From a virus, in the IMG/VR virus record IMGVR_UViG_3300031951_014982, positions 1 through 28,409 of that record: a stretch of 28,409 nt of DNA. One strand, 5' to 3'. This document shows positions 1-28,409 of this stretch, piece after piece. Below the pieces are notes generated by a model that saw nothing but the letters and a program-made list of their open reading frames with translations, ran no database searches and was not told where the DNA came from. The translations under genes and the position numbers were made by a program. How positions within the stretch are numbered: the stretch's first letter is position 1; every line of letters starts with the position of its first letter.

Positions 1-1
1 C

Positions 2-154
2 CCCGCGGCCTGGGTAGAGCGGGCGCTCGCTGAGGGTCCGTTTCGCGCGGTCCGGCACCCGGGGAACCACACCTACGTCTGGCCGGTGGACGGCCGGCGG
101 GACACGACCCGGGGCCTCGCGGCACCGTGCCCGCGGCCGAAGTCGGTGGACTGA
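2..154 (+). CDS. C-terminal end of an unidentified phage protein (partial)
   Basis: The frame opens at the window edge and runs 50 residues to a TGA at 152-154; the start is outside the window. The visible tail has the pattern G-N-H-x-Y-V-W-P followed by an Arg-rich stretch and a Pro/Lys end. It has ordinary protein composition, and the stop is followed 9 nt later by a strong hairpin, which suits a real gene end. The G-N-H-x-Y-V-W-P ending loosely recalls C-termini of phage Mom/acetyltransferase-like proteins, but 50 residues are too few to assign a function, so this is only a hint. Confidence 0.6.
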   Translation, partial: PAAWVERALAEGPFRAVRHPGNHTYVWPVDGRRDTTRGLAAPCPRPKSVD

Positions 155-163
155 GCCAGTGCC

Positions 164-184
164 CCGAGGGGCCGATCCCCTCGG
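164..184 (+). terminator. Terminator-like hairpin after the first gene
   Basis: CCGAGGGG at 164-171 pairs perfectly with CCCCTCGG at 177-184 around a 5-nt loop, starting 9 nt after the stop of the partial gene. No T-run follows, so this would be a non-canonical terminator or an RNA-stabilising end. Confidence 0.5.
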
Positions 185-235
185 AGCGCGGAGCGTCATG
201 CCGTCGACCTTGTAGCCGGTGGACGGCTCAGGTGC

Positions 236-242
236 TGCTACA
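236..242 (+). promoter_or_regulatory. Gene-start element TGCTACA
   Basis: This copy of the recurrent GGCTACA element differs at the first base. It lies 23 nt before the ATG at 266 and is followed by a GAGGAGG Shine-Dalgarno sequence. Confidence 0.5.
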
Positions 243-265
243 CCGCGCCGAGGAGGACCCACCAC

Positions 266-742
266 ATGGCCACCCCGCTCGCTCACGCCGACCTCCGCGC
301 TCGCCTCTCCGGCGAGGTTGCGCTCTCTGCGCTGACCGCCGGCCGGGCCGTCGTCTCTCTCCGGTCGCAGCGGACCGGGGAGTTCCGCACCTACCGCGTC
401 GCCAAGTTCGAGACGTCGCCCCACTTCTCCGTCGAGTTTCGCAGCGGTGGGTCGCTGGAGATCTCCGGCGTTCGGATGCCCCGGCTGGACGGGTGGACGC
501 GGATCGGCGTCCTCTACGTTCAGGACGGGATCCCTCACCGTTTCGTGCCGAACCTCAAGACGCACGTCGACAGCGACACCGTGAACGGCTTCCGCTGGAT
601 GGTGAACCAGCTCGTCTCGAAGACCTGGAGCGACGAGAAGGCCGAGATCTGGCACGAGGGGCAGTGCTGCAAGTGCGGCCGGCGCCTGACCGATCCTGAG
701 TCGATCCGGCTGGCCCTGGGGCCGATCTGTCGGGGCCGGTAG
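266..742 (+). CDS. DUF6011-like zinc-motif protein
   Basis: This 158-residue protein ends in a motif typical of DUF6011-type phage and actinobacterial proteins: a C-x-x-C-G-R-x-L-T-D-P-x-S-I segment and then G-P-I-C near the end. The two C-x-x-C cysteines (about residues 136 and 139) plus the terminal Cys could hold zinc. The first 130 residues look like a mixed alpha/beta domain that I do not recognise. The ATG at 266 is preceded by GAGGAGG with good spacing and by a gene-start element. The family has no established biochemical role, so the likely job (nucleic-acid or protein binding) is inference. Confidence 0.8.
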   Translation: MATPLAHADLRARLSGEVALSALTAGRAVVSLRSQRTGEFRTYRVAKFETSPHFSVEFRSGGSLEISGVRMPRLDGWTRIGVLYVQDGIPHRFVPNLKTHVDSDTVNGFRWMVNQLVSKTWSDEKAEIWHEGQCCKCGRRLTDPESIRLALGPICRGR

Positions 743-743
743 G

Positions 744-750
744 CGCTACA
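744..750 (+). promoter_or_regulatory. Gene-start element CGCTACA
   Basis: The element lies 22 nt before the ATG at 773. Downstream, GGGGA (756-760) can pair with TCCCC (767-771), leaving AGGAGA exactly in the loop, so the ribosome-binding site would be displayed on a hairpin. Confidence 0.5.
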
Positions 751-772
751 CGGCCGGGGAAGGAGATCCCCG

Positions 773-1240
773 ATGCGAATCGACTTAAACTCATCTGACC
801 TGCGTTTCCTCTCGCGTCACGCCGACCGCCTCGCCGGCCTACCGATCTCCGTCGGCAACCGACGCGACGACTCCGGGGCGTGGCTGGGGACCTTCCGGCA
901 CGCGCGGGTGTACTTGGCCGGCAAGCCCGTCCGCCTCGACGGGCCGGGTGACGGATGCACCTGCGTCGAGATCCGTGGCAACGCGGCTGGTCCCGTGGAG
1001 GCCGAGCAGCTCGCGGAGGCCGTCGCCCTGTGGCCCCTCGCCGTCGCCGCCGTCGCCCGTCACATCGAAGGCATGGACCCCGCGGCCTGGTCGTGCGAGC
1101 GCATCGACGTGCCCACCGCGATCCTCGGCGGCCCCGAGGGCTGGGAGGGGCTGAGGGACTTCGGCGCGGACCCGACACCCACCGAGTGGGACCTCATCAC
1201 CCACGCGGCAGAGCTTGCCTGGGTTGCGGCGCTCCGCTGA
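773..1240 (+). CDS. Hypothetical protein, 155 residues
   Basis: I do not recognise this protein. It is soluble with no membrane segment or signal peptide. The sequence alternates short beta-like stretches (residues 1-75) with an Ala/Val-rich helix (about 80-105) and an acidic/aromatic C-terminal part. The ATG is supported by AGGAGA about 7 nt upstream and by the element at 744-750. Its TGA stop sits inside a strong inverted repeat (1238-1262), which may end the transcript here. It belongs to the left-arm set of small genes ahead of the replication block. Confidence 0.75.
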   Translation: MRIDLNSSDLRFLSRHADRLAGLPISVGNRRDDSGAWLGTFRHARVYLAGKPVRLDGPGDGCTCVEIRGNAAGPVEAEQLAEAVALWPLAVAAVARHIEGMDPAAWSCERIDVPTAILGGPEGWEGLRDFGADPTPTEWDLITHAAELAWVAALR

Positions 1241-1262
1241 CAGGAGCCGGCCCGGCCTGTCA
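1238..1262 (+). terminator. Inverted repeat over a stop codon
   Basis: TGACAGG at 1238-1244, which includes the stop codon of the preceding gene, pairs with CCTGTCA at 1256-1262. The inner bases (CCGG with CCGG) can extend the stem. There is no T-run, so it is either a weak terminator or an operator. Confidence 0.5.
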
Positions 1263-1287
1263 CTTCACCTCGCCGGAGAGGGTGAAG
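1263..1287 (+). terminator. Second stem-loop in the 1241-1413 gap
   Basis: CTTCACC (1263-1269) pairs with GGTGAAG (1281-1287). The stem continues inward through a one-base bulge and contains a reverse copy of the near-palindrome, ACCTCGCCGGAGAG. It lies directly after the first inverted repeat and is also without a T-run. Confidence 0.45.
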
Positions 1288-1316
1288 GCCGGAGTTCGTG
1301 CGAGCCCCGCGCGTCC

Positions 1317-1329
1317 GTCCTGTCAGGAC
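1317..1329. promoter_or_regulatory. Perfect palindrome GTCCTGTCAGGAC
   Basis: A 6-bp inverted repeat surrounds a single central T. Its half-site CCTGTCA also occurs at 1256-1262, inverted at 1238-1244, and nearly (CCTGTCG) at 1339-1345. Clustered half-sites in the longest early gap suggest an operator for a dimeric repressor; no repressor gene is recognised in the window. Confidence 0.4.
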
Positions 1330-1362
1330 CGCGCCGTGCCTGTCGGTTGAGGCTCGGCACCC

Positions 1363-1375
1363 CTCCCGGCGAGGT
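1363..1375 (+). repeat. Near-palindrome CTCCCGGCGAGGT
   Basis: This is a forward copy of the dispersed repeat (CTCC, 1-5 nt, GGCGAGGT). It lies 12 nt before the GGCTACA element of the next gene. The same order of the two elements recurs at 15988-16020 with a 14-nt gap. Confidence 0.55.
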
Positions 1376-1387
1376 CTGATCGCCAGC

Positions 1388-1394
1388 GGCTACA
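1388..1394 (+). promoter_or_regulatory. Gene-start element GGCTACA
   Basis: A perfect copy 19 nt before the ATG at 1414, followed by GGCCGGCC and a GAGAGGG Shine-Dalgarno-like stretch. Confidence 0.55.
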
Positions 1395-1413
1395 GGCCGG
1401 CCGAGAGGGCACG

Positions 1414-2562
1414 ATGCTCTGCGAAGCCTGCGGCACGTCGGCCGCTACGAAGACCTGGACGGACAGGCAGTACCGCGTCCCGGAGTCGCATCGGCTCTGC
1501 GCGACCTGCCATGACCTCGTCAGCGAGGAGAGGAGATCCAAGATGGGAGCCAACAAGAGAACACCCGAGAACGCGAAGATCGCCAACGCGATCCTTCAAG
1601 CTCTGTTCCGACAGGATGGACAGACCGTTCAGCAGGTTCGAGACGAGATCAACGCCGAATCGGACGAGTACCAGACGGTGAACGGCGTCCTGACGTCTCT
1701 CCAGAAACGAGAGGAGATCACCAGGGTCAACGGCCGATACTTCCTGACACCGTTTGGTCGCAAGCAGGTCGCGCCTCCGGGTCCGGTGAAGCCGGCCGTT
1801 ATCGCGCCGTTAGCGGCCCCCGCGCCTGCCCGTAACGTCGAGGTAACGCTGTCGAAGGACAACGTGGTCACCTACCCGCTGTCGGTGCTCACCGACCTCG
1901 TGGCGCAGGACGACGCGGCCGTGCTCCGTGGCGCGGAGGAATCGATCGCCGCGCTCCGTGCCATCGAGGCCGCGTTGCCGGTCCCCGGTGATCGGGTGTC
2001 GGGCCTGTCGGCGGCGGCCATCGCCGATCGAGCGGTGGCCGCGCTGCACAGCATCCACGACCTGCGACGCACCGAGCGGCTGTACTACGACGACCGCGCC
2101 GCGAAGGAGCGGGCGGAGGCCGAGCGGGACAAGGCGGTCGCCGACCTTGACCGCGTGAACAACGAGACGCTGACCGCGTATGAGACGCTGGAGGACGAGC
2201 ACCGCGCCGAGAAGGCAGCGCACTTCGACGCCAAGGCCGAGATCGCCAGCCTCCGCGAGCAGTTGAACGCGGCCAACGCGGCGCTCGCCTTCTACCGCGC
2301 TGAGCCGCCCAAGCCGTCCGACGCTGACGGCCACTACTGGACCGAGCAGGGCGGCCGACACGTCCTGTCGGTGCTCCGGCCGGTCGACCTAGCGACGGTT
2401 CACTCGATGCCGGGATCCGACCGGTTCGGCTGGGAACTGAACTCGAACGAGGAACACGGCTTCTCCGCGACCCTAGAACGCGCGCAGGCTCACGCCGAAC
2501 TTGCGGCCGGGGTCGCCTGCGTTGCCTGCGCTGCCGGCCGACTGGCCGGAGGTGCGGAATGA
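1414..2562 (+). CDS. Zinc-finger, winged-helix-like and coiled-coil protein
   Basis: This 382-residue protein is modular. Residues 3-33 carry C-x-x-C ... C-x-x-C, a small zinc finger. Residues about 52-115 look like a winged-helix DNA-binding fold, with a helix, a turn and a strand pair ending near Y-F-L-T-P-F-G-R. Residues about 220-295 form a long charged helix likely to be coiled coil. The first start (ATG 1414) has the gene-start element. A second in-frame ATG at 1543 has a much stronger ribosome site (GAGGAGAGGAGA), so a shorter form without the zinc finger may also be made. The protein could be a DNA-binding regulator; I do not recognise the family. Confidence 0.75.
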   Translation: MLCEACGTSAATKTWTDRQYRVPESHRLCATCHDLVSEERRSKMGANKRTPENAKIANAILQALFRQDGQTVQQVRDEINAESDEYQTVNGVLTSLQKREEITRVNGRYFLTPFGRKQVAPPGPVKPAVIAPLAAPAPARNVEVTLSKDNVVTYPLSVLTDLVAQDDAAVLRGAEESIAALRAIEAALPVPGDRVSGLSAAAIADRAVAALHSIHDLRRTERLYYDDRAAKERAEAERDKAVADLDRVNNETLTAYETLEDEHRAEKAAHFDAKAEIASLREQLNAANAALAFYRAEPPKPSDADGHYWTEQGGRHVLSVLRPVDLATVHSMPGSDRFGWELNSNEEHGFSATLERAQAHAELAAGVACVACAAGRLAGGAE

Positions 2563-2828
2563 TCCTCGAAGACTTCATGCGAGATTCCGAGGCGATGGGC
2601 GCGATCCAAACGCTCCGCGCGACGGGTCGCCGGCTCGGCATCTCACCCCAAGAACTCACGCGGTTCGTGGGTGACCTCATCGATCCGGCCGTGCTTGCCC
2701 AGAAGCAGCGGGATGCCGAACTCGCCCGGGCAACCTCGCGGATGCTTGAGCTTCGGGCGCAGCAAGAACGGGCCGATTGGGGCGTTCCCGATCCCGACCC
2801 GTTCCTGACGCGGAGGCTCGGCCGATGA
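2559..2828 (+). CDS. Small helical hypothetical protein, 89 residues
   Basis: The ATG at 2559 overlaps the preceding TGA in an ATGA junction, which implies translational coupling. The protein is mostly helical and charged, with an Ala/Arg/Glu-rich middle and an acidic, Pro-containing end before two Arg. It has no Cys pairs and no membrane segment. Its function is unknown; the coupling suggests that it is made in proportion to the zinc-finger/coiled-coil protein before it. Confidence 0.75.
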   Translation: MILEDFMRDSEAMGAIQTLRATGRRLGISPQELTRFVGDLIDPAVLAQKQRDAELARATSRMLELRAQQERADWGVPDPDPFLTRRLGR

Positions 2829-3067
2829 ATGCCGCCGTCCGATGGCTCGCGGCCCGCCAAGCCGCAGCCGAGGCGCGCGAGCGCGTCGTAGAGGCGCCGG
2901 CTGACGGCCCGCAGCTGACCCTTGCGGGCGCGAGCCTGGAGGCTGAGGCGGCCCGTTTGGCGGCGCAGGAGAGGGCCGCTCAGGCGGCGGTGGACAGGGA
3001 CCCGGCCGGGCGGTGGCCGCTCGGCGGGGGCTGGTCGGTGGTGAGGATGGAGGTGCGGCATGGGTGA
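2825..3067 (+). CDS. Small Ala/Arg-rich hypothetical protein, 80 residues
   Basis: The start chosen is ATG 2825, which overlaps the previous stop (ATGA). A longer in-frame start at 2777 would lie inside the previous gene and is less likely. The protein is a long Ala/Arg/Glu helix (residues 5-60) with a short Gly/Trp tail. Nothing indicates a specific function. Ala/Arg richness alone could come from base composition, but the coupled start, and the coupled start of the next gene over its stop, support a real gene. Confidence 0.6.
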   Translation: MNAAVRWLAARQAAAEARERVVEAPADGPQLTLAGASLEAEAARLAAQERAAQAAVDRDPAGRWPLGGGWSVVRMEVRHG

Positions 3068-3593
3068 GACGGGTTGCTACCGGTGCACCGGGCAAGAGCG
3101 GTTCGAGGGCGCCATTTGTGACGGCTGCGGGTCGGTCGCCGACGGGTACGGCGGGTTTGATGAGCCAGGGACGAGGCTGTCGGTCGGCGAGCCGAGGTGG
3201 CTCGTCTGGACGTGCGATGGGTACGACCCGTGGAACGATCTTGGCGATGCGCTCAACCGATTTGATGCCGCCGTCGATGAGATGGATTCCGGTTCGGAAC
3301 CTCCCGCGCTCTGGGTCGCGTACCCGCTGATGCTCCACGCGCTCCACCCCGACGTCGACGAGGGCGCCGTTGCGGTGTCTCAGTCGGTGGTGGAGTACGC
3401 CGATCCGTTCGCCGCCCTCACCGCCGAGCGCGACGATGCGCTGGCCCGGGTCGCCATGCTGGAGGCCGCGAGGAGCGCCGATCGGGCGATGCTGTGTCGC
3501 ATCCTCGGCGTCGAGTCCGACGCGTCGATCTCGGTGCTTCTGGAGCAGGTCGAGACGCTGCTTGGCTGGCGCGTCGAGCGAGGCGAGCCATGA
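3060..3593 (+). CDS. Hypothetical protein with an N-terminal zinc ribbon, 177 residues
   Basis: The ATG at 3060 overlaps the previous gene by 8 nt and follows GGAGGTGC, a good ribosome site. Residues 7-24 contain C-x-x-C ... C-x-x-C, a likely zinc ribbon. The middle (about 45-105) is rich in Trp and acidic residues. Residues about 118-175 form a helical, probably coiled-coil end. The plan of Cys pairs plus a coiled coil resembles its upstream neighbour, so these may be parts of one regulatory or scaffold set. The family is not recognised. Confidence 0.75.
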   Translation: MGETGCYRCTGQERFEGAICDGCGSVADGYGGFDEPGTRLSVGEPRWLVWTCDGYDPWNDLGDALNRFDAAVDEMDSGSEPPALWVAYPLMLHALHPDVDEGAVAVSQSVVEYADPFAALTAERDDALARVAMLEAARSADRAMLCRILGVESDASISVLLEQVETLLGWRVERGEP

Positions 3594-3934
3594 GCCGGCG
3601 GGCGGTCCCGACGCGGCCGGGCTGGTGGTGGGTCGGAACCTTCGATGGAGACAGGGTCTTTGACCTGAGCGTCGTTGAGGTGTGCCGCTTCGACGGCGGG
3701 CTGCGCGCACGATTCAACGGAGACTGGTTCGAGTTCGAGCAAGTTACCAGAGCTTGGCACGGCACAAGAGACTGGATCGAGCCCGTCGCCAATCCTGAGA
3801 CGCTCGCCGCCCTCCGCGCCGAGGTCGCGAGCCTTCAGGCCAGGATCTCCGACTTCGAGAAGTACACCGAGATCATGTGCCCCGACTGCGGCGCGCCGAC
3901 CGATGGCCTGCCCGACGGGTGGCCGGCCTCCTGA
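3590..3934 (+). CDS. Hypothetical protein with a C-terminal Cys pair, 114 residues
   Basis: The ATG at 3590 overlaps the previous stop (ATGA). The N-terminal half has a run of Trp and alternating strands (P-G-W-W-W-V-G-x-F-D-G-D), like a small beta-barrel. A helix spans about residues 70-95, and the tail has C-P-D-C-G near residue 100. Proteins of this kind are common near phage replication genes, but no function is known to me. This is the last gene of the coupled run; the large stem-loop at 3936-4009 begins immediately after its TGA. Confidence 0.75.
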   Translation: MSRRAVPTRPGWWWVGTFDGDRVFDLSVVEVCRFDGGLRARFNGDWFEFEQVTRAWHGTRDWIEPVANPETLAALRAEVASLQARISDFEKYTEIMCPDCGAPTDGLPDGWPAS

Positions 3935-3935
3935 C

Positions 3936-4009
3936 GCTGTTTCGTTCCGCGGCCCGCCGGCACCACAAGCGCGAGAGCCGGCCGCCTTGTGGTGGCGGAA
4001 CGAGACAGC
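3936..4009 (+). ncRNA. Large imperfect stem-loop, candidate structured RNA or terminator
   Basis: The outer arms GCTGTTTCGTTCCGC (3936-3950) and GCGGAACGAGACAGC (3995-4009) form 15 consecutive RNA pairs, one of them G-U. A 10-nt bulge (3951-3960) follows on the 5' side. Then a perfect 9-bp inner stem pairs CACCACAAG (3961-3969) with CTTGTGGTG (3986-3994), closed by a 16-nt loop. The bulge and the loop both contain GGCC/CCGG blocks that could pair with each other. No T-run follows. The structure fills most of the gap between the coupled small genes and the helicase gene. Confidence 0.6.
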
Positions 4010-4018
4010 CGGCCGCGC

Positions 4019-4038
4019 GGCTACACCTCGCCGGGAGG
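4019..4038 (+). promoter_or_regulatory. Gene-start module: GGCTACA plus ACCTCGCCGGGAGG
   Basis: GGCTACA (4019-4025) overlaps by one base a reverse copy of the near-palindrome. In that copy CCTC can pair with GAGG, placing the Shine-Dalgarno GGGAGG in the 3' arm. The ATG is 4 nt after the module. Confidence 0.6.
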
Positions 4039-4042
4039 GCCG

Positions 4043-5626
4043 ATGCTGGTCAAGATCGGCGCGATGCTGCGCGTCTACGGCGCGTCCGCTCGGATGCGGA
4101 CCGAGATCGAGAGTTGGTGGATCCCCGACGCGACCGCTCACGCCGTCCAGCGTCGGGCGATCCGACGCGGCGCGCGCGACAGCGGAGACGTCCCCAAGCA
4201 CATCCTGGCCGTCTCGGACGGTGACGCGCTCGTCCTCCACCGCGGCCTGACCTCCAGGCTGATGCAGGTCGTTGACCACCTCGGCGAGACGGTGCGCTGG
4301 GTGCCGGAGGTGTTCGAGCATCCCGAGCCGGTCATCCTGCCGCCGTCCCTGCGACAGCCCCGGCCGTACCAGACCGACGCGATCGGCCGGATGCTCACCC
4401 GGAAGCAGGGGCTGATCGTTCTGCCGTGTGGCGGCGGGAAGACCTTCACCGGCGCGCTCGCGATGGCGAAGATCGGCCAACCGGCCCTCGTCACCGCGCC
4501 CACGTCCGACATCGCCGACCAATGGCGCGCGGCCGTCGAAGCCGTCGGGCTGACGGTCGTCCCCTGGCGGCGGGACGCGCCTCCTCTCCCCGGCGAGGTG
4601 GCCGTCTCCGTCGAGGACAGCGTGAAGCCGACCGATCCCGCTCTCCAGCGCGTCGGGGTGCTCGTCGTCGACGAGGCGCATCGGGCGGCCGCCGCGACCA
4701 TGCGGGCGATCGTCTCTGCCTGCCCCGCTCGGTTCCGCTGGGGTCTGACGGCCACGCCAGAGCGCGCGGACGGCTGGGGGCCGCTGCTGCCGGTGCTGTT
4801 CGGCGGCATTCTGATCCAGGTGACGCCGGCCGAGCTTGTTGCTCAGGGCTTCGTCATGGCCCCGAAGATCGCGGCCGTCTCTACCGGCTGGGCGCCGATC
4901 CCCGAGCGACACCGGATCTGGACCGTCACCTGCCCGGGGTGCAAGGCGACAAGAGAGATCGTCGGGGCCGAGCTCGTCCAGGGCTGGACCTGCCCGGGCA
5001 CCCGGAAGCGCGGGAAGTGCGGCCGCGTGTTCACCGAGGCCGACCGGCTCGATCCCAAGAGCGCACGCCCCGGAGAGTGGTCGTGGTCGGCCGTGGTGTC
5101 GGGCGTCGCCGACGACGAGAACCGCAACCAGCTGATCCGGCTTCTGGCCGATCGGCTCGCCAACGCCGGCCGGCGCGTCCTGGTGCTCGTCCCGCGCGTC
5201 GACCTCGCCAAGCGGCTCGCAAGGCAGATCGGGCAGGCCGGCGTCAAGGCTGAGTCGGTGACCGGCGACGCGTCGTCCGCGGCCCGCGCGGAGCCTCTGG
5301 ACCGCCTGCGCTCTGGTGAGACGAGGGTGATCATCGCCACGCAACTCGCCGACGAGGGGCTCGACGTGCCGGAGATCGACGCGGTGATCAGCGCCTCGCC
5401 GGGGAAGGCCGGCGGGAAGGCCGTCCAGCGGGCGGGCCGGGCGACGCGGGCGGTGGACGGGAAGCCGTCTCCGATCATCCTCGATCTGGTCGATGCCGGC
5501 GACCTGATGGGCCGACACTGGGGAGCCAGGCGGGCGGCCTACGTCGACGCGTGGGGGCCGTCGTGCCTGGTGTCGGCGTCGCCGCTGTCGGTGGCCGACG
5601 TCCTCAAGCTGGTCGGCGGCGCCTGA
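4043..5626 (+). CDS. Superfamily 2 DNA helicase with an inserted zinc site
   Basis: This 527-residue protein has the SF2 helicase motifs in order: Q-motif-like RPYQ (107-110), Walker A LPCGGGKT (127-134), DEAH (210-213), TATP (236-239), a motif V region (about 431-445) and QRAGRATRA (462-470). It resembles the XPB/UvsW/RadD-type helicases that remodel branched DNA. Cys pairs at 297/300 and 317/326 form an inserted zinc site between the two RecA-like lobes. I chose ATG 4043 because of the GGGAGG site and gene-start module; in-frame codons upstream fall in the stem-loop. It opens the replication and recombination block and probably drives fork remodelling or strand exchange. Confidence 0.9.
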   Translation: MLVKIGAMLRVYGASARMRTEIESWWIPDATAHAVQRRAIRRGARDSGDVPKHILAVSDGDALVLHRGLTSRLMQVVDHLGETVRWVPEVFEHPEPVILPPSLRQPRPYQTDAIGRMLTRKQGLIVLPCGGGKTFTGALAMAKIGQPALVTAPTSDIADQWRAAVEAVGLTVVPWRRDAPPLPGEVAVSVEDSVKPTDPALQRVGVLVVDEAHRAAAATMRAIVSACPARFRWGLTATPERADGWGPLLPVLFGGILIQVTPAELVAQGFVMAPKIAAVSTGWAPIPERHRIWTVTCPGCKATREIVGAELVQGWTCPGTRKRGKCGRVFTEADRLDPKSARPGEWSWSAVVSGVADDENRNQLIRLLADRLANAGRRVLVLVPRVDLAKRLARQIGQAGVKAESVTGDASSAARAEPLDRLRSGETRVIIATQLADEGLDVPEIDAVISASPGKAGGKAVQRAGRATRAVDGKPSPIILDLVDAGDLMGRHWGARRAAYVDAWGPSCLVSASPLSVADVLKLVGGA

Positions 5627-5634
5627 GTGTCGGC

Positions 5635-5656
5635 CGCTACACCTCGGCCGGAGGTG
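5635..5656 (+). promoter_or_regulatory. Gene-start module with a perfect Shine-Dalgarno hairpin
   Basis: CGCTACA (5635-5641) is followed by CACCTC (5640-5645), a GGCCG loop and GAGGTG (5651-5656). This perfect 6-bp stem has a 3' arm that is the ribosome site for the ATG at 5661. Confidence 0.6.
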
Positions 5657-5660
5657 TGGC

Positions 5661-7196
5661 ATGGCCCGCCAGAAACGAAACCTCGAGGTCCGGGCGCACC
5701 GGTACGAGGGAGAGGTGATCCCAGGGCTGCCGGCCAACGGTCGGGCGGTCGTGGTCAGCAACAGTGAGCTGTCCACCCTGGAGTGTCCGCACAAGTGGTG
5801 GTTGTCCCGCGCCAACGGCCTCCGGCCAGAGCGGACGGCGATGGTGTTGTCCTGGGGGACCGGCCTGCACGCGGTCGTTGAGGACATCAACCGGTTCGCG
5901 ATGTACCACGACGGCCACGACTACCCGACGCAGGCGCTCGACACCTGCTGGCGGTGCGTGGGGACGGGTAGCGTCTCGGAGATCGTCGACCCACTCGGCA
6001 ACATCGCGCCTCGGCAGGAAACCTGCCCGCTGTGCAGCGGGGTCGGCTGGGGCGCGCTGCGTCGGGTCACCGAGGGCTGGCTGGCCGGCCTGGAGTCGGA
6101 GAACCCGTCGCACACCCGCGACGACGTCGACGACATGACCCTGCGTCTCCAGCGGGCGGTGCACGGCTACCTCGTGCGCTGGAACGGGCGGCCCGTGGAC
6201 ACGATGCGGGTGGTGGCCGTTGAGCGGCCTTTCGCGCGGGCCATCGTCGACCCCGCGACCGGCCGGCCCTACCGTCCGTCCATCGACGTCGCCCCGACGG
6301 ATGACGGGTGGGCGCTCGCCTCAACCCTCCCCGGCGTGGTCCATCAGGACGTGCAGCGCGTCCGCTGGCCGTGGTTCGCGCTGATCAAGCCGGACGCCGT
6401 CCTGGTCGAGCGGCGCGGGGGCGCGCTCTGGACCATCGACACGAAGTCGGCGGCCGACACCGGAAAGTTCGCCAAGCGGTTCGCGCTCGATCCGCAGCTC
6501 CCGCTCTACAGCTGGGTGCTGTCGGCGCACCTGTCGGCGCTCGGAGCCAGCCGGATCGGCGGGGTCGCCTACGACGTGGTGAGCTCCGCGCTCCAACGCG
6601 ATCCCGACGAACTGAAGCCGGAGATCCCGGCCGTCGCTGACATGAAGGCGATGGCGGCCGAGCGCGGGATCGACGTCAAGGGGCTGTTGAAGGACGATCT
6701 CGTTCGCGTCCTGGGGATCAACCCTAAACCGAAGCTATCCCTGAAGCGGGCGATCACCCCGACGTGGCGCTTCCGGGCGGCGATGGAGCGCCTCGGGATC
6801 TCCGGCATGGAGTACGAGGACCACCTGATGGACTTGGAGGCGACGGTAGACCGTCGGCTCTATCGCCGCGACTGGCACGTCTACTCGGACGAATCGATGG
6901 ACCGGGTGAAGGCCGAGACGTTCGCCCGGTGTCGGCGGTCCTACGAGATGCACAAGCGGGCGGTGTTGGTCCAGCAGGGCAACGCCGACCTGCACGTCGA
7001 GTTCCCGCGGACGCCGGTCTGCCTGTCGCCGGGCAAGTCGTGCGCGCTCGAGGCGGCCTGCACGATGGGTCAGGACGCGCCGGGGTTCCGCCGGGTGCCG
7101 GTGCTGGTGTGGCGCGAGACGGCTCCGGCCGTGTCGGCGGCTACAGCGGATCACGCTGACGACGTCGCCGACGATGGCGACGGGCTTGGCTGGTAG
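5661..7196 (+). CDS. PD-(D/E)XK nuclease of the Cas4/RecB-like type with iron-sulfur cysteines
   Basis: This 511-residue protein has the RecB-family nuclease signature: His70 in G-T-G-L-H, Asp245 in K-P-D-A-V, Asp260-x-Lys262 in the I-D-T-K-S motif, and Gln279 in D-P-Q-L-P-L-Y. Cys42 lies far upstream of a C-terminal trio (Cys454, Cys461, Cys467), the arrangement that holds a 4Fe-4S cluster in Cas4 and AddB-type enzymes. A further zinc-knuckle insertion has C-x-x-C at 96/99 and 122/125. It would resect DNA ends for recombination beside the helicase and the Sak4-like ATPase. The acidic C-terminal tail ends in Gly-Leu-Gly-Trp. A GGCTACA at 7136-7142 lies within its last codons, 65 nt before the next gene. 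Confidence 0.88.
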   Translation: MARQKRNLEVRAHRYEGEVIPGLPANGRAVVVSNSELSTLECPHKWWLSRANGLRPERTAMVLSWGTGLHAVVEDINRFAMYHDGHDYPTQALDTCWRCVGTGSVSEIVDPLGNIAPRQETCPLCSGVGWGALRRVTEGWLAGLESENPSHTRDDVDDMTLRLQRAVHGYLVRWNGRPVDTMRVVAVERPFARAIVDPATGRPYRPSIDVAPTDDGWALASTLPGVVHQDVQRVRWPWFALIKPDAVLVERRGGALWTIDTKSAADTGKFAKRFALDPQLPLYSWVLSAHLSALGASRIGGVAYDVVSSALQRDPDELKPEIPAVADMKAMAAERGIDVKGLLKDDLVRVLGINPKPKLSLKRAITPTWRFRAAMERLGISGMEYEDHLMDLEATVDRRLYRRDWHVYSDESMDRVKAETFARCRRSYEMHKRAVLVQQGNADLHVEFPRTPVCLSPGKSCALEAACTMGQDAPGFRRVPVLVWRETAPAVSAATADHADDVADDGDGLGW

Positions 7197-7207
7197 GAGA
7201 CACGCCG

Positions 7208-8335
7208 ATGAGCACCGAAGGAACCGAGAATCCGACCACCGCGACCGCGACCGCCGAACCGCAGAAGTCGGCGGGTGCCGTCCGTCGACGCCCCGCGACC
7301 GGAGCGACGACCGCGACGACGACCACGCCGGCGGGTGACGTCGAGAAGACCGACGCGCCGAAGGCCGACGCGACGAAGACCGACGCACCGAAGACGGAAA
7401 CCTCGCCGGGAGAGACGCCCGCCGACGAGCCGACCGCCGACACCGAAGCGGAGGATGACGACCTGTTCGCGGCCTTCGGCGCCCGGTCGGTGGCCGGTGG
7501 CGGCATCGACCGCACGAAGATCCGGCGCAAGCTGTTGATCCACGGCGAGAGCGGGGCCGGTAAGAGCCACCTGCTCGCGACCTGCGACGCGCGGCCGCTG
7601 ATCATCAGCCTGGAGCCTCAGGGCGTGGATACGCTGGCGGCGGCCAACCCCCGGGCGTTGATCGTCGACTGCGTGAAGCTGTCCAAGGAGGACGGCGCGA
7701 TGCAGGCGAAGATCAAGGCGAAGGGACAGCCGGTCACCCCGCTCGCGATCCTCCGGCACATGCTGGGCGAGCTCGTGAGCAACGCCCCGGCCTGGCACAA
7801 GAAGGGCGTGACCAGGGTCGGCTTCGATTCGCTCCACATCATCCAGCAGATGTTCGCCGCGGAGATCGTCTCCGAGACGAACAAGAGCCGGAAGGCGGAC
7901 GGCAAGGAGAGCCTGGACCAGCTCGCCAAGGACGGCTGGGGCGTCCTCGGCACGAAGATGCAGAACTTCTGCGACACGCTCCGCGCGCTCGACTTCGACG
8001 TGCTCGTGGTGGCGATCTCCAAGCAGAAGGAGACGGGGCCGAAGTACGCCGGCCTCCAGGGCGCGTTCTCCGACCAGGTCAACGGGTACTTCAACGCGGT
8101 CGGGTACATCTACAAGCAGCAGATCCCCGGAAAGACGCTGGACGAGGTCGAGCGCCTCGTGTGCTGGGACGCCGACAGCGAGAAGCTGGTGGTCAAGAGC
8201 CACGGCGGCCTGAAGGGGATCACGTCTCCGGACGCGGCCGAGTGGTTCACCGCCATGAGCACCGACGCCGAGATGGTCCTGAAGAACGCCCGGCTCCCGA
8301 AAGAGCTTCGCCGCAAGCCTGTCGCGGGCGCCTGA
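7208..8335 (+). CDS. Sak4-like RecA-fold ATPase (phage recombinase)
   Basis: This 375-residue protein has a P-loop GESGAGKS (113-120) and a Walker B-like V-G-F-D-S (204-208). The compact core without a helicase or protease domain matches phage AAA/RecA-fold ATPases of the Sak4 type, which anneal single strands together with SSB. Residues 1-85 are a disordered Thr/Ala/Pro linker with three tandem K-x-D-A-x units. The linker contains A-G-A-V-R-R-R-P (22-29), and the C-terminus is L-R-R-K-P-V-A-G-A, both copies of the shared basic peptide. The start ATG follows TAGGAGA, which includes the preceding stop. Position next to a nuclease and an SSB supports a recombination role. Confidence 0.82.
   Translation: MSTEGTENPTTATATAEPQKSAGAVRRRPATGATTATTTTPAGDVEKTDAPKADATKTDAPKTETSPGETPADEPTADTEAEDDDLFAAFGARSVAGGGIDRTKIRRKLLIHGESGAGKSHLLATCDARPLIISLEPQGVDTLAAANPRALIVDCVKLSKEDGAMQAKIKAKGQPVTPLAILRHMLGELVSNAPAWHKKGVTRVGFDSLHIIQQMFAAEIVSETNKSRKADGKESLDQLAKDGWGVLGTKMQNFCDTLRALDFDVLVVAISKQKETGPKYAGLQGAFSDQVNGYFNAVGYIYKQQIPGKTLDEVERLVCWDADSEKLVVKSHGGLKGITSPDAAEWFTAMSTDAEMVLKNARLPKELRRKPVAGA
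7346..7390 (+). repeat. Three tandem 15-bp units in the ATPase linker
   Basis: Three consecutive units encode K-T-D-A-P, K-A-D-A-T and K-T-D-A-P with only a few base differences. They lie in the disordered N-terminal linker of the Sak4-like protein and could vary in number by slippage. Confidence 0.75.
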
Positions 8336-8337
8336 GC

Positions 8338-8364
8338 GGCTACAGTCTCCCCGCCGGGGCGGAT
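8338..8364 (+). promoter_or_regulatory. Gene-start element GGCTACA with a nearby hairpin
   Basis: GGCTACA (8338-8344) is followed within 5 nt by CCCC-GCC-GGGG. It lies 76 nt before the preferred ATG at 8421, farther than other copies; an alternative ATG at 8388 lies 43 nt away but lacks a ribosome site. Confidence 0.45.
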
Positions 8365-8420
8365 GCGCCTCCTCCCCGGCCTAACCGATGGCGCGAAACA
8401 CCGAAGAAACCGAGGGCGAC

Positions 8421-9068
8421 ATGTCATTCATCGTGAATGCGGGTGAGCGTAAGAAGGAAGCCGAGGCGCATGGCTTCGACGTCGAGACGGGCGAGACGAC
8501 CCGCAAGGTCATGGACAACCTGCGGGCCAACTACACGGTGGCCGTCGTGGGTCTGAGCCGGCGGACGTCAGCCAAGGGCACCAACATGCTCGGGATCCGG
8601 TTCGTCTGCGTTGACGCGCGGGATCGCGTGTCGGGCGACGTGCTCAAGGACCAGATCGGGCGCGTCCTCGATCGCGAGTACGCGATCACGGAGTCGGCGA
8701 TCGGGTTCCTGTCCGATCTCATCGTCGCCTGCGGGTACGATGGGAACTACGACCCGATGGACAACGAGCGGCTCAACGACATCTTCGCCGGCGCGCCGAG
8801 CGGCCTCGTGCGGTTCCGGCTCAAGGAGCGGGAGTACACGAAGAAGGACGGGTCGAAGGGGAAGGCGTTCGAGCCGTCCACCTACTTCAAGTTTCCGACC
8901 GGCGTCGACACCCCGGACGGGGCCGACGAGTTGATCAACGTCGCGATCGACGACTTCAACAAGTACCTCGAAAACCTGGAGAAGAACCCGCGCCGGTCGG
9001 CTGGCGGTGGCGGCGCTTCGGGCGGTGGTGGTGGCTCGGTCGACGACAACTCGGACCTTCCCTTTTAG
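8421..9068 (+). CDS. Single-stranded DNA-binding protein (SSB-like, DLPF acidic tail)
   Basis: I favour ATG 8421 (GAGGG 5 nt upstream) over ATG 8388, which has no ribosome site. The 215-residue product has a beta-rich core (about residues 35-165) resembling phage OB-fold ssDNA-binding proteins. A Gly/Ser linker follows (194-206), and the acidic tip is D-D-N-S-D-L-P-F. That tip matches the protein-interaction tail of bacterial SSBs, which end in D-(I/L)-P-F and recruit helicases, nucleases and repair enzymes. It lies between the recombinase and the RuvC-like gene. The core fold is inferred from context and tail rather than from strong motifs. Confidence 0.8.
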   Translation: MSFIVNAGERKKEAEAHGFDVETGETTRKVMDNLRANYTVAVVGLSRRTSAKGTNMLGIRFVCVDARDRVSGDVLKDQIGRVLDREYAITESAIGFLSDLIVACGYDGNYDPMDNERLNDIFAGAPSGLVRFRLKEREYTKKDGSKGKAFEPSTYFKFPTGVDTPDGADELINVAIDDFNKYLENLEKNPRRSAGGGGASGGGGGSVDDNSDLPF

Positions 9069-9093
9069 TTCACGTCTGGCTTGGGGCGACCTG

Positions 9094-9810
9094 ATGCGAG
9101 TCCTCGGGATCGATCCCGGCCATGATGGGGCCGCCGCGCTGCTCGATGCAGCCGGCGGCCTCTCTGCGTTGTGGTCCTGGCGCCGCGTGCAGCGGAACGG
9201 CCTCACCGCGTACACGCTCGTGTGCGTGGCGCTGGTCGATGGGGAGTGGCGGACGTCCACCTGGACGGTGCCGACCCTGGGGCGCGTCGGGGCGAAGCTC
9301 GGCGAGTGGATGCCGGCCGAGGCGACGGTGATCGCGCACGAACTGCCCTTCGTCGGGAAGTCGGTATCGGCGGCGCTGTCGGTCGCGTTCTCCTCCGGCG
9401 AGGTGATCGGTCCCATCCGCGCGCTCGCCAGCTTCCGCGAGGTCGAGGGCGTGAAGCCCACCGAGTGGCGGTCGGCGCTGGGCGTCGCAGGCGGCAAGCG
9501 GGCCGACGCGAAGGCGCAGGCCGAGGTCATCGCCTGGACGGTCCCCGGCCTCTCCGACGCGCTCGCCGTGCTGGCCCAGGCCGGCGGCTACACGGCGGAC
9601 GAACCGCACGCGGCCGAAGCGGCTGGCGTCGCGCGGTGGAGGTGGCTGTGGCTCGGAAAAGAGCGACCGCGTCCGAAGCGGACATCGAAGCGGTCTACAA
9701 CGACTGGCGCCGTCGCCAGAAGGTCCCGGCCCTCTGTCGGCTCTCCGAAGAGCGGAAGAGGAAGATCGGGCAGGCCATCGGCTCTCGGGGACGGGTCGAC
9801 CTCGTCGTGA
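9094..9810 (+). CDS. RuvC-like Holliday junction resolvase
   Basis: The start is ATG 9094. Residues 1-18 hold the RNase H-fold opening motif G-I-D-P-G-H-D-G with Asp7. Further acidic residues sit where RuvC carries its metal ligands: Glu83 in A-H-E-L-P, and Asp169 and Glu175 in D-E-P-H-A-A-E-A-A. A basic patch around K-R-A-D-A-K lies at 135-140. Such enzymes resolve branched replication and recombination intermediates before packaging. After about residue 190 the sequence becomes a Lys/Arg/Ser-rich tail of poor quality and overlaps the next gene by 163 nt in another frame. The true end may therefore differ because of a frameshift or a sequence error, or the tail may be dispensable. Confidence 0.82.
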   Translation: MRVLGIDPGHDGAAALLDAAGGLSALWSWRRVQRNGLTAYTLVCVALVDGEWRTSTWTVPTLGRVGAKLGEWMPAEATVIAHELPFVGKSVSAALSVAFSSGEVIGPIRALASFREVEGVKPTEWRSALGVAGGKRADAKAQAEVIAWTVPGLSDALAVLAQAGGYTADEPHAAEAAGVARWRWLWLGKERPRPKRTSKRSTTTGAVARRSRPSVGSPKSGRGRSGRPSALGDGSTSS

Positions 9811-10178
9811 TGTTCGAGTGGGTGTGGTCGTCCGACGACGAGGGCGCCCGGTTCCTGCGAGGCGATCATCCCCGGTCCCGTCCCGAGGGCTGGCTTGATC
9901 TCGACAACCTGCTGGTCGCCAGCAAGCTCGACGCGCGCTGCGAGGCGGCGGCGCTCTGGTTCAGCCGAGAGCGGATCGCGCCGCTCCTGTCGGGCGGCTT
10001 CGACGCGGCCTGCGCAGCGCTGTCGTGGCCGGCCGACGACCTGATGCCGCTGTGGAGCCTTGCCGCGGCGAGCGAGCCCGCAGAGCGGTCCCTGGCCGAC
10101 GTCGTGGCGCGGCTCCGCGGCGCTCCGTTGAGCGGCATGGCGATCCGCCGGCGGCCCGTCGCGGGTGGTGAGGCTTGA
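9648..10178 (+). CDS. Possible phage replication organizer or helicase-loader protein
   Basis: The chosen GTG start has GGAGG 5 nt upstream, inside the end of the RuvC-like frame. The 176-residue product has a central segment with F-L-R-G, then G-W-L-D-L-D-N-L-L-V-A-S-K-L-D (about residues 69-95). This resembles the C-terminal region of phage replication organizers and DnaD-like loaders, in which a short Trp/Asp motif precedes the final helix. The N-terminus is basic and helical. Residues 162-171 read L-S-G-M-A-I-R-R-R-P, a strong copy of the shared basic peptide. Being directly coupled to the primase-helicase gene supports a loader role. The family match is from memory of motif style only. 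Confidence 0.6.
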   Translation: MARKRATASEADIEAVYNDWRRRQKVPALCRLSEERKRKIGQAIGSRGRVDLVVMFEWVWSSDDEGARFLRGDHPRSRPEGWLDLDNLLVASKLDARCEAAALWFSRERIAPLLSGGFDAACAALSWPADDLMPLWSLAAASEPAERSLADVVARLRGAPLSGMAIRRRPVAGGEA

Positions 10179-12307
10179 ACTGGATCGACGTGTTCAAGCG
10201 AGACAACTCGGCCGCCTCTGTCGCCGACCGGATCGGGATGTCCGGCCGGATGGGCGGGTCGTACACGCCGTGCCCCGCCTGTCGGGCGGACAAGCGGAGC
10301 GAAGGAGATCGCCGTGGGCCGGTCGGGCTGACGGGAGATCGGCGCGCCTGGACGTGCCACCGGTGCGGCGCCAAGGGTGACGGCCTGGACATGCTCGCCT
10401 ACAACCGGCTCGGTCGGGGCTGTTCGGGCCTGTCGTCCTCCGATTGGGACGCGCTGCGGGAAGCGGCCGTCGGCTTCGGGCTCCTGGAGGTCGACGCGGC
10501 CGCTCCCGACCGCAAGCCGGCGCACAATGTTCAGAGCGTAGGGTCGGCCATCCAGAGCATGATGGGCGGAGGTCGAAGGAAGATCGCGATGGGCGGCACC
10601 GCCAAGGCGGACCCCGCGACCTCGCCGGAGGAGGACGCCCCACCGTCCGGCGGGATGTTCGGCTGGGGTGAGGACGTCGCCGAGCGGTGCGAGCGCGCTC
10701 TGTGGGCGGACACCCCAGAGGCCGGCATCGCCCGCGACTACCTGATGAAGGTCAGGAAGCTGGCGGAGGCGTCGATCCGCGCCTTCGGGCTCGGCCTGTA
10801 CGTCGACGCCGACGGCCGGCCGGTCACCAACGCGCAGGGGCACGACGGCCGGCCCTGGCTGACGATCCCGTTGGTCGACGACCACGAGCGGTGCGTGAAC
10901 GTCCGATACCGGACGATCCCGGTGGTGGGGACGTGCGCGCACTGCTCCGACCCGCTCGGCTGCAAGAAGTGCAAGTCGTACCGAGTGACCAAGGGCCGGC
11001 CGCTCCCGCTGTTCGGCGTCGACAAGCTGCCGAACGACCTCGGCACCTGGATCATGATCACCGAGGGCGAACTGGACGTGGTGGCGCTCCACTCCTACGG
11101 CTTCACGGCCGGCGTCGTCTCCGGCTCGGCCGGGGCCGGCACCTGGGACGACAAGTGGCTGGACGCCCTGGAACCCTACGCCGGCTTCGTCGGGATGTAC
11201 GACGCGGACGACGCGGGAGAGAAGGGCTGGACGAGCCTCGTGGAGAAGCTCGGCCGGTACCGGTGCGCGCGCGCCGAGCTCCCCGAGAAGGACGCCAACG
11301 CCTGCCTCGTCGCGGACGTGAGCCGGCGGGTGATGGACCGGGTGATCGACGGGGCGAAGTCCAGCGTCGGCGTCGATTTGATGAAGGCCACCGAGTACGT
11401 CGACGAGCTGGAGATGCTGATCTCCAACCCGTCGAAGGTCCGCGGCCTCAGCACCGGGTCTCAGCTGCTCGACTCGGCTTGGGGCGGCGTCCGGCCGGGC
11501 GTGATCGTCGTGTCCGGCGAGAGCGGCCAGGGGAAGACGACGTGGGCGACCTGGCTGCTGGACACCCTCTCCCGGCGAGGTGTCCCGACCCTGCTGACCA
11601 GCTTCGAGCAGAGGCCGATCGGCACCGTCCAGAAGCTGTTGAGGCTCGAGCTCGGACGCAAGCACCCCGACAAGTGCGCCGCGCTCCAAGGCGACTTCAC
11701 CAAGCTCACCCCGGACGAGCGCCGGGAGATGATCGAGAAGATCGGCGAGCGGCCGCTCTACATCCTCAACCACTACGGGCACCTGACGCCGACGCAGACC
11801 ATCGAGTCGCTGAGGTACGCGGCCCGGCGGTACGGCGTCCGGGTGGCGATGGTCGACCATCTCGGCTTCCTCGTCGACCCCGACGCGCAGGACGAGCGGC
11901 GCGCCACCGACGCGGTGATCCGGGCCATGACCCTCACCGCCAAGGAGCTCGACATCACGATCTTCCTCATCGCCCACCCGAGCAACATCCCGCGGGAGAC
12001 GGTCCACGGGAAGCCCCGGCGGATCACCGCCCGCGACCTGAAGGGCTCGTCGGCCATCCGACAGGACGCCGACGACGTGATCATCATCGAAGCTCTCCCG
12101 CTGGAGAAGGAGAGCAAGGCCAACGCGCGGACGTGGCCGGCGACGGCCGTCCACTTCGATAAGGTCCGCTCTGAGTTCGGTACGTCAGGTGCAACCGTCG
12201 TCATGGCGTTTGACCCGGCGGCCACCCTGTACGCTGACTCCTGGGACGATACGCCGAGCGGACAGGACGGCAAGTTGTCTCCCCACTACACCAAGAATCC
12301 TGTCTGA
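10175..12307 (+). CDS. Primase-helicase (TOPRIM plus DnaB-like)
   Basis: The TTG start at 10175 overlaps the previous TGA (TTGA). The 710-residue protein has, in order, a zinc-binding primase domain (C-P-A-C at 33/36 and C-H-R-C at 61/64) and a TOPRIM domain with T-E-G-E-L-D (296-301) and Y-D-A-D-D-A-G (342-348). A RecA/DnaB-like helicase domain follows with Walker A GESGQGKT (448-455) and Walker B M-V-D-H (559-562). Extra Cys pairs at 254/257 and 263/266 lie just ahead of TOPRIM. This is the T7 gp4/Twinkle plan: it unwinds the fork and primes the lagging strand. No DNA polymerase is seen here, so it may work with one outside the window or with the host enzyme. Confidence 0.92.
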   Translation: MNWIDVFKRDNSAASVADRIGMSGRMGGSYTPCPACRADKRSEGDRRGPVGLTGDRRAWTCHRCGAKGDGLDMLAYNRLGRGCSGLSSSDWDALREAAVGFGLLEVDAAAPDRKPAHNVQSVGSAIQSMMGGGRRKIAMGGTAKADPATSPEEDAPPSGGMFGWGEDVAERCERALWADTPEAGIARDYLMKVRKLAEASIRAFGLGLYVDADGRPVTNAQGHDGRPWLTIPLVDDHERCVNVRYRTIPVVGTCAHCSDPLGCKKCKSYRVTKGRPLPLFGVDKLPNDLGTWIMITEGELDVVALHSYGFTAGVVSGSAGAGTWDDKWLDALEPYAGFVGMYDADDAGEKGWTSLVEKLGRYRCARAELPEKDANACLVADVSRRVMDRVIDGAKSSVGVDLMKATEYVDELEMLISNPSKVRGLSTGSQLLDSAWGGVRPGVIVVSGESGQGKTTWATWLLDTLSRRGVPTLLTSFEQRPIGTVQKLLRLELGRKHPDKCAALQGDFTKLTPDERREMIEKIGERPLYILNHYGHLTPTQTIESLRYAARRYGVRVAMVDHLGFLVDPDAQDERRATDAVIRAMTLTAKELDITIFLIAHPSNIPRETVHGKPRRITARDLKGSSAIRQDADDVIIIEALPLEKESKANARTWPATAVHFDKVRSEFGTSGATVVMAFDPAATLYADSWDDTPSGQDGKLSPHYTKNPV

Positions 12308-12322
12308 TCCCGAGGTGAACCC

Positions 12323-13252
12323 ATGAGTATCCCTGACTTCCGCGCCCTCGACGGTTCGACCGCCGACGGCAAGATCCAGAGCGTCGCCTTCAAATCGGAC
12401 GGCGGCACCGAAGAGACGTTGCTTTACACCGTGAAGATGGTGTTCCCGATCACCACGCCGGCCGACGCCGCCCGCCTCGCGCCCATCCTCCCCGGCGCGG
12501 TCCAGATCTTCGACCGCGTCCAGATGGCCAGCGAAGACGACGTGGAGAAGTTCGCGCAGGCCGTCCGCACGCCGAGCCTCAACGCCTGCCGGGTCGCGCT
12601 GACCACCACCAACGGCGCGGACGAGATCATCGCGGGCGCCGCGCAGATCAAGTCGATCTCGCTCCGTGCCTCCCGCAAGGAGGTCGCGGCCGTCGTTGAC
12701 GTCGAGTGGGGCGGCCAGACGGCTCAACGCGCGGCCGATCTCGCTCGCAACCACCGGAAGGTGGTGTCGTTCAGCTTCGGGATGGCGCAGGGCGTCCTCC
12801 CGTTCCCGCGCGCCGTTGCCGAGGACCACGAGCAGGTGGCCTACGACATCGGCGACGTCGTGTGCGCGAAGGCGACGTTCGGAGAGTTCTGGGGCCGGCT
12901 GGTCGACAGCGTCGGCACCGACGGCAAGGTGACCGACATCATCGTCGAGGACCTCGACGGCCGGTCCTTCGAGGTGAAGCCCTTCGACCTCGTCAGCGCG
13001 ATGCCGGTCCAGCCGGCCGACAAGGCGCCGACGTCGGCGGGCATCAAGGCCTACATCAAGCAGTGCCGCTCTCACGACATCACGCCTTCGTGGAAGTGGC
13101 TGGTGCTCGGCCTCGCGGACGCGAACGAGTCCCCCGAGCAGGACGGGGCCGGCAACGCGGTAGAGCAGATCACCGACGCGGTCGTGCAGGCCGCCATCGC
13201 GCTGCAGCTCGAGGAGAGCGCCGGCGAGGCCGAGACGGGCACCGACGGTTGA
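12323..13252 (+). CDS. Unknown protein embedded in the replication block, 309 residues
   Basis: The start ATG follows GAGGTG at good spacing. The protein is soluble and mixed alpha/beta, without Cys pairs, a P-loop or membrane segments. Residues about 30-125 contain regular strand/helix alternation, and 150-235 hold a strand-rich part with V-E-D-L-D-G-R-S-F. The tail from about 285 is Glu/Gly-rich and disordered. I do not recognise a family. Its place between the primase-helicase and the DinG-like helicase suggests a replication or repair accessory such as a clamp-like, ssDNA-binding or nuclease-partner protein, but nothing in the sequence proves this. Confidence 0.75.
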   Translation: MSIPDFRALDGSTADGKIQSVAFKSDGGTEETLLYTVKMVFPITTPADAARLAPILPGAVQIFDRVQMASEDDVEKFAQAVRTPSLNACRVALTTTNGADEIIAGAAQIKSISLRASRKEVAAVVDVEWGGQTAQRAADLARNHRKVVSFSFGMAQGVLPFPRAVAEDHEQVAYDIGDVVCAKATFGEFWGRLVDSVGTDGKVTDIIVEDLDGRSFEVKPFDLVSAMPVQPADKAPTSAGIKAYIKQCRSHDITPSWKWLVLGLADANESPEQDGAGNAVEQITDAVVQAAIALQLEESAGEAETGTDG

Positions 13253-13263
13253 TCCTCGCCGGC

Positions 13264-13287
13264 GGCTACACCCTCGCCTGAGGAGGT
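13264..13287 (+). promoter_or_regulatory. Gene-start module GGCTACA plus Shine-Dalgarno hairpin
   Basis: GGCTACA at 13264-13270 is followed by CCTC-GCCT-GAGG and then AGGAGGT. The ATG is at 13295, 24 nt after the element. Confidence 0.6.
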
Positions 13288-13294
13288 AGCCGCC

Positions 13295-15670
13295 ATGGGC
13301 GACCAAGAGATCCCGTATACGGACCCCGACGATCCGGGCTTCGACCCTGAGGCCCTGCCGGCCGGTCCGCGTCCGACCAGCGAGGCGACGCAGCCCGGCC
13401 TGTTCGGCACCGCGCCGGAGGAGGAAGACGACGAGCAGCCGACGCCGCCGGCGGACATCGTCCCGGGCAGCCTGGCCGCGCTGGCCTACGACATCGACGG
13501 CCAGTCCATCTACGCGCTGACGGAGATGTTCTACGGCCCGACGGGTCCGATCGCTCAGGCCGGCTGGGAGGTCCGGGACAGCCAGCGGGTCATGAGCCTG
13601 GAGGTCGCCCGCCGCGCCGACGCCGGCCTCGAGGCGTTCCGTACCGGCGACCAGCCCAGCCAGCGTGAGTGGTCCATCGTCGAGGCGCCGTGCGGCGTCG
13701 GCAAGGGGCTGGCGTACCTGGTCCCCGGGCTGCTGGCGTCGGTGCGGGCCGAGGCCCTGCGTCCGCTCCAGCCGACGCTCCCGAACGGTCGGAAGCCGCC
13801 GGCCCCGAAGCTCATCGTGTCGACGGCGGGGATCGCGCTCCAAGCGCAGCTGATCCGCAAGGACATCCCGAACCTGGGCGCGATGCTCGGGTTCGTCGTC
13901 CGGTCGGCGATGATGAAGTCGGTCAGCAACTACCTGTGCAAGAAGAACATGATGGCGCTGGGCGGCGAGGTCGCAAACCGTGACGTCGCGTCGTTGGTCC
14001 ACTGGTCGATGGACGAGAACTGCACCGGCGACAAGGAAGATCTGACCTTCGAGGTTTCTCCGGCCGCCTGGGCGCAGGTGTCGACCACCTCGGACTCGTG
14101 CGCCGGCCCGAAGTGCTCGCTGTTCAAGCAGTGTCACTGGGCGCTGGCGAAGCGCGGGGCGGACATCGCGCACGTCGTGGTGGCGAACCACCACTACCTC
14201 GCGCTCGCGTCGATGGGGCCGGCCCACACGCTGGCGGTGGACGAGGCCCACAAGTTCGAGGAGGCGTTGCGGAAGGCGGCCGAGCTTCGGATCGGCCCTG
14301 GCGTCGCGCGGTTCTGGATGAAGTCGACCCACCTCGATCAGCTGCTCGACGAGCCCGGCGTGGGGCAGTCCATCGCCGACGCGGTGATCCGGCTGCTGAC
14401 GACCAGCGCGCGGGCCGCCCGGATGGACGAGCGGACGCGCGACGCCAAGGTGATCCCCGACATCTCCGACGCGATGCAGGCCGACGTCCGCCGCTTCCAC
14501 ATCCTGAACGCGCGGATCAACGTGGCCGCCCGTGGCGCCGGCCTGCTCGCGAAGATGAACGGTCGGTTCTACGCGCCCAAGAGCGGCGGGCAGGAGATGG
14601 ACCGGATCGCGAGGGGCGTGAACGCGTACCTGAACCTGTCGGAGAAGTTCGCGGCCCTCGCCAACCACGTCGGGGATGAGAGCTTCGGGGAGATCTGGGC
14701 TTGGTTCTGCGAGCCGGCCCCATTCGACCCGAAGCGCCGGGACTACGAGCTGCCCGACGTCGTGGGCGCGCCGGCCGACGTGGCGGCGAAGTGCCTGGCC
14801 CTCGGCGACAACTACCCGCAGGCGGTGATCACCTCCGCGACCCTGCCGGACTTCGACGGGCTGAGGCCGATGCTCGGCTTCACGACCTCGGCGCCGCCGA
14901 AGGCCGAACTCCGGTTGCCGTCGCCCTACCCGCTGCACGAACTCGGCGCGCTGGCCGTCCCGCTGATGCCGGATCCGAAGGACCCCGAGTGGCCGTCGGC
15001 CGCCGTCGAGCGCGTCGTGGACCTGGTCGCGGCCTCCGGTGGCGGGGCGCTGGTGCTGGCGACCAGCAACGTGCAGAAGAAGGCCTACGCCCGTGCGCTC
15101 CGCGAGCGTCTCCCGAACCTGACCGTCCGAGAGCAGGGCGACGCCGGCCGGACCGAGCTGCTTCGGTGGTTTGCGTCCGACGTGGACGGCGTGCTGGTCG
15201 GGAGCCGGTCGTTCTTCGAGGGCGTTGACGTCCAGGGGCAGGCGTGCCGGCTGGTCATCATCGACAAGATCCCGTTCGGTGGAGTCGGCGATCCCGTCGA
15301 GGAAGCCGTCGGCGCGTGGATCGTGGAGCAGATGGGCGGCAAGGACAGCGCCTACATGCTCAGGACGGTCCCTCAGGCCGCGATGGCGCTGGCGCAGGGT
15401 GCCGGCCGGCTGATCCGATGCGCGACCGACCGGGGCGTGGTGGCGCTCCTCGACACGCGGATCCTCAACAACGGCGGCGCCTGGGGCAAGCTCCGGGCCG
15501 CCCTCCCGCCGTTCCCGGTGGTGCGCACCGCCGCCGCCGTCCGCCGGGCGCTGGCGGGCTCGCTGCTGCCGGAGGACGTGACCACGCTGGACCAGTCCAC
15601 GCCGGCCGGCCGGTTGGCGACACCCACGACCGGGATGGCGATCCGTCGCCGGCCGGTCAAGCCCTCCTGA
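13295..15670 (+). CDS. DinG/XPD-like iron-sulfur helicase
   Basis: This 791-residue protein has the layout of a DinG-type 5'-3' helicase. The Walker A region is E-A-P-C-G-V-G-K-G (130-138). Iron-sulfur cysteines lie at 215, 269, 274 and 280. The DEAH box is at 316-319. The C-terminal lobe has S-R-S-F-F-E-G-V-D and Q-G-A-G-R-L-I-R. Such enzymes unwind D-loops, R-loops and G-quadruplex DNA. The Walker A loop ends GKG where GKS/T is expected, so magnesium binding may be altered. The disordered N-terminus holds Q-P-G-L-F (33-37), which fits the Q-x-x-L-F pattern of sliding-clamp-binding peptides. The C-terminus is G-M-A-I-R-R-R-P-V-K-P-S, a shared basic peptide. Confidence 0.88.
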   Translation: MGDQEIPYTDPDDPGFDPEALPAGPRPTSEATQPGLFGTAPEEEDDEQPTPPADIVPGSLAALAYDIDGQSIYALTEMFYGPTGPIAQAGWEVRDSQRVMSLEVARRADAGLEAFRTGDQPSQREWSIVEAPCGVGKGLAYLVPGLLASVRAEALRPLQPTLPNGRKPPAPKLIVSTAGIALQAQLIRKDIPNLGAMLGFVVRSAMMKSVSNYLCKKNMMALGGEVANRDVASLVHWSMDENCTGDKEDLTFEVSPAAWAQVSTTSDSCAGPKCSLFKQCHWALAKRGADIAHVVVANHHYLALASMGPAHTLAVDEAHKFEEALRKAAELRIGPGVARFWMKSTHLDQLLDEPGVGQSIADAVIRLLTTSARAARMDERTRDAKVIPDISDAMQADVRRFHILNARINVAARGAGLLAKMNGRFYAPKSGGQEMDRIARGVNAYLNLSEKFAALANHVGDESFGEIWAWFCEPAPFDPKRRDYELPDVVGAPADVAAKCLALGDNYPQAVITSATLPDFDGLRPMLGFTTSAPPKAELRLPSPYPLHELGALAVPLMPDPKDPEWPSAAVERVVDLVAASGGGALVLATSNVQKKAYARALRERLPNLTVREQGDAGRTELLRWFASDVDGVLVGSRSFFEGVDVQGQACRLVIIDKIPFGGVGDPVEEAVGAWIVEQMGGKDSAYMLRTVPQAAMALAQGAGRLIRCATDRGVVALLDTRILNNGGAWGKLRAALPPFPVVRTAAAVRRALAGSLLPEDVTTLDQSTPAGRLATPTTGMAIRRRPVKPS

Positions 15671-15682
15671 GGAGTGACGACG

Positions 15683-15982
15683 ATGGAACGCTGTACGACG
15701 ATGGTGCTCGACGCGCGGGACATGGAACGCGCGGTGGACGATCCGAAGCTCAACCGGCTGATCCGCGACGGGTGGACGGTGATCTCTTCGGTGACCGTCG
15801 ACATCGGGACCGAAGACCGGCCCCGGCCGAGCCTGCTGCTGGTGTTGGCCCCGCCGGTGCCCCGCGGCCTGGGCTCGCTGGAGACGGGATGGGGCCGTGT
15901 GCTGGCCGCGGGGATCTGGCTGGGCGGTGTCGGCGTGTTCACGCACGCGCTCGTGGCTCTCGTCGGGCTGCTGGCGCGCTGA
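15683..15982 (+). CDS. Small tail-anchored membrane protein, 99 residues
   Basis: ATG 15683 is preceded by TGAGGAG 8 nt away; a GTG at 15674 overlaps that site and is less likely. Residues 1-70 are soluble and charged. One hydrophobic helix spans about residues 73-98 (V-L-A-A-G-I-W-L-G-G ... L-L-A), with a single Arg after it, so the protein is probably anchored by its C-terminus with the N-terminal part in the cytoplasm. Its function is unknown. It follows the replication genes with only a 12-nt gap and may be part of the same transcript. Its stop is immediately followed by a near-palindrome copy. Confidence 0.7.
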   Translation: MERCTTMVLDARDMERAVDDPKLNRLIRDGWTVISSVTVDIGTEDRPRPSLLLVLAPPVPRGLGSLETGWGRVLAAGIWLGGVGVFTHALVALVGLLAR

Positions 15983-15987
15983 GGTCC

Positions 15988-16034
15988 CTCCGGCGAGGTG
16001 CCCGTGTTCGCGCGGCTACACCTCGCCGAGGAGG
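15988..16034 (+). promoter_or_regulatory. Composite start region: near-palindrome, GGCTACA, Shine-Dalgarno hairpin
   Basis: CTCCGGCGAGGT (15988-15999) lies 14 nt before GGCTACA (16014-16020). That is followed by ACCTCGCCGAGGAGG (16020-16034), in which CTC can pair with GAG. The ATG is at 16041. This is the clearest composite of both dispersed elements. Confidence 0.6.
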
Positions 16035-16040
16035 GTGCTC

Positions 16041-16610
16041 ATGGAACGAGCCTCTGTGCTGGTGCGGTTCGAGGTGGACGTGGACGACGACGGAAAGATC
16101 GTCTCAGGCCGAGCGCGGGTGACCGGCCCCGGCCATTCGCTTCGTGACGACGCGTGGATCTCGGTGGGTCGCGACCACATCCGGCAACAGGCGATCCACG
16201 AACTTGCCGAAGACGTGTTCTCCGACCTCGGCGCCGACCTGTGGACCGGCCTCGCCGCCTCCTACTCGCTCGCCGAGTACGCCGACGCCGCGAGCCGGAC
16301 GGCCGTCTACCCGAAGGTCGCGCTCCAGGGCGGCCAGCCGACGGGGCTGATCTACTCCGCGATGGGGCTGGCCGGTGAGGCCGGCGAGGTCGCCGAGCAG
16401 GTCAAGAAGTTCATGCGGGACGACGGCGGCACGCTGCGAGAGGAGCGCCGTCAGAAGCTGATCCACGAACTCGGTGACGTCCTCTGGTACGTCGCGGCCG
16501 TCGCCTACGACCTCGGTGTCAGCCTGGACGAGGTGGCCGAGGCGAACATCGCGAAGCTGGCGAGCCGTCAGGAGCGCGGGGTGCTCGGCGGGTCGGGAGA
16601 CGACCGGTGA
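16041..16610 (+). CDS. MazG-like nucleoside triphosphate pyrophosphohydrolase
   Basis: Residues about 105-175 carry the MazG-type helical metal-binding pattern: E-x-x-E at 113-116 in G-E-A-G-E-V-A-E, and E-x-x-D at 143-146 in H-E-L-G-D-V-L-W. The whole protein is 189 residues; the first 85 form an extra N-terminal domain that I do not recognise. MazG-like enzymes split NTPs or dNTPs to the monophosphate plus pyrophosphate, and in phages they are thought to adjust nucleotide pools or (p)ppGpp during infection. The ATG is chosen for the GGAGGG site and gene-start module. It is coupled to the ASCH-like gene. Confidence 0.85.
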   Translation: MERASVLVRFEVDVDDDGKIVSGRARVTGPGHSLRDDAWISVGRDHIRQQAIHELAEDVFSDLGADLWTGLAASYSLAEYADAASRTAVYPKVALQGGQPTGLIYSAMGLAGEAGEVAEQVKKFMRDDGGTLREERRQKLIHELGDVLWYVAAVAYDLGVSLDEVAEANIAKLASRQERGVLGGSGDDR

Positions 16611-17077
16611 AGCCGACACACGCGCTCAGCATCATGCAGCCGTGGGCGGGTGCCATCGTCCACGGCCCGAAGCGGATCGAGAACCGGACGTGGCGGCCCT
16701 TCCAGTTGAAGGACGGCCCGTTCGCGATCTGGATCCACGCCAGCGCGAAGCCGGACCGCGCCTCTCTCGACCGTCCGACGCCCGCCCTCCATAGCTGGGG
16801 AGTGTGGAGCGATGCCGTCCGCTTCTCCTCGCCGGCATGGGGCCTGACCTGCGGGGCGATCATCGGCGCAGCGGTCGTCTACAGCGTCCGCGACCGCGTG
16901 GACGACCTGCCCGAAGGTCAGGAGGAATGGTGGGCCGGCCCGCTTGCCTGGGTGCTCTGCGACAGAGTGGCGCTCCGAGAGCCCGTCCGCGCGTCCGGCC
17001 GGCTGTCCCTGTGGCGGCCGACGCCGGAGGTCCAGGCGGCGTGCATCGAGCGCCTGCCGGACGGGTGGGGCCGGTAG
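16607..17077 (+). CDS. ASCH-domain-like protein
   Basis: The GTG start overlaps the preceding TGA (GTGA). Residues 6-32 read A-L-S-I-M-Q-P-W-A ... K-R-I-E-N-R-T-W, the start pattern of ASCH/PUA-like domains seen in many phage and bacterial proteins. The rest of the 156 residues alternates strands and short helices with several conserved-looking Trp, ending in G-W-G-R. ASCH domains bind RNA or modified nucleotides, and some members are amidohydrolases acting on N4-acetylcytidine. Which activity this one has cannot be told. Coupling to the MazG-like gene hints at nucleotide metabolism. Confidence 0.75.
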   Translation: MKPTHALSIMQPWAGAIVHGPKRIENRTWRPFQLKDGPFAIWIHASAKPDRASLDRPTPALHSWGVWSDAVRFSSPAWGLTCGAIIGAAVVYSVRDRVDDLPEGQEEWWAGPLAWVLCDRVALREPVRASGRLSLWRPTPEVQAACIERLPDGWGR

Positions 17078-17111
17078 TTGGTCGGGTCCGTTGAGCGTTG
17101 AGGAGGTGGCC

Positions 17112-17441
17112 GTGAAGCGGGTCTGCATCGACTACTGGCTGTGGGAGCGGATCAGCGTTCGCACGTTGAGCCTCCCGACCGGCCTCTACGTCGGATCGCT
17201 CTGGTCGAACGGCGACACGAAGGCGCCGAGGCTTTCGATCATCCTCCCGGGCGACAAGGAGGGCACGGTCAATATCGTGAGCGCGCCGGTGACGTGGAGC
17301 GACGCCCACCGCTGGCTGTTCCCGCGCGGGTGGCGAGAGGCGATCCGCGCCTACGACGAGCGGTGGAAGTTCCCGAAGCCCGGCAACGTCCATCGGCTGA
17401 TCCTCACCGGCAAGCCGGCGTTCCGTCGCGGGGTGCGGTGA
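17112..17441 (+). CDS. Hypothetical protein, 109 residues
   Basis: GTG 17112 is chosen because AGGAGGT lies 5 nt upstream; longer in-frame extensions run into the previous gene. The protein has alternating strands and aromatic residues (C-I-D-Y-W-L-W-E near the N-terminus, W-L-F-P-R-G-W in the middle) and a basic tail F-R-R-G-V-R. There is no Cys pair, membrane segment or known motif. Its last base is shared with the next gene (TGATG), which implies coupling. The function is unknown. Confidence 0.7.
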   Translation: MKRVCIDYWLWERISVRTLSLPTGLYVGSLWSNGDTKAPRLSIILPGDKEGTVNIVSAPVTWSDAHRWLFPRGWREAIRAYDERWKFPKPGNVHRLILTGKPAFRRGVR

Positions 17442-17932
17442 TGGCCGACGAGGGCGGGAACCCGTTCGCCGGCCTGGGTCGGGAGGCGCGAGCGCGGATG
17501 ATCTTCCAGCTGCTCGACGCCGAACTGGACAGCGCCCGCCGCGCGGCGATGCGAGCCAAGGTCAACGGGATCGGGTTCCCGAGTTACGTCGCGGCCGGCA
17601 AGCACATCGTCCGCGCCCACAAGGCGGTGGCCGAGGCGGTGACCGGCTCGATCGCGCTCGAAGCGAACCCGGCCGCCACCTTCCAGGAACACCTCGCCGG
17701 GGAGAGGGCGCTGCACGAGGCTGTCGGCCAGCTCCAGGCCGCTCGTGCGTTCGAGCAGAAGGTGGACGGGATGACGTTCGGCGGTCCCTCACCGGCCACG
17801 ACGACCACGACGACGCCGACACGCCGGCCAGAGCCCGACGCGCGACCCCGACCGACCAGCGGGACGGCTGTGCGTCGGCGGCCGGCTGGAGACGCCAAGC
17901 CGGCCGCTCCCGGGCTGTTCGACAAGCCCTGA
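17441..17932 (+). CDS. Helical protein with RRRP and PGLF tail peptides, 163 residues
   Basis: The ATG overlaps the previous stop (TGATG). Residues about 12-110 are helical and amphipathic. Residues 115-139 form a Thr/Pro-rich disordered linker with a run of Thr. The tail carries both shared peptides: T-S-G-T-A-V-R-R-R-P (139-148) and P-G-L-F (157-160), almost at the C-terminus. Because the same peptides occur in the DinG-like helicase and other replication proteins, this protein probably joins the same assembly, perhaps as an adaptor or ssDNA-related factor. A reverse copy of the near-palindrome (17691-17707) lies inside the gene. The family is not recognised. Confidence 0.75.
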   Translation: MADEGGNPFAGLGREARARMIFQLLDAELDSARRAAMRAKVNGIGFPSYVAAGKHIVRAHKAVAEAVTGSIALEANPAATFQEHLAGERALHEAVGQLQAARAFEQKVDGMTFGGPSPATTTTTTPTRRPEPDARPRPTSGTAVRRRPAGDAKPAAPGLFDKP

Positions 17933-17942
17933 CCGGGCCGGC

Positions 17943-17949
17943 GGCTACA
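17943..17949 (+). promoter_or_regulatory. Gene-start element GGCTACA
   Basis: A perfect copy 18 nt before the TTG start at 17968, with GGAGG between them. Confidence 0.55.
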
Positions 17950-17967
17950 CGGCTGCCGGAGGTTCCC

Positions 17968-18171
17968 TTGCGTCTGCTGCTTGAACTCCTGCCGGACATC
18001 AACCGGGCGGTGGCGTCCCTGTGCGTCAACGTCGGTGTGGTCGTCCTCGTGCACGCCGTGGCCGTCCTGTTCCCGCTGTCCCCGGGCGAGCGGTGGGCGG
18101 CGGTAGCCGTCTTCCTCTCCGGCGTGGTGGTCGCCGTTCACCCGGCCTGGACGCGTCGAGGTGGAGCGTGA
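17968..18171 (+). CDS. Small protein with two membrane helices (holin-like?), 67 residues
   Basis: The TTG start is supported by GGAGG and the GGCTACA element. Two hydrophobic segments (about residues 16-36 and 42-60) are separated by a short polar turn, with a basic tail T-R-R-G-G-A. This size and topology suit a class II holin or another small phage membrane protein. No endolysin is recognised nearby, so lysis is only one option. It heads four tiny overlapping genes. Confidence 0.65.
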   Translation: MRLLLELLPDINRAVASLCVNVGVVVLVHAVAVLFPLSPGERWAAVAVFLSGVVVAVHPAWTRRGGA

Positions 18172-18488
18172 GGCACCTGCTCGCCGCGCTCGCGGTCGGC
18201 TCTCTGGCCGCGTCGATCCCTGAGAGCGTCGCACCCGTCCCGGTGAAGCCGTCGGCCGGCGTGAAGCTCCAGACGTCGACGCCGACACAAAGCCGGCTGG
18301 AGGGCAACGGCGGCCGACGCTCTCTCCCGGGCAGGAAGTATCGGCGGTTCGGGTCGCCACCTCCACCGCCGAACCGTCCCGACCCGTGCCCGGACGATGC
18401 CGAGGGCCGGGAACTGTGGGAGCGACGGCAAGCGAAGAAGAAGCGGCAGGCCGACGCGCTGCTTCGGTCGCAGGGCGTGAAGCCGTGA
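18168..18488 (+). CDS. Secreted or periplasmic small protein, 106 residues
   Basis: The GTG start overlaps the previous TGA (GTGA). Residues 1-23 form a signal peptide (basic M-R-H, then a hydrophobic Leu/Ala core, then a small-residue end). The mature part is Pro/Arg-rich and hydrophilic, with a run of five Pro near residue 65. A highly charged helix near the C-terminus carries R-R-Q-A-K-K-K-R. A small exported protein between two membrane proteins could act in lysis (spanin-like) or superinfection exclusion. There is no lipobox. Confidence 0.6.
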   Translation: MRHLLAALAVGSLAASIPESVAPVPVKPSAGVKLQTSTPTQSRLEGNGGRRSLPGRKYRRFGSPPPPPNRPDPCPDDAEGRELWERRQAKKKRQADALLRSQGVKP

Positions 18489-18688
18489 AGCGTGACGCCG
18501 ACCTTCGCCGCGCCGCCCTCGAAGTGTCGGCCGCGTCGGTGACGCTGGGCTGTCGGCTCGCGGTGGCCGGCAACCTCCCGCTCGCCTACGCCGTCCTCGC
18601 CATCGGCACCGGGGCGCTGTCGCTGCCCGTGATGCAGCCGGCTACGACGCGTCTCCGTCGACGTGGAGGCTCCGGTGGCCGCTCCTGA
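18485..18688 (+). CDS. Small membrane protein, 67 residues
   Basis: The GTG start overlaps the preceding stop (GTGA). A hydrophobic stretch spans about residues 17-54 (long enough for one or two membrane helices), and a very basic tail follows with T-R-L-R-R-R. Together with the two genes upstream it makes a coupled trio of envelope-directed proteins. No family is recognised. Confidence 0.6.
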   Translation: MKRDADLRRAALEVSAASVTLGCRLAVAGNLPLAYAVLAIGTGALSLPVMQPATTRLRRRGGSGGRS

Positions 18689-18851
18689 CAACGGCCGGCT
18701 GGGCGAACTGATCGAGAAGTTTCGTCAGCGCGGCATGGACAACGGCCCGGACGCCGAAGACTGCTTCGACGTCGTCGACCTGCTGAGCGAACTCCGCGAG
18801 CGTCGCGGCCAACGCGAGCCGGCCGAGCCCGGGCTGTTCCCTCCGCGCTGA
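18675..18851 (+). CDS. Small protein ending in PGLF, 58 residues
   Basis: GTG 18675 is chosen because GGAGG lies 5 nt upstream; it overlaps the previous gene by 14 nt. The protein is charged and helical, with an acidic centre (D-A-E-D-C-F-D-V-V-D) and a Glu/Arg-rich helix. The C-terminus is E-P-G-L-F-P-P-R, so PGLF again sits at the end as in the 163-residue protein at 17441. That suggests binding to a shared partner. The function is otherwise unknown. Confidence 0.65.
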   Translation: MAAPDNGRLGELIEKFRQRGMDNGPDAEDCFDVVDLLSELRERRGQREPAEPGLFPPR

Positions 18852-18858
18852 GGCGCGC

Positions 18859-18865
18859 AGCTACA
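18859..18865 (+). promoter_or_regulatory. Gene-start element AGCTACA
   Basis: A near copy 45 nt before the ATG at 18911, farther than most. The spacer contains two direct GCCACGAC copies. Confidence 0.4.
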
Positions 18866-18910
18866 TCCGCCACGACGGCCGCCACGACAGCGCGGCCCGT
18901 GGAGGGTGTG

Positions 18911-20773
18911 ATGCGCATCGCTTTCTGGATGTGTCAGGGCGGAGGCTGCGAGGAAGTAGAGTCGGCGGTGGACGTGTGCGACGGCGGGCAGATCGCCGAC
19001 CCACTCTCCGTTGCCTTGGAGAAGGCATGGTCGACAGCTTCGACCCGTGAAGACGAACTGACCGGCATCTTTCAGGCGTTCGGCTCCCGCCACGCTGGGA
19101 GCCAGGGACGGTTCCAGGCGCTGGCCGCCGACCTCTGGTACCTGTTCGGCGACGAAGCGCGGTCGGAGAAGGTGCGGGTCGGCGACTTCGGGCCGCTGGC
19201 AACGGGTGTCGGTGACCTGGAGTCCAAGATCCGGCTCGCCGCTCAGGAAGGCCGGGCGTTGGCGAAGGTAATCACCACGTCCAACGAGCAGTCGGATGCC
19301 CTTGCGCACACCTTCGCGTCGGTGGCGAAGACGATGCAGGCCTTCGGTGACGCGCTGGCCGGAAGCGGCCTGGATGAAGTCGCGGAGGGGCCGCCGGACG
19401 GGCTGATCGAGGACTACGTCGGCGAAGCGACCGCTGCGATCGATCGCGGTCGCGCGTTCGGATTCTGGTACACGAACCACCGCGGGGTGAGGGCGTGGCG
19501 CTGGGTGCTCCCGCAAGGGTTCTGGACGGGCACGAACGAGTTCTATCCAGACGTCTCGCGAGGCCTGTTCTTCGACGCCTTCGACCTCGACCGCAACGCT
19601 TCGCGTACCTTCCTCGCTGACCGTATCGAAGGACCGTTCGTCACCGCCGAGCCCGACAGCCTCCCGGCCGGCCCCGACGTCGACGAGCAGGAGAAGATCC
19701 AGGCTCTACAACGCGATGGGCACTCGCATAGCTGTGCCGTTCGGCAGGTCGCGGTCGGTGAGTCGGCGGTCATCTGTGAGCAGTGCGTCGGCCGTCGGCC
19801 GGCCTACGAAGACACCCTAGACCGAGTCCTCTATGGGGTGCTCAGCAGCGAAGACCGCAAGAACATGGCCGATGCAATCTCATTCGGAGGACGGCCGGTC
19901 GTTGACCCTGGGCACATGGATCTCTCCGTTCAGGGAGAGCCTATGTCCAAGTTGCAAAAGGAGATCGTCACCCACATGGAAGAGGTGATGCGCGCCACCT
20001 ACGACGCGCCGTCCGAGTTGATGGGCGGACCGGTCAGCCCGACGGCCACGCTGCCCGGTGAGACCTCGGCCGCCATCGGGCCGACGCGCCGTCTGTCGGT
20101 CCTGGAGGACGGCACATGGTGTGCGTTCGTCGTGGCCGACGGGGCGCACATCCCGCACACTCGGACCGTCGGTGACACGCCGGTGAGCGCCATCCTCGGC
20201 AAGTTCGAGTCAGGCTCCGAGCCGGCCGACACAGAGGCGCCCGGGTTCGTGCCCGACGGCGGGCTGGTCGGTGACGGCTGGGAGGAGTCCACGCCGATCG
20301 AAGTCGGCCAGGTCTGGATCGCCAAGGACCCCGACGCGCTCGGTCAGCGGTGGTCGAAGGTCGTGGTGCGGCAAGGCCCGAACGAGGGCGGGCTGTACGG
20401 CGTCGTCCCGCACGACGAACCCGAGTACCTCCCGTCATTCGTGACGGCCGAGAGCCTGCGGGCGTCGATGCGTCGGCAGGTTCCGTTCATCGCTCCCGAG
20501 GCGCCTCCGGTGAACATCGTGGGGCCGGCTCCCGGGAGTCTCTGGACCGCAGAGGTGGTGGACGGGTGGAAGCCGGCGACGAGGCCTCCCGCACCCGAGC
20601 CGACCGGGCCGTATGCCGAGCACCTCGCCATCCTCGCCGGCACCACCTCCCCCGGCGAGGTCCAGGCTCTGGCCGTCCTCTCCGTCGACCCGTCCGCGGT
20701 GCCGGCCGTACCTGTCGCCTCCGACACCGACGCTGACACCGCCACCGACCCGACCGATCCCGGTGGCTGGTGA
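18911..20773 (+). CDS. Large mosaic protein of unknown function, 620 residues
   Basis: ATG 18911 is preferred (GGAGGG upstream) over GTG 18899. Residues about 1-165 are mixed, with a helix-rich part. Residues about 184-240 contain W-Y-T-N-H-R-G-V followed by F-D-A-F-D-L-D-R-N-A-S-R-T-F. This is a small domain seen in many phage proteins and loosely WYL-like; such domains usually bind nucleic acid or ligands. A later region carries C-x-x-C near V-I-C-E-Q-C-V. Beta-rich segments follow, and then a Pro/Asp/Thr-rich disordered tail ending D-P-G-G-W. It looks assembled from several phage domains. It is coupled to the next gene. Confidence 0.75.
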   Translation: MRIAFWMCQGGGCEEVESAVDVCDGGQIADPLSVALEKAWSTASTREDELTGIFQAFGSRHAGSQGRFQALAADLWYLFGDEARSEKVRVGDFGPLATGVGDLESKIRLAAQEGRALAKVITTSNEQSDALAHTFASVAKTMQAFGDALAGSGLDEVAEGPPDGLIEDYVGEATAAIDRGRAFGFWYTNHRGVRAWRWVLPQGFWTGTNEFYPDVSRGLFFDAFDLDRNASRTFLADRIEGPFVTAEPDSLPAGPDVDEQEKIQALQRDGHSHSCAVRQVAVGESAVICEQCVGRRPAYEDTLDRVLYGVLSSEDRKNMADAISFGGRPVVDPGHMDLSVQGEPMSKLQKEIVTHMEEVMRATYDAPSELMGGPVSPTATLPGETSAAIGPTRRLSVLEDGTWCAFVVADGAHIPHTRTVGDTPVSAILGKFESGSEPADTEAPGFVPDGGLVGDGWEESTPIEVGQVWIAKDPDALGQRWSKVVVRQGPNEGGLYGVVPHDEPEYLPSFVTAESLRASMRRQVPFIAPEAPPVNIVGPAPGSLWTAEVVDGWKPATRPPAPEPTGPYAEHLAILAGTTSPGEVQALAVLSVDPSAVPAVPVASDTDADTATDPTDPGGW

Positions 20774-21060
20774 GCATCATCGACGCCATCGTCTACCTGC
20801 TGAGGAACCCGGTCGTCGGCCTCCACGTCGACGTCCTCAGGCCTCAGCCGGCCAGCCTCAAGGTGGTCGCCGTTGAGGCCTCCAGCGTCTGCCTCCGCTA
20901 CGCCGGCCCCAACGCCCCGCCCGGGCTGATGCTCGTGCCGCGGCAGGACGGGAGCGTGTCGACCTTGGAGCCTGAGAGCGGCCGGGTGCAGTCCGGAAAC
21001 CTGTTCGAGATCGTCCGCGCTCAGCTTCCGTGGCTCGCCGGAGACGTCGGCGAGGGTTGA
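20770..21060 (+). CDS. Hypothetical protein, 96 residues
   Basis: The GTG start overlaps the previous TGA (GTGA). An N-terminal amphipathic helix (I-I-D-A-I-V-Y-L-L-R) is followed by a beta-rich middle with P-G-L-M-L-V-P-R-Q-D-G-S and a hydrophobic, acidic end. There is no Cys pair and no clear membrane helix. Coupling suggests it acts with the 620-residue protein. A 197-nt gap follows. Confidence 0.65.
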   Translation: MSIIDAIVYLLRNPVVGLHVDVLRPQPASLKVVAVEASSVCLRYAGPNAPPGLMLVPRQDGSVSTLEPESGRVQSGNLFEIVRAQLPWLAGDVGEG

Positions 21061-21194
21061 GCCTCCCGGGTGGTCCCCGGCCCGCTCGTGTCGGTCCGAA
21101 CGAAAGGATCGGCGCGGCGGGCTTCGCCGTCTCAGGCTCCCCTCCCAAGCCGCTCAGGACACCCCGACGGGCGGACGCCTACTGTTCCGTGTCG

Positions 21195-21236
21195 GCCCGC
21201 CCAACCATCCCAAGCCTGGGCGGGCTATGGGGTGGT
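21195..21236 (+). promoter_or_regulatory. Alternative stem-loops (possible switch or pseudoknot) before the next gene
   Basis: GCCCGCCCA (21195-21203) pairs perfectly with TGGGCGGGC (21217-21225). The loop segment ACCATCCC (21204-21211) can instead pair with GGGGTGGT (21229-21236), with one G-U pair. The linkers are short (3 nt before the second 3' arm), so a full pseudoknot would be strained; mutually exclusive hairpins are more likely. The GTG start of the next gene is 22 nt away. Confidence 0.5.
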
Positions 21237-21257
21237 CTGTGGGAGGCCGTAGAGCCC

Positions 21258-22085
21258 GTGATCCACGACATCGACGCATCTCCTGAGCTTGTTCTCGCCC
21301 TCCAGCTACGGGAAGGCGAGTCCCTCGCCACCCACGCCATGCTCATGCTGTGGCTGATGGGGCAACCGAAGTTCCGTAAGACCGGCCTCCGCCCTGCCGT
21401 CTGTCGGGCGCTCGGTGTCGGTGGGAACGAAACCTTCGCGCGGCACCTGTCGGGTAAGACCAAGAGCGCCCCCGACTGGGAGGCGCGGATCGCCATCGCC
21501 GACCGAGAGGGGGACGTCGCCGCCCGTGTCGCCCTGGCGTTCTGGCAAAAGGTCCACGAGAAGACCCTGGGGATGGAGCCGGTCAAGGCCGTCTATCTGC
21601 GCGGGTTCCTCCGCTTCGCGTCCCTCGATGCCGAGCTCGCAGCGCTCAGCGATCCCGACAGGCGGCGACTCGCGAAACAGGCGGAAGAGCGCGCTCGTCG
21701 CGACAGACGGCGTCGGCTGTCCATCGAGACGAAGATCGAGCAGGTCGACGAGATCGGTGACGCGCTCCTCAAGAAGCTGTCGACCGCGCTCAAAGACGGG
21801 ACGATCAACCCGCGCTCTGCCGACTTCAAGATGGTCATGGACACCTGGAGCAAGCTCAACGAGACCCTGCGGAAAGAGCAGGCCGACCTCGAAACTCCGC
21901 AGGCCGTCCACGTCGACCCGCTCGCGGCCTCCGTCCGGGTATCGCGGGCCGTCCAGAGCGGGGACCGGCGGACCATCCTGGAGGCGATCACCGAGGACAT
22001 CCAAGAGATCGCCCTGGCCGTCTCGCTCCTCAACGCCCACGAGACGGAGAGCAACATCCGGCCCACGGAGCGCGCGGCCGGCTGA
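21258..22085 (+). CDS. Possible small terminase subunit or DNA-binding protein, 275 residues
   Basis: GTG 21258 is the first sensible in-frame start; upstream codons lie in the structured gap. The site GGGAGG is about 13 nt away, which is long, so the start is uncertain. Residues about 30-90 contain a helix-turn-helix-like stretch around V-C-R-A-L-G-V-G-G-N-E-T-F. Residues about 135-160 are very basic, and the 150-215 region is a long charged helix. A DNA-binding head plus a helical oligomerization region fits small terminases, and the large subunit is encoded downstream. No specific motif proves it, and a transcription regulator is also possible. Confidence 0.5.
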   Translation: MIHDIDASPELVLALQLREGESLATHAMLMLWLMGQPKFRKTGLRPAVCRALGVGGNETFARHLSGKTKSAPDWEARIAIADREGDVAARVALAFWQKVHEKTLGMEPVKAVYLRGFLRFASLDAELAALSDPDRRRLAKQAEERARRDRRRRLSIETKIEQVDEIGDALLKKLSTALKDGTINPRSADFKMVMDTWSKLNETLRKEQADLETPQAVHVDPLAASVRVSRAVQSGDRRTILEAITEDIQEIALAVSLLNAHETESNIRPTERAAG

Positions 22086-22106
22086 GGCTACACCCCGCCG
22101 AGGAGG
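22086..22106 (+). promoter_or_regulatory. Gene-start module GGCTACA plus AGGAGG
   Basis: GGCTACA (22086-22092) precedes CCCCGCCGAGGAGG, with the Shine-Dalgarno sequence at 22101-22106. The GTG start is at 22112. Confidence 0.55.
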
Positions 22107-22111
22107 TGGTC

Positions 22112-22411
22112 GTGAGCCCCGAGAACGCCGACAGGGTCAAGGCAGCGCAGGACGCCATCGCGCGAGAGGAGGCCGACAACGCGCTGCTTGAACCCGTGCT
22201 GTACACGCTGGAGCCGATCTCCATCGACGACGCCGCGCACGAGCTGGCTCGCGCTGAGGGCCGGTTGAAGTCGGCGCTCGTGCGCCTGCGCAACTGCGGG
22301 GCCGTCGACCGGAACGTGCGGAACGACGTCGTCCGCGAGGTCAGCCAGGCGCGCACCGAGGCGATGCTGTCGGCCTGGAGGCTCCGGGCGCTGCGGGCTG
22401 AGGCCGGCTGA
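22112..22411 (+). CDS. Helical hypothetical protein, 99 residues
   Basis: GTG 22112 is chosen for the AGGAGG 5 nt upstream; a GTG at 22106 falls on that site. The protein is nearly all helical and charged (Ala/Arg/Glu-rich), with no Cys pair apart from a single Cys and no membrane segment. Such small helical proteins between terminase genes can be scaffold or head-tail accessory proteins, but nothing specific supports that here. Confidence 0.7.
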   Translation: MSPENADRVKAAQDAIAREEADNALLEPVLYTLEPISIDDAAHELARAEGRLKSALVRLRNCGAVDRNVRNDVVREVSQARTEAMLSAWRLRALRAEAG

Positions 22412-22419
22412 CCGTCTTC

Positions 22420-22445
22420 ACCTCGCCGGGAGGGGAGCGGCTACA
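22420..22445 (+). promoter_or_regulatory. Reverse near-palindrome next to GGCTACA
   Basis: ACCTCGCCGGGAGG (22420-22433) is followed 5 nt later by GGCTACA (22439-22445). The TTG start at 22465 is 19 nt after the element, with GGAGGT between. Confidence 0.55.
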
Positions 22446-22464
22446 GCACGGGCCGGAGGTGCCC

Positions 22465-22776
22465 TTGCCCGATCCCCTCGACTCCCTGTCTCTCCGCGTG
22501 GTCCCGCACACGATCCTGTCGCCTGTCCAGGGCTGGACGGTGCTCGGCGGCCAGTACATCGGCGGGCCGGACGACCCGGCCGACCGGCGGATGGTGCTCA
22601 GCGCGGCCGAGCTGCGGAGCCTGCTCAAGATGGCCGAGGCGACGCCATCCGGCCGGGTCGTCCTGCACCACGTCGGCCTGAACGTGAAGCTGATGCACCC
22701 GAACGACAAGCCAGAGCAGCGGGTGGAGTTCGTGACCCTGACGAGTTCGGGTGCCAAGCCTGAAAAGGTGCTCTGA
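22465..22776 (+). CDS. Hypothetical protein, 103 residues
   Basis: The TTG start has GGAGGT 4 nt upstream and the GGCTACA element. The protein alternates strands (T-I-L-S-P-V-Q-G-W-T-V-L-G-G) and one helix (about residues 44-60), followed by another strand pair. It resembles small phage structural or decoration proteins in composition only; I do not recognise it. Its stop overlaps the next ATG (TGATG). Confidence 0.7.
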   Translation: MPDPLDSLSLRVVPHTILSPVQGWTVLGGQYIGGPDDPADRRMVLSAAELRSLLKMAEATPSGRVVLHHVGLNVKLMHPNDKPEQRVEFVTLTSSGAKPEKVL

Positions 22777-22880
22777 TGGGCTGCCTCGGAGTGTTCGCCG
22801 AGGTCGGTTCGTTGGTCGGATTCGGGCTGACGCGCGCGGCCGTCCGCCTGTTCACCCGGCTCGGGTTCGGCGCACGGTGA
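22776..22880 (+). CDS. Tiny hydrophobic protein, 34 residues
   Basis: The ATG at 22776 overlaps the preceding TGA (TGATG) and the frame runs to TGA at 22878-22880. The sequence is a single hydrophobic/amphipathic helix with Gly and a few Arg toward the end (L-T-R-A-A-V-R-L-F-T-R-L). It could be a small membrane peptide or a structural tail. The exact coupling favours a real gene, but at this length it may be chance. Confidence 0.4.
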   Translation: MGCLGVFAEVGSLVGFGLTRAAVRLFTRLGFGAR

Positions 22881-22884
22881 GCGT

Positions 22885-22901
22885 CTCCCTCCCGGCGGGG
22901 T
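22885..22901 (+). promoter_or_regulatory. Late-type element CTCCCTCCCGGCGGGGT
   Basis: It differs by one base from the element at 25552-25568, and the flanks also match (21 of 22 positions in total). It lies 23 nt before the fibre gene, while the other copy lies 25 nt before the terminase gene. This pair may mark a separate class of promoter. Confidence 0.5.
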
Positions 22902-22924
22902 AACCGGGGCCGAGAGGGCACCCG

Positions 22925-25336
22925 ATGCCGACCTACAGCGTTCCCCTGCACGTCACCGCCAGCGCGATCCGCCGTCGGATCATGATGTCGGCGCCTCCCG
23001 GCAACGGCTACGTCATCCAGTCGGACTCTACGGCGGACGAGGGCTATTCCTGGGTCCTGGCCGGTGGTGGCGGCGGGACCACGAACCACGCCGCCCTGAA
23101 CAACCTCGGCTGGCTGTACTCGGGTCACACCCACACCAGCACGGGGATCGCCGGCTTCAACGGCGTGACCGCGGCCGTCTACGGCTACGGCACGGCCGGC
23201 GGCGTGGCGGCCTACAACACGACGGTCGCCAGCTTCGGAGCCCTGACGCCCGTCGACGGAAAGTGGCTCGGGTACAGCAGCGGGGCGCTCACCTGGTCCA
23301 CGCCGACGGCGGCCGTCGACTGGGTGACCTTCGTCGGGCAGGCGTCGAACCCCGGCGGCGCGTCGACGACATCGACCCTCTACATGAGCGACGGCACCGA
23401 GTACGACGCCGGGACGCTGGTCTGGTCGCGGAAGACGGTGTTCCGCGAGGCGATGGCGATCGGTGAGCCGGGCACCGAGCAGGCCGACATCAAGCTGGGC
23501 GGGGTCACCTACGCCGCTCCGTTGAAGGTGAACAGCTTCGGGGCGTCGCGGGCCGCCTGCATCCTGCATCAGCACTCGAACACGGTAGAGCCCGATCTCG
23601 TGTTCGCGCGAGCTCGCGGGACGACGTCGTCGCATACGATCGTGCAGGACACCGACATCTTCGGCAGGCTCATCTTCTCCGGCTGGCTCGACGGGACGAC
23701 CGGCTACGCGCGCGGGGCGGAGATCCGCGCTCATGCTGACGGGACCGTCTCCACCACCTCGATCCCGACACGGATCGACTTCGCGACGACCGGCACGGGA
23801 GCGACCTCGCCCACCGACCGGTGGTGTATCCTGCCTGGAGGCACGCTCCGGCCGGCGGCTGACGCGACCTACCAGATCGGGAACAACACCTACACCCCGC
23901 TGGAAGTCTGGTCGCTCCAGTACACGAACAGGGTGCAGGCGGCGGTTCAGGCTCCGAGCGGTGGGTGGTCGACGTCGTTGGCGGCCTTCTGGACGAAGAC
24001 CGGTGGACTCCCGCAGCACACGTACAACGGCACTGACCGCCAACTTGCGCTGGCCGGAGCAAACGCCGACATCACGTCCTTGTCGGGGATGTCGGGTCTC
24101 GTGTTGAACCCGTCGTCGACGACCGGGATGATCAGCATCGGGAACGTCGTCGCGCTGAGCCTCGACGGCACTGCACCAAAGGCCGGGATCCGGATCTCGA
24201 ATGAGTTCAACGGGGTCAGCGTCGCCGAGCCGCTCTTGGTTCTCGACCACACGAGCGCGAGCGGCGCGAACCAGTTGATCCGCACACGTTCGCTCGGCAC
24301 CTCAGGGTCGAAGTCGACGGTGGTGTCCGGCACGAACATCAGCGATGACACATGGTGGGCCTACAACGGCACCAACTACCAGTTGGCTGTCGGGCAAGCC
24401 GTGGCCGTCGACGCCGCGCTGTCGGGCGGCACCCCGCCGGGAAGGATCGTCTGGAGCCTCCGGAACAGCAGCGGGACCTACGCGGAGCGGATGCGGCTCA
24501 ACGGCGCCGCCCTCACGATGTCGGTGCCGCTCGCGTTCAACAACGCCCCGGACGCAGCCAGCACCTTCAACGCGATCAAGCAGACCGGCACCACGACGTC
24601 GTCGGGTGTCTTCGAGGCGGCGACCCCGGCCGAACAGAGCTCGACGGCCGTCCTCACCTCCGACGACCACCGGCTGATCTACAGCTACCCGCCCGACAAG
24701 TGCGGCTCGCGCACCTCAGCGGCGAACGCGGCAGGATCTGGCACCGGATTCATGGAGGGGATCACCTACTTCGCGACCCCGGCCCGCAACTACATCACCG
24801 GCTTCGGGCACATCGACAGCAACACGTCGTCGACGACGGCTGACCGCGGTTGGTACCTGACGCCGAGCACGAACAGCCACCTGACGTTCGCCAAGTTGGT
24901 CGGCTCGCGGGTGTCTGCGAAGTTCGCCGTCCCCAGCGACAACCTGCGCGGGTTCGTGGCGTTTGCCGAAACCGGCTCTCCGACGCTGATCCCGGCCAAC
25001 GCGCCGAACACGTTGGAAGTCATCCGGCTGGGCGTCTACAACAACGTGTTCACCTGGTCGATCTCGGACGGGACGAACGAGACGACCGGATCGCTGACGA
25101 ACACCGGCCATACGGCCGGCACCGTCTACGAGTACGAGATCATCTGGACGTCGAGCACGAACGTCACGTTTAACATCTACAACGCAGACCGCTCGGCCCT
25201 GTTGGAAACGACCACCCGCAACACCGGCATTCCGGCGAGCGGGTCGACGACGCAGTGCTTCATCGGCGTCTTCATTAGGCCGGCGGCGACGACGCCGACC
25301 ATCTTCTACGGCCTCGGACGTCTACGGATTCCGTGA
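22925..25336 (+). CDS. Tail-fibre or receptor-binding-like structural protein, 803 residues
   Basis: The ATG follows GAGAGGG. The protein is rich in Gly, Ser, Thr and Asn, with few charges and many short strand-turn repeats, as in phage fibres and beta-helical tail spikes. Middle segments resemble trimeric phage fibre regions (for example H-A-D-G-T-V-S-T-T and D-R-W-C-I-L-P-G-G-T-L-R-P, then D-A-T-Y-Q-I-G). The last 150 residues (from about 640) look like a lectin-like beta-sandwich that could bind host sugars. It would sit on the virion surface. The position before the terminase is unusual. Confidence 0.75.
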   Translation: MPTYSVPLHVTASAIRRRIMMSAPPGNGYVIQSDSTADEGYSWVLAGGGGGTTNHAALNNLGWLYSGHTHTSTGIAGFNGVTAAVYGYGTAGGVAAYNTTVASFGALTPVDGKWLGYSSGALTWSTPTAAVDWVTFVGQASNPGGASTTSTLYMSDGTEYDAGTLVWSRKTVFREAMAIGEPGTEQADIKLGGVTYAAPLKVNSFGASRAACILHQHSNTVEPDLVFARARGTTSSHTIVQDTDIFGRLIFSGWLDGTTGYARGAEIRAHADGTVSTTSIPTRIDFATTGTGATSPTDRWCILPGGTLRPAADATYQIGNNTYTPLEVWSLQYTNRVQAAVQAPSGGWSTSLAAFWTKTGGLPQHTYNGTDRQLALAGANADITSLSGMSGLVLNPSSTTGMISIGNVVALSLDGTAPKAGIRISNEFNGVSVAEPLLVLDHTSASGANQLIRTRSLGTSGSKSTVVSGTNISDDTWWAYNGTNYQLAVGQAVAVDAALSGGTPPGRIVWSLRNSSGTYAERMRLNGAALTMSVPLAFNNAPDAASTFNAIKQTGTTTSSGVFEAATPAEQSSTAVLTSDDHRLIYSYPPDKCGSRTSAANAAGSGTGFMEGITYFATPARNYITGFGHIDSNTSSTTADRGWYLTPSTNSHLTFAKLVGSRVSAKFAVPSDNLRGFVAFAETGSPTLIPANAPNTLEVIRLGVYNNVFTWSISDGTNETTGSLTNTGHTAGTVYEYEIIWTSSTNVTFNIYNADRSALLETTTRNTGIPASGSTTQCFIGVFIRPAATTPTIFYGLGRLRIP

Positions 25337-25501
25337 GGCTTCGACGATCGTCCCGGCCTCGACCCGCCGATCTTCCTGAATGCCGTCGCGCTGGACGGAG
25401 AGCACGATCGTCTCGTCCTCCGCGCCCTCGCGCGAGATCCCCACGATTGTCCACCCGTCGATGACGTCGCCCTTCCTCAGGTCGTTGCTGTACATCTTCA
25501 T
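25322..25501 (-). CDS. Small minus-strand protein, 59 residues (only leftward gene)
   Basis: On the minus strand ATG at 25501 is preceded by GGAGGTGCTG, the same 13-nt SD-to-ATG string as the gene at 27348. A GGCTACG element lies 18 nt before the start. The protein is charged and strand-rich (D-L-R-K-G-D-V-I-D-G-W-T-I-V-G-I), like a small beta-barrel, and ends V-E-A-S-R-N-P. It overlaps the 3' end of the fibre gene by 15 bp. It is divergent from the terminase gene with about 92 bp between starts. It could be a moron or a regulator of the late genes. A longer frame from 25600 has no better start. Confidence 0.65.
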   Translation of the reverse strand: MKMYSNDLRKGDVIDGWTIVGISREGAEDETIVLSVQRDGIQEDRRVEAGTIVEASRNP

Positions 25502-25519
25502 CAGCACCTCCGAGGGCAA

Positions 25520-25526
25520 CGTAGCC
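25520..25526 (-). promoter_or_regulatory. Gene-start element GGCTACG on the minus strand
   Basis: This copy is inverted to match the single minus-strand gene and sits 18 nt before its ATG, the same geometry as plus-strand copies. Confidence 0.55.
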
Positions 25527-25551
25527 GCCTCAGACCCAGCCGGCGGCCCGT

Positions 25552-25568
25552 CTCCCTCCCGGCGAGGT
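25552..25568 (+). promoter_or_regulatory. Late-type element CTCCCTCCCGGCGAGGT
   Basis: The partner of the element at 22885-22901. It lies 25 nt before the large terminase gene, in the divergent gap. Confidence 0.5.
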
Positions 25569-25593
25569 AAGAGCGCCGTGAGGCTCTGAGCCC

Positions 25594-27318
25594 ATGACAC
25601 CCGACCTCGAACCGCACCTGAAGCAGCACGCGTCCGTCTGCTACGCCCTGCACCGCGAATACCCGATCATCGGCGCTTCGCGGGCCTATCACGCGAACCT
25701 TCGCGGCCAGCCGATGAGCTTCGCAGCCCGGCCGTTCCTCGTCCCGCTCTACGCCGTCCTCCCGCGGCTCGAAGAGTTCGACATCTGCAAGGGCGTTCAG
25801 ACCGGGGTGAGCGAGTTTTTGATCCAGCTCGCGCTCCACGAGGCCGGATGGCAGGACCGGATCGTCGCCTACGTCCTGCCGACCATCGACCAGGCCACCC
25901 GCTTCGCCTCCGAGCGCATCGACTCCCTGCTGGAGACGGTCGGAGAGTACAAGCGGAAGACGCCTCGAGGCGGTGAGGAGGGCCGGTCGTTCGGCGCCGC
26001 GAGCACGAAGCGGAAGGCGTTCGGCAAGCGCGGGTCGATGCTCTTCCTCGGGTCCAACTCGGCGTCGGAGTTCTCCGAGTTCTCGGCCGACACGATGATC
26101 ATCGACGAGTCGGACTTGTGCAATCAGGCCAATATCGAGATGGCGCGCGATCGTCTGCTGGCGAGCTCGGCGCCGCGGTACATCCGGATCTCCAACCCGT
26201 GGATGGAGGGGAGCGGGATCGACGAGGCTTGGCAGAAGGGGAGCCGAGCCAGGTGGCTGCACCGGTGCGGCCGGTGCGGCGAGCGGCAGGCGTTCAGCTG
26301 GACGGAGCACTTCGTCACCCGCCGCGACGACGGCTCGTGGTGGCCGCGCGACGAAGAGCGGATCGGCGGTGGCGGCGACCTCCGGCCGGTGTGCTCCCGC
26401 TGCAAGAAGCCGTTCGAGCGGGAAGCGACCGGCGGCCTGTGGATGGCCGAGTACCCGGACCGCCGGCCGACGTTCCAGATGAGCCGGTTGGACATCCTGG
26501 CCGAGCGGGCTCGACCTCAGCCGATCCGCGACATGTTCGCCGAATGGATCCGCGCCCAGGGTTCGAGCGTCGCGCTCAAGCGGTTCTTCGTCTCGCTCCT
26601 CGGCTGGTCCTATTCGGCTGGCGGCGTCCGGCTGACGCGGGACATGCTCGACGCGGTGTGCGTGGAGCCGCCGACCGATCACCTCAACGAGCAGTACGAG
26701 AAGGGCGACATCGTGATCATGGGCGTGGACGTCGGCACGCTGATCAACGTGACGCTCTCCAAGCTCCAGACCACGCCGGAGGGGAAGGTGCGGCGGGCCG
26801 GCCGGTGGATCGGCTCGGTGCGCGACTTCGAGCAGCTCGACCACCTCATCCGCAAGTACCGGGTGCGGGTGACGGCCGTCGACGTCGGGCCGGAGACCCG
26901 CAAGGTCAAGGAGCTGATCGACCGGTGGCGCGGGATCATGCTGGAGGGCGAGGAGGAGGAGATCGAACCGCAGGTGTGGGCGGTTCGCTTCGGGCCGGCG
27001 CAGAAGTTCGTCCACGAGGCCCTGGGGATGACGCTCGACCACACCGACCGGCTGGCCGTGGTGAACCGGACCGAGCTCCTCGACGAGACGTTGGAGGAGT
27101 TCGTCAGCAAGAGCCGGACGTTGCCCTGCGATTCCGACCTGACGCTGCACTTCTTCGACCAGATGAAGGCGCCGGTCCGGAAGATCACCGAATCGGGAAA
27201 GGCCGAGTGGGACGAGGGGAGCGCACCCGACCACTACCGGCTGGCGGATGCCTACGAGCGGGTCGCGGCGGAGATCTACGCGAACACTGGATCGGGTTCC
27301 TTCGACATCTCCTGGTGA
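25594..27318 (+). CDS. Phage terminase large subunit, GpA type
   Basis: This 574-residue protein has the two-part terminase layout. The ATPase part has K-G-V-Q-T-G-V-S-E (66-74), the GpA variant of Walker A, and Walker B I-I-D-E (169-172). A zinc ribbon has C-G-R-C at 225/228 and C-S-R-C at 267/270, typical of lambda A-like enzymes. The nuclease part has M-G-V-D-V-G (Asp379), A-V-D-V-G (Asp430) and a late Asp in L-A-D-A-Y. It cuts and pumps DNA into the prohead. The ATG lacks a clear Shine-Dalgarno sequence (GTGAGG about 14 nt upstream), so the start could be slightly downstream. Confidence 0.9.
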   Translation: MTPDLEPHLKQHASVCYALHREYPIIGASRAYHANLRGQPMSFAARPFLVPLYAVLPRLEEFDICKGVQTGVSEFLIQLALHEAGWQDRIVAYVLPTIDQATRFASERIDSLLETVGEYKRKTPRGGEEGRSFGAASTKRKAFGKRGSMLFLGSNSASEFSEFSADTMIIDESDLCNQANIEMARDRLLASSAPRYIRISNPWMEGSGIDEAWQKGSRARWLHRCGRCGERQAFSWTEHFVTRRDDGSWWPRDEERIGGGGDLRPVCSRCKKPFEREATGGLWMAEYPDRRPTFQMSRLDILAERARPQPIRDMFAEWIRAQGSSVALKRFFVSLLGWSYSAGGVRLTRDMLDAVCVEPPTDHLNEQYEKGDIVIMGVDVGTLINVTLSKLQTTPEGKVRRAGRWIGSVRDFEQLDHLIRKYRVRVTAVDVGPETRKVKELIDRWRGIMLEGEEEEIEPQVWAVRFGPAQKFVHEALGMTLDHTDRLAVVNRTELLDETLEEFVSKSRTLPCDSDLTLHFFDQMKAPVRKITESGKAEWDEGSAPDHYRLADAYERVAAEIYANTGSGSFDISW

Positions 27319-27322
27319 CGGT

Positions 27323-27343
27323 GGCTACCTCCTGGCTGGAGGT
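27323..27343 (+). promoter_or_regulatory. Gene-start module with a perfect Shine-Dalgarno hairpin
   Basis: GGCTACC (27323-27329) overlaps ACCTCC (27327-27332), which pairs perfectly with GGAGGT (27338-27343) around TGGCT. The 3' arm is the ribosome site for ATG 27348. Confidence 0.55.
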
Positions 27344-27347
27344 GCTG

Positions 27348-27572
27348 ATGACCTGGACGATCCCGTTGATGTTGGGTGTGGCACACGCTGAGTTCCCGGC
27401 CCGTGAGCCTGTGGTGGCTTCGATCCCACCGATGGCCGCGCCGACCACGCCGCGAGGGCTGGAGGCCGGCCGGGGCGCGCGGCTGACGTGCCGGTGCGGC
27501 GCTTCGTTCCCGTTCGCCCGGGCGCCGAAGTACTGCCCGTCCTGCAGCGCGCGTCTCGCGCCGAAGGGCTGA
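27348..27572 (+). CDS. Small zinc-ribbon protein, 74 residues
   Basis: The ATG is preceded by GGAGGTGCTG. The C-terminal 30 residues carry C-x-C and C-P-S-C (T-C-R-C-G-A-S-F ... Y-C-P-S-C-S-A-R-L), a compact zinc ribbon. The N-terminal part is hydrophobic then Pro-rich, slightly like a signal peptide, though an exported zinc ribbon would be odd. It follows the terminase with a 29-nt gap. The head-tail genes usually seen here are absent. The function is unknown. Confidence 0.65.
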   Translation: MTWTIPLMLGVAHAEFPAREPVVASIPPMAAPTTPRGLEAGRGARLTCRCGASFPFARAPKYCPSCSARLAPKG

Positions 27573-27575
27573 CCG

Positions 27576-27839
27576 GTGGCACCGCTCTTGTGGTCCCTGC
27601 TGGTGCTGTCGGGGCTGTCGCCGTCCAGGCCGGCCCCGGCCGACACGTCCGTTCTCCTGGCGCCGTTCCTGGCGGCCCAGCAGGTGCGGTGCTGGGACCG
27701 CTGGGGCTGGTGCCGGTCGCCGACGATCCCCGGGGACGTCTGCCCCTGCGTGCGGTCGCTGTGCACGGACGGCGTGAGGATCTGGCGCACGTTCTCCGGC
27801 CCGGTCTGCTCTGCGCCCGGACTCCCTCCGGCGAGGTGA
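27576..27839 (+). CDS. Putative secreted Cys-rich protein, 87 residues
   Basis: The GTG start lies 4 nt after the preceding stop. Residues 1-22 form a signal-peptide-like hydrophobic stretch (L-L-W-S-L-L-V-L-S-G-L) with a small-residue end. The remainder has six Cys in pairs (C-W-D-R-W-G-W-C; C-P-C; C; C), which could form disulfides outside the cytoplasm. Its stop is overlapped by a near-palindrome copy (27822-27837). The start has no strong ribosome site, so confidence is moderate. Confidence 0.5.
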   Translation: MAPLLWSLLVLSGLSPSRPAPADTSVLLAPFLAAQQVRCWDRWGWCRSPTIPGDVCPCVRSLCTDGVRIWRTFSGPVCSAPGLPPAR

Positions 27840-27864
27840 TCGGCCGGGCGGTCGGGCGGCTACA
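27822..27864 (+). promoter_or_regulatory. Near-palindrome and GGCTACA before the lipoprotein-like gene
   Basis: CTCCCTCCGGCGAGGT (27822-27837) lies 20 nt before GGCTACA (27858-27864). The ATG is at 27902, 37 nt after the element. Confidence 0.45.
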
Positions 27865-27901
27865 CGCCGGTCGGGCCATGAAGGCCGACCCGAGGTGAGC
27901 C

Positions 27902-28333
27902 ATGAAGATCGTCCGCACCCCGCCCTTCCTCCTGCTCCTGCTGCTGTACCTCGCCGGTGAGGCCGGCTGTGGCGCTCCGGCCGACCTCGACACCACCGAC
28001 ACCGACGTGTCCGACCTCGACACGAGCGCTGACGCGATCGTCAGCCGGTGGATCGGCGACGACGCCGACGACGCCGGCGCCCGTGTGCGGCCGCTCGACC
28101 AGAAGCAGCCGACCCGCGATCCCGGCGTCCGCGACGACGCCGACGGCGTTCTCGCCGACACGCTCATCCCGTGCATTCGGGAGGGCGGATTCATGAAGCG
28201 GTGCCCGAAGGGCGAGTCCTGCGTGTACGACCGCGCGGAGGACGGCACGAAGGGTGCCGCCTACTGCGTGGACAAGAACCGGGAGCCGACCGGCAACGTG
28301 CCCACCGTCCGCGCCGTCCGCGTGCGTCGGTGA
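27902..28333 (+). CDS. Secreted or lipoprotein-like Cys-containing protein, 143 residues
   Basis: The ATG follows GAGGTGAGCC. The N-terminus (M-K-I-V-R-T, then a long Leu run) is a signal peptide ending A-G-E-A-G-C near residue 23. It resembles a lipobox but has Glu at -3, so lipidation is uncertain. The mature part is very acidic (many Asp, residues 28-70), with four Cys in the second half (C-I-R-E-G-G-F-M-K-R-C ... C-V-Y-D ... Y-C-V), likely two disulfides. It could be a spanin-like, exclusion or surface protein. It overlaps the methyltransferase start (GTGA). Confidence 0.65.
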   Translation: MKIVRTPPFLLLLLLYLAGEAGCGAPADLDTTDTDVSDLDTSADAIVSRWIGDDADDAGARVRPLDQKQPTRDPGVRDDADGVLADTLIPCIREGGFMKRCPKGESCVYDRAEDGTKGAAYCVDKNREPTGNVPTVRAVRVRR

Positions 28334-28409
28334 GCGGGACGCCCTACTTCCAGGTGATCATCGCCGACCCGCCTTGGATCTACGGCGACAAGCTCCCGAA
28401 GGTCCGCGG
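28330..28409 (+). CDS. MT-A70-type adenine methyltransferase, N-terminal part (truncated)
   Basis: GTG 28330 overlaps the preceding TGA. The 26 visible residues include V-I-I-A-D-P-P-W-I-Y-G-D, the DPPW catalytic motif of MT-A70-like N6-adenine methyltransferases, found in many phages. It probably methylates phage DNA, which would protect against host restriction. The gene runs past the window end, so domain content is unknown. Confidence 0.75.
   Translation, partial: MSGTPYFQVIIADPPWIYGDKLPKVR

Follow-up and report, generated by a model that had tools for sequence, protein, structure and literature searches.

Several described phage systems place a short recurring sequence upstream of many genes. 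T4-type late promoters (TATAAATA, gp55) are 8-bp elements consisting of a −10 region only, and in some genes they lie in the 5' arm of a hairpin that includes the Shine-Dalgarno sequence (SD). The late promoters of AR9 and phiKZ are very short motifs heading dozens of phage genes, with the consensus AACA-6N-TA/G and leaders of 26 nt or more in AR9. The stoperators of Cluster A mycobacteriophages and the 17-bp repeats of Cluster O are present in many copies in short intergenic gaps and are not described as locked to the SD; the latter are palindromic, and roughly one in three lies within a gene. SigA-type extended −10 promoters of GC-rich bacteria and their phages carry G at −14, T at −12 and A at −11. 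A −35 element is not required for extended −10 promoters. The T at the end of a −10 box is normally one of its most conserved bases, and in GC-rich phages such boxes are not easily recognised. The start-associated sequences (SAS) of Cluster K mycobacteriophages (consensus GGGATAGGAGCCC) contain the SD, sit 3–7 bp from the start and occur only in the non-structural half of the genome (PMC3203893).

The DNA analysed here (hereafter the window), a 28.4-kb record (28,409 nucleotides, 70% GC), comes from an uncultured tailed phage and has its genes on the plus strand. These encode a DUF6011 protein, an SF2 helicase, an exonuclease, a Sak4-like annealing protein, an SSB-like protein, a RuvC-like resolvase, a primase-helicase, a second helicase, a MazG-like protein, a product with a weak tail-fibre match and the terminase large subunit (TerL). 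One 7-kb contig from another record is near-identical to the window, and megablast gave no DNA match between its first 24 kb and cultured phages. At most independently started genes a signal, GGCTACAC, lies about 12 bases upstream of the ribosome-binding site. Like the SAS and ESAS of Cluster K, it is a short asymmetric repeat found in one orientation upstream of many starts, and its function, like theirs, is unproved. However, it is separate from the SD, its TA lying 11–15 nt further upstream, and it is also found, complete or reduced, around the terminase gene. The comparison with Cluster K made in the original prediction therefore applies to the layout only, and the element does not belong to the SAS, from which it differs in sequence and place. 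The element shares with T4-type late promoters its recurrence upstream of many genes and its position in the 5' arm of an SD hairpin in some of them, but it is GC-rich, the hairpin is found in a minority of copies, and the SD begins almost at the predicted RNA start. No gp55-like protein, sigma factor or polymerase gene, including any multisubunit polymerase of the AR9 type, was recognised in the window.

The gene-start module in the window

The module is real. GGCTACA is the most over-represented 7-mer on the plus strand, where the leading 8-mer is CGGCTACA; it occurs 11 times on this strand and once on the minus strand, against 0.82 expected on both strands together and a maximum of 3 in dinucleotide shuffles. 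The core of the element is GCGGCTACAC, with an invariant TA: the 12 aligned copies all have G at position −2 and GCTAC, followed by A in 11, whereas base 0 is mostly G. A weight matrix over the core (10 bits or more) gave 15 matches on the plus strand and 2 on the minus strand (1.4 in Markov sequence). All 15 strong plus-strand matches sit 20–90 nt upstream of a start (random mean 1.09), 10 of them at 24–31 nt, and none of 20,000 random placements reached either figure. The genome-wide count against start codons thus bears out the original prediction, as does the absence of the element from the overlapping starts at 2559, 10175, 16607, 20770 and 21030.

Most copies, all on the plus strand and with distances counted from their first base, lie close to a start: 236–243 (TGCTACAC, 30 nt upstream of 266, SD GGAGG at 252–256), 744–751 (CGCTACAC, 29 nt upstream of 773, with the SD GGAGA at 762–766 as a hairpin loop), 1388–1395 (GGCTACAG, 26 nt upstream of 1414), 4019–4026 (GGCTACAC, 24 nt upstream of the SF2 helicase start at 4043, SD at 4034–4038), 5635–5642 (CGCTACAC, 26 nt upstream of the exonuclease start at 5661, SD at 5650–5654, the element being the 5' arm of a 10-bp hairpin at 5636–5660), 13264–13271 (GGCTACAC, 31 nt upstream of the helicase start at 13295, forming a hairpin with GTAGCC), 16014–16021 (GGCTACAC, 27 nt upstream of the MazG-like start at 16041), 17943–17950 (GGCTACAC, 25 nt upstream of 17968), 22086–22093 (GGCTACAC, adjoining the stop at 22085, 26 nt upstream of 22112), 22439–22446 (GGCTACAG, 26 nt upstream of 22465) and 27323–27330 (the variant GGCTACCT, 25 nt upstream of 27348, in the 5' arm of an SD hairpin). 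The gap of 17–24 nt between element and start codon given in the original prediction fits 11 of its 14 starts. It does not fit 8421, 18911 and 27902, for which the copies lie at 8338–8345 (GGCTACAG, right behind the stop of the Sak4-like gene, 83 nt upstream), 18859–18866 (the variant AGCTACAT, 52 nt upstream, pairing with the SD region across an inserted hairpin) and 27858–27865 (GGCTACAC, 44 nt upstream, with an extra hairpin inserted between element and SD). Two exact copies, 7139–7146 (GGCTACAG) and 9586–9593 (GGCTACAC), were missing from that list; they appear to be intragenic, but lie at the 3' ends of the exonuclease and RuvC-like genes, 69 nt upstream of the Sak4-like start at 7208 and 62 nt upstream of an inferred GTG start at 9648. 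In favour of the latter start are an SD and a change of reading frame seen in the GC3 signal, and correction of the gene boundary removed copy 9586 as an intragenic counter-example. Longest-frame ORF finding is misleading in this region (9007–10178), where the RuvC-like gene (ATG 9094) overlaps the gene starting at GTG 9648. Also additional to the listed copies are two reduced versions, 22898–22905 (GGGTAACC, start 22925) and 25565–25572 (AGGTAAGA, TerL start 25594), which lack the flanking GGC and CAC and keep only the TA, 12 and 11 nt upstream of the SD, respectively.

A second intergenic repeat, approximately TCCCTCC(C)GGCGAGGT, is found 39–80 nt upstream of starts at 1360–1375, 15984–15999, 22886–22901, 25553–25568 and 27822–27837. 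Read as its reverse complement, the core of this repeat matches ACCTCGCCGGGAGG in the 4019 module. The copies at 22886 and 25553 run into the TA of the reduced elements, and those at 1360, 15984 and 27822 lie 28–36 nt upstream of a full element.

No match to the module was found in Rfam, and no relevant publication was retrieved for GCTACA in connection with phage promoters. Motif scans of viral contigs and of bacterial and archaeal genomes, with copies counted per contig, gave scattered single matches only, which we judged to be due to chance, so neither use of the module by a host nor a near relative was found in this way.

Distance to the Shine-Dalgarno sequence and a probable −10-like promoter

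Although TA has a frequency of only 0.0086 per base in this genome, it lies 11–15 nt upstream of the SD in 13 of 26 leaders (expected 1.1, P = 8e-12), at a distance of 11 nt once, 12 nt five times, 13 nt five times and 15 nt twice. The invariant TA of the full core is placed 12–15 nt upstream of the SD, and elements beyond the usual distance are much farther away, at 30 nt or more. In −10 promoter geometry, RNA starts 12 nt after the T of the box. Messages that start at this distance and have to contain the SD would be expected to give just such a spacing, with a floor at 11–12 nt and a free upper end.

We therefore favour, with a probability of about 0.7, the reading of the element as a −10-like promoter without a −35 box, from which RNA would start at or just before the SD. 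Such a −10-only (extended −10) promoter would head most transcription units of the phage. RNA polymerase would recognise GCGGCTACAC by its G, T and A at −14, −12 and −11, respectively, and transcription would begin some 12 nt downstream of the T, which places the RNA start on the first base of the SD or no more than about 3 nt ahead of it. Most leaders would then be about 9–16 nt long, with little beyond the SD and its spacer, and the near-constant spacing would be the shortest that keeps the SD in the message; the copies at 7139, 8338, 9586, 18859 and 27858 would give longer leaders. Genes overlapping the previous gene would need no element because they would be translated from the same message. 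Polymerase binding and the position of the RNA start are what we infer from the sequence.

In agreement with SigA-type extended −10 promoters, G at −14 and the TA at −12 and −11 are each present in all 12 aligned copies. However, the T at the last position of the −10 hexamer is found in none of the 12, no conserved block was detected 15–20 nt upstream, where a −35 element would lie, in either the window or its closest co-linear relative (see below), and a scan of bases 1–20000 for the sigma-70 consensus gave nothing. The missing T at −7, which is shared by the window and this relative, is the main weakness of the promoter reading and also its main hint of an unusual initiation factor.

Asymmetric sites in a single orientation in short intergenic gaps would also suit one-way operators bound by a phage repressor, as in the stoperators of Cluster A mycobacteriophages. 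We consider this explanation very improbable: neither the tight spacing to the SD nor the reduction to a bare TA at two starts is expected of an operator, and no repressor or integrase was recognised in the window. In Pfam, genes 1414–2562 and 18911–20773 matched Penicillinase_R (E = 0.0015) and WYL (E = 0.0045), respectively, below the threshold; they are possible DNA-binding regulators, although these matches are too weak for naming them.

Elements at the same place in related phages

Searches with the large terminase and a terminase alignment identified relatives in a family of uncultured phages (TerL 36–47% identical). Relatives found with helicase profiles were not close; they lack the element and were used as controls. 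GGCTACAC was not seen as a repeated module in any relative of the TerL family. Nevertheless, in the GC-rich members of this family TA lies 11–16 nt upstream of the SD in 38 of 91 leaders (expected 9.9), with a density of 0.070 per position in this interval versus 0.027–0.042 around it, whereas 249 leaders of control phages showed no peak (flat at 0.023–0.031). By genome, the excess was clear in L376–L379 (18, expected 5.7), L374–L375 (10, expected 3.8) and L339–L340 (9, expected 3.6); the peak was weak in the largest relative, L380–L383 (12 of 62, expected 6.4). For relative G2, the first count was made on hand-picked genes; the repeat by rule was weaker but still significant (6 of 18, expected 1.5, P = 0.0025). 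The boxes of the family include TAGACT, TAGGCT, TACCGT and TATGGT; of 38 boxes, 16 end in T at position six (controls 7 of 36) and 24 have G at −14 (controls 14 of 36). Many of them (TAGACT, TAGGCT and TACCGT) look like ordinary −10 boxes of GC-rich bacteria and sit at the same place as the element of the window, which itself departs from SigA-type promoters, together with its closest co-linear relative, in lacking both the T at −7 and a −35 box.

This relative (L374+L375, IMGVR_UViG_3300009128_001426) has its exonuclease, Sak4 and first helicase in the order of the window, and its primase, second helicase and TerL are 40%, 36% and 39% identical, respectively. Its repeated element, GGGTA(G/C)AAC, is unlike that of the window, and the exact form GGGTAGAAC occurs in 5 copies (0.19 for shuffled patterns); GGGTAGAAC and GGGTACAAC are absent from the plus strand of the window. 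The distances from T to SD are 12, 12, 12, 12, 12, 14, 15, 23 and 24 nt, so that most copies with a clear start have the SD 12–15 nt after the T. The element precedes the orthologues of the exonuclease (5661) and Sak4 (7208) and a homologue of the gene at 12323. The gene after Sak4 could not be shown to be an orthologue of that at 8421 and was left out of the count. The leaders of this relative are unstructured, with no hairpin (mean z = +0.39). An 8-mer unrelated to the start element, GCGCAGCT/AGCTGCGC, is present in 23 copies in this genome (2.5 expected).

The small gene upstream of TerL that starts at 22465 in the window has a 45% identical homologue in L262 (6130–6180). The window gene carries GCTACAG and the homologue, in the same place, GTTACAA (CGTTACAA), each within a TA-bearing box 12–13 nt upstream of the SD (22439–22465 in the window). 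In a relative with 51% GC (L341+L342, IMGVR_UViG_3300012952_000048), a recurring start module was read by eye at many genes on both strands, roughly TATAAG ... TGTAA(G) ... ACCAACGGAG (AACGGAG) ... ATG.

The conserved sequence of the element, its orientation, its position, the spacing floor and the occurrence of another element at that site in relatives are all direct observations. The promoter reading draws on the strand and position bias, the floor between TA and SD, the TA peak of the family and the other element at the same 12-nt minimum in the co-linear relative. A site of RNA processing, at which an endoribonuclease would cut at UAC or ACA to yield messages with short leaders, would also explain a UACA at a fixed place upstream of the SD. 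However, words containing TACA are enriched on the coding strand in general and the co-linear relative uses TAGAAC besides TACAAC, which leaves this explanation scarcely credible.

Leader hairpins and possible messages beginning with the Shine-Dalgarno sequence

For 13 copies, the mean folding energy of the leader is −13.4 kcal/mol, compared with −9.5 (sd 0.62) when element and SD were fixed and the rest was shuffled, and this counts against the promoter reading, since a pure promoter does not predict it. The excess comes mostly from about five copies (5635, 13264, 18859, 27323 and 27858) with perfect or wobble-paired hairpins. In 18859 and 27858, the inserted hairpin fills the extra distance and brings the element beside the SD. 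The original prediction of hairpins near 5640 and 27327, and of an SD in the loop near 756–771, was correct for these sites, but many other copies have a weak hairpin or none.

This folding, and the locking of the element to the SD in most copies, would be consistent with a start signal acting in the RNA. A phage or host factor would bind GGCUACAC in the transcript, or this sequence would pair with the SD, and the translation rate would be set in this way. An RNA-level signal has been proposed but not proved for the Cluster K sequences. In the window it seems unlikely: the element is kept at 236, 17943 and 22439 although it hardly pairs with the SD region there, the distance to the SD can reach 30–50 nt (27858, 18859 and 9586), the predicted exposure of the SD is no different from that in control leaders of other GC-rich phages, and the co-linear relative has another element at an equal minimum spacing with no hairpin. 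General occlusion of the SD by hairpins was rejected on the control-like predicted exposure. The presence of hairpins in few copies and the weak pairing elsewhere likewise indicate that they are not the reason for the conserved sequence. The hairpins are thus real in about five copies but secondary. Of the two readings offered initially, the evidence favours the −10-like promoter with a very short leader, because the floor of 11–12 nt matches the usual distance from the first base of a −10 box to the RNA start and recurs in the co-linear relative, whereas RNA control by hairpins is not supported as a general mechanism.

The two may nevertheless be combined in a subset of genes. In about five copies the element can pair with the SD in messages that read through from upstream, and the 5' arm, GGCUACAC(CUC), could hide the SD and mute translation there, while messages started locally would lack the arm and be translated. 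There is precedent in T4 genes e, soc, 49 and I-TevI (PMC3014915, PMC2988022). This would be an optional addition to the promoter reading, not an exclusive alternative. In its favour are the strong stems at 5635, 13264 and 27323, where RNA is predicted to start close to the beginning of the 3' arm. However, the gain in SD exposure from read-through to local message (0.08, mean of 14 copies) is smaller than in control leaders (0.14), so that, as a class, the copies show no effect of the gene e type beyond that of controls, and the arrangement is not conserved in the co-linear relative. We regard the combination as somewhat unlikely overall, with structure predictions pointing to 5635, 16014 and 27323 as possible individual cases.

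Returning to the promoter reading, we tentatively suggest, with considerable doubt, that in this uncultured family most transcription units may be driven by −10-only promoters that are fused with the ribosome-binding site, with messages beginning with the SD, and that the element may differ from lineage to lineage (GGCTACAC in the window, GGGTA(G/C)AAC in its co-linear relative) and be recognised by a co-evolving initiation factor, phage-encoded or phage-modified, that does not need the T at −7. To look for a TA about 12 nt upstream of the SD is a rule, open to testing, by which promoters of GC-rich uncultured phages can be sought. Should messages indeed start at the SD, their leaders would fall between the leaderless and the ordinary type across the part of the genome that was sampled, and the two co-linear relatives with different elements would constitute a natural experiment on a phage-wide change of promoter specificity.

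Follow-up and report, generated by a model that had tools for sequence, protein, structure and literature searches.

The window, meaning the whole stretch of 28,409 nucleotides that was analysed, derives from an uncultivated tailed phage with roughly 70% G+C and a terminase large subunit of the gpA family. On its + strand, a small ORF of 114 aa (3590-3934), having coding-like codon usage and no PHROG, Pfam or phage match, is followed by a non-coding gap of 108 nt and then by the gene of an SF2 DNA helicase (ResIII/Helicase_C; 4043-5626), recognized by PHROG_16 (4e-65), PF04851 and PF00271. This helicase gene is the first of a replication/recombination block, where a PD-(D/E)XK exonuclease, a Sak4-like recombinase, a single-strand binding protein and a primase/helicase come after it, all of them encoded on the + strand. 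The gap is occupied by a stem-loop (3936-4009), which begins 1 nt after the stop codon of the small ORF and ends 33 nt before the helicase ATG at 4043. Regarding the coding potential of the gap, codon usage gives no coding signal in any of the six frames, while both flanking ORFs score as coding, thus ruling out a protein-coding reading. An alternative helicase start, GTG at 3989 inside the stem, is possible, being less likely than the ATG at 4043 with its GGGAGGG.

Structure and rarity of the stem-loop

The element has exact boundaries at 3936 and 4009 and consists of 74 nt forming two nested stems on the + strand. The outer stem is formed by the 5' arm GCTGTTTCGTTCCGC (3936-3950) and the 3' arm GCGGAACGAGACAGC (3995-4009), with 15 pairs, one of them U-G (T3941-G4004), and its arms are separated by a 44-nt spacing that encloses the second stem. 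This inner stem possesses nine perfect pairs between CACCACAAG (3961-3969) and CTTGTGGTG (3986-3994), being preceded by a bulge of 10 nt, GGCCCGCCGG (3951-3960), and closed by a terminal loop of 16 nt, CGCGAGAGCCGGCCGC (3970-3985). The geometry proposed from the sequence-only reading is therefore exact in its 15 outer and nine inner pairs, in the single G-U and in the sizes of bulge and loop, and both stems were also reported independently by a repeat finder (I15 and I22).

As seen by RNA folding, the 74-nt RNA reaches -45.6 kcal/mol, with z = -5.3 against 1000 dinucleotide shuffles and z = -2.8 when the flanks are included, and the outer pairs keep a probability of at least 0.95 even within a context of 200 nt. 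The bare structure, as first described, amounts to -36.9 kcal/mol, 8.7 worse than the minimum, since in the minimum-energy fold the loop gains three to four pairs and the bulge a short mini-stem (2-3 bp, p about 0.5). Thus, the bulge and the loop are not simply open, as had been supposed, and both are predicted to pair further. The stem-loop was also taken to be the strongest RNA structure found, which does not hold by every measure: its energy ranks in the top ~0.5% among 80-nt windows and its z about third among 709 sampled windows, and a hairpin at 13261-13294 has a stronger z. Another long gap (1241-1413) is rich in inverted repeats (I9 and I10), with a predicted -89.8 kcal/mol over 173 nt.

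In the 28.4 kb, this is the sole stem that has 15 or more pairs, no more than one of them non-Watson-Crick, and a loop not exceeding 50 nt. Comparable outer stems appear at a mean of 0.25 per window in 60 dinucleotide-Markov shuffles, so the outer stem alone is only mildly surprising. The joint architecture, an outer stem of 15 pairs with a perfect inner stem of nine, was found in none of 522 shuffled windows. The structure is real and is unlikely to have arisen by chance, although it was chosen post hoc as the best of the window.

The GGCC/CCGG words shared by the bulge and the loop had been regarded as a possible pairing between them. Their complementarity extends to 5 nt at maximum, and among random pairs of 10-mers and 16-mers from the window, 40% share a complement of 4 nt and 12% one of 5 nt. 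In addition, GCCGGC occurs 108 times in the whole window against 39 expected, a 2.8-fold over-representation, and the words are a genome-wide background rather than a special feature of this site. A bulge-loop pseudoknot, lying within the background of random pairs and of the GCCGGC excess, was rejected. The proposal of a DNA hairpin used in replication fails to find compositional support, as an AT-rich stretch is lacking and the skew does not clearly switch at 4 kb, and a replication origin at this position was also rejected for lack of a compositional sign.

Search for relatives

The IMG/VR collection was queried with the helicase, exonuclease, primase and MazG proteins. The search recovered a single further contig of this phage, with 7,023 bases and 100% identity over nearly its whole length; it begins inside the exonuclease gene and is therefore without the hairpin. 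The remaining homologues in IMG/VR are distant, with at most 54% identity (the best helicase has 33% over most of its length and MazG about 50%), and show no synteny around the gap. Among 12 distant phage loci examined, none carries a comparable stem upstream of the helicase, and one possesses an unrelated AT-rich stem there. No diverged homologue of the region usable for covariation was found in IMG/VR or in the phage, plasmid and genome collections. Moreover, exact and degenerate patterns of the hairpin gave no match in IMG/VR, phage nucleotide searches were empty or insignificant, plasmid matches were short with E > 0.05, and no family of Rfam 15 scored above its gathering score, the low-score matches being rejected as noise.

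When 85,000 genomes of bacteria and archaea were scanned with a degenerate pattern of the outer stem, three palindromes from three phyla with the same 12-nt outer core appeared, in Planctomycetota (L090), Mycobacterium (L091) and Spirosoma (L092). Each is single-copy, with a different interior and unrelated neighbours; as relatives of the phage element they were rejected, and they are treated as look-alikes rather than as proven chance. In the Mycobacterium MAG contig (L091:100-500), the palindrome is centred in a longer inverted duplication of the end of an S53-type protease gene, and within samples of 301 genomes of its family and 396 of its phylum no other genome has it.

These results bear on the reading of the stem-loop as a relic or a chance palindrome, left by an old insertion or inverted duplication and devoid of present function. 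Its single copy and the absence of demonstrable conservation are consistent with such an origin. Arguing against it are an architecture too infrequent among shuffled windows (0/522), the exact fit of the stem-loop within a gap in a compact genome, and the failure of searches to match it with any repeated or mobile element, which together make this explanation quite improbable.

Transcription signals and the start-associated motif

Canonical intrinsic terminators combine a stable G+C-rich stem-loop with a U-rich tract directly after it, and of these the locus has the stem-loop only. The 12 nt after the stem contain no T on the + strand and one on the - strand, and the terminator scan did not call the stem-loop, leaving no canonical + strand terminator there. 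A simple intrinsic terminator is therefore disfavoured by the absence of a T-run on both strands, in agreement with the sequence-only reading, where such a terminator was not seen as a full explanation. Regarding promoters, no sigma70-type site was found near the stem, although phage promoters may differ, and the 33 nt between the stem and the helicase hold no promoter-like site. Since neither a sigma70-like promoter nearby nor a canonical + strand terminator was found, and the flanking genes all lie on the + strand, the placement of the stem-loop between two operons is a possibility and nothing firmer.

A terminator of another kind deserves consideration, namely a U-less ('I-shaped') terminator or attenuator that ends the transcript of the small ORF, by itself or helped by Rho or some other factor of the host. 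The stem and loop are strong, and the position directly behind the upstream stop codon is the usual one for a terminator, but the T-free sequence downstream, the silent terminator scan and the lack of a promoter-like site up to the helicase start all argue against it. The mycobacterial polymerase reportedly needs a U-tract, to judge by the title of Czyz et al. 2014, which also speaks against termination here. Single hairpins without a U-trail ('I-shape') have already been classed as terminators in bacteria (PMC8355165), giving this reading a precedent. The phage element is similar to them in being a strong hairpin right after a stop codon with no U-tract; unlike them, it has the next same-strand gene only 33 nt away, and termination would be doubtful without a U-tract. 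Overall, a U-less terminator seems rather unlikely, while keeping a real share of the probability as the foremost competitor of the explanation preferred below.

The inverted repeat could also act at the DNA level, bound by a dimeric regulator of the replication block. Such an operator would agree with a long, nearly perfect dyad immediately ahead of a block of genes, and with the GC content of the arms (60% and 56%), which is below that of the genome (about 70%). However, the 44-nt spacing of the outer arms with a nested second dyad is unusual for one operator, and the outer-arm sequences are present once in the window, whereas phage operators often have their sequence repeated elsewhere. Considering also the lack of a promoter-like match nearby, with the same reservation on phage promoters, an operator is improbable.

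The end of the stem at 4009 is separated by 7 nt from a downstream copy of the phage's start-associated motif, GCGGCTACACC..CGCCGGGAGGG (4017-4039, + strand), which includes the Shine-Dalgarno sequence GGGAGGG at 4033-4039. The word GCTACA occurs 15 times on the + strand and once on the - strand, where the expectation is about 1.5 on each; of the 15 + strand sites, 13 fall 8-60 nt before a start. The motif itself, GCGGCTACACC..CCGGAGG, has 13 copies upstream of about half the genes, all on the + strand (237, 745, 1389, 4020, 5636, 8339, 13265, 16015, 17944, 18860, 22087, 22440 and 27859), and the alignment of the copies before a start gives GCGGCTACACC-CG-CCGG--G. In IMG/VR, the pattern of this motif has one chance match, within a reading frame of an unrelated phage.

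Two genes, starting at 5661 and 13295, have strong hairpins (z -3.2 and -4.5, respectively) in which the motif is paired with their Shine-Dalgarno. The first one (5636-5660, GCTACACCTC / GAGGTGTGGC) lies over the Shine-Dalgarno of the exonuclease gene, while the second one (13261-13294, 15-nt arms GGCGGCTACACCCTC / GAGGAGGTAGCCGCC) masks the Shine-Dalgarno before a helicase ATG and reaches z -6.4 in its 80-nt window. Strong pairing is absent at most other genes, so a hairpin is not a general property of the motif. A second recurring word, CCGGCGAGGT, is present at 1366, 9395, 15990, 25559 and 27828, mostly in intergenic gaps; it is the reverse complement of the 3' half of the start motif, and its copy at 15990 is able to form pairs with the start motif at 16015.

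A related arrangement has been described in cluster K mycobacteriophages, where an inverted repeat accompanies a start-associated motif (SAS/ESAS) whose function is also unproven (PMC3203893, PMC12699233). The ESAS are 17-bp inverted repeats with a consensus shared at several sites and a spacer mostly of 4-13 bp (PMC3203893). In common with them, the phage stem is an inverted repeat located directly upstream of a recurring translation-start motif in the non-structural part of the genome, and by analogy, the start-motif arrangement may work like the cluster K SAS. The sequences are nevertheless unrelated, the motif GCGGCTACACC..GGAGG having no relation to the SAS sequence GGGATAGGAGCCC. An extended start-associated element of this kind, tuning helicase expression, would explain the same order of parts as in SAS/ESAS and the repeat ending 7 nt before the motif (PMC3203893); however, unlike the recurring ESAS with their short spacers, the repeat here occurs once, with a 44-nt spacer and a second stem. 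Because its arms are single-copy and its spacer is 44 nt, the stem-loop is not a member of the ESAS family, and even a looser ESAS-like role has a low probability.

A broader proposal is that the stem-loop and the motif belong to an undescribed system of control at the translation or mRNA level in an unknown phage lineage, with GCGGCTACACC at about half of the genes and an added RNA structure at a few. This may be regarded as a speculative suggestion, with a small chance of being correct.

Proposed role and meaning

The explanation considered best, held tentatively and at somewhat less than even confidence, is that of a cis-acting RNA stem-loop, intercistronic or in a leader, which processes or stabilizes the mRNA ahead of the helicase gene. 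An RNA-level role is slightly favoured because the imperfect pair is G-U on the + strand and A-C on the - strand, and the + strand folds better (-45.6 against -43.4 kcal/mol). The rarity of the architecture and its place in a non-coding gap right ahead of the replication block also speak for this explanation; its single copy in a single genome and the lack of a comparable stem at the 12 distant loci speak against it. What the analysis establishes is the structure with its significance, its non-coding position, its same-strand neighbours and the missing T-run; its transcription, its folding in vivo and its effect on mRNA processing or stability are inferred. In this view, the + strand transcript would fold into a long double-stranded rod between two parts of the mRNA, one for the small upstream ORFs and one for the replication genes; the rod may serve as a cut site for an RNase III-like enzyme or as a barrier to exonucleases, and the two parts would then be expressed and decay separately. 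The interpretation in the sequence-only reading is partly supported: its view of the site as an RNA structure holds, and its more specific proposals, a small RNA, an RNase III site, an attenuator and a replication hairpin, found no confirmation.

Hairpins processed by RNase III lie between phage genes, as in the early region of T7. The stem-loop is similar to those T7 hairpins in being a long near-perfect intercistronic stem between co-directional genes; unlike them, it is known from its sequence alone, and it has no sequence relation to them. The predicted duplex has 15 plus 8-9 pairs with the bulge between them, to be compared with the approximately two turns of double-stranded RNA expected for RNase III.

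Long intercistronic stem-loops are a usual means by which phages decouple genes on one transcript. The stem-loop is a new example of an already known type of feature, and it is probably an ordinary element of mRNA control or processing, seen in one unconfirmed instance. It marks the start of the replication block in an uncultivated GC-rich phage without close relatives. If it is a U-less terminator or a processing site, it would be a clear test case for how high-GC transcripts can be ended or cut without U-tracts.

Follow-up and report, generated by a model that had tools for sequence, protein, structure and literature searches.

Genes and peptide copies in the window

The window, a 28,409-nucleotide stretch of DNA, comes from an uncultured bacteriophage (IMGVR_UViG_3300031951_014982) whose genome has a GC content of 70%. 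Its relevant features are as follows.

7208–8335, plus strand: Sak4-like RecA-fold ATPase, 375 aa (phrog_124, E 2.5e-15; PF13479)
7268–7297, plus strand: peptide copy SAGAVRRRPA in the Sak4 N-terminal extension (AGAVRRRP is residues 22–29; pLDDT < 50)
8306–8332, plus strand: half copy LRRKPVAGA at the Sak4 C-terminus (pLDDT < 50; relatives read ARRRR(T/A)AQ here)
8388–9068, plus strand: SSB-like protein with acidic tail DDNSDLPF, free of the peptide and a candidate partner for it (phrog_378, E 6.5e-4)
9648–10178, plus strand: replication initiator/helicase-loader-like protein, short form, 176 aa (orthologues lie upstream of the primase in relatives)
10131–10160, plus strand: peptide copy SGMAIRRRPV near the C-terminus of the 9648 protein (pLDDT < 50)
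10175–12307, plus strand: primase/helicase of the same module, free of the peptide (phrog_239, E 1.5e-59)
13295–15670, plus strand: DinG-like helicase, 791 aa (phrog_2488, E 4.1e-38; PF13307)
15629–15658, plus strand: peptide copy TGMAIRRRPV at the DinG C-terminus, outside the region common to other DinG-like helicases
17441–17932, plus strand: protein with a Thr/Pro-rich tail and no family assignment, 163 aa
17858–17887, plus strand: peptide copy SGTAVRRRPA, 15 residues before the C-terminus of the 17441 protein

Four unrelated proteins, namely Sak4, the 9648 protein, the DinG-like helicase, and the 17441 protein, thus carry a near-identical short, arginine-rich peptide (hereafter the tag), as the first-pass annotation of this DNA had claimed. 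The pattern it proposed, (S/T)GxA(I/V)RRRP, fits three of the four strictly, whereas Sak4 reads S-A-G-A-V; the refined consensus is P-x(1,2)-[ST]-[GA]-x-A-[IV]-R-R-R-P-[VA]. Both the A-[IV] preceding the arginine triplet and the proline following it are fixed in all four copies, which exceeds a mere charge pattern. The second copy attributed to Sak4, the C-terminal LRRKPVAGA, is present but amounts to half a copy only. The 9648 protein ends in SGMAIRRRPVAGGEA and the DinG-like helicase in TGMAIRRRPVKPS, and the 17441 protein contains TSGTAVRRRPAGD. A looser AIRRR, lacking the proline, occurs at residue 14 of a tail-fiber-like protein (22925–25336), and a separate QPGLF lies at the DinG N-terminus.

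The same annotation had described the carriers as replication proteins, a description that holds for Sak4 and DinG, extends to the 9648 protein through weak matches and gene position, and finds no support for the 17441 protein, for which profile searches returned no family match below E 0.1 and no phage match was found. Replication or recombination functions are assigned to three of the four carriers, two of which (Sak4 and 9648) belong to a module kept in relatives. Sak4 is placed among the RecA-core ATPases by PF13479 (49 bits against a cut-off of 27) together with its phrog_124 match, and the DinG-like (XPD-type) helicase possesses the Helicase_C_2 domain (PF13307, 100.8 bits against 25.3). 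No profile of any replication initiator family matches the window 9648 protein; its orthologue in relative L294 matches phrog_16167 (replication initiation) weakly at E 0.11, and BFVD fold matches to replication initiators reach E 0.46–0.6, with none at E <= 0.001. The 9648 gene lies directly upstream of the primase/helicase, an arrangement kept in relatives, and the SSB-like gene (a weak phrog_378 match) adjoins that of Sak4, as it does in five relatives (L294, L295, L298, L302, and L303), whose SSB proteins end in DDDIPF, DEDIPF, EDDIPF, or DSDIPF.

As for the location of the tag, the claim that all copies sit in disordered ends is borne out by AlphaFold predictions for two of the four carriers, Sak4 and 9648. 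In Sak4, pLDDT falls below 50 at residues 1–104 and 353–375, the former coinciding with an N-terminal extension of about 100 residues that relatives lack in the alignment; in the 9648 protein, it does so at residues 144–176.

Recurrence beyond composition and DNA copying

The core A[IV]RRRP appears four times in the 26 window proteins, against a mean of 0.003–0.005 in shuffled sequences, and four occurrences were reached in 0 of 2000 shuffles. The first-pass annotation had held that a similar frequency in other proteins would speak against its proposal; among 56 GC-rich control contigs, the core occurs once in 257,798 aa. RRR alone is about twofold in excess, compared to some thousandfold for A[IV]RRRP. 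Seed tests that presuppose no motif also rank the window first, both against shuffles that preserve local composition and against real control contigs. With 9-mer seeds, the sum of the top three identities is 21 in the window, at most 19 in 285 local shuffles, and at most 20 in 33 control contigs; with 12-mer seeds, the corresponding figures are 24, at most 22 (267 shuffles), and at most 21 (33 controls). With 8-mer seeds, three partner proteins at 6/8 identities were equalled in 7 of 135 shuffles, while an exact 8-mer match was reached in none of the 135. In ungapped pairwise BLOSUM comparison, the highest score in the window is 52, no better than shuffles give (mean of 60 maxima, 51.6). The signal is thus recurrence across proteins, with no single pair standing out, and this recurrence goes beyond chance or composition alone.

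At the nucleotide level, the arginine codons differ between copies, as had been noted. The closest pair, 9648 and DinG, uses the same codon at four of eight positions where codon usage predicts 3.6; because codon sharing even in this pair matches expectation, the likeness resides at the protein level. A copied DNA repeat was rejected on this test, which gives no DNA-copy signal.

Relatives and database searches

Through the primase/helicase, 14 IMG/VR relatives (L291–L304; 37–42% identity in that protein) were found, and these share the module genes as far as each contig extends. The exact tag is absent from all 14, from L205, and from DinG relatives; the DinG-like helicase itself has no match in L291–L304 at E 1e-3. 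Since no relative carries the exact peptide, the strict test set by the first-pass annotation, presence in orthologues of related phages, goes against its proposal.

Arginine clusters do occupy comparable places in the relatives' proteins. The Sak4 C-terminus reads ARRRR in 11 of 13 (RSRRRSR in L302 and no cluster in L303, which has an acidic SSB tail and no basic Sak4 tail), and AAYRRR follows the core domain in 13 of 14 orthologues of the 9648 protein (AAYRAR in L302). These kept clusters represent few independent cases because many of the relatives are near-duplicates. Homology between the 9648 tag and the AAYRRR linker is plausible by place and unsupported by shuffles: local similarity of the window tail to the linker is not significant (shuffle p 0.19–0.58), and MAFFT placed that tail against a later HTH-like segment instead.

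An exact DNA pattern for GMAIRRRP matched 33 stretches in IMG/VR, none of them in a recognizable replication gene end except that of the near-identical L033; several have Ser in place of Arg, since AGY codons fit MGN too, and others are short or fall out of frame. Searches with single proteins gave no match for Sak4 in phages or for DinG or its motif in IMG/VR, and the single-protein primase search gave L033 only, unlike alignment queries, which did yield relatives. Contigs related through TerL (L118–L122, 40–46%) were rejected as module relatives, having no Sak4 or primase match. Against 50,697 phage records, the tag peptide had one match, at E 6, which is not meaningful. A limited literature search found no paper on RRRP in phage replication, nor on short linear motifs in combination with SSB and phage replication.

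Possible roles of the peptide

We propose tentatively, with a probability of roughly 40%, that the tag is a lineage-specific basic docking peptide. It would direct its four carriers, each bearing it on a flexible end, to one shared acidic partner at the site of phage replication or recombination. That the tag binds anything, and what it would bind, we infer; the candidate partners would be, in order, the phage SSB through its acidic tail, DDNSDLPF, and nucleic acid. A narrower version, in which a single hub at the fork would recognize P-x-[ST]-G-x-A-[IV]-RRRP as a private address and gather annealase, initiator/loader, DinG-type helicase, and the 17441 protein, is unlikely.

Several known systems offer parallels. 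Known partners of the SSB tip take it into folded basic pockets. The C-terminal tip of bacterial SSB (DDDIPF) is described as an acidic hub at single-stranded DNA to which many repair and replication proteins are drawn (PMC5928155). The hub proposed here would likewise be acidic and located at single-stranded DNA, although its putative partners would share a repeated linear basic peptide. The LAST motif of T4 gp32 is a basic/hydroxyl pentapeptide through which a phage single-stranded DNA protein makes contacts from its flexible end; like the tag, it is short, basic, and flexible, but it has another sequence, is confined to one protein family, and lacks RRRP. Sliding-clamp-binding motifs (QxxLF) similarly place a short peptide on the ends of unrelated replication proteins to reach a shared hub. 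They are hydrophobic rather than basic, and the tag was rejected as one of them since RRRP contains no QxxLF-type pattern. AT-hooks, with an RGRP core in disordered segments, resemble the tag in their Arg-x-Arg-Pro-like core and setting but have a central glycine, and this identity was also rejected because all four copies read RRRP.

The closest precedent is phage HK620, in which Sak4 binding to SSB-coated DNA requires the SSB tail (PMC5928155). As in that account, the Sak4-like gene of the window adjoins an SSB gene with an acidic, Phe-ended C-terminal tail; unlike it, the window Sak4 has a basic tail copy, and no shared peptide is known on other HK620 proteins. The Sak4 of HK620 lacks a basic tail at its C-terminus, so the SSB tail must be received elsewhere in that phage. 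Among 33 prophage loci with Sak4 (35 examined; L338 and L357 were dropped, having no Sak4 by blast), a Sak4 tail net charge of +3 or more over the last 15 residues occurs in 1 of 9 with an acidic-tailed neighbor versus 2 of 23 without (L337, cut before its end, lies outside the 23), figures that rest on short flanks and on neighbors called by tail pattern alone, which may misfire (L355). The charged tails are those of L340, L346, and L349, with an acidic Phe-ended neighbor only at L349; the phage Butterscotch also fits. A general rule pairing basic Sak4 tails with acidic SSB tails was therefore rejected, finding no support in the 33 loci and being contrary to HK620.

Among other explanations, the tags may be generic arginine-rich tails that bind nucleic acid, each protein having acquired basic residues in a flexible end for holding DNA or RNA, with the likeness a product of GC-rich coding. 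This is somewhat unlikely: Sak4, DinG, and 9648 belong to families that act on DNA, the genome is GC-rich, and the relatives' clusters vary at the same places (ARRRR, AAYRRR, RSRRRSR), but charge fails to explain the A-[IV] and P shared around RRR in all four copies, nor would it account for the gulf between the excess of RRR and that of A[IV]RRRP. A coincidence of Pro/Ala/Gly/Arg-rich tails in such a genome, with similar peptides selected post hoc, would suit the unexceptional best pair, the AIRRR of the tail-fiber-like protein, the post hoc choice of motif, and the relatives devoid of the exact peptide. It appears very improbable given that the window still ranks first in the motif-free seed tests against both shuffles and control contigs.

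Quite improbable, too, is an ancestral tail, perhaps that of 9648, recombined onto other genes and since diverged at silent sites, with perhaps no present function. The 9648 and DinG 10-mers are identical at 25 of 30 nucleotides, their likeness runs upstream with one gap (RLRGAPLSG / RLA-TPTTG), and the tails are under poor constraint; against this, codon identity does not surpass that expected if the peptide had been encoded twice independently, and the Sak4 tag sits at the opposite end of its protein. That the copies form a DNA or RNA signal at gene junctions, regulatory or translation-coupling, is highly implausible. The 9648 and DinG copies do end (10160 and 15658) 14–15 nucleotides before the next starts (10175 and 15674), but the Sak4 copy is found 60 nucleotides into its gene and the 17441 copy 45 nucleotides ahead of the stop codon of that gene, away from any next start in both cases, and codon use reveals no nucleotide constraint beyond the peptide.

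If the private-address reading is true, the 17441 protein would be a hitherto unrecognized component of the phage replication/recombination machine. The HK620 work poses the question of which part of Sak4 meets the SSB tail, and a flexible basic end could conceivably serve instead. Such a code would belong to one lineage and could readily arise or disappear at protein ends, in contrast to the universal pockets of the SSB-tip and clamp hubs. Phages would then have evolved private short address codes for replication assembly, apart from those of the SSB tip and the clamp, and phage genes without assignment could be placed in the replication machine by their tails.

Recurrence of a basic peptide across four proteins

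The window, which is the whole IMG/VR virus record, comprises 28,409 bases with a GC content of 70%, and a check of its sequence found every peptide named in the first-pass annotation at its position. Full copies of the tag, with the core A[IV]RRRP, lie in four proteins:

7208–8335, Sak4: PQKSAGAVRRRPA
9648–10178, 9648 protein: PLSGMAIRRRPV
13295–15670, DinG-like helicase: PTTGMAIRRRPV
17441–17932, 17441 protein: PTSGTAVRRRPA

The pattern originally proposed, (S/T)GxA(I/V)RRRP, holds broadly but needs a small repair in Sak4, which reads S-A-G instead of S-G-x. The Sak4 C-terminus, LRRKPVAGA, also resembles the RRRPVAGGEA closing the 9648 protein. A structural gene carries a near-match of the core: a tail-fibre-like protein (22925–25336) has AIRRR at residues 14–18, with no proline following, so the five-letter string is not limited to replication genes.

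Chance was assessed by three kinds of test on the 26 window proteins (8,248 aa). No single protein pair is remarkable, because the top ungapped BLOSUM62 score between any two of them, 52, equals the usual maximum of local-composition shuffles (mean 51.6, n = 60). A seed test, which presets no motif and is not post hoc, summed for each 9-mer the identities to its best match over the three best other proteins. The top seed of the window, SGMAIRRRP, scored 21 (8 + 7 + 6), versus at most 19 in 285 local shuffles and at most 20 in 33 GC-rich control contigs; with 12-mers the window reached 24, shuffles (n = 267) at most 22, and controls at most 21. The motif count, which is post hoc, gave four A[IV]RRRP in the window versus a shuffle mean of 0.003–0.005 (0/2000 shuffles reached four) and a single one in the 257,798 aa of gene calls from 56 control contigs. 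The observation stands: the recurrence exceeds what compositional coincidence would give.

Codon comparison of the four copies shows no sign of copying, in agreement with the original view that this is not a copied DNA repeat. The 9648 and DinG copies share codons at 4 of 8 identical non-Met residues, with 3.6 expected from window codon use, and the six copy pairs range from 1 shared codon (2.98 expected) to 4 (2.2 expected). These same two copies are alike in their distance upstream of the next start codon, as a DNA element at gene junctions would have it, but such an element is unlikely because the Sak4 and 17441 copies lack this spacing.

Identity and predicted disorder of the carriers

The description of the carriers as replication proteins holds by family for Sak4 (phrog_124, PF13479) and the DinG-like helicase (phrog_2488, PF13307) in profile searches, and with moderate trust for the 9648 protein, for which these searches found no family match of its own. 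Orthologues of the latter in relatives lie directly upstream of the primase/helicase, the one in the relative L294 has a weak match (E 0.11) to phrog_16167, "replication initiation protein", and the AlphaFold model of the window protein bears a likeness to predicted phage replication initiators, every match having E above 0.001. With moderate trust, gene position, sequence and model point to an initiator or loader. The description does not extend to the 17441 protein, which matches nothing below E 0.1 in family and phage searches; to class it with the replication proteins would be to argue in a circle.

Placement of the tags in disordered ends is borne out for the two carriers modeled, 9648 and Sak4 (AlphaFold with orthologue alignments of 11 and 9 sequences, respectively), where pLDDT falls below 50 at 9648 residues 144–176 and Sak4 residues 1–104 and 353–375, tags included. 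The DinG tag lies outside the segment that aligns with other DinG-like helicases.

Several features accompany the carriers. The disordered N-terminal extension of Sak4 (window 7208–7520), some 100 residues long, carries the tag first, then turns strongly acidic and ends EAEDDDLFAAFG. The window 9648 protein is short, at 176 aa; its orthologues span ~360–390 aa and possess, in addition, a domain at the N-terminus and an HTH-like segment at the C-terminus. A RuvC-like Holliday junction resolvase lies between SSB and 9648, at 9091–9657 (phrog_1770, E 4.1e-5; phrog_159, E 7e-4). PRPTS followed by PGLF is common to the DinG N-terminus (PRPTSEATQPGLFG, 13295–13420) and the 17441 C-terminus, PRPTS-(tag)-APGLFDKP (17858–17932); QPGLF fits the QxxLF clamp-binding pentapeptide.

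The replication module in related phages

An alignment query with the window primase yielded 14 IMG/VR contigs (L291–L304, several being near-duplicates) with primases 37–42% identical to it, and a further fragment, L205, begins inside the primase. As far as contigs reach, their gene order is that of the window: helicase, exonuclease, Sak4, SSB, 9648 orthologue, primase. Conservation of the tag, the strict test set by the first-pass annotation, fails among them: the exact peptide occurs in 0/15 relatives, and the tail of the window DinG on none of the DinG relatives among the matches listed. DinG was not found in L291–L304 at E 1e-3, nor in the whole L205 record. Within the data seen, the exact tag is private to the window phage and its near-identical sister contig, L033.

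Arg clusters do occur at equivalent positions in the relatives. Their Sak4 proteins align without the long N-terminal extension that bears the best tag copy of the window, and end in ARRRR in 11 of the 13 loci keeping that end (L302 has RSRRRSR, L303 none). Downstream of its core domain, the 9648 orthologue carries LGP(L/M)AAYRRR in 13/14 (AAYRAR in L302). Position thus suggests, and does not show, continuity of a basic peptide, because local alignment of the window 9648 tail with the AAYRRR linkers does not reach significance (p 0.19–0.58 by shuffling) and MAFFT sets that tail opposite a later HTH-like segment in the orthologue alignment.

Window genes 12323 and 15674 have relatives on fragment L205 (1–11644), which also holds the primase. 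In five contig fragments (L118–L122) with TerL 40–46% identical to that of the window, no relative of Sak4 or of the primase was detectable, suggesting that packaging and replication genes are mosaic with respect to each other.

Possible docking and its candidate partner

The proposal of a docking tag, though unproven, is reasonable. The main rival, direct nucleic-acid binding, accounts for the arginines of the tag but leaves its constant A-[IV] and P unexplained.

Docking on the SSB tail is the most concrete model, because acidic SSB tails are present in the module and because, according to PMC5928155, binding of phage HK620 Sak4 to SSB-coated DNA requires the last six residues of SSB. The SSB adjoining Sak4 in the window (8388–9068) ends DDNSDLPF, and those of five relatives end DDDIPF, DEDIPF, EDDIPF or DSDIPF; the basic tag on Sak4, 9648, DinG and 17441 would meet this acidic tail. 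Against the model, HK620 Sak4 itself has no basic tail, and L303 combines an acidic SSB tail with a Sak4 lacking the basic one. Among ten further phage Sak4 loci, a basic Sak4 tail and an acidic-tailed neighbour coincide in mycobacteriophage Butterscotch only, and across 33 prophage Sak4 loci no association appears (tails with a net charge of at least +3 over the last 15 residues in 1/9 with an acidic-tailed neighbour versus 2/23 without). In Butterscotch (L310:2992–4782), Sak4 has the basic tail KRPARKTASARTQKESA and its neighbour ends DSDGEDDPF, which fits the acid–base idea. SSB is kept as first candidate partner only because it is the sole acidic hub visible in the module.

In the relatives, the exonuclease upstream of Sak4 ends (V/E)ECPF in 8/10 loci (L292, L294, L295, L296, L298, L300, L301 and L304), mimicking the Phe-ended acidic tip of the adjoining SSB; this end could compete for, or share, the partner of the SSB tip.

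L294:5824–7446, exonuclease gene, example

The tag is a lineage-specific variant of the short docking motifs of replication proteins, an already known class, and a bolder reading gains interest if one common partner can be shown.
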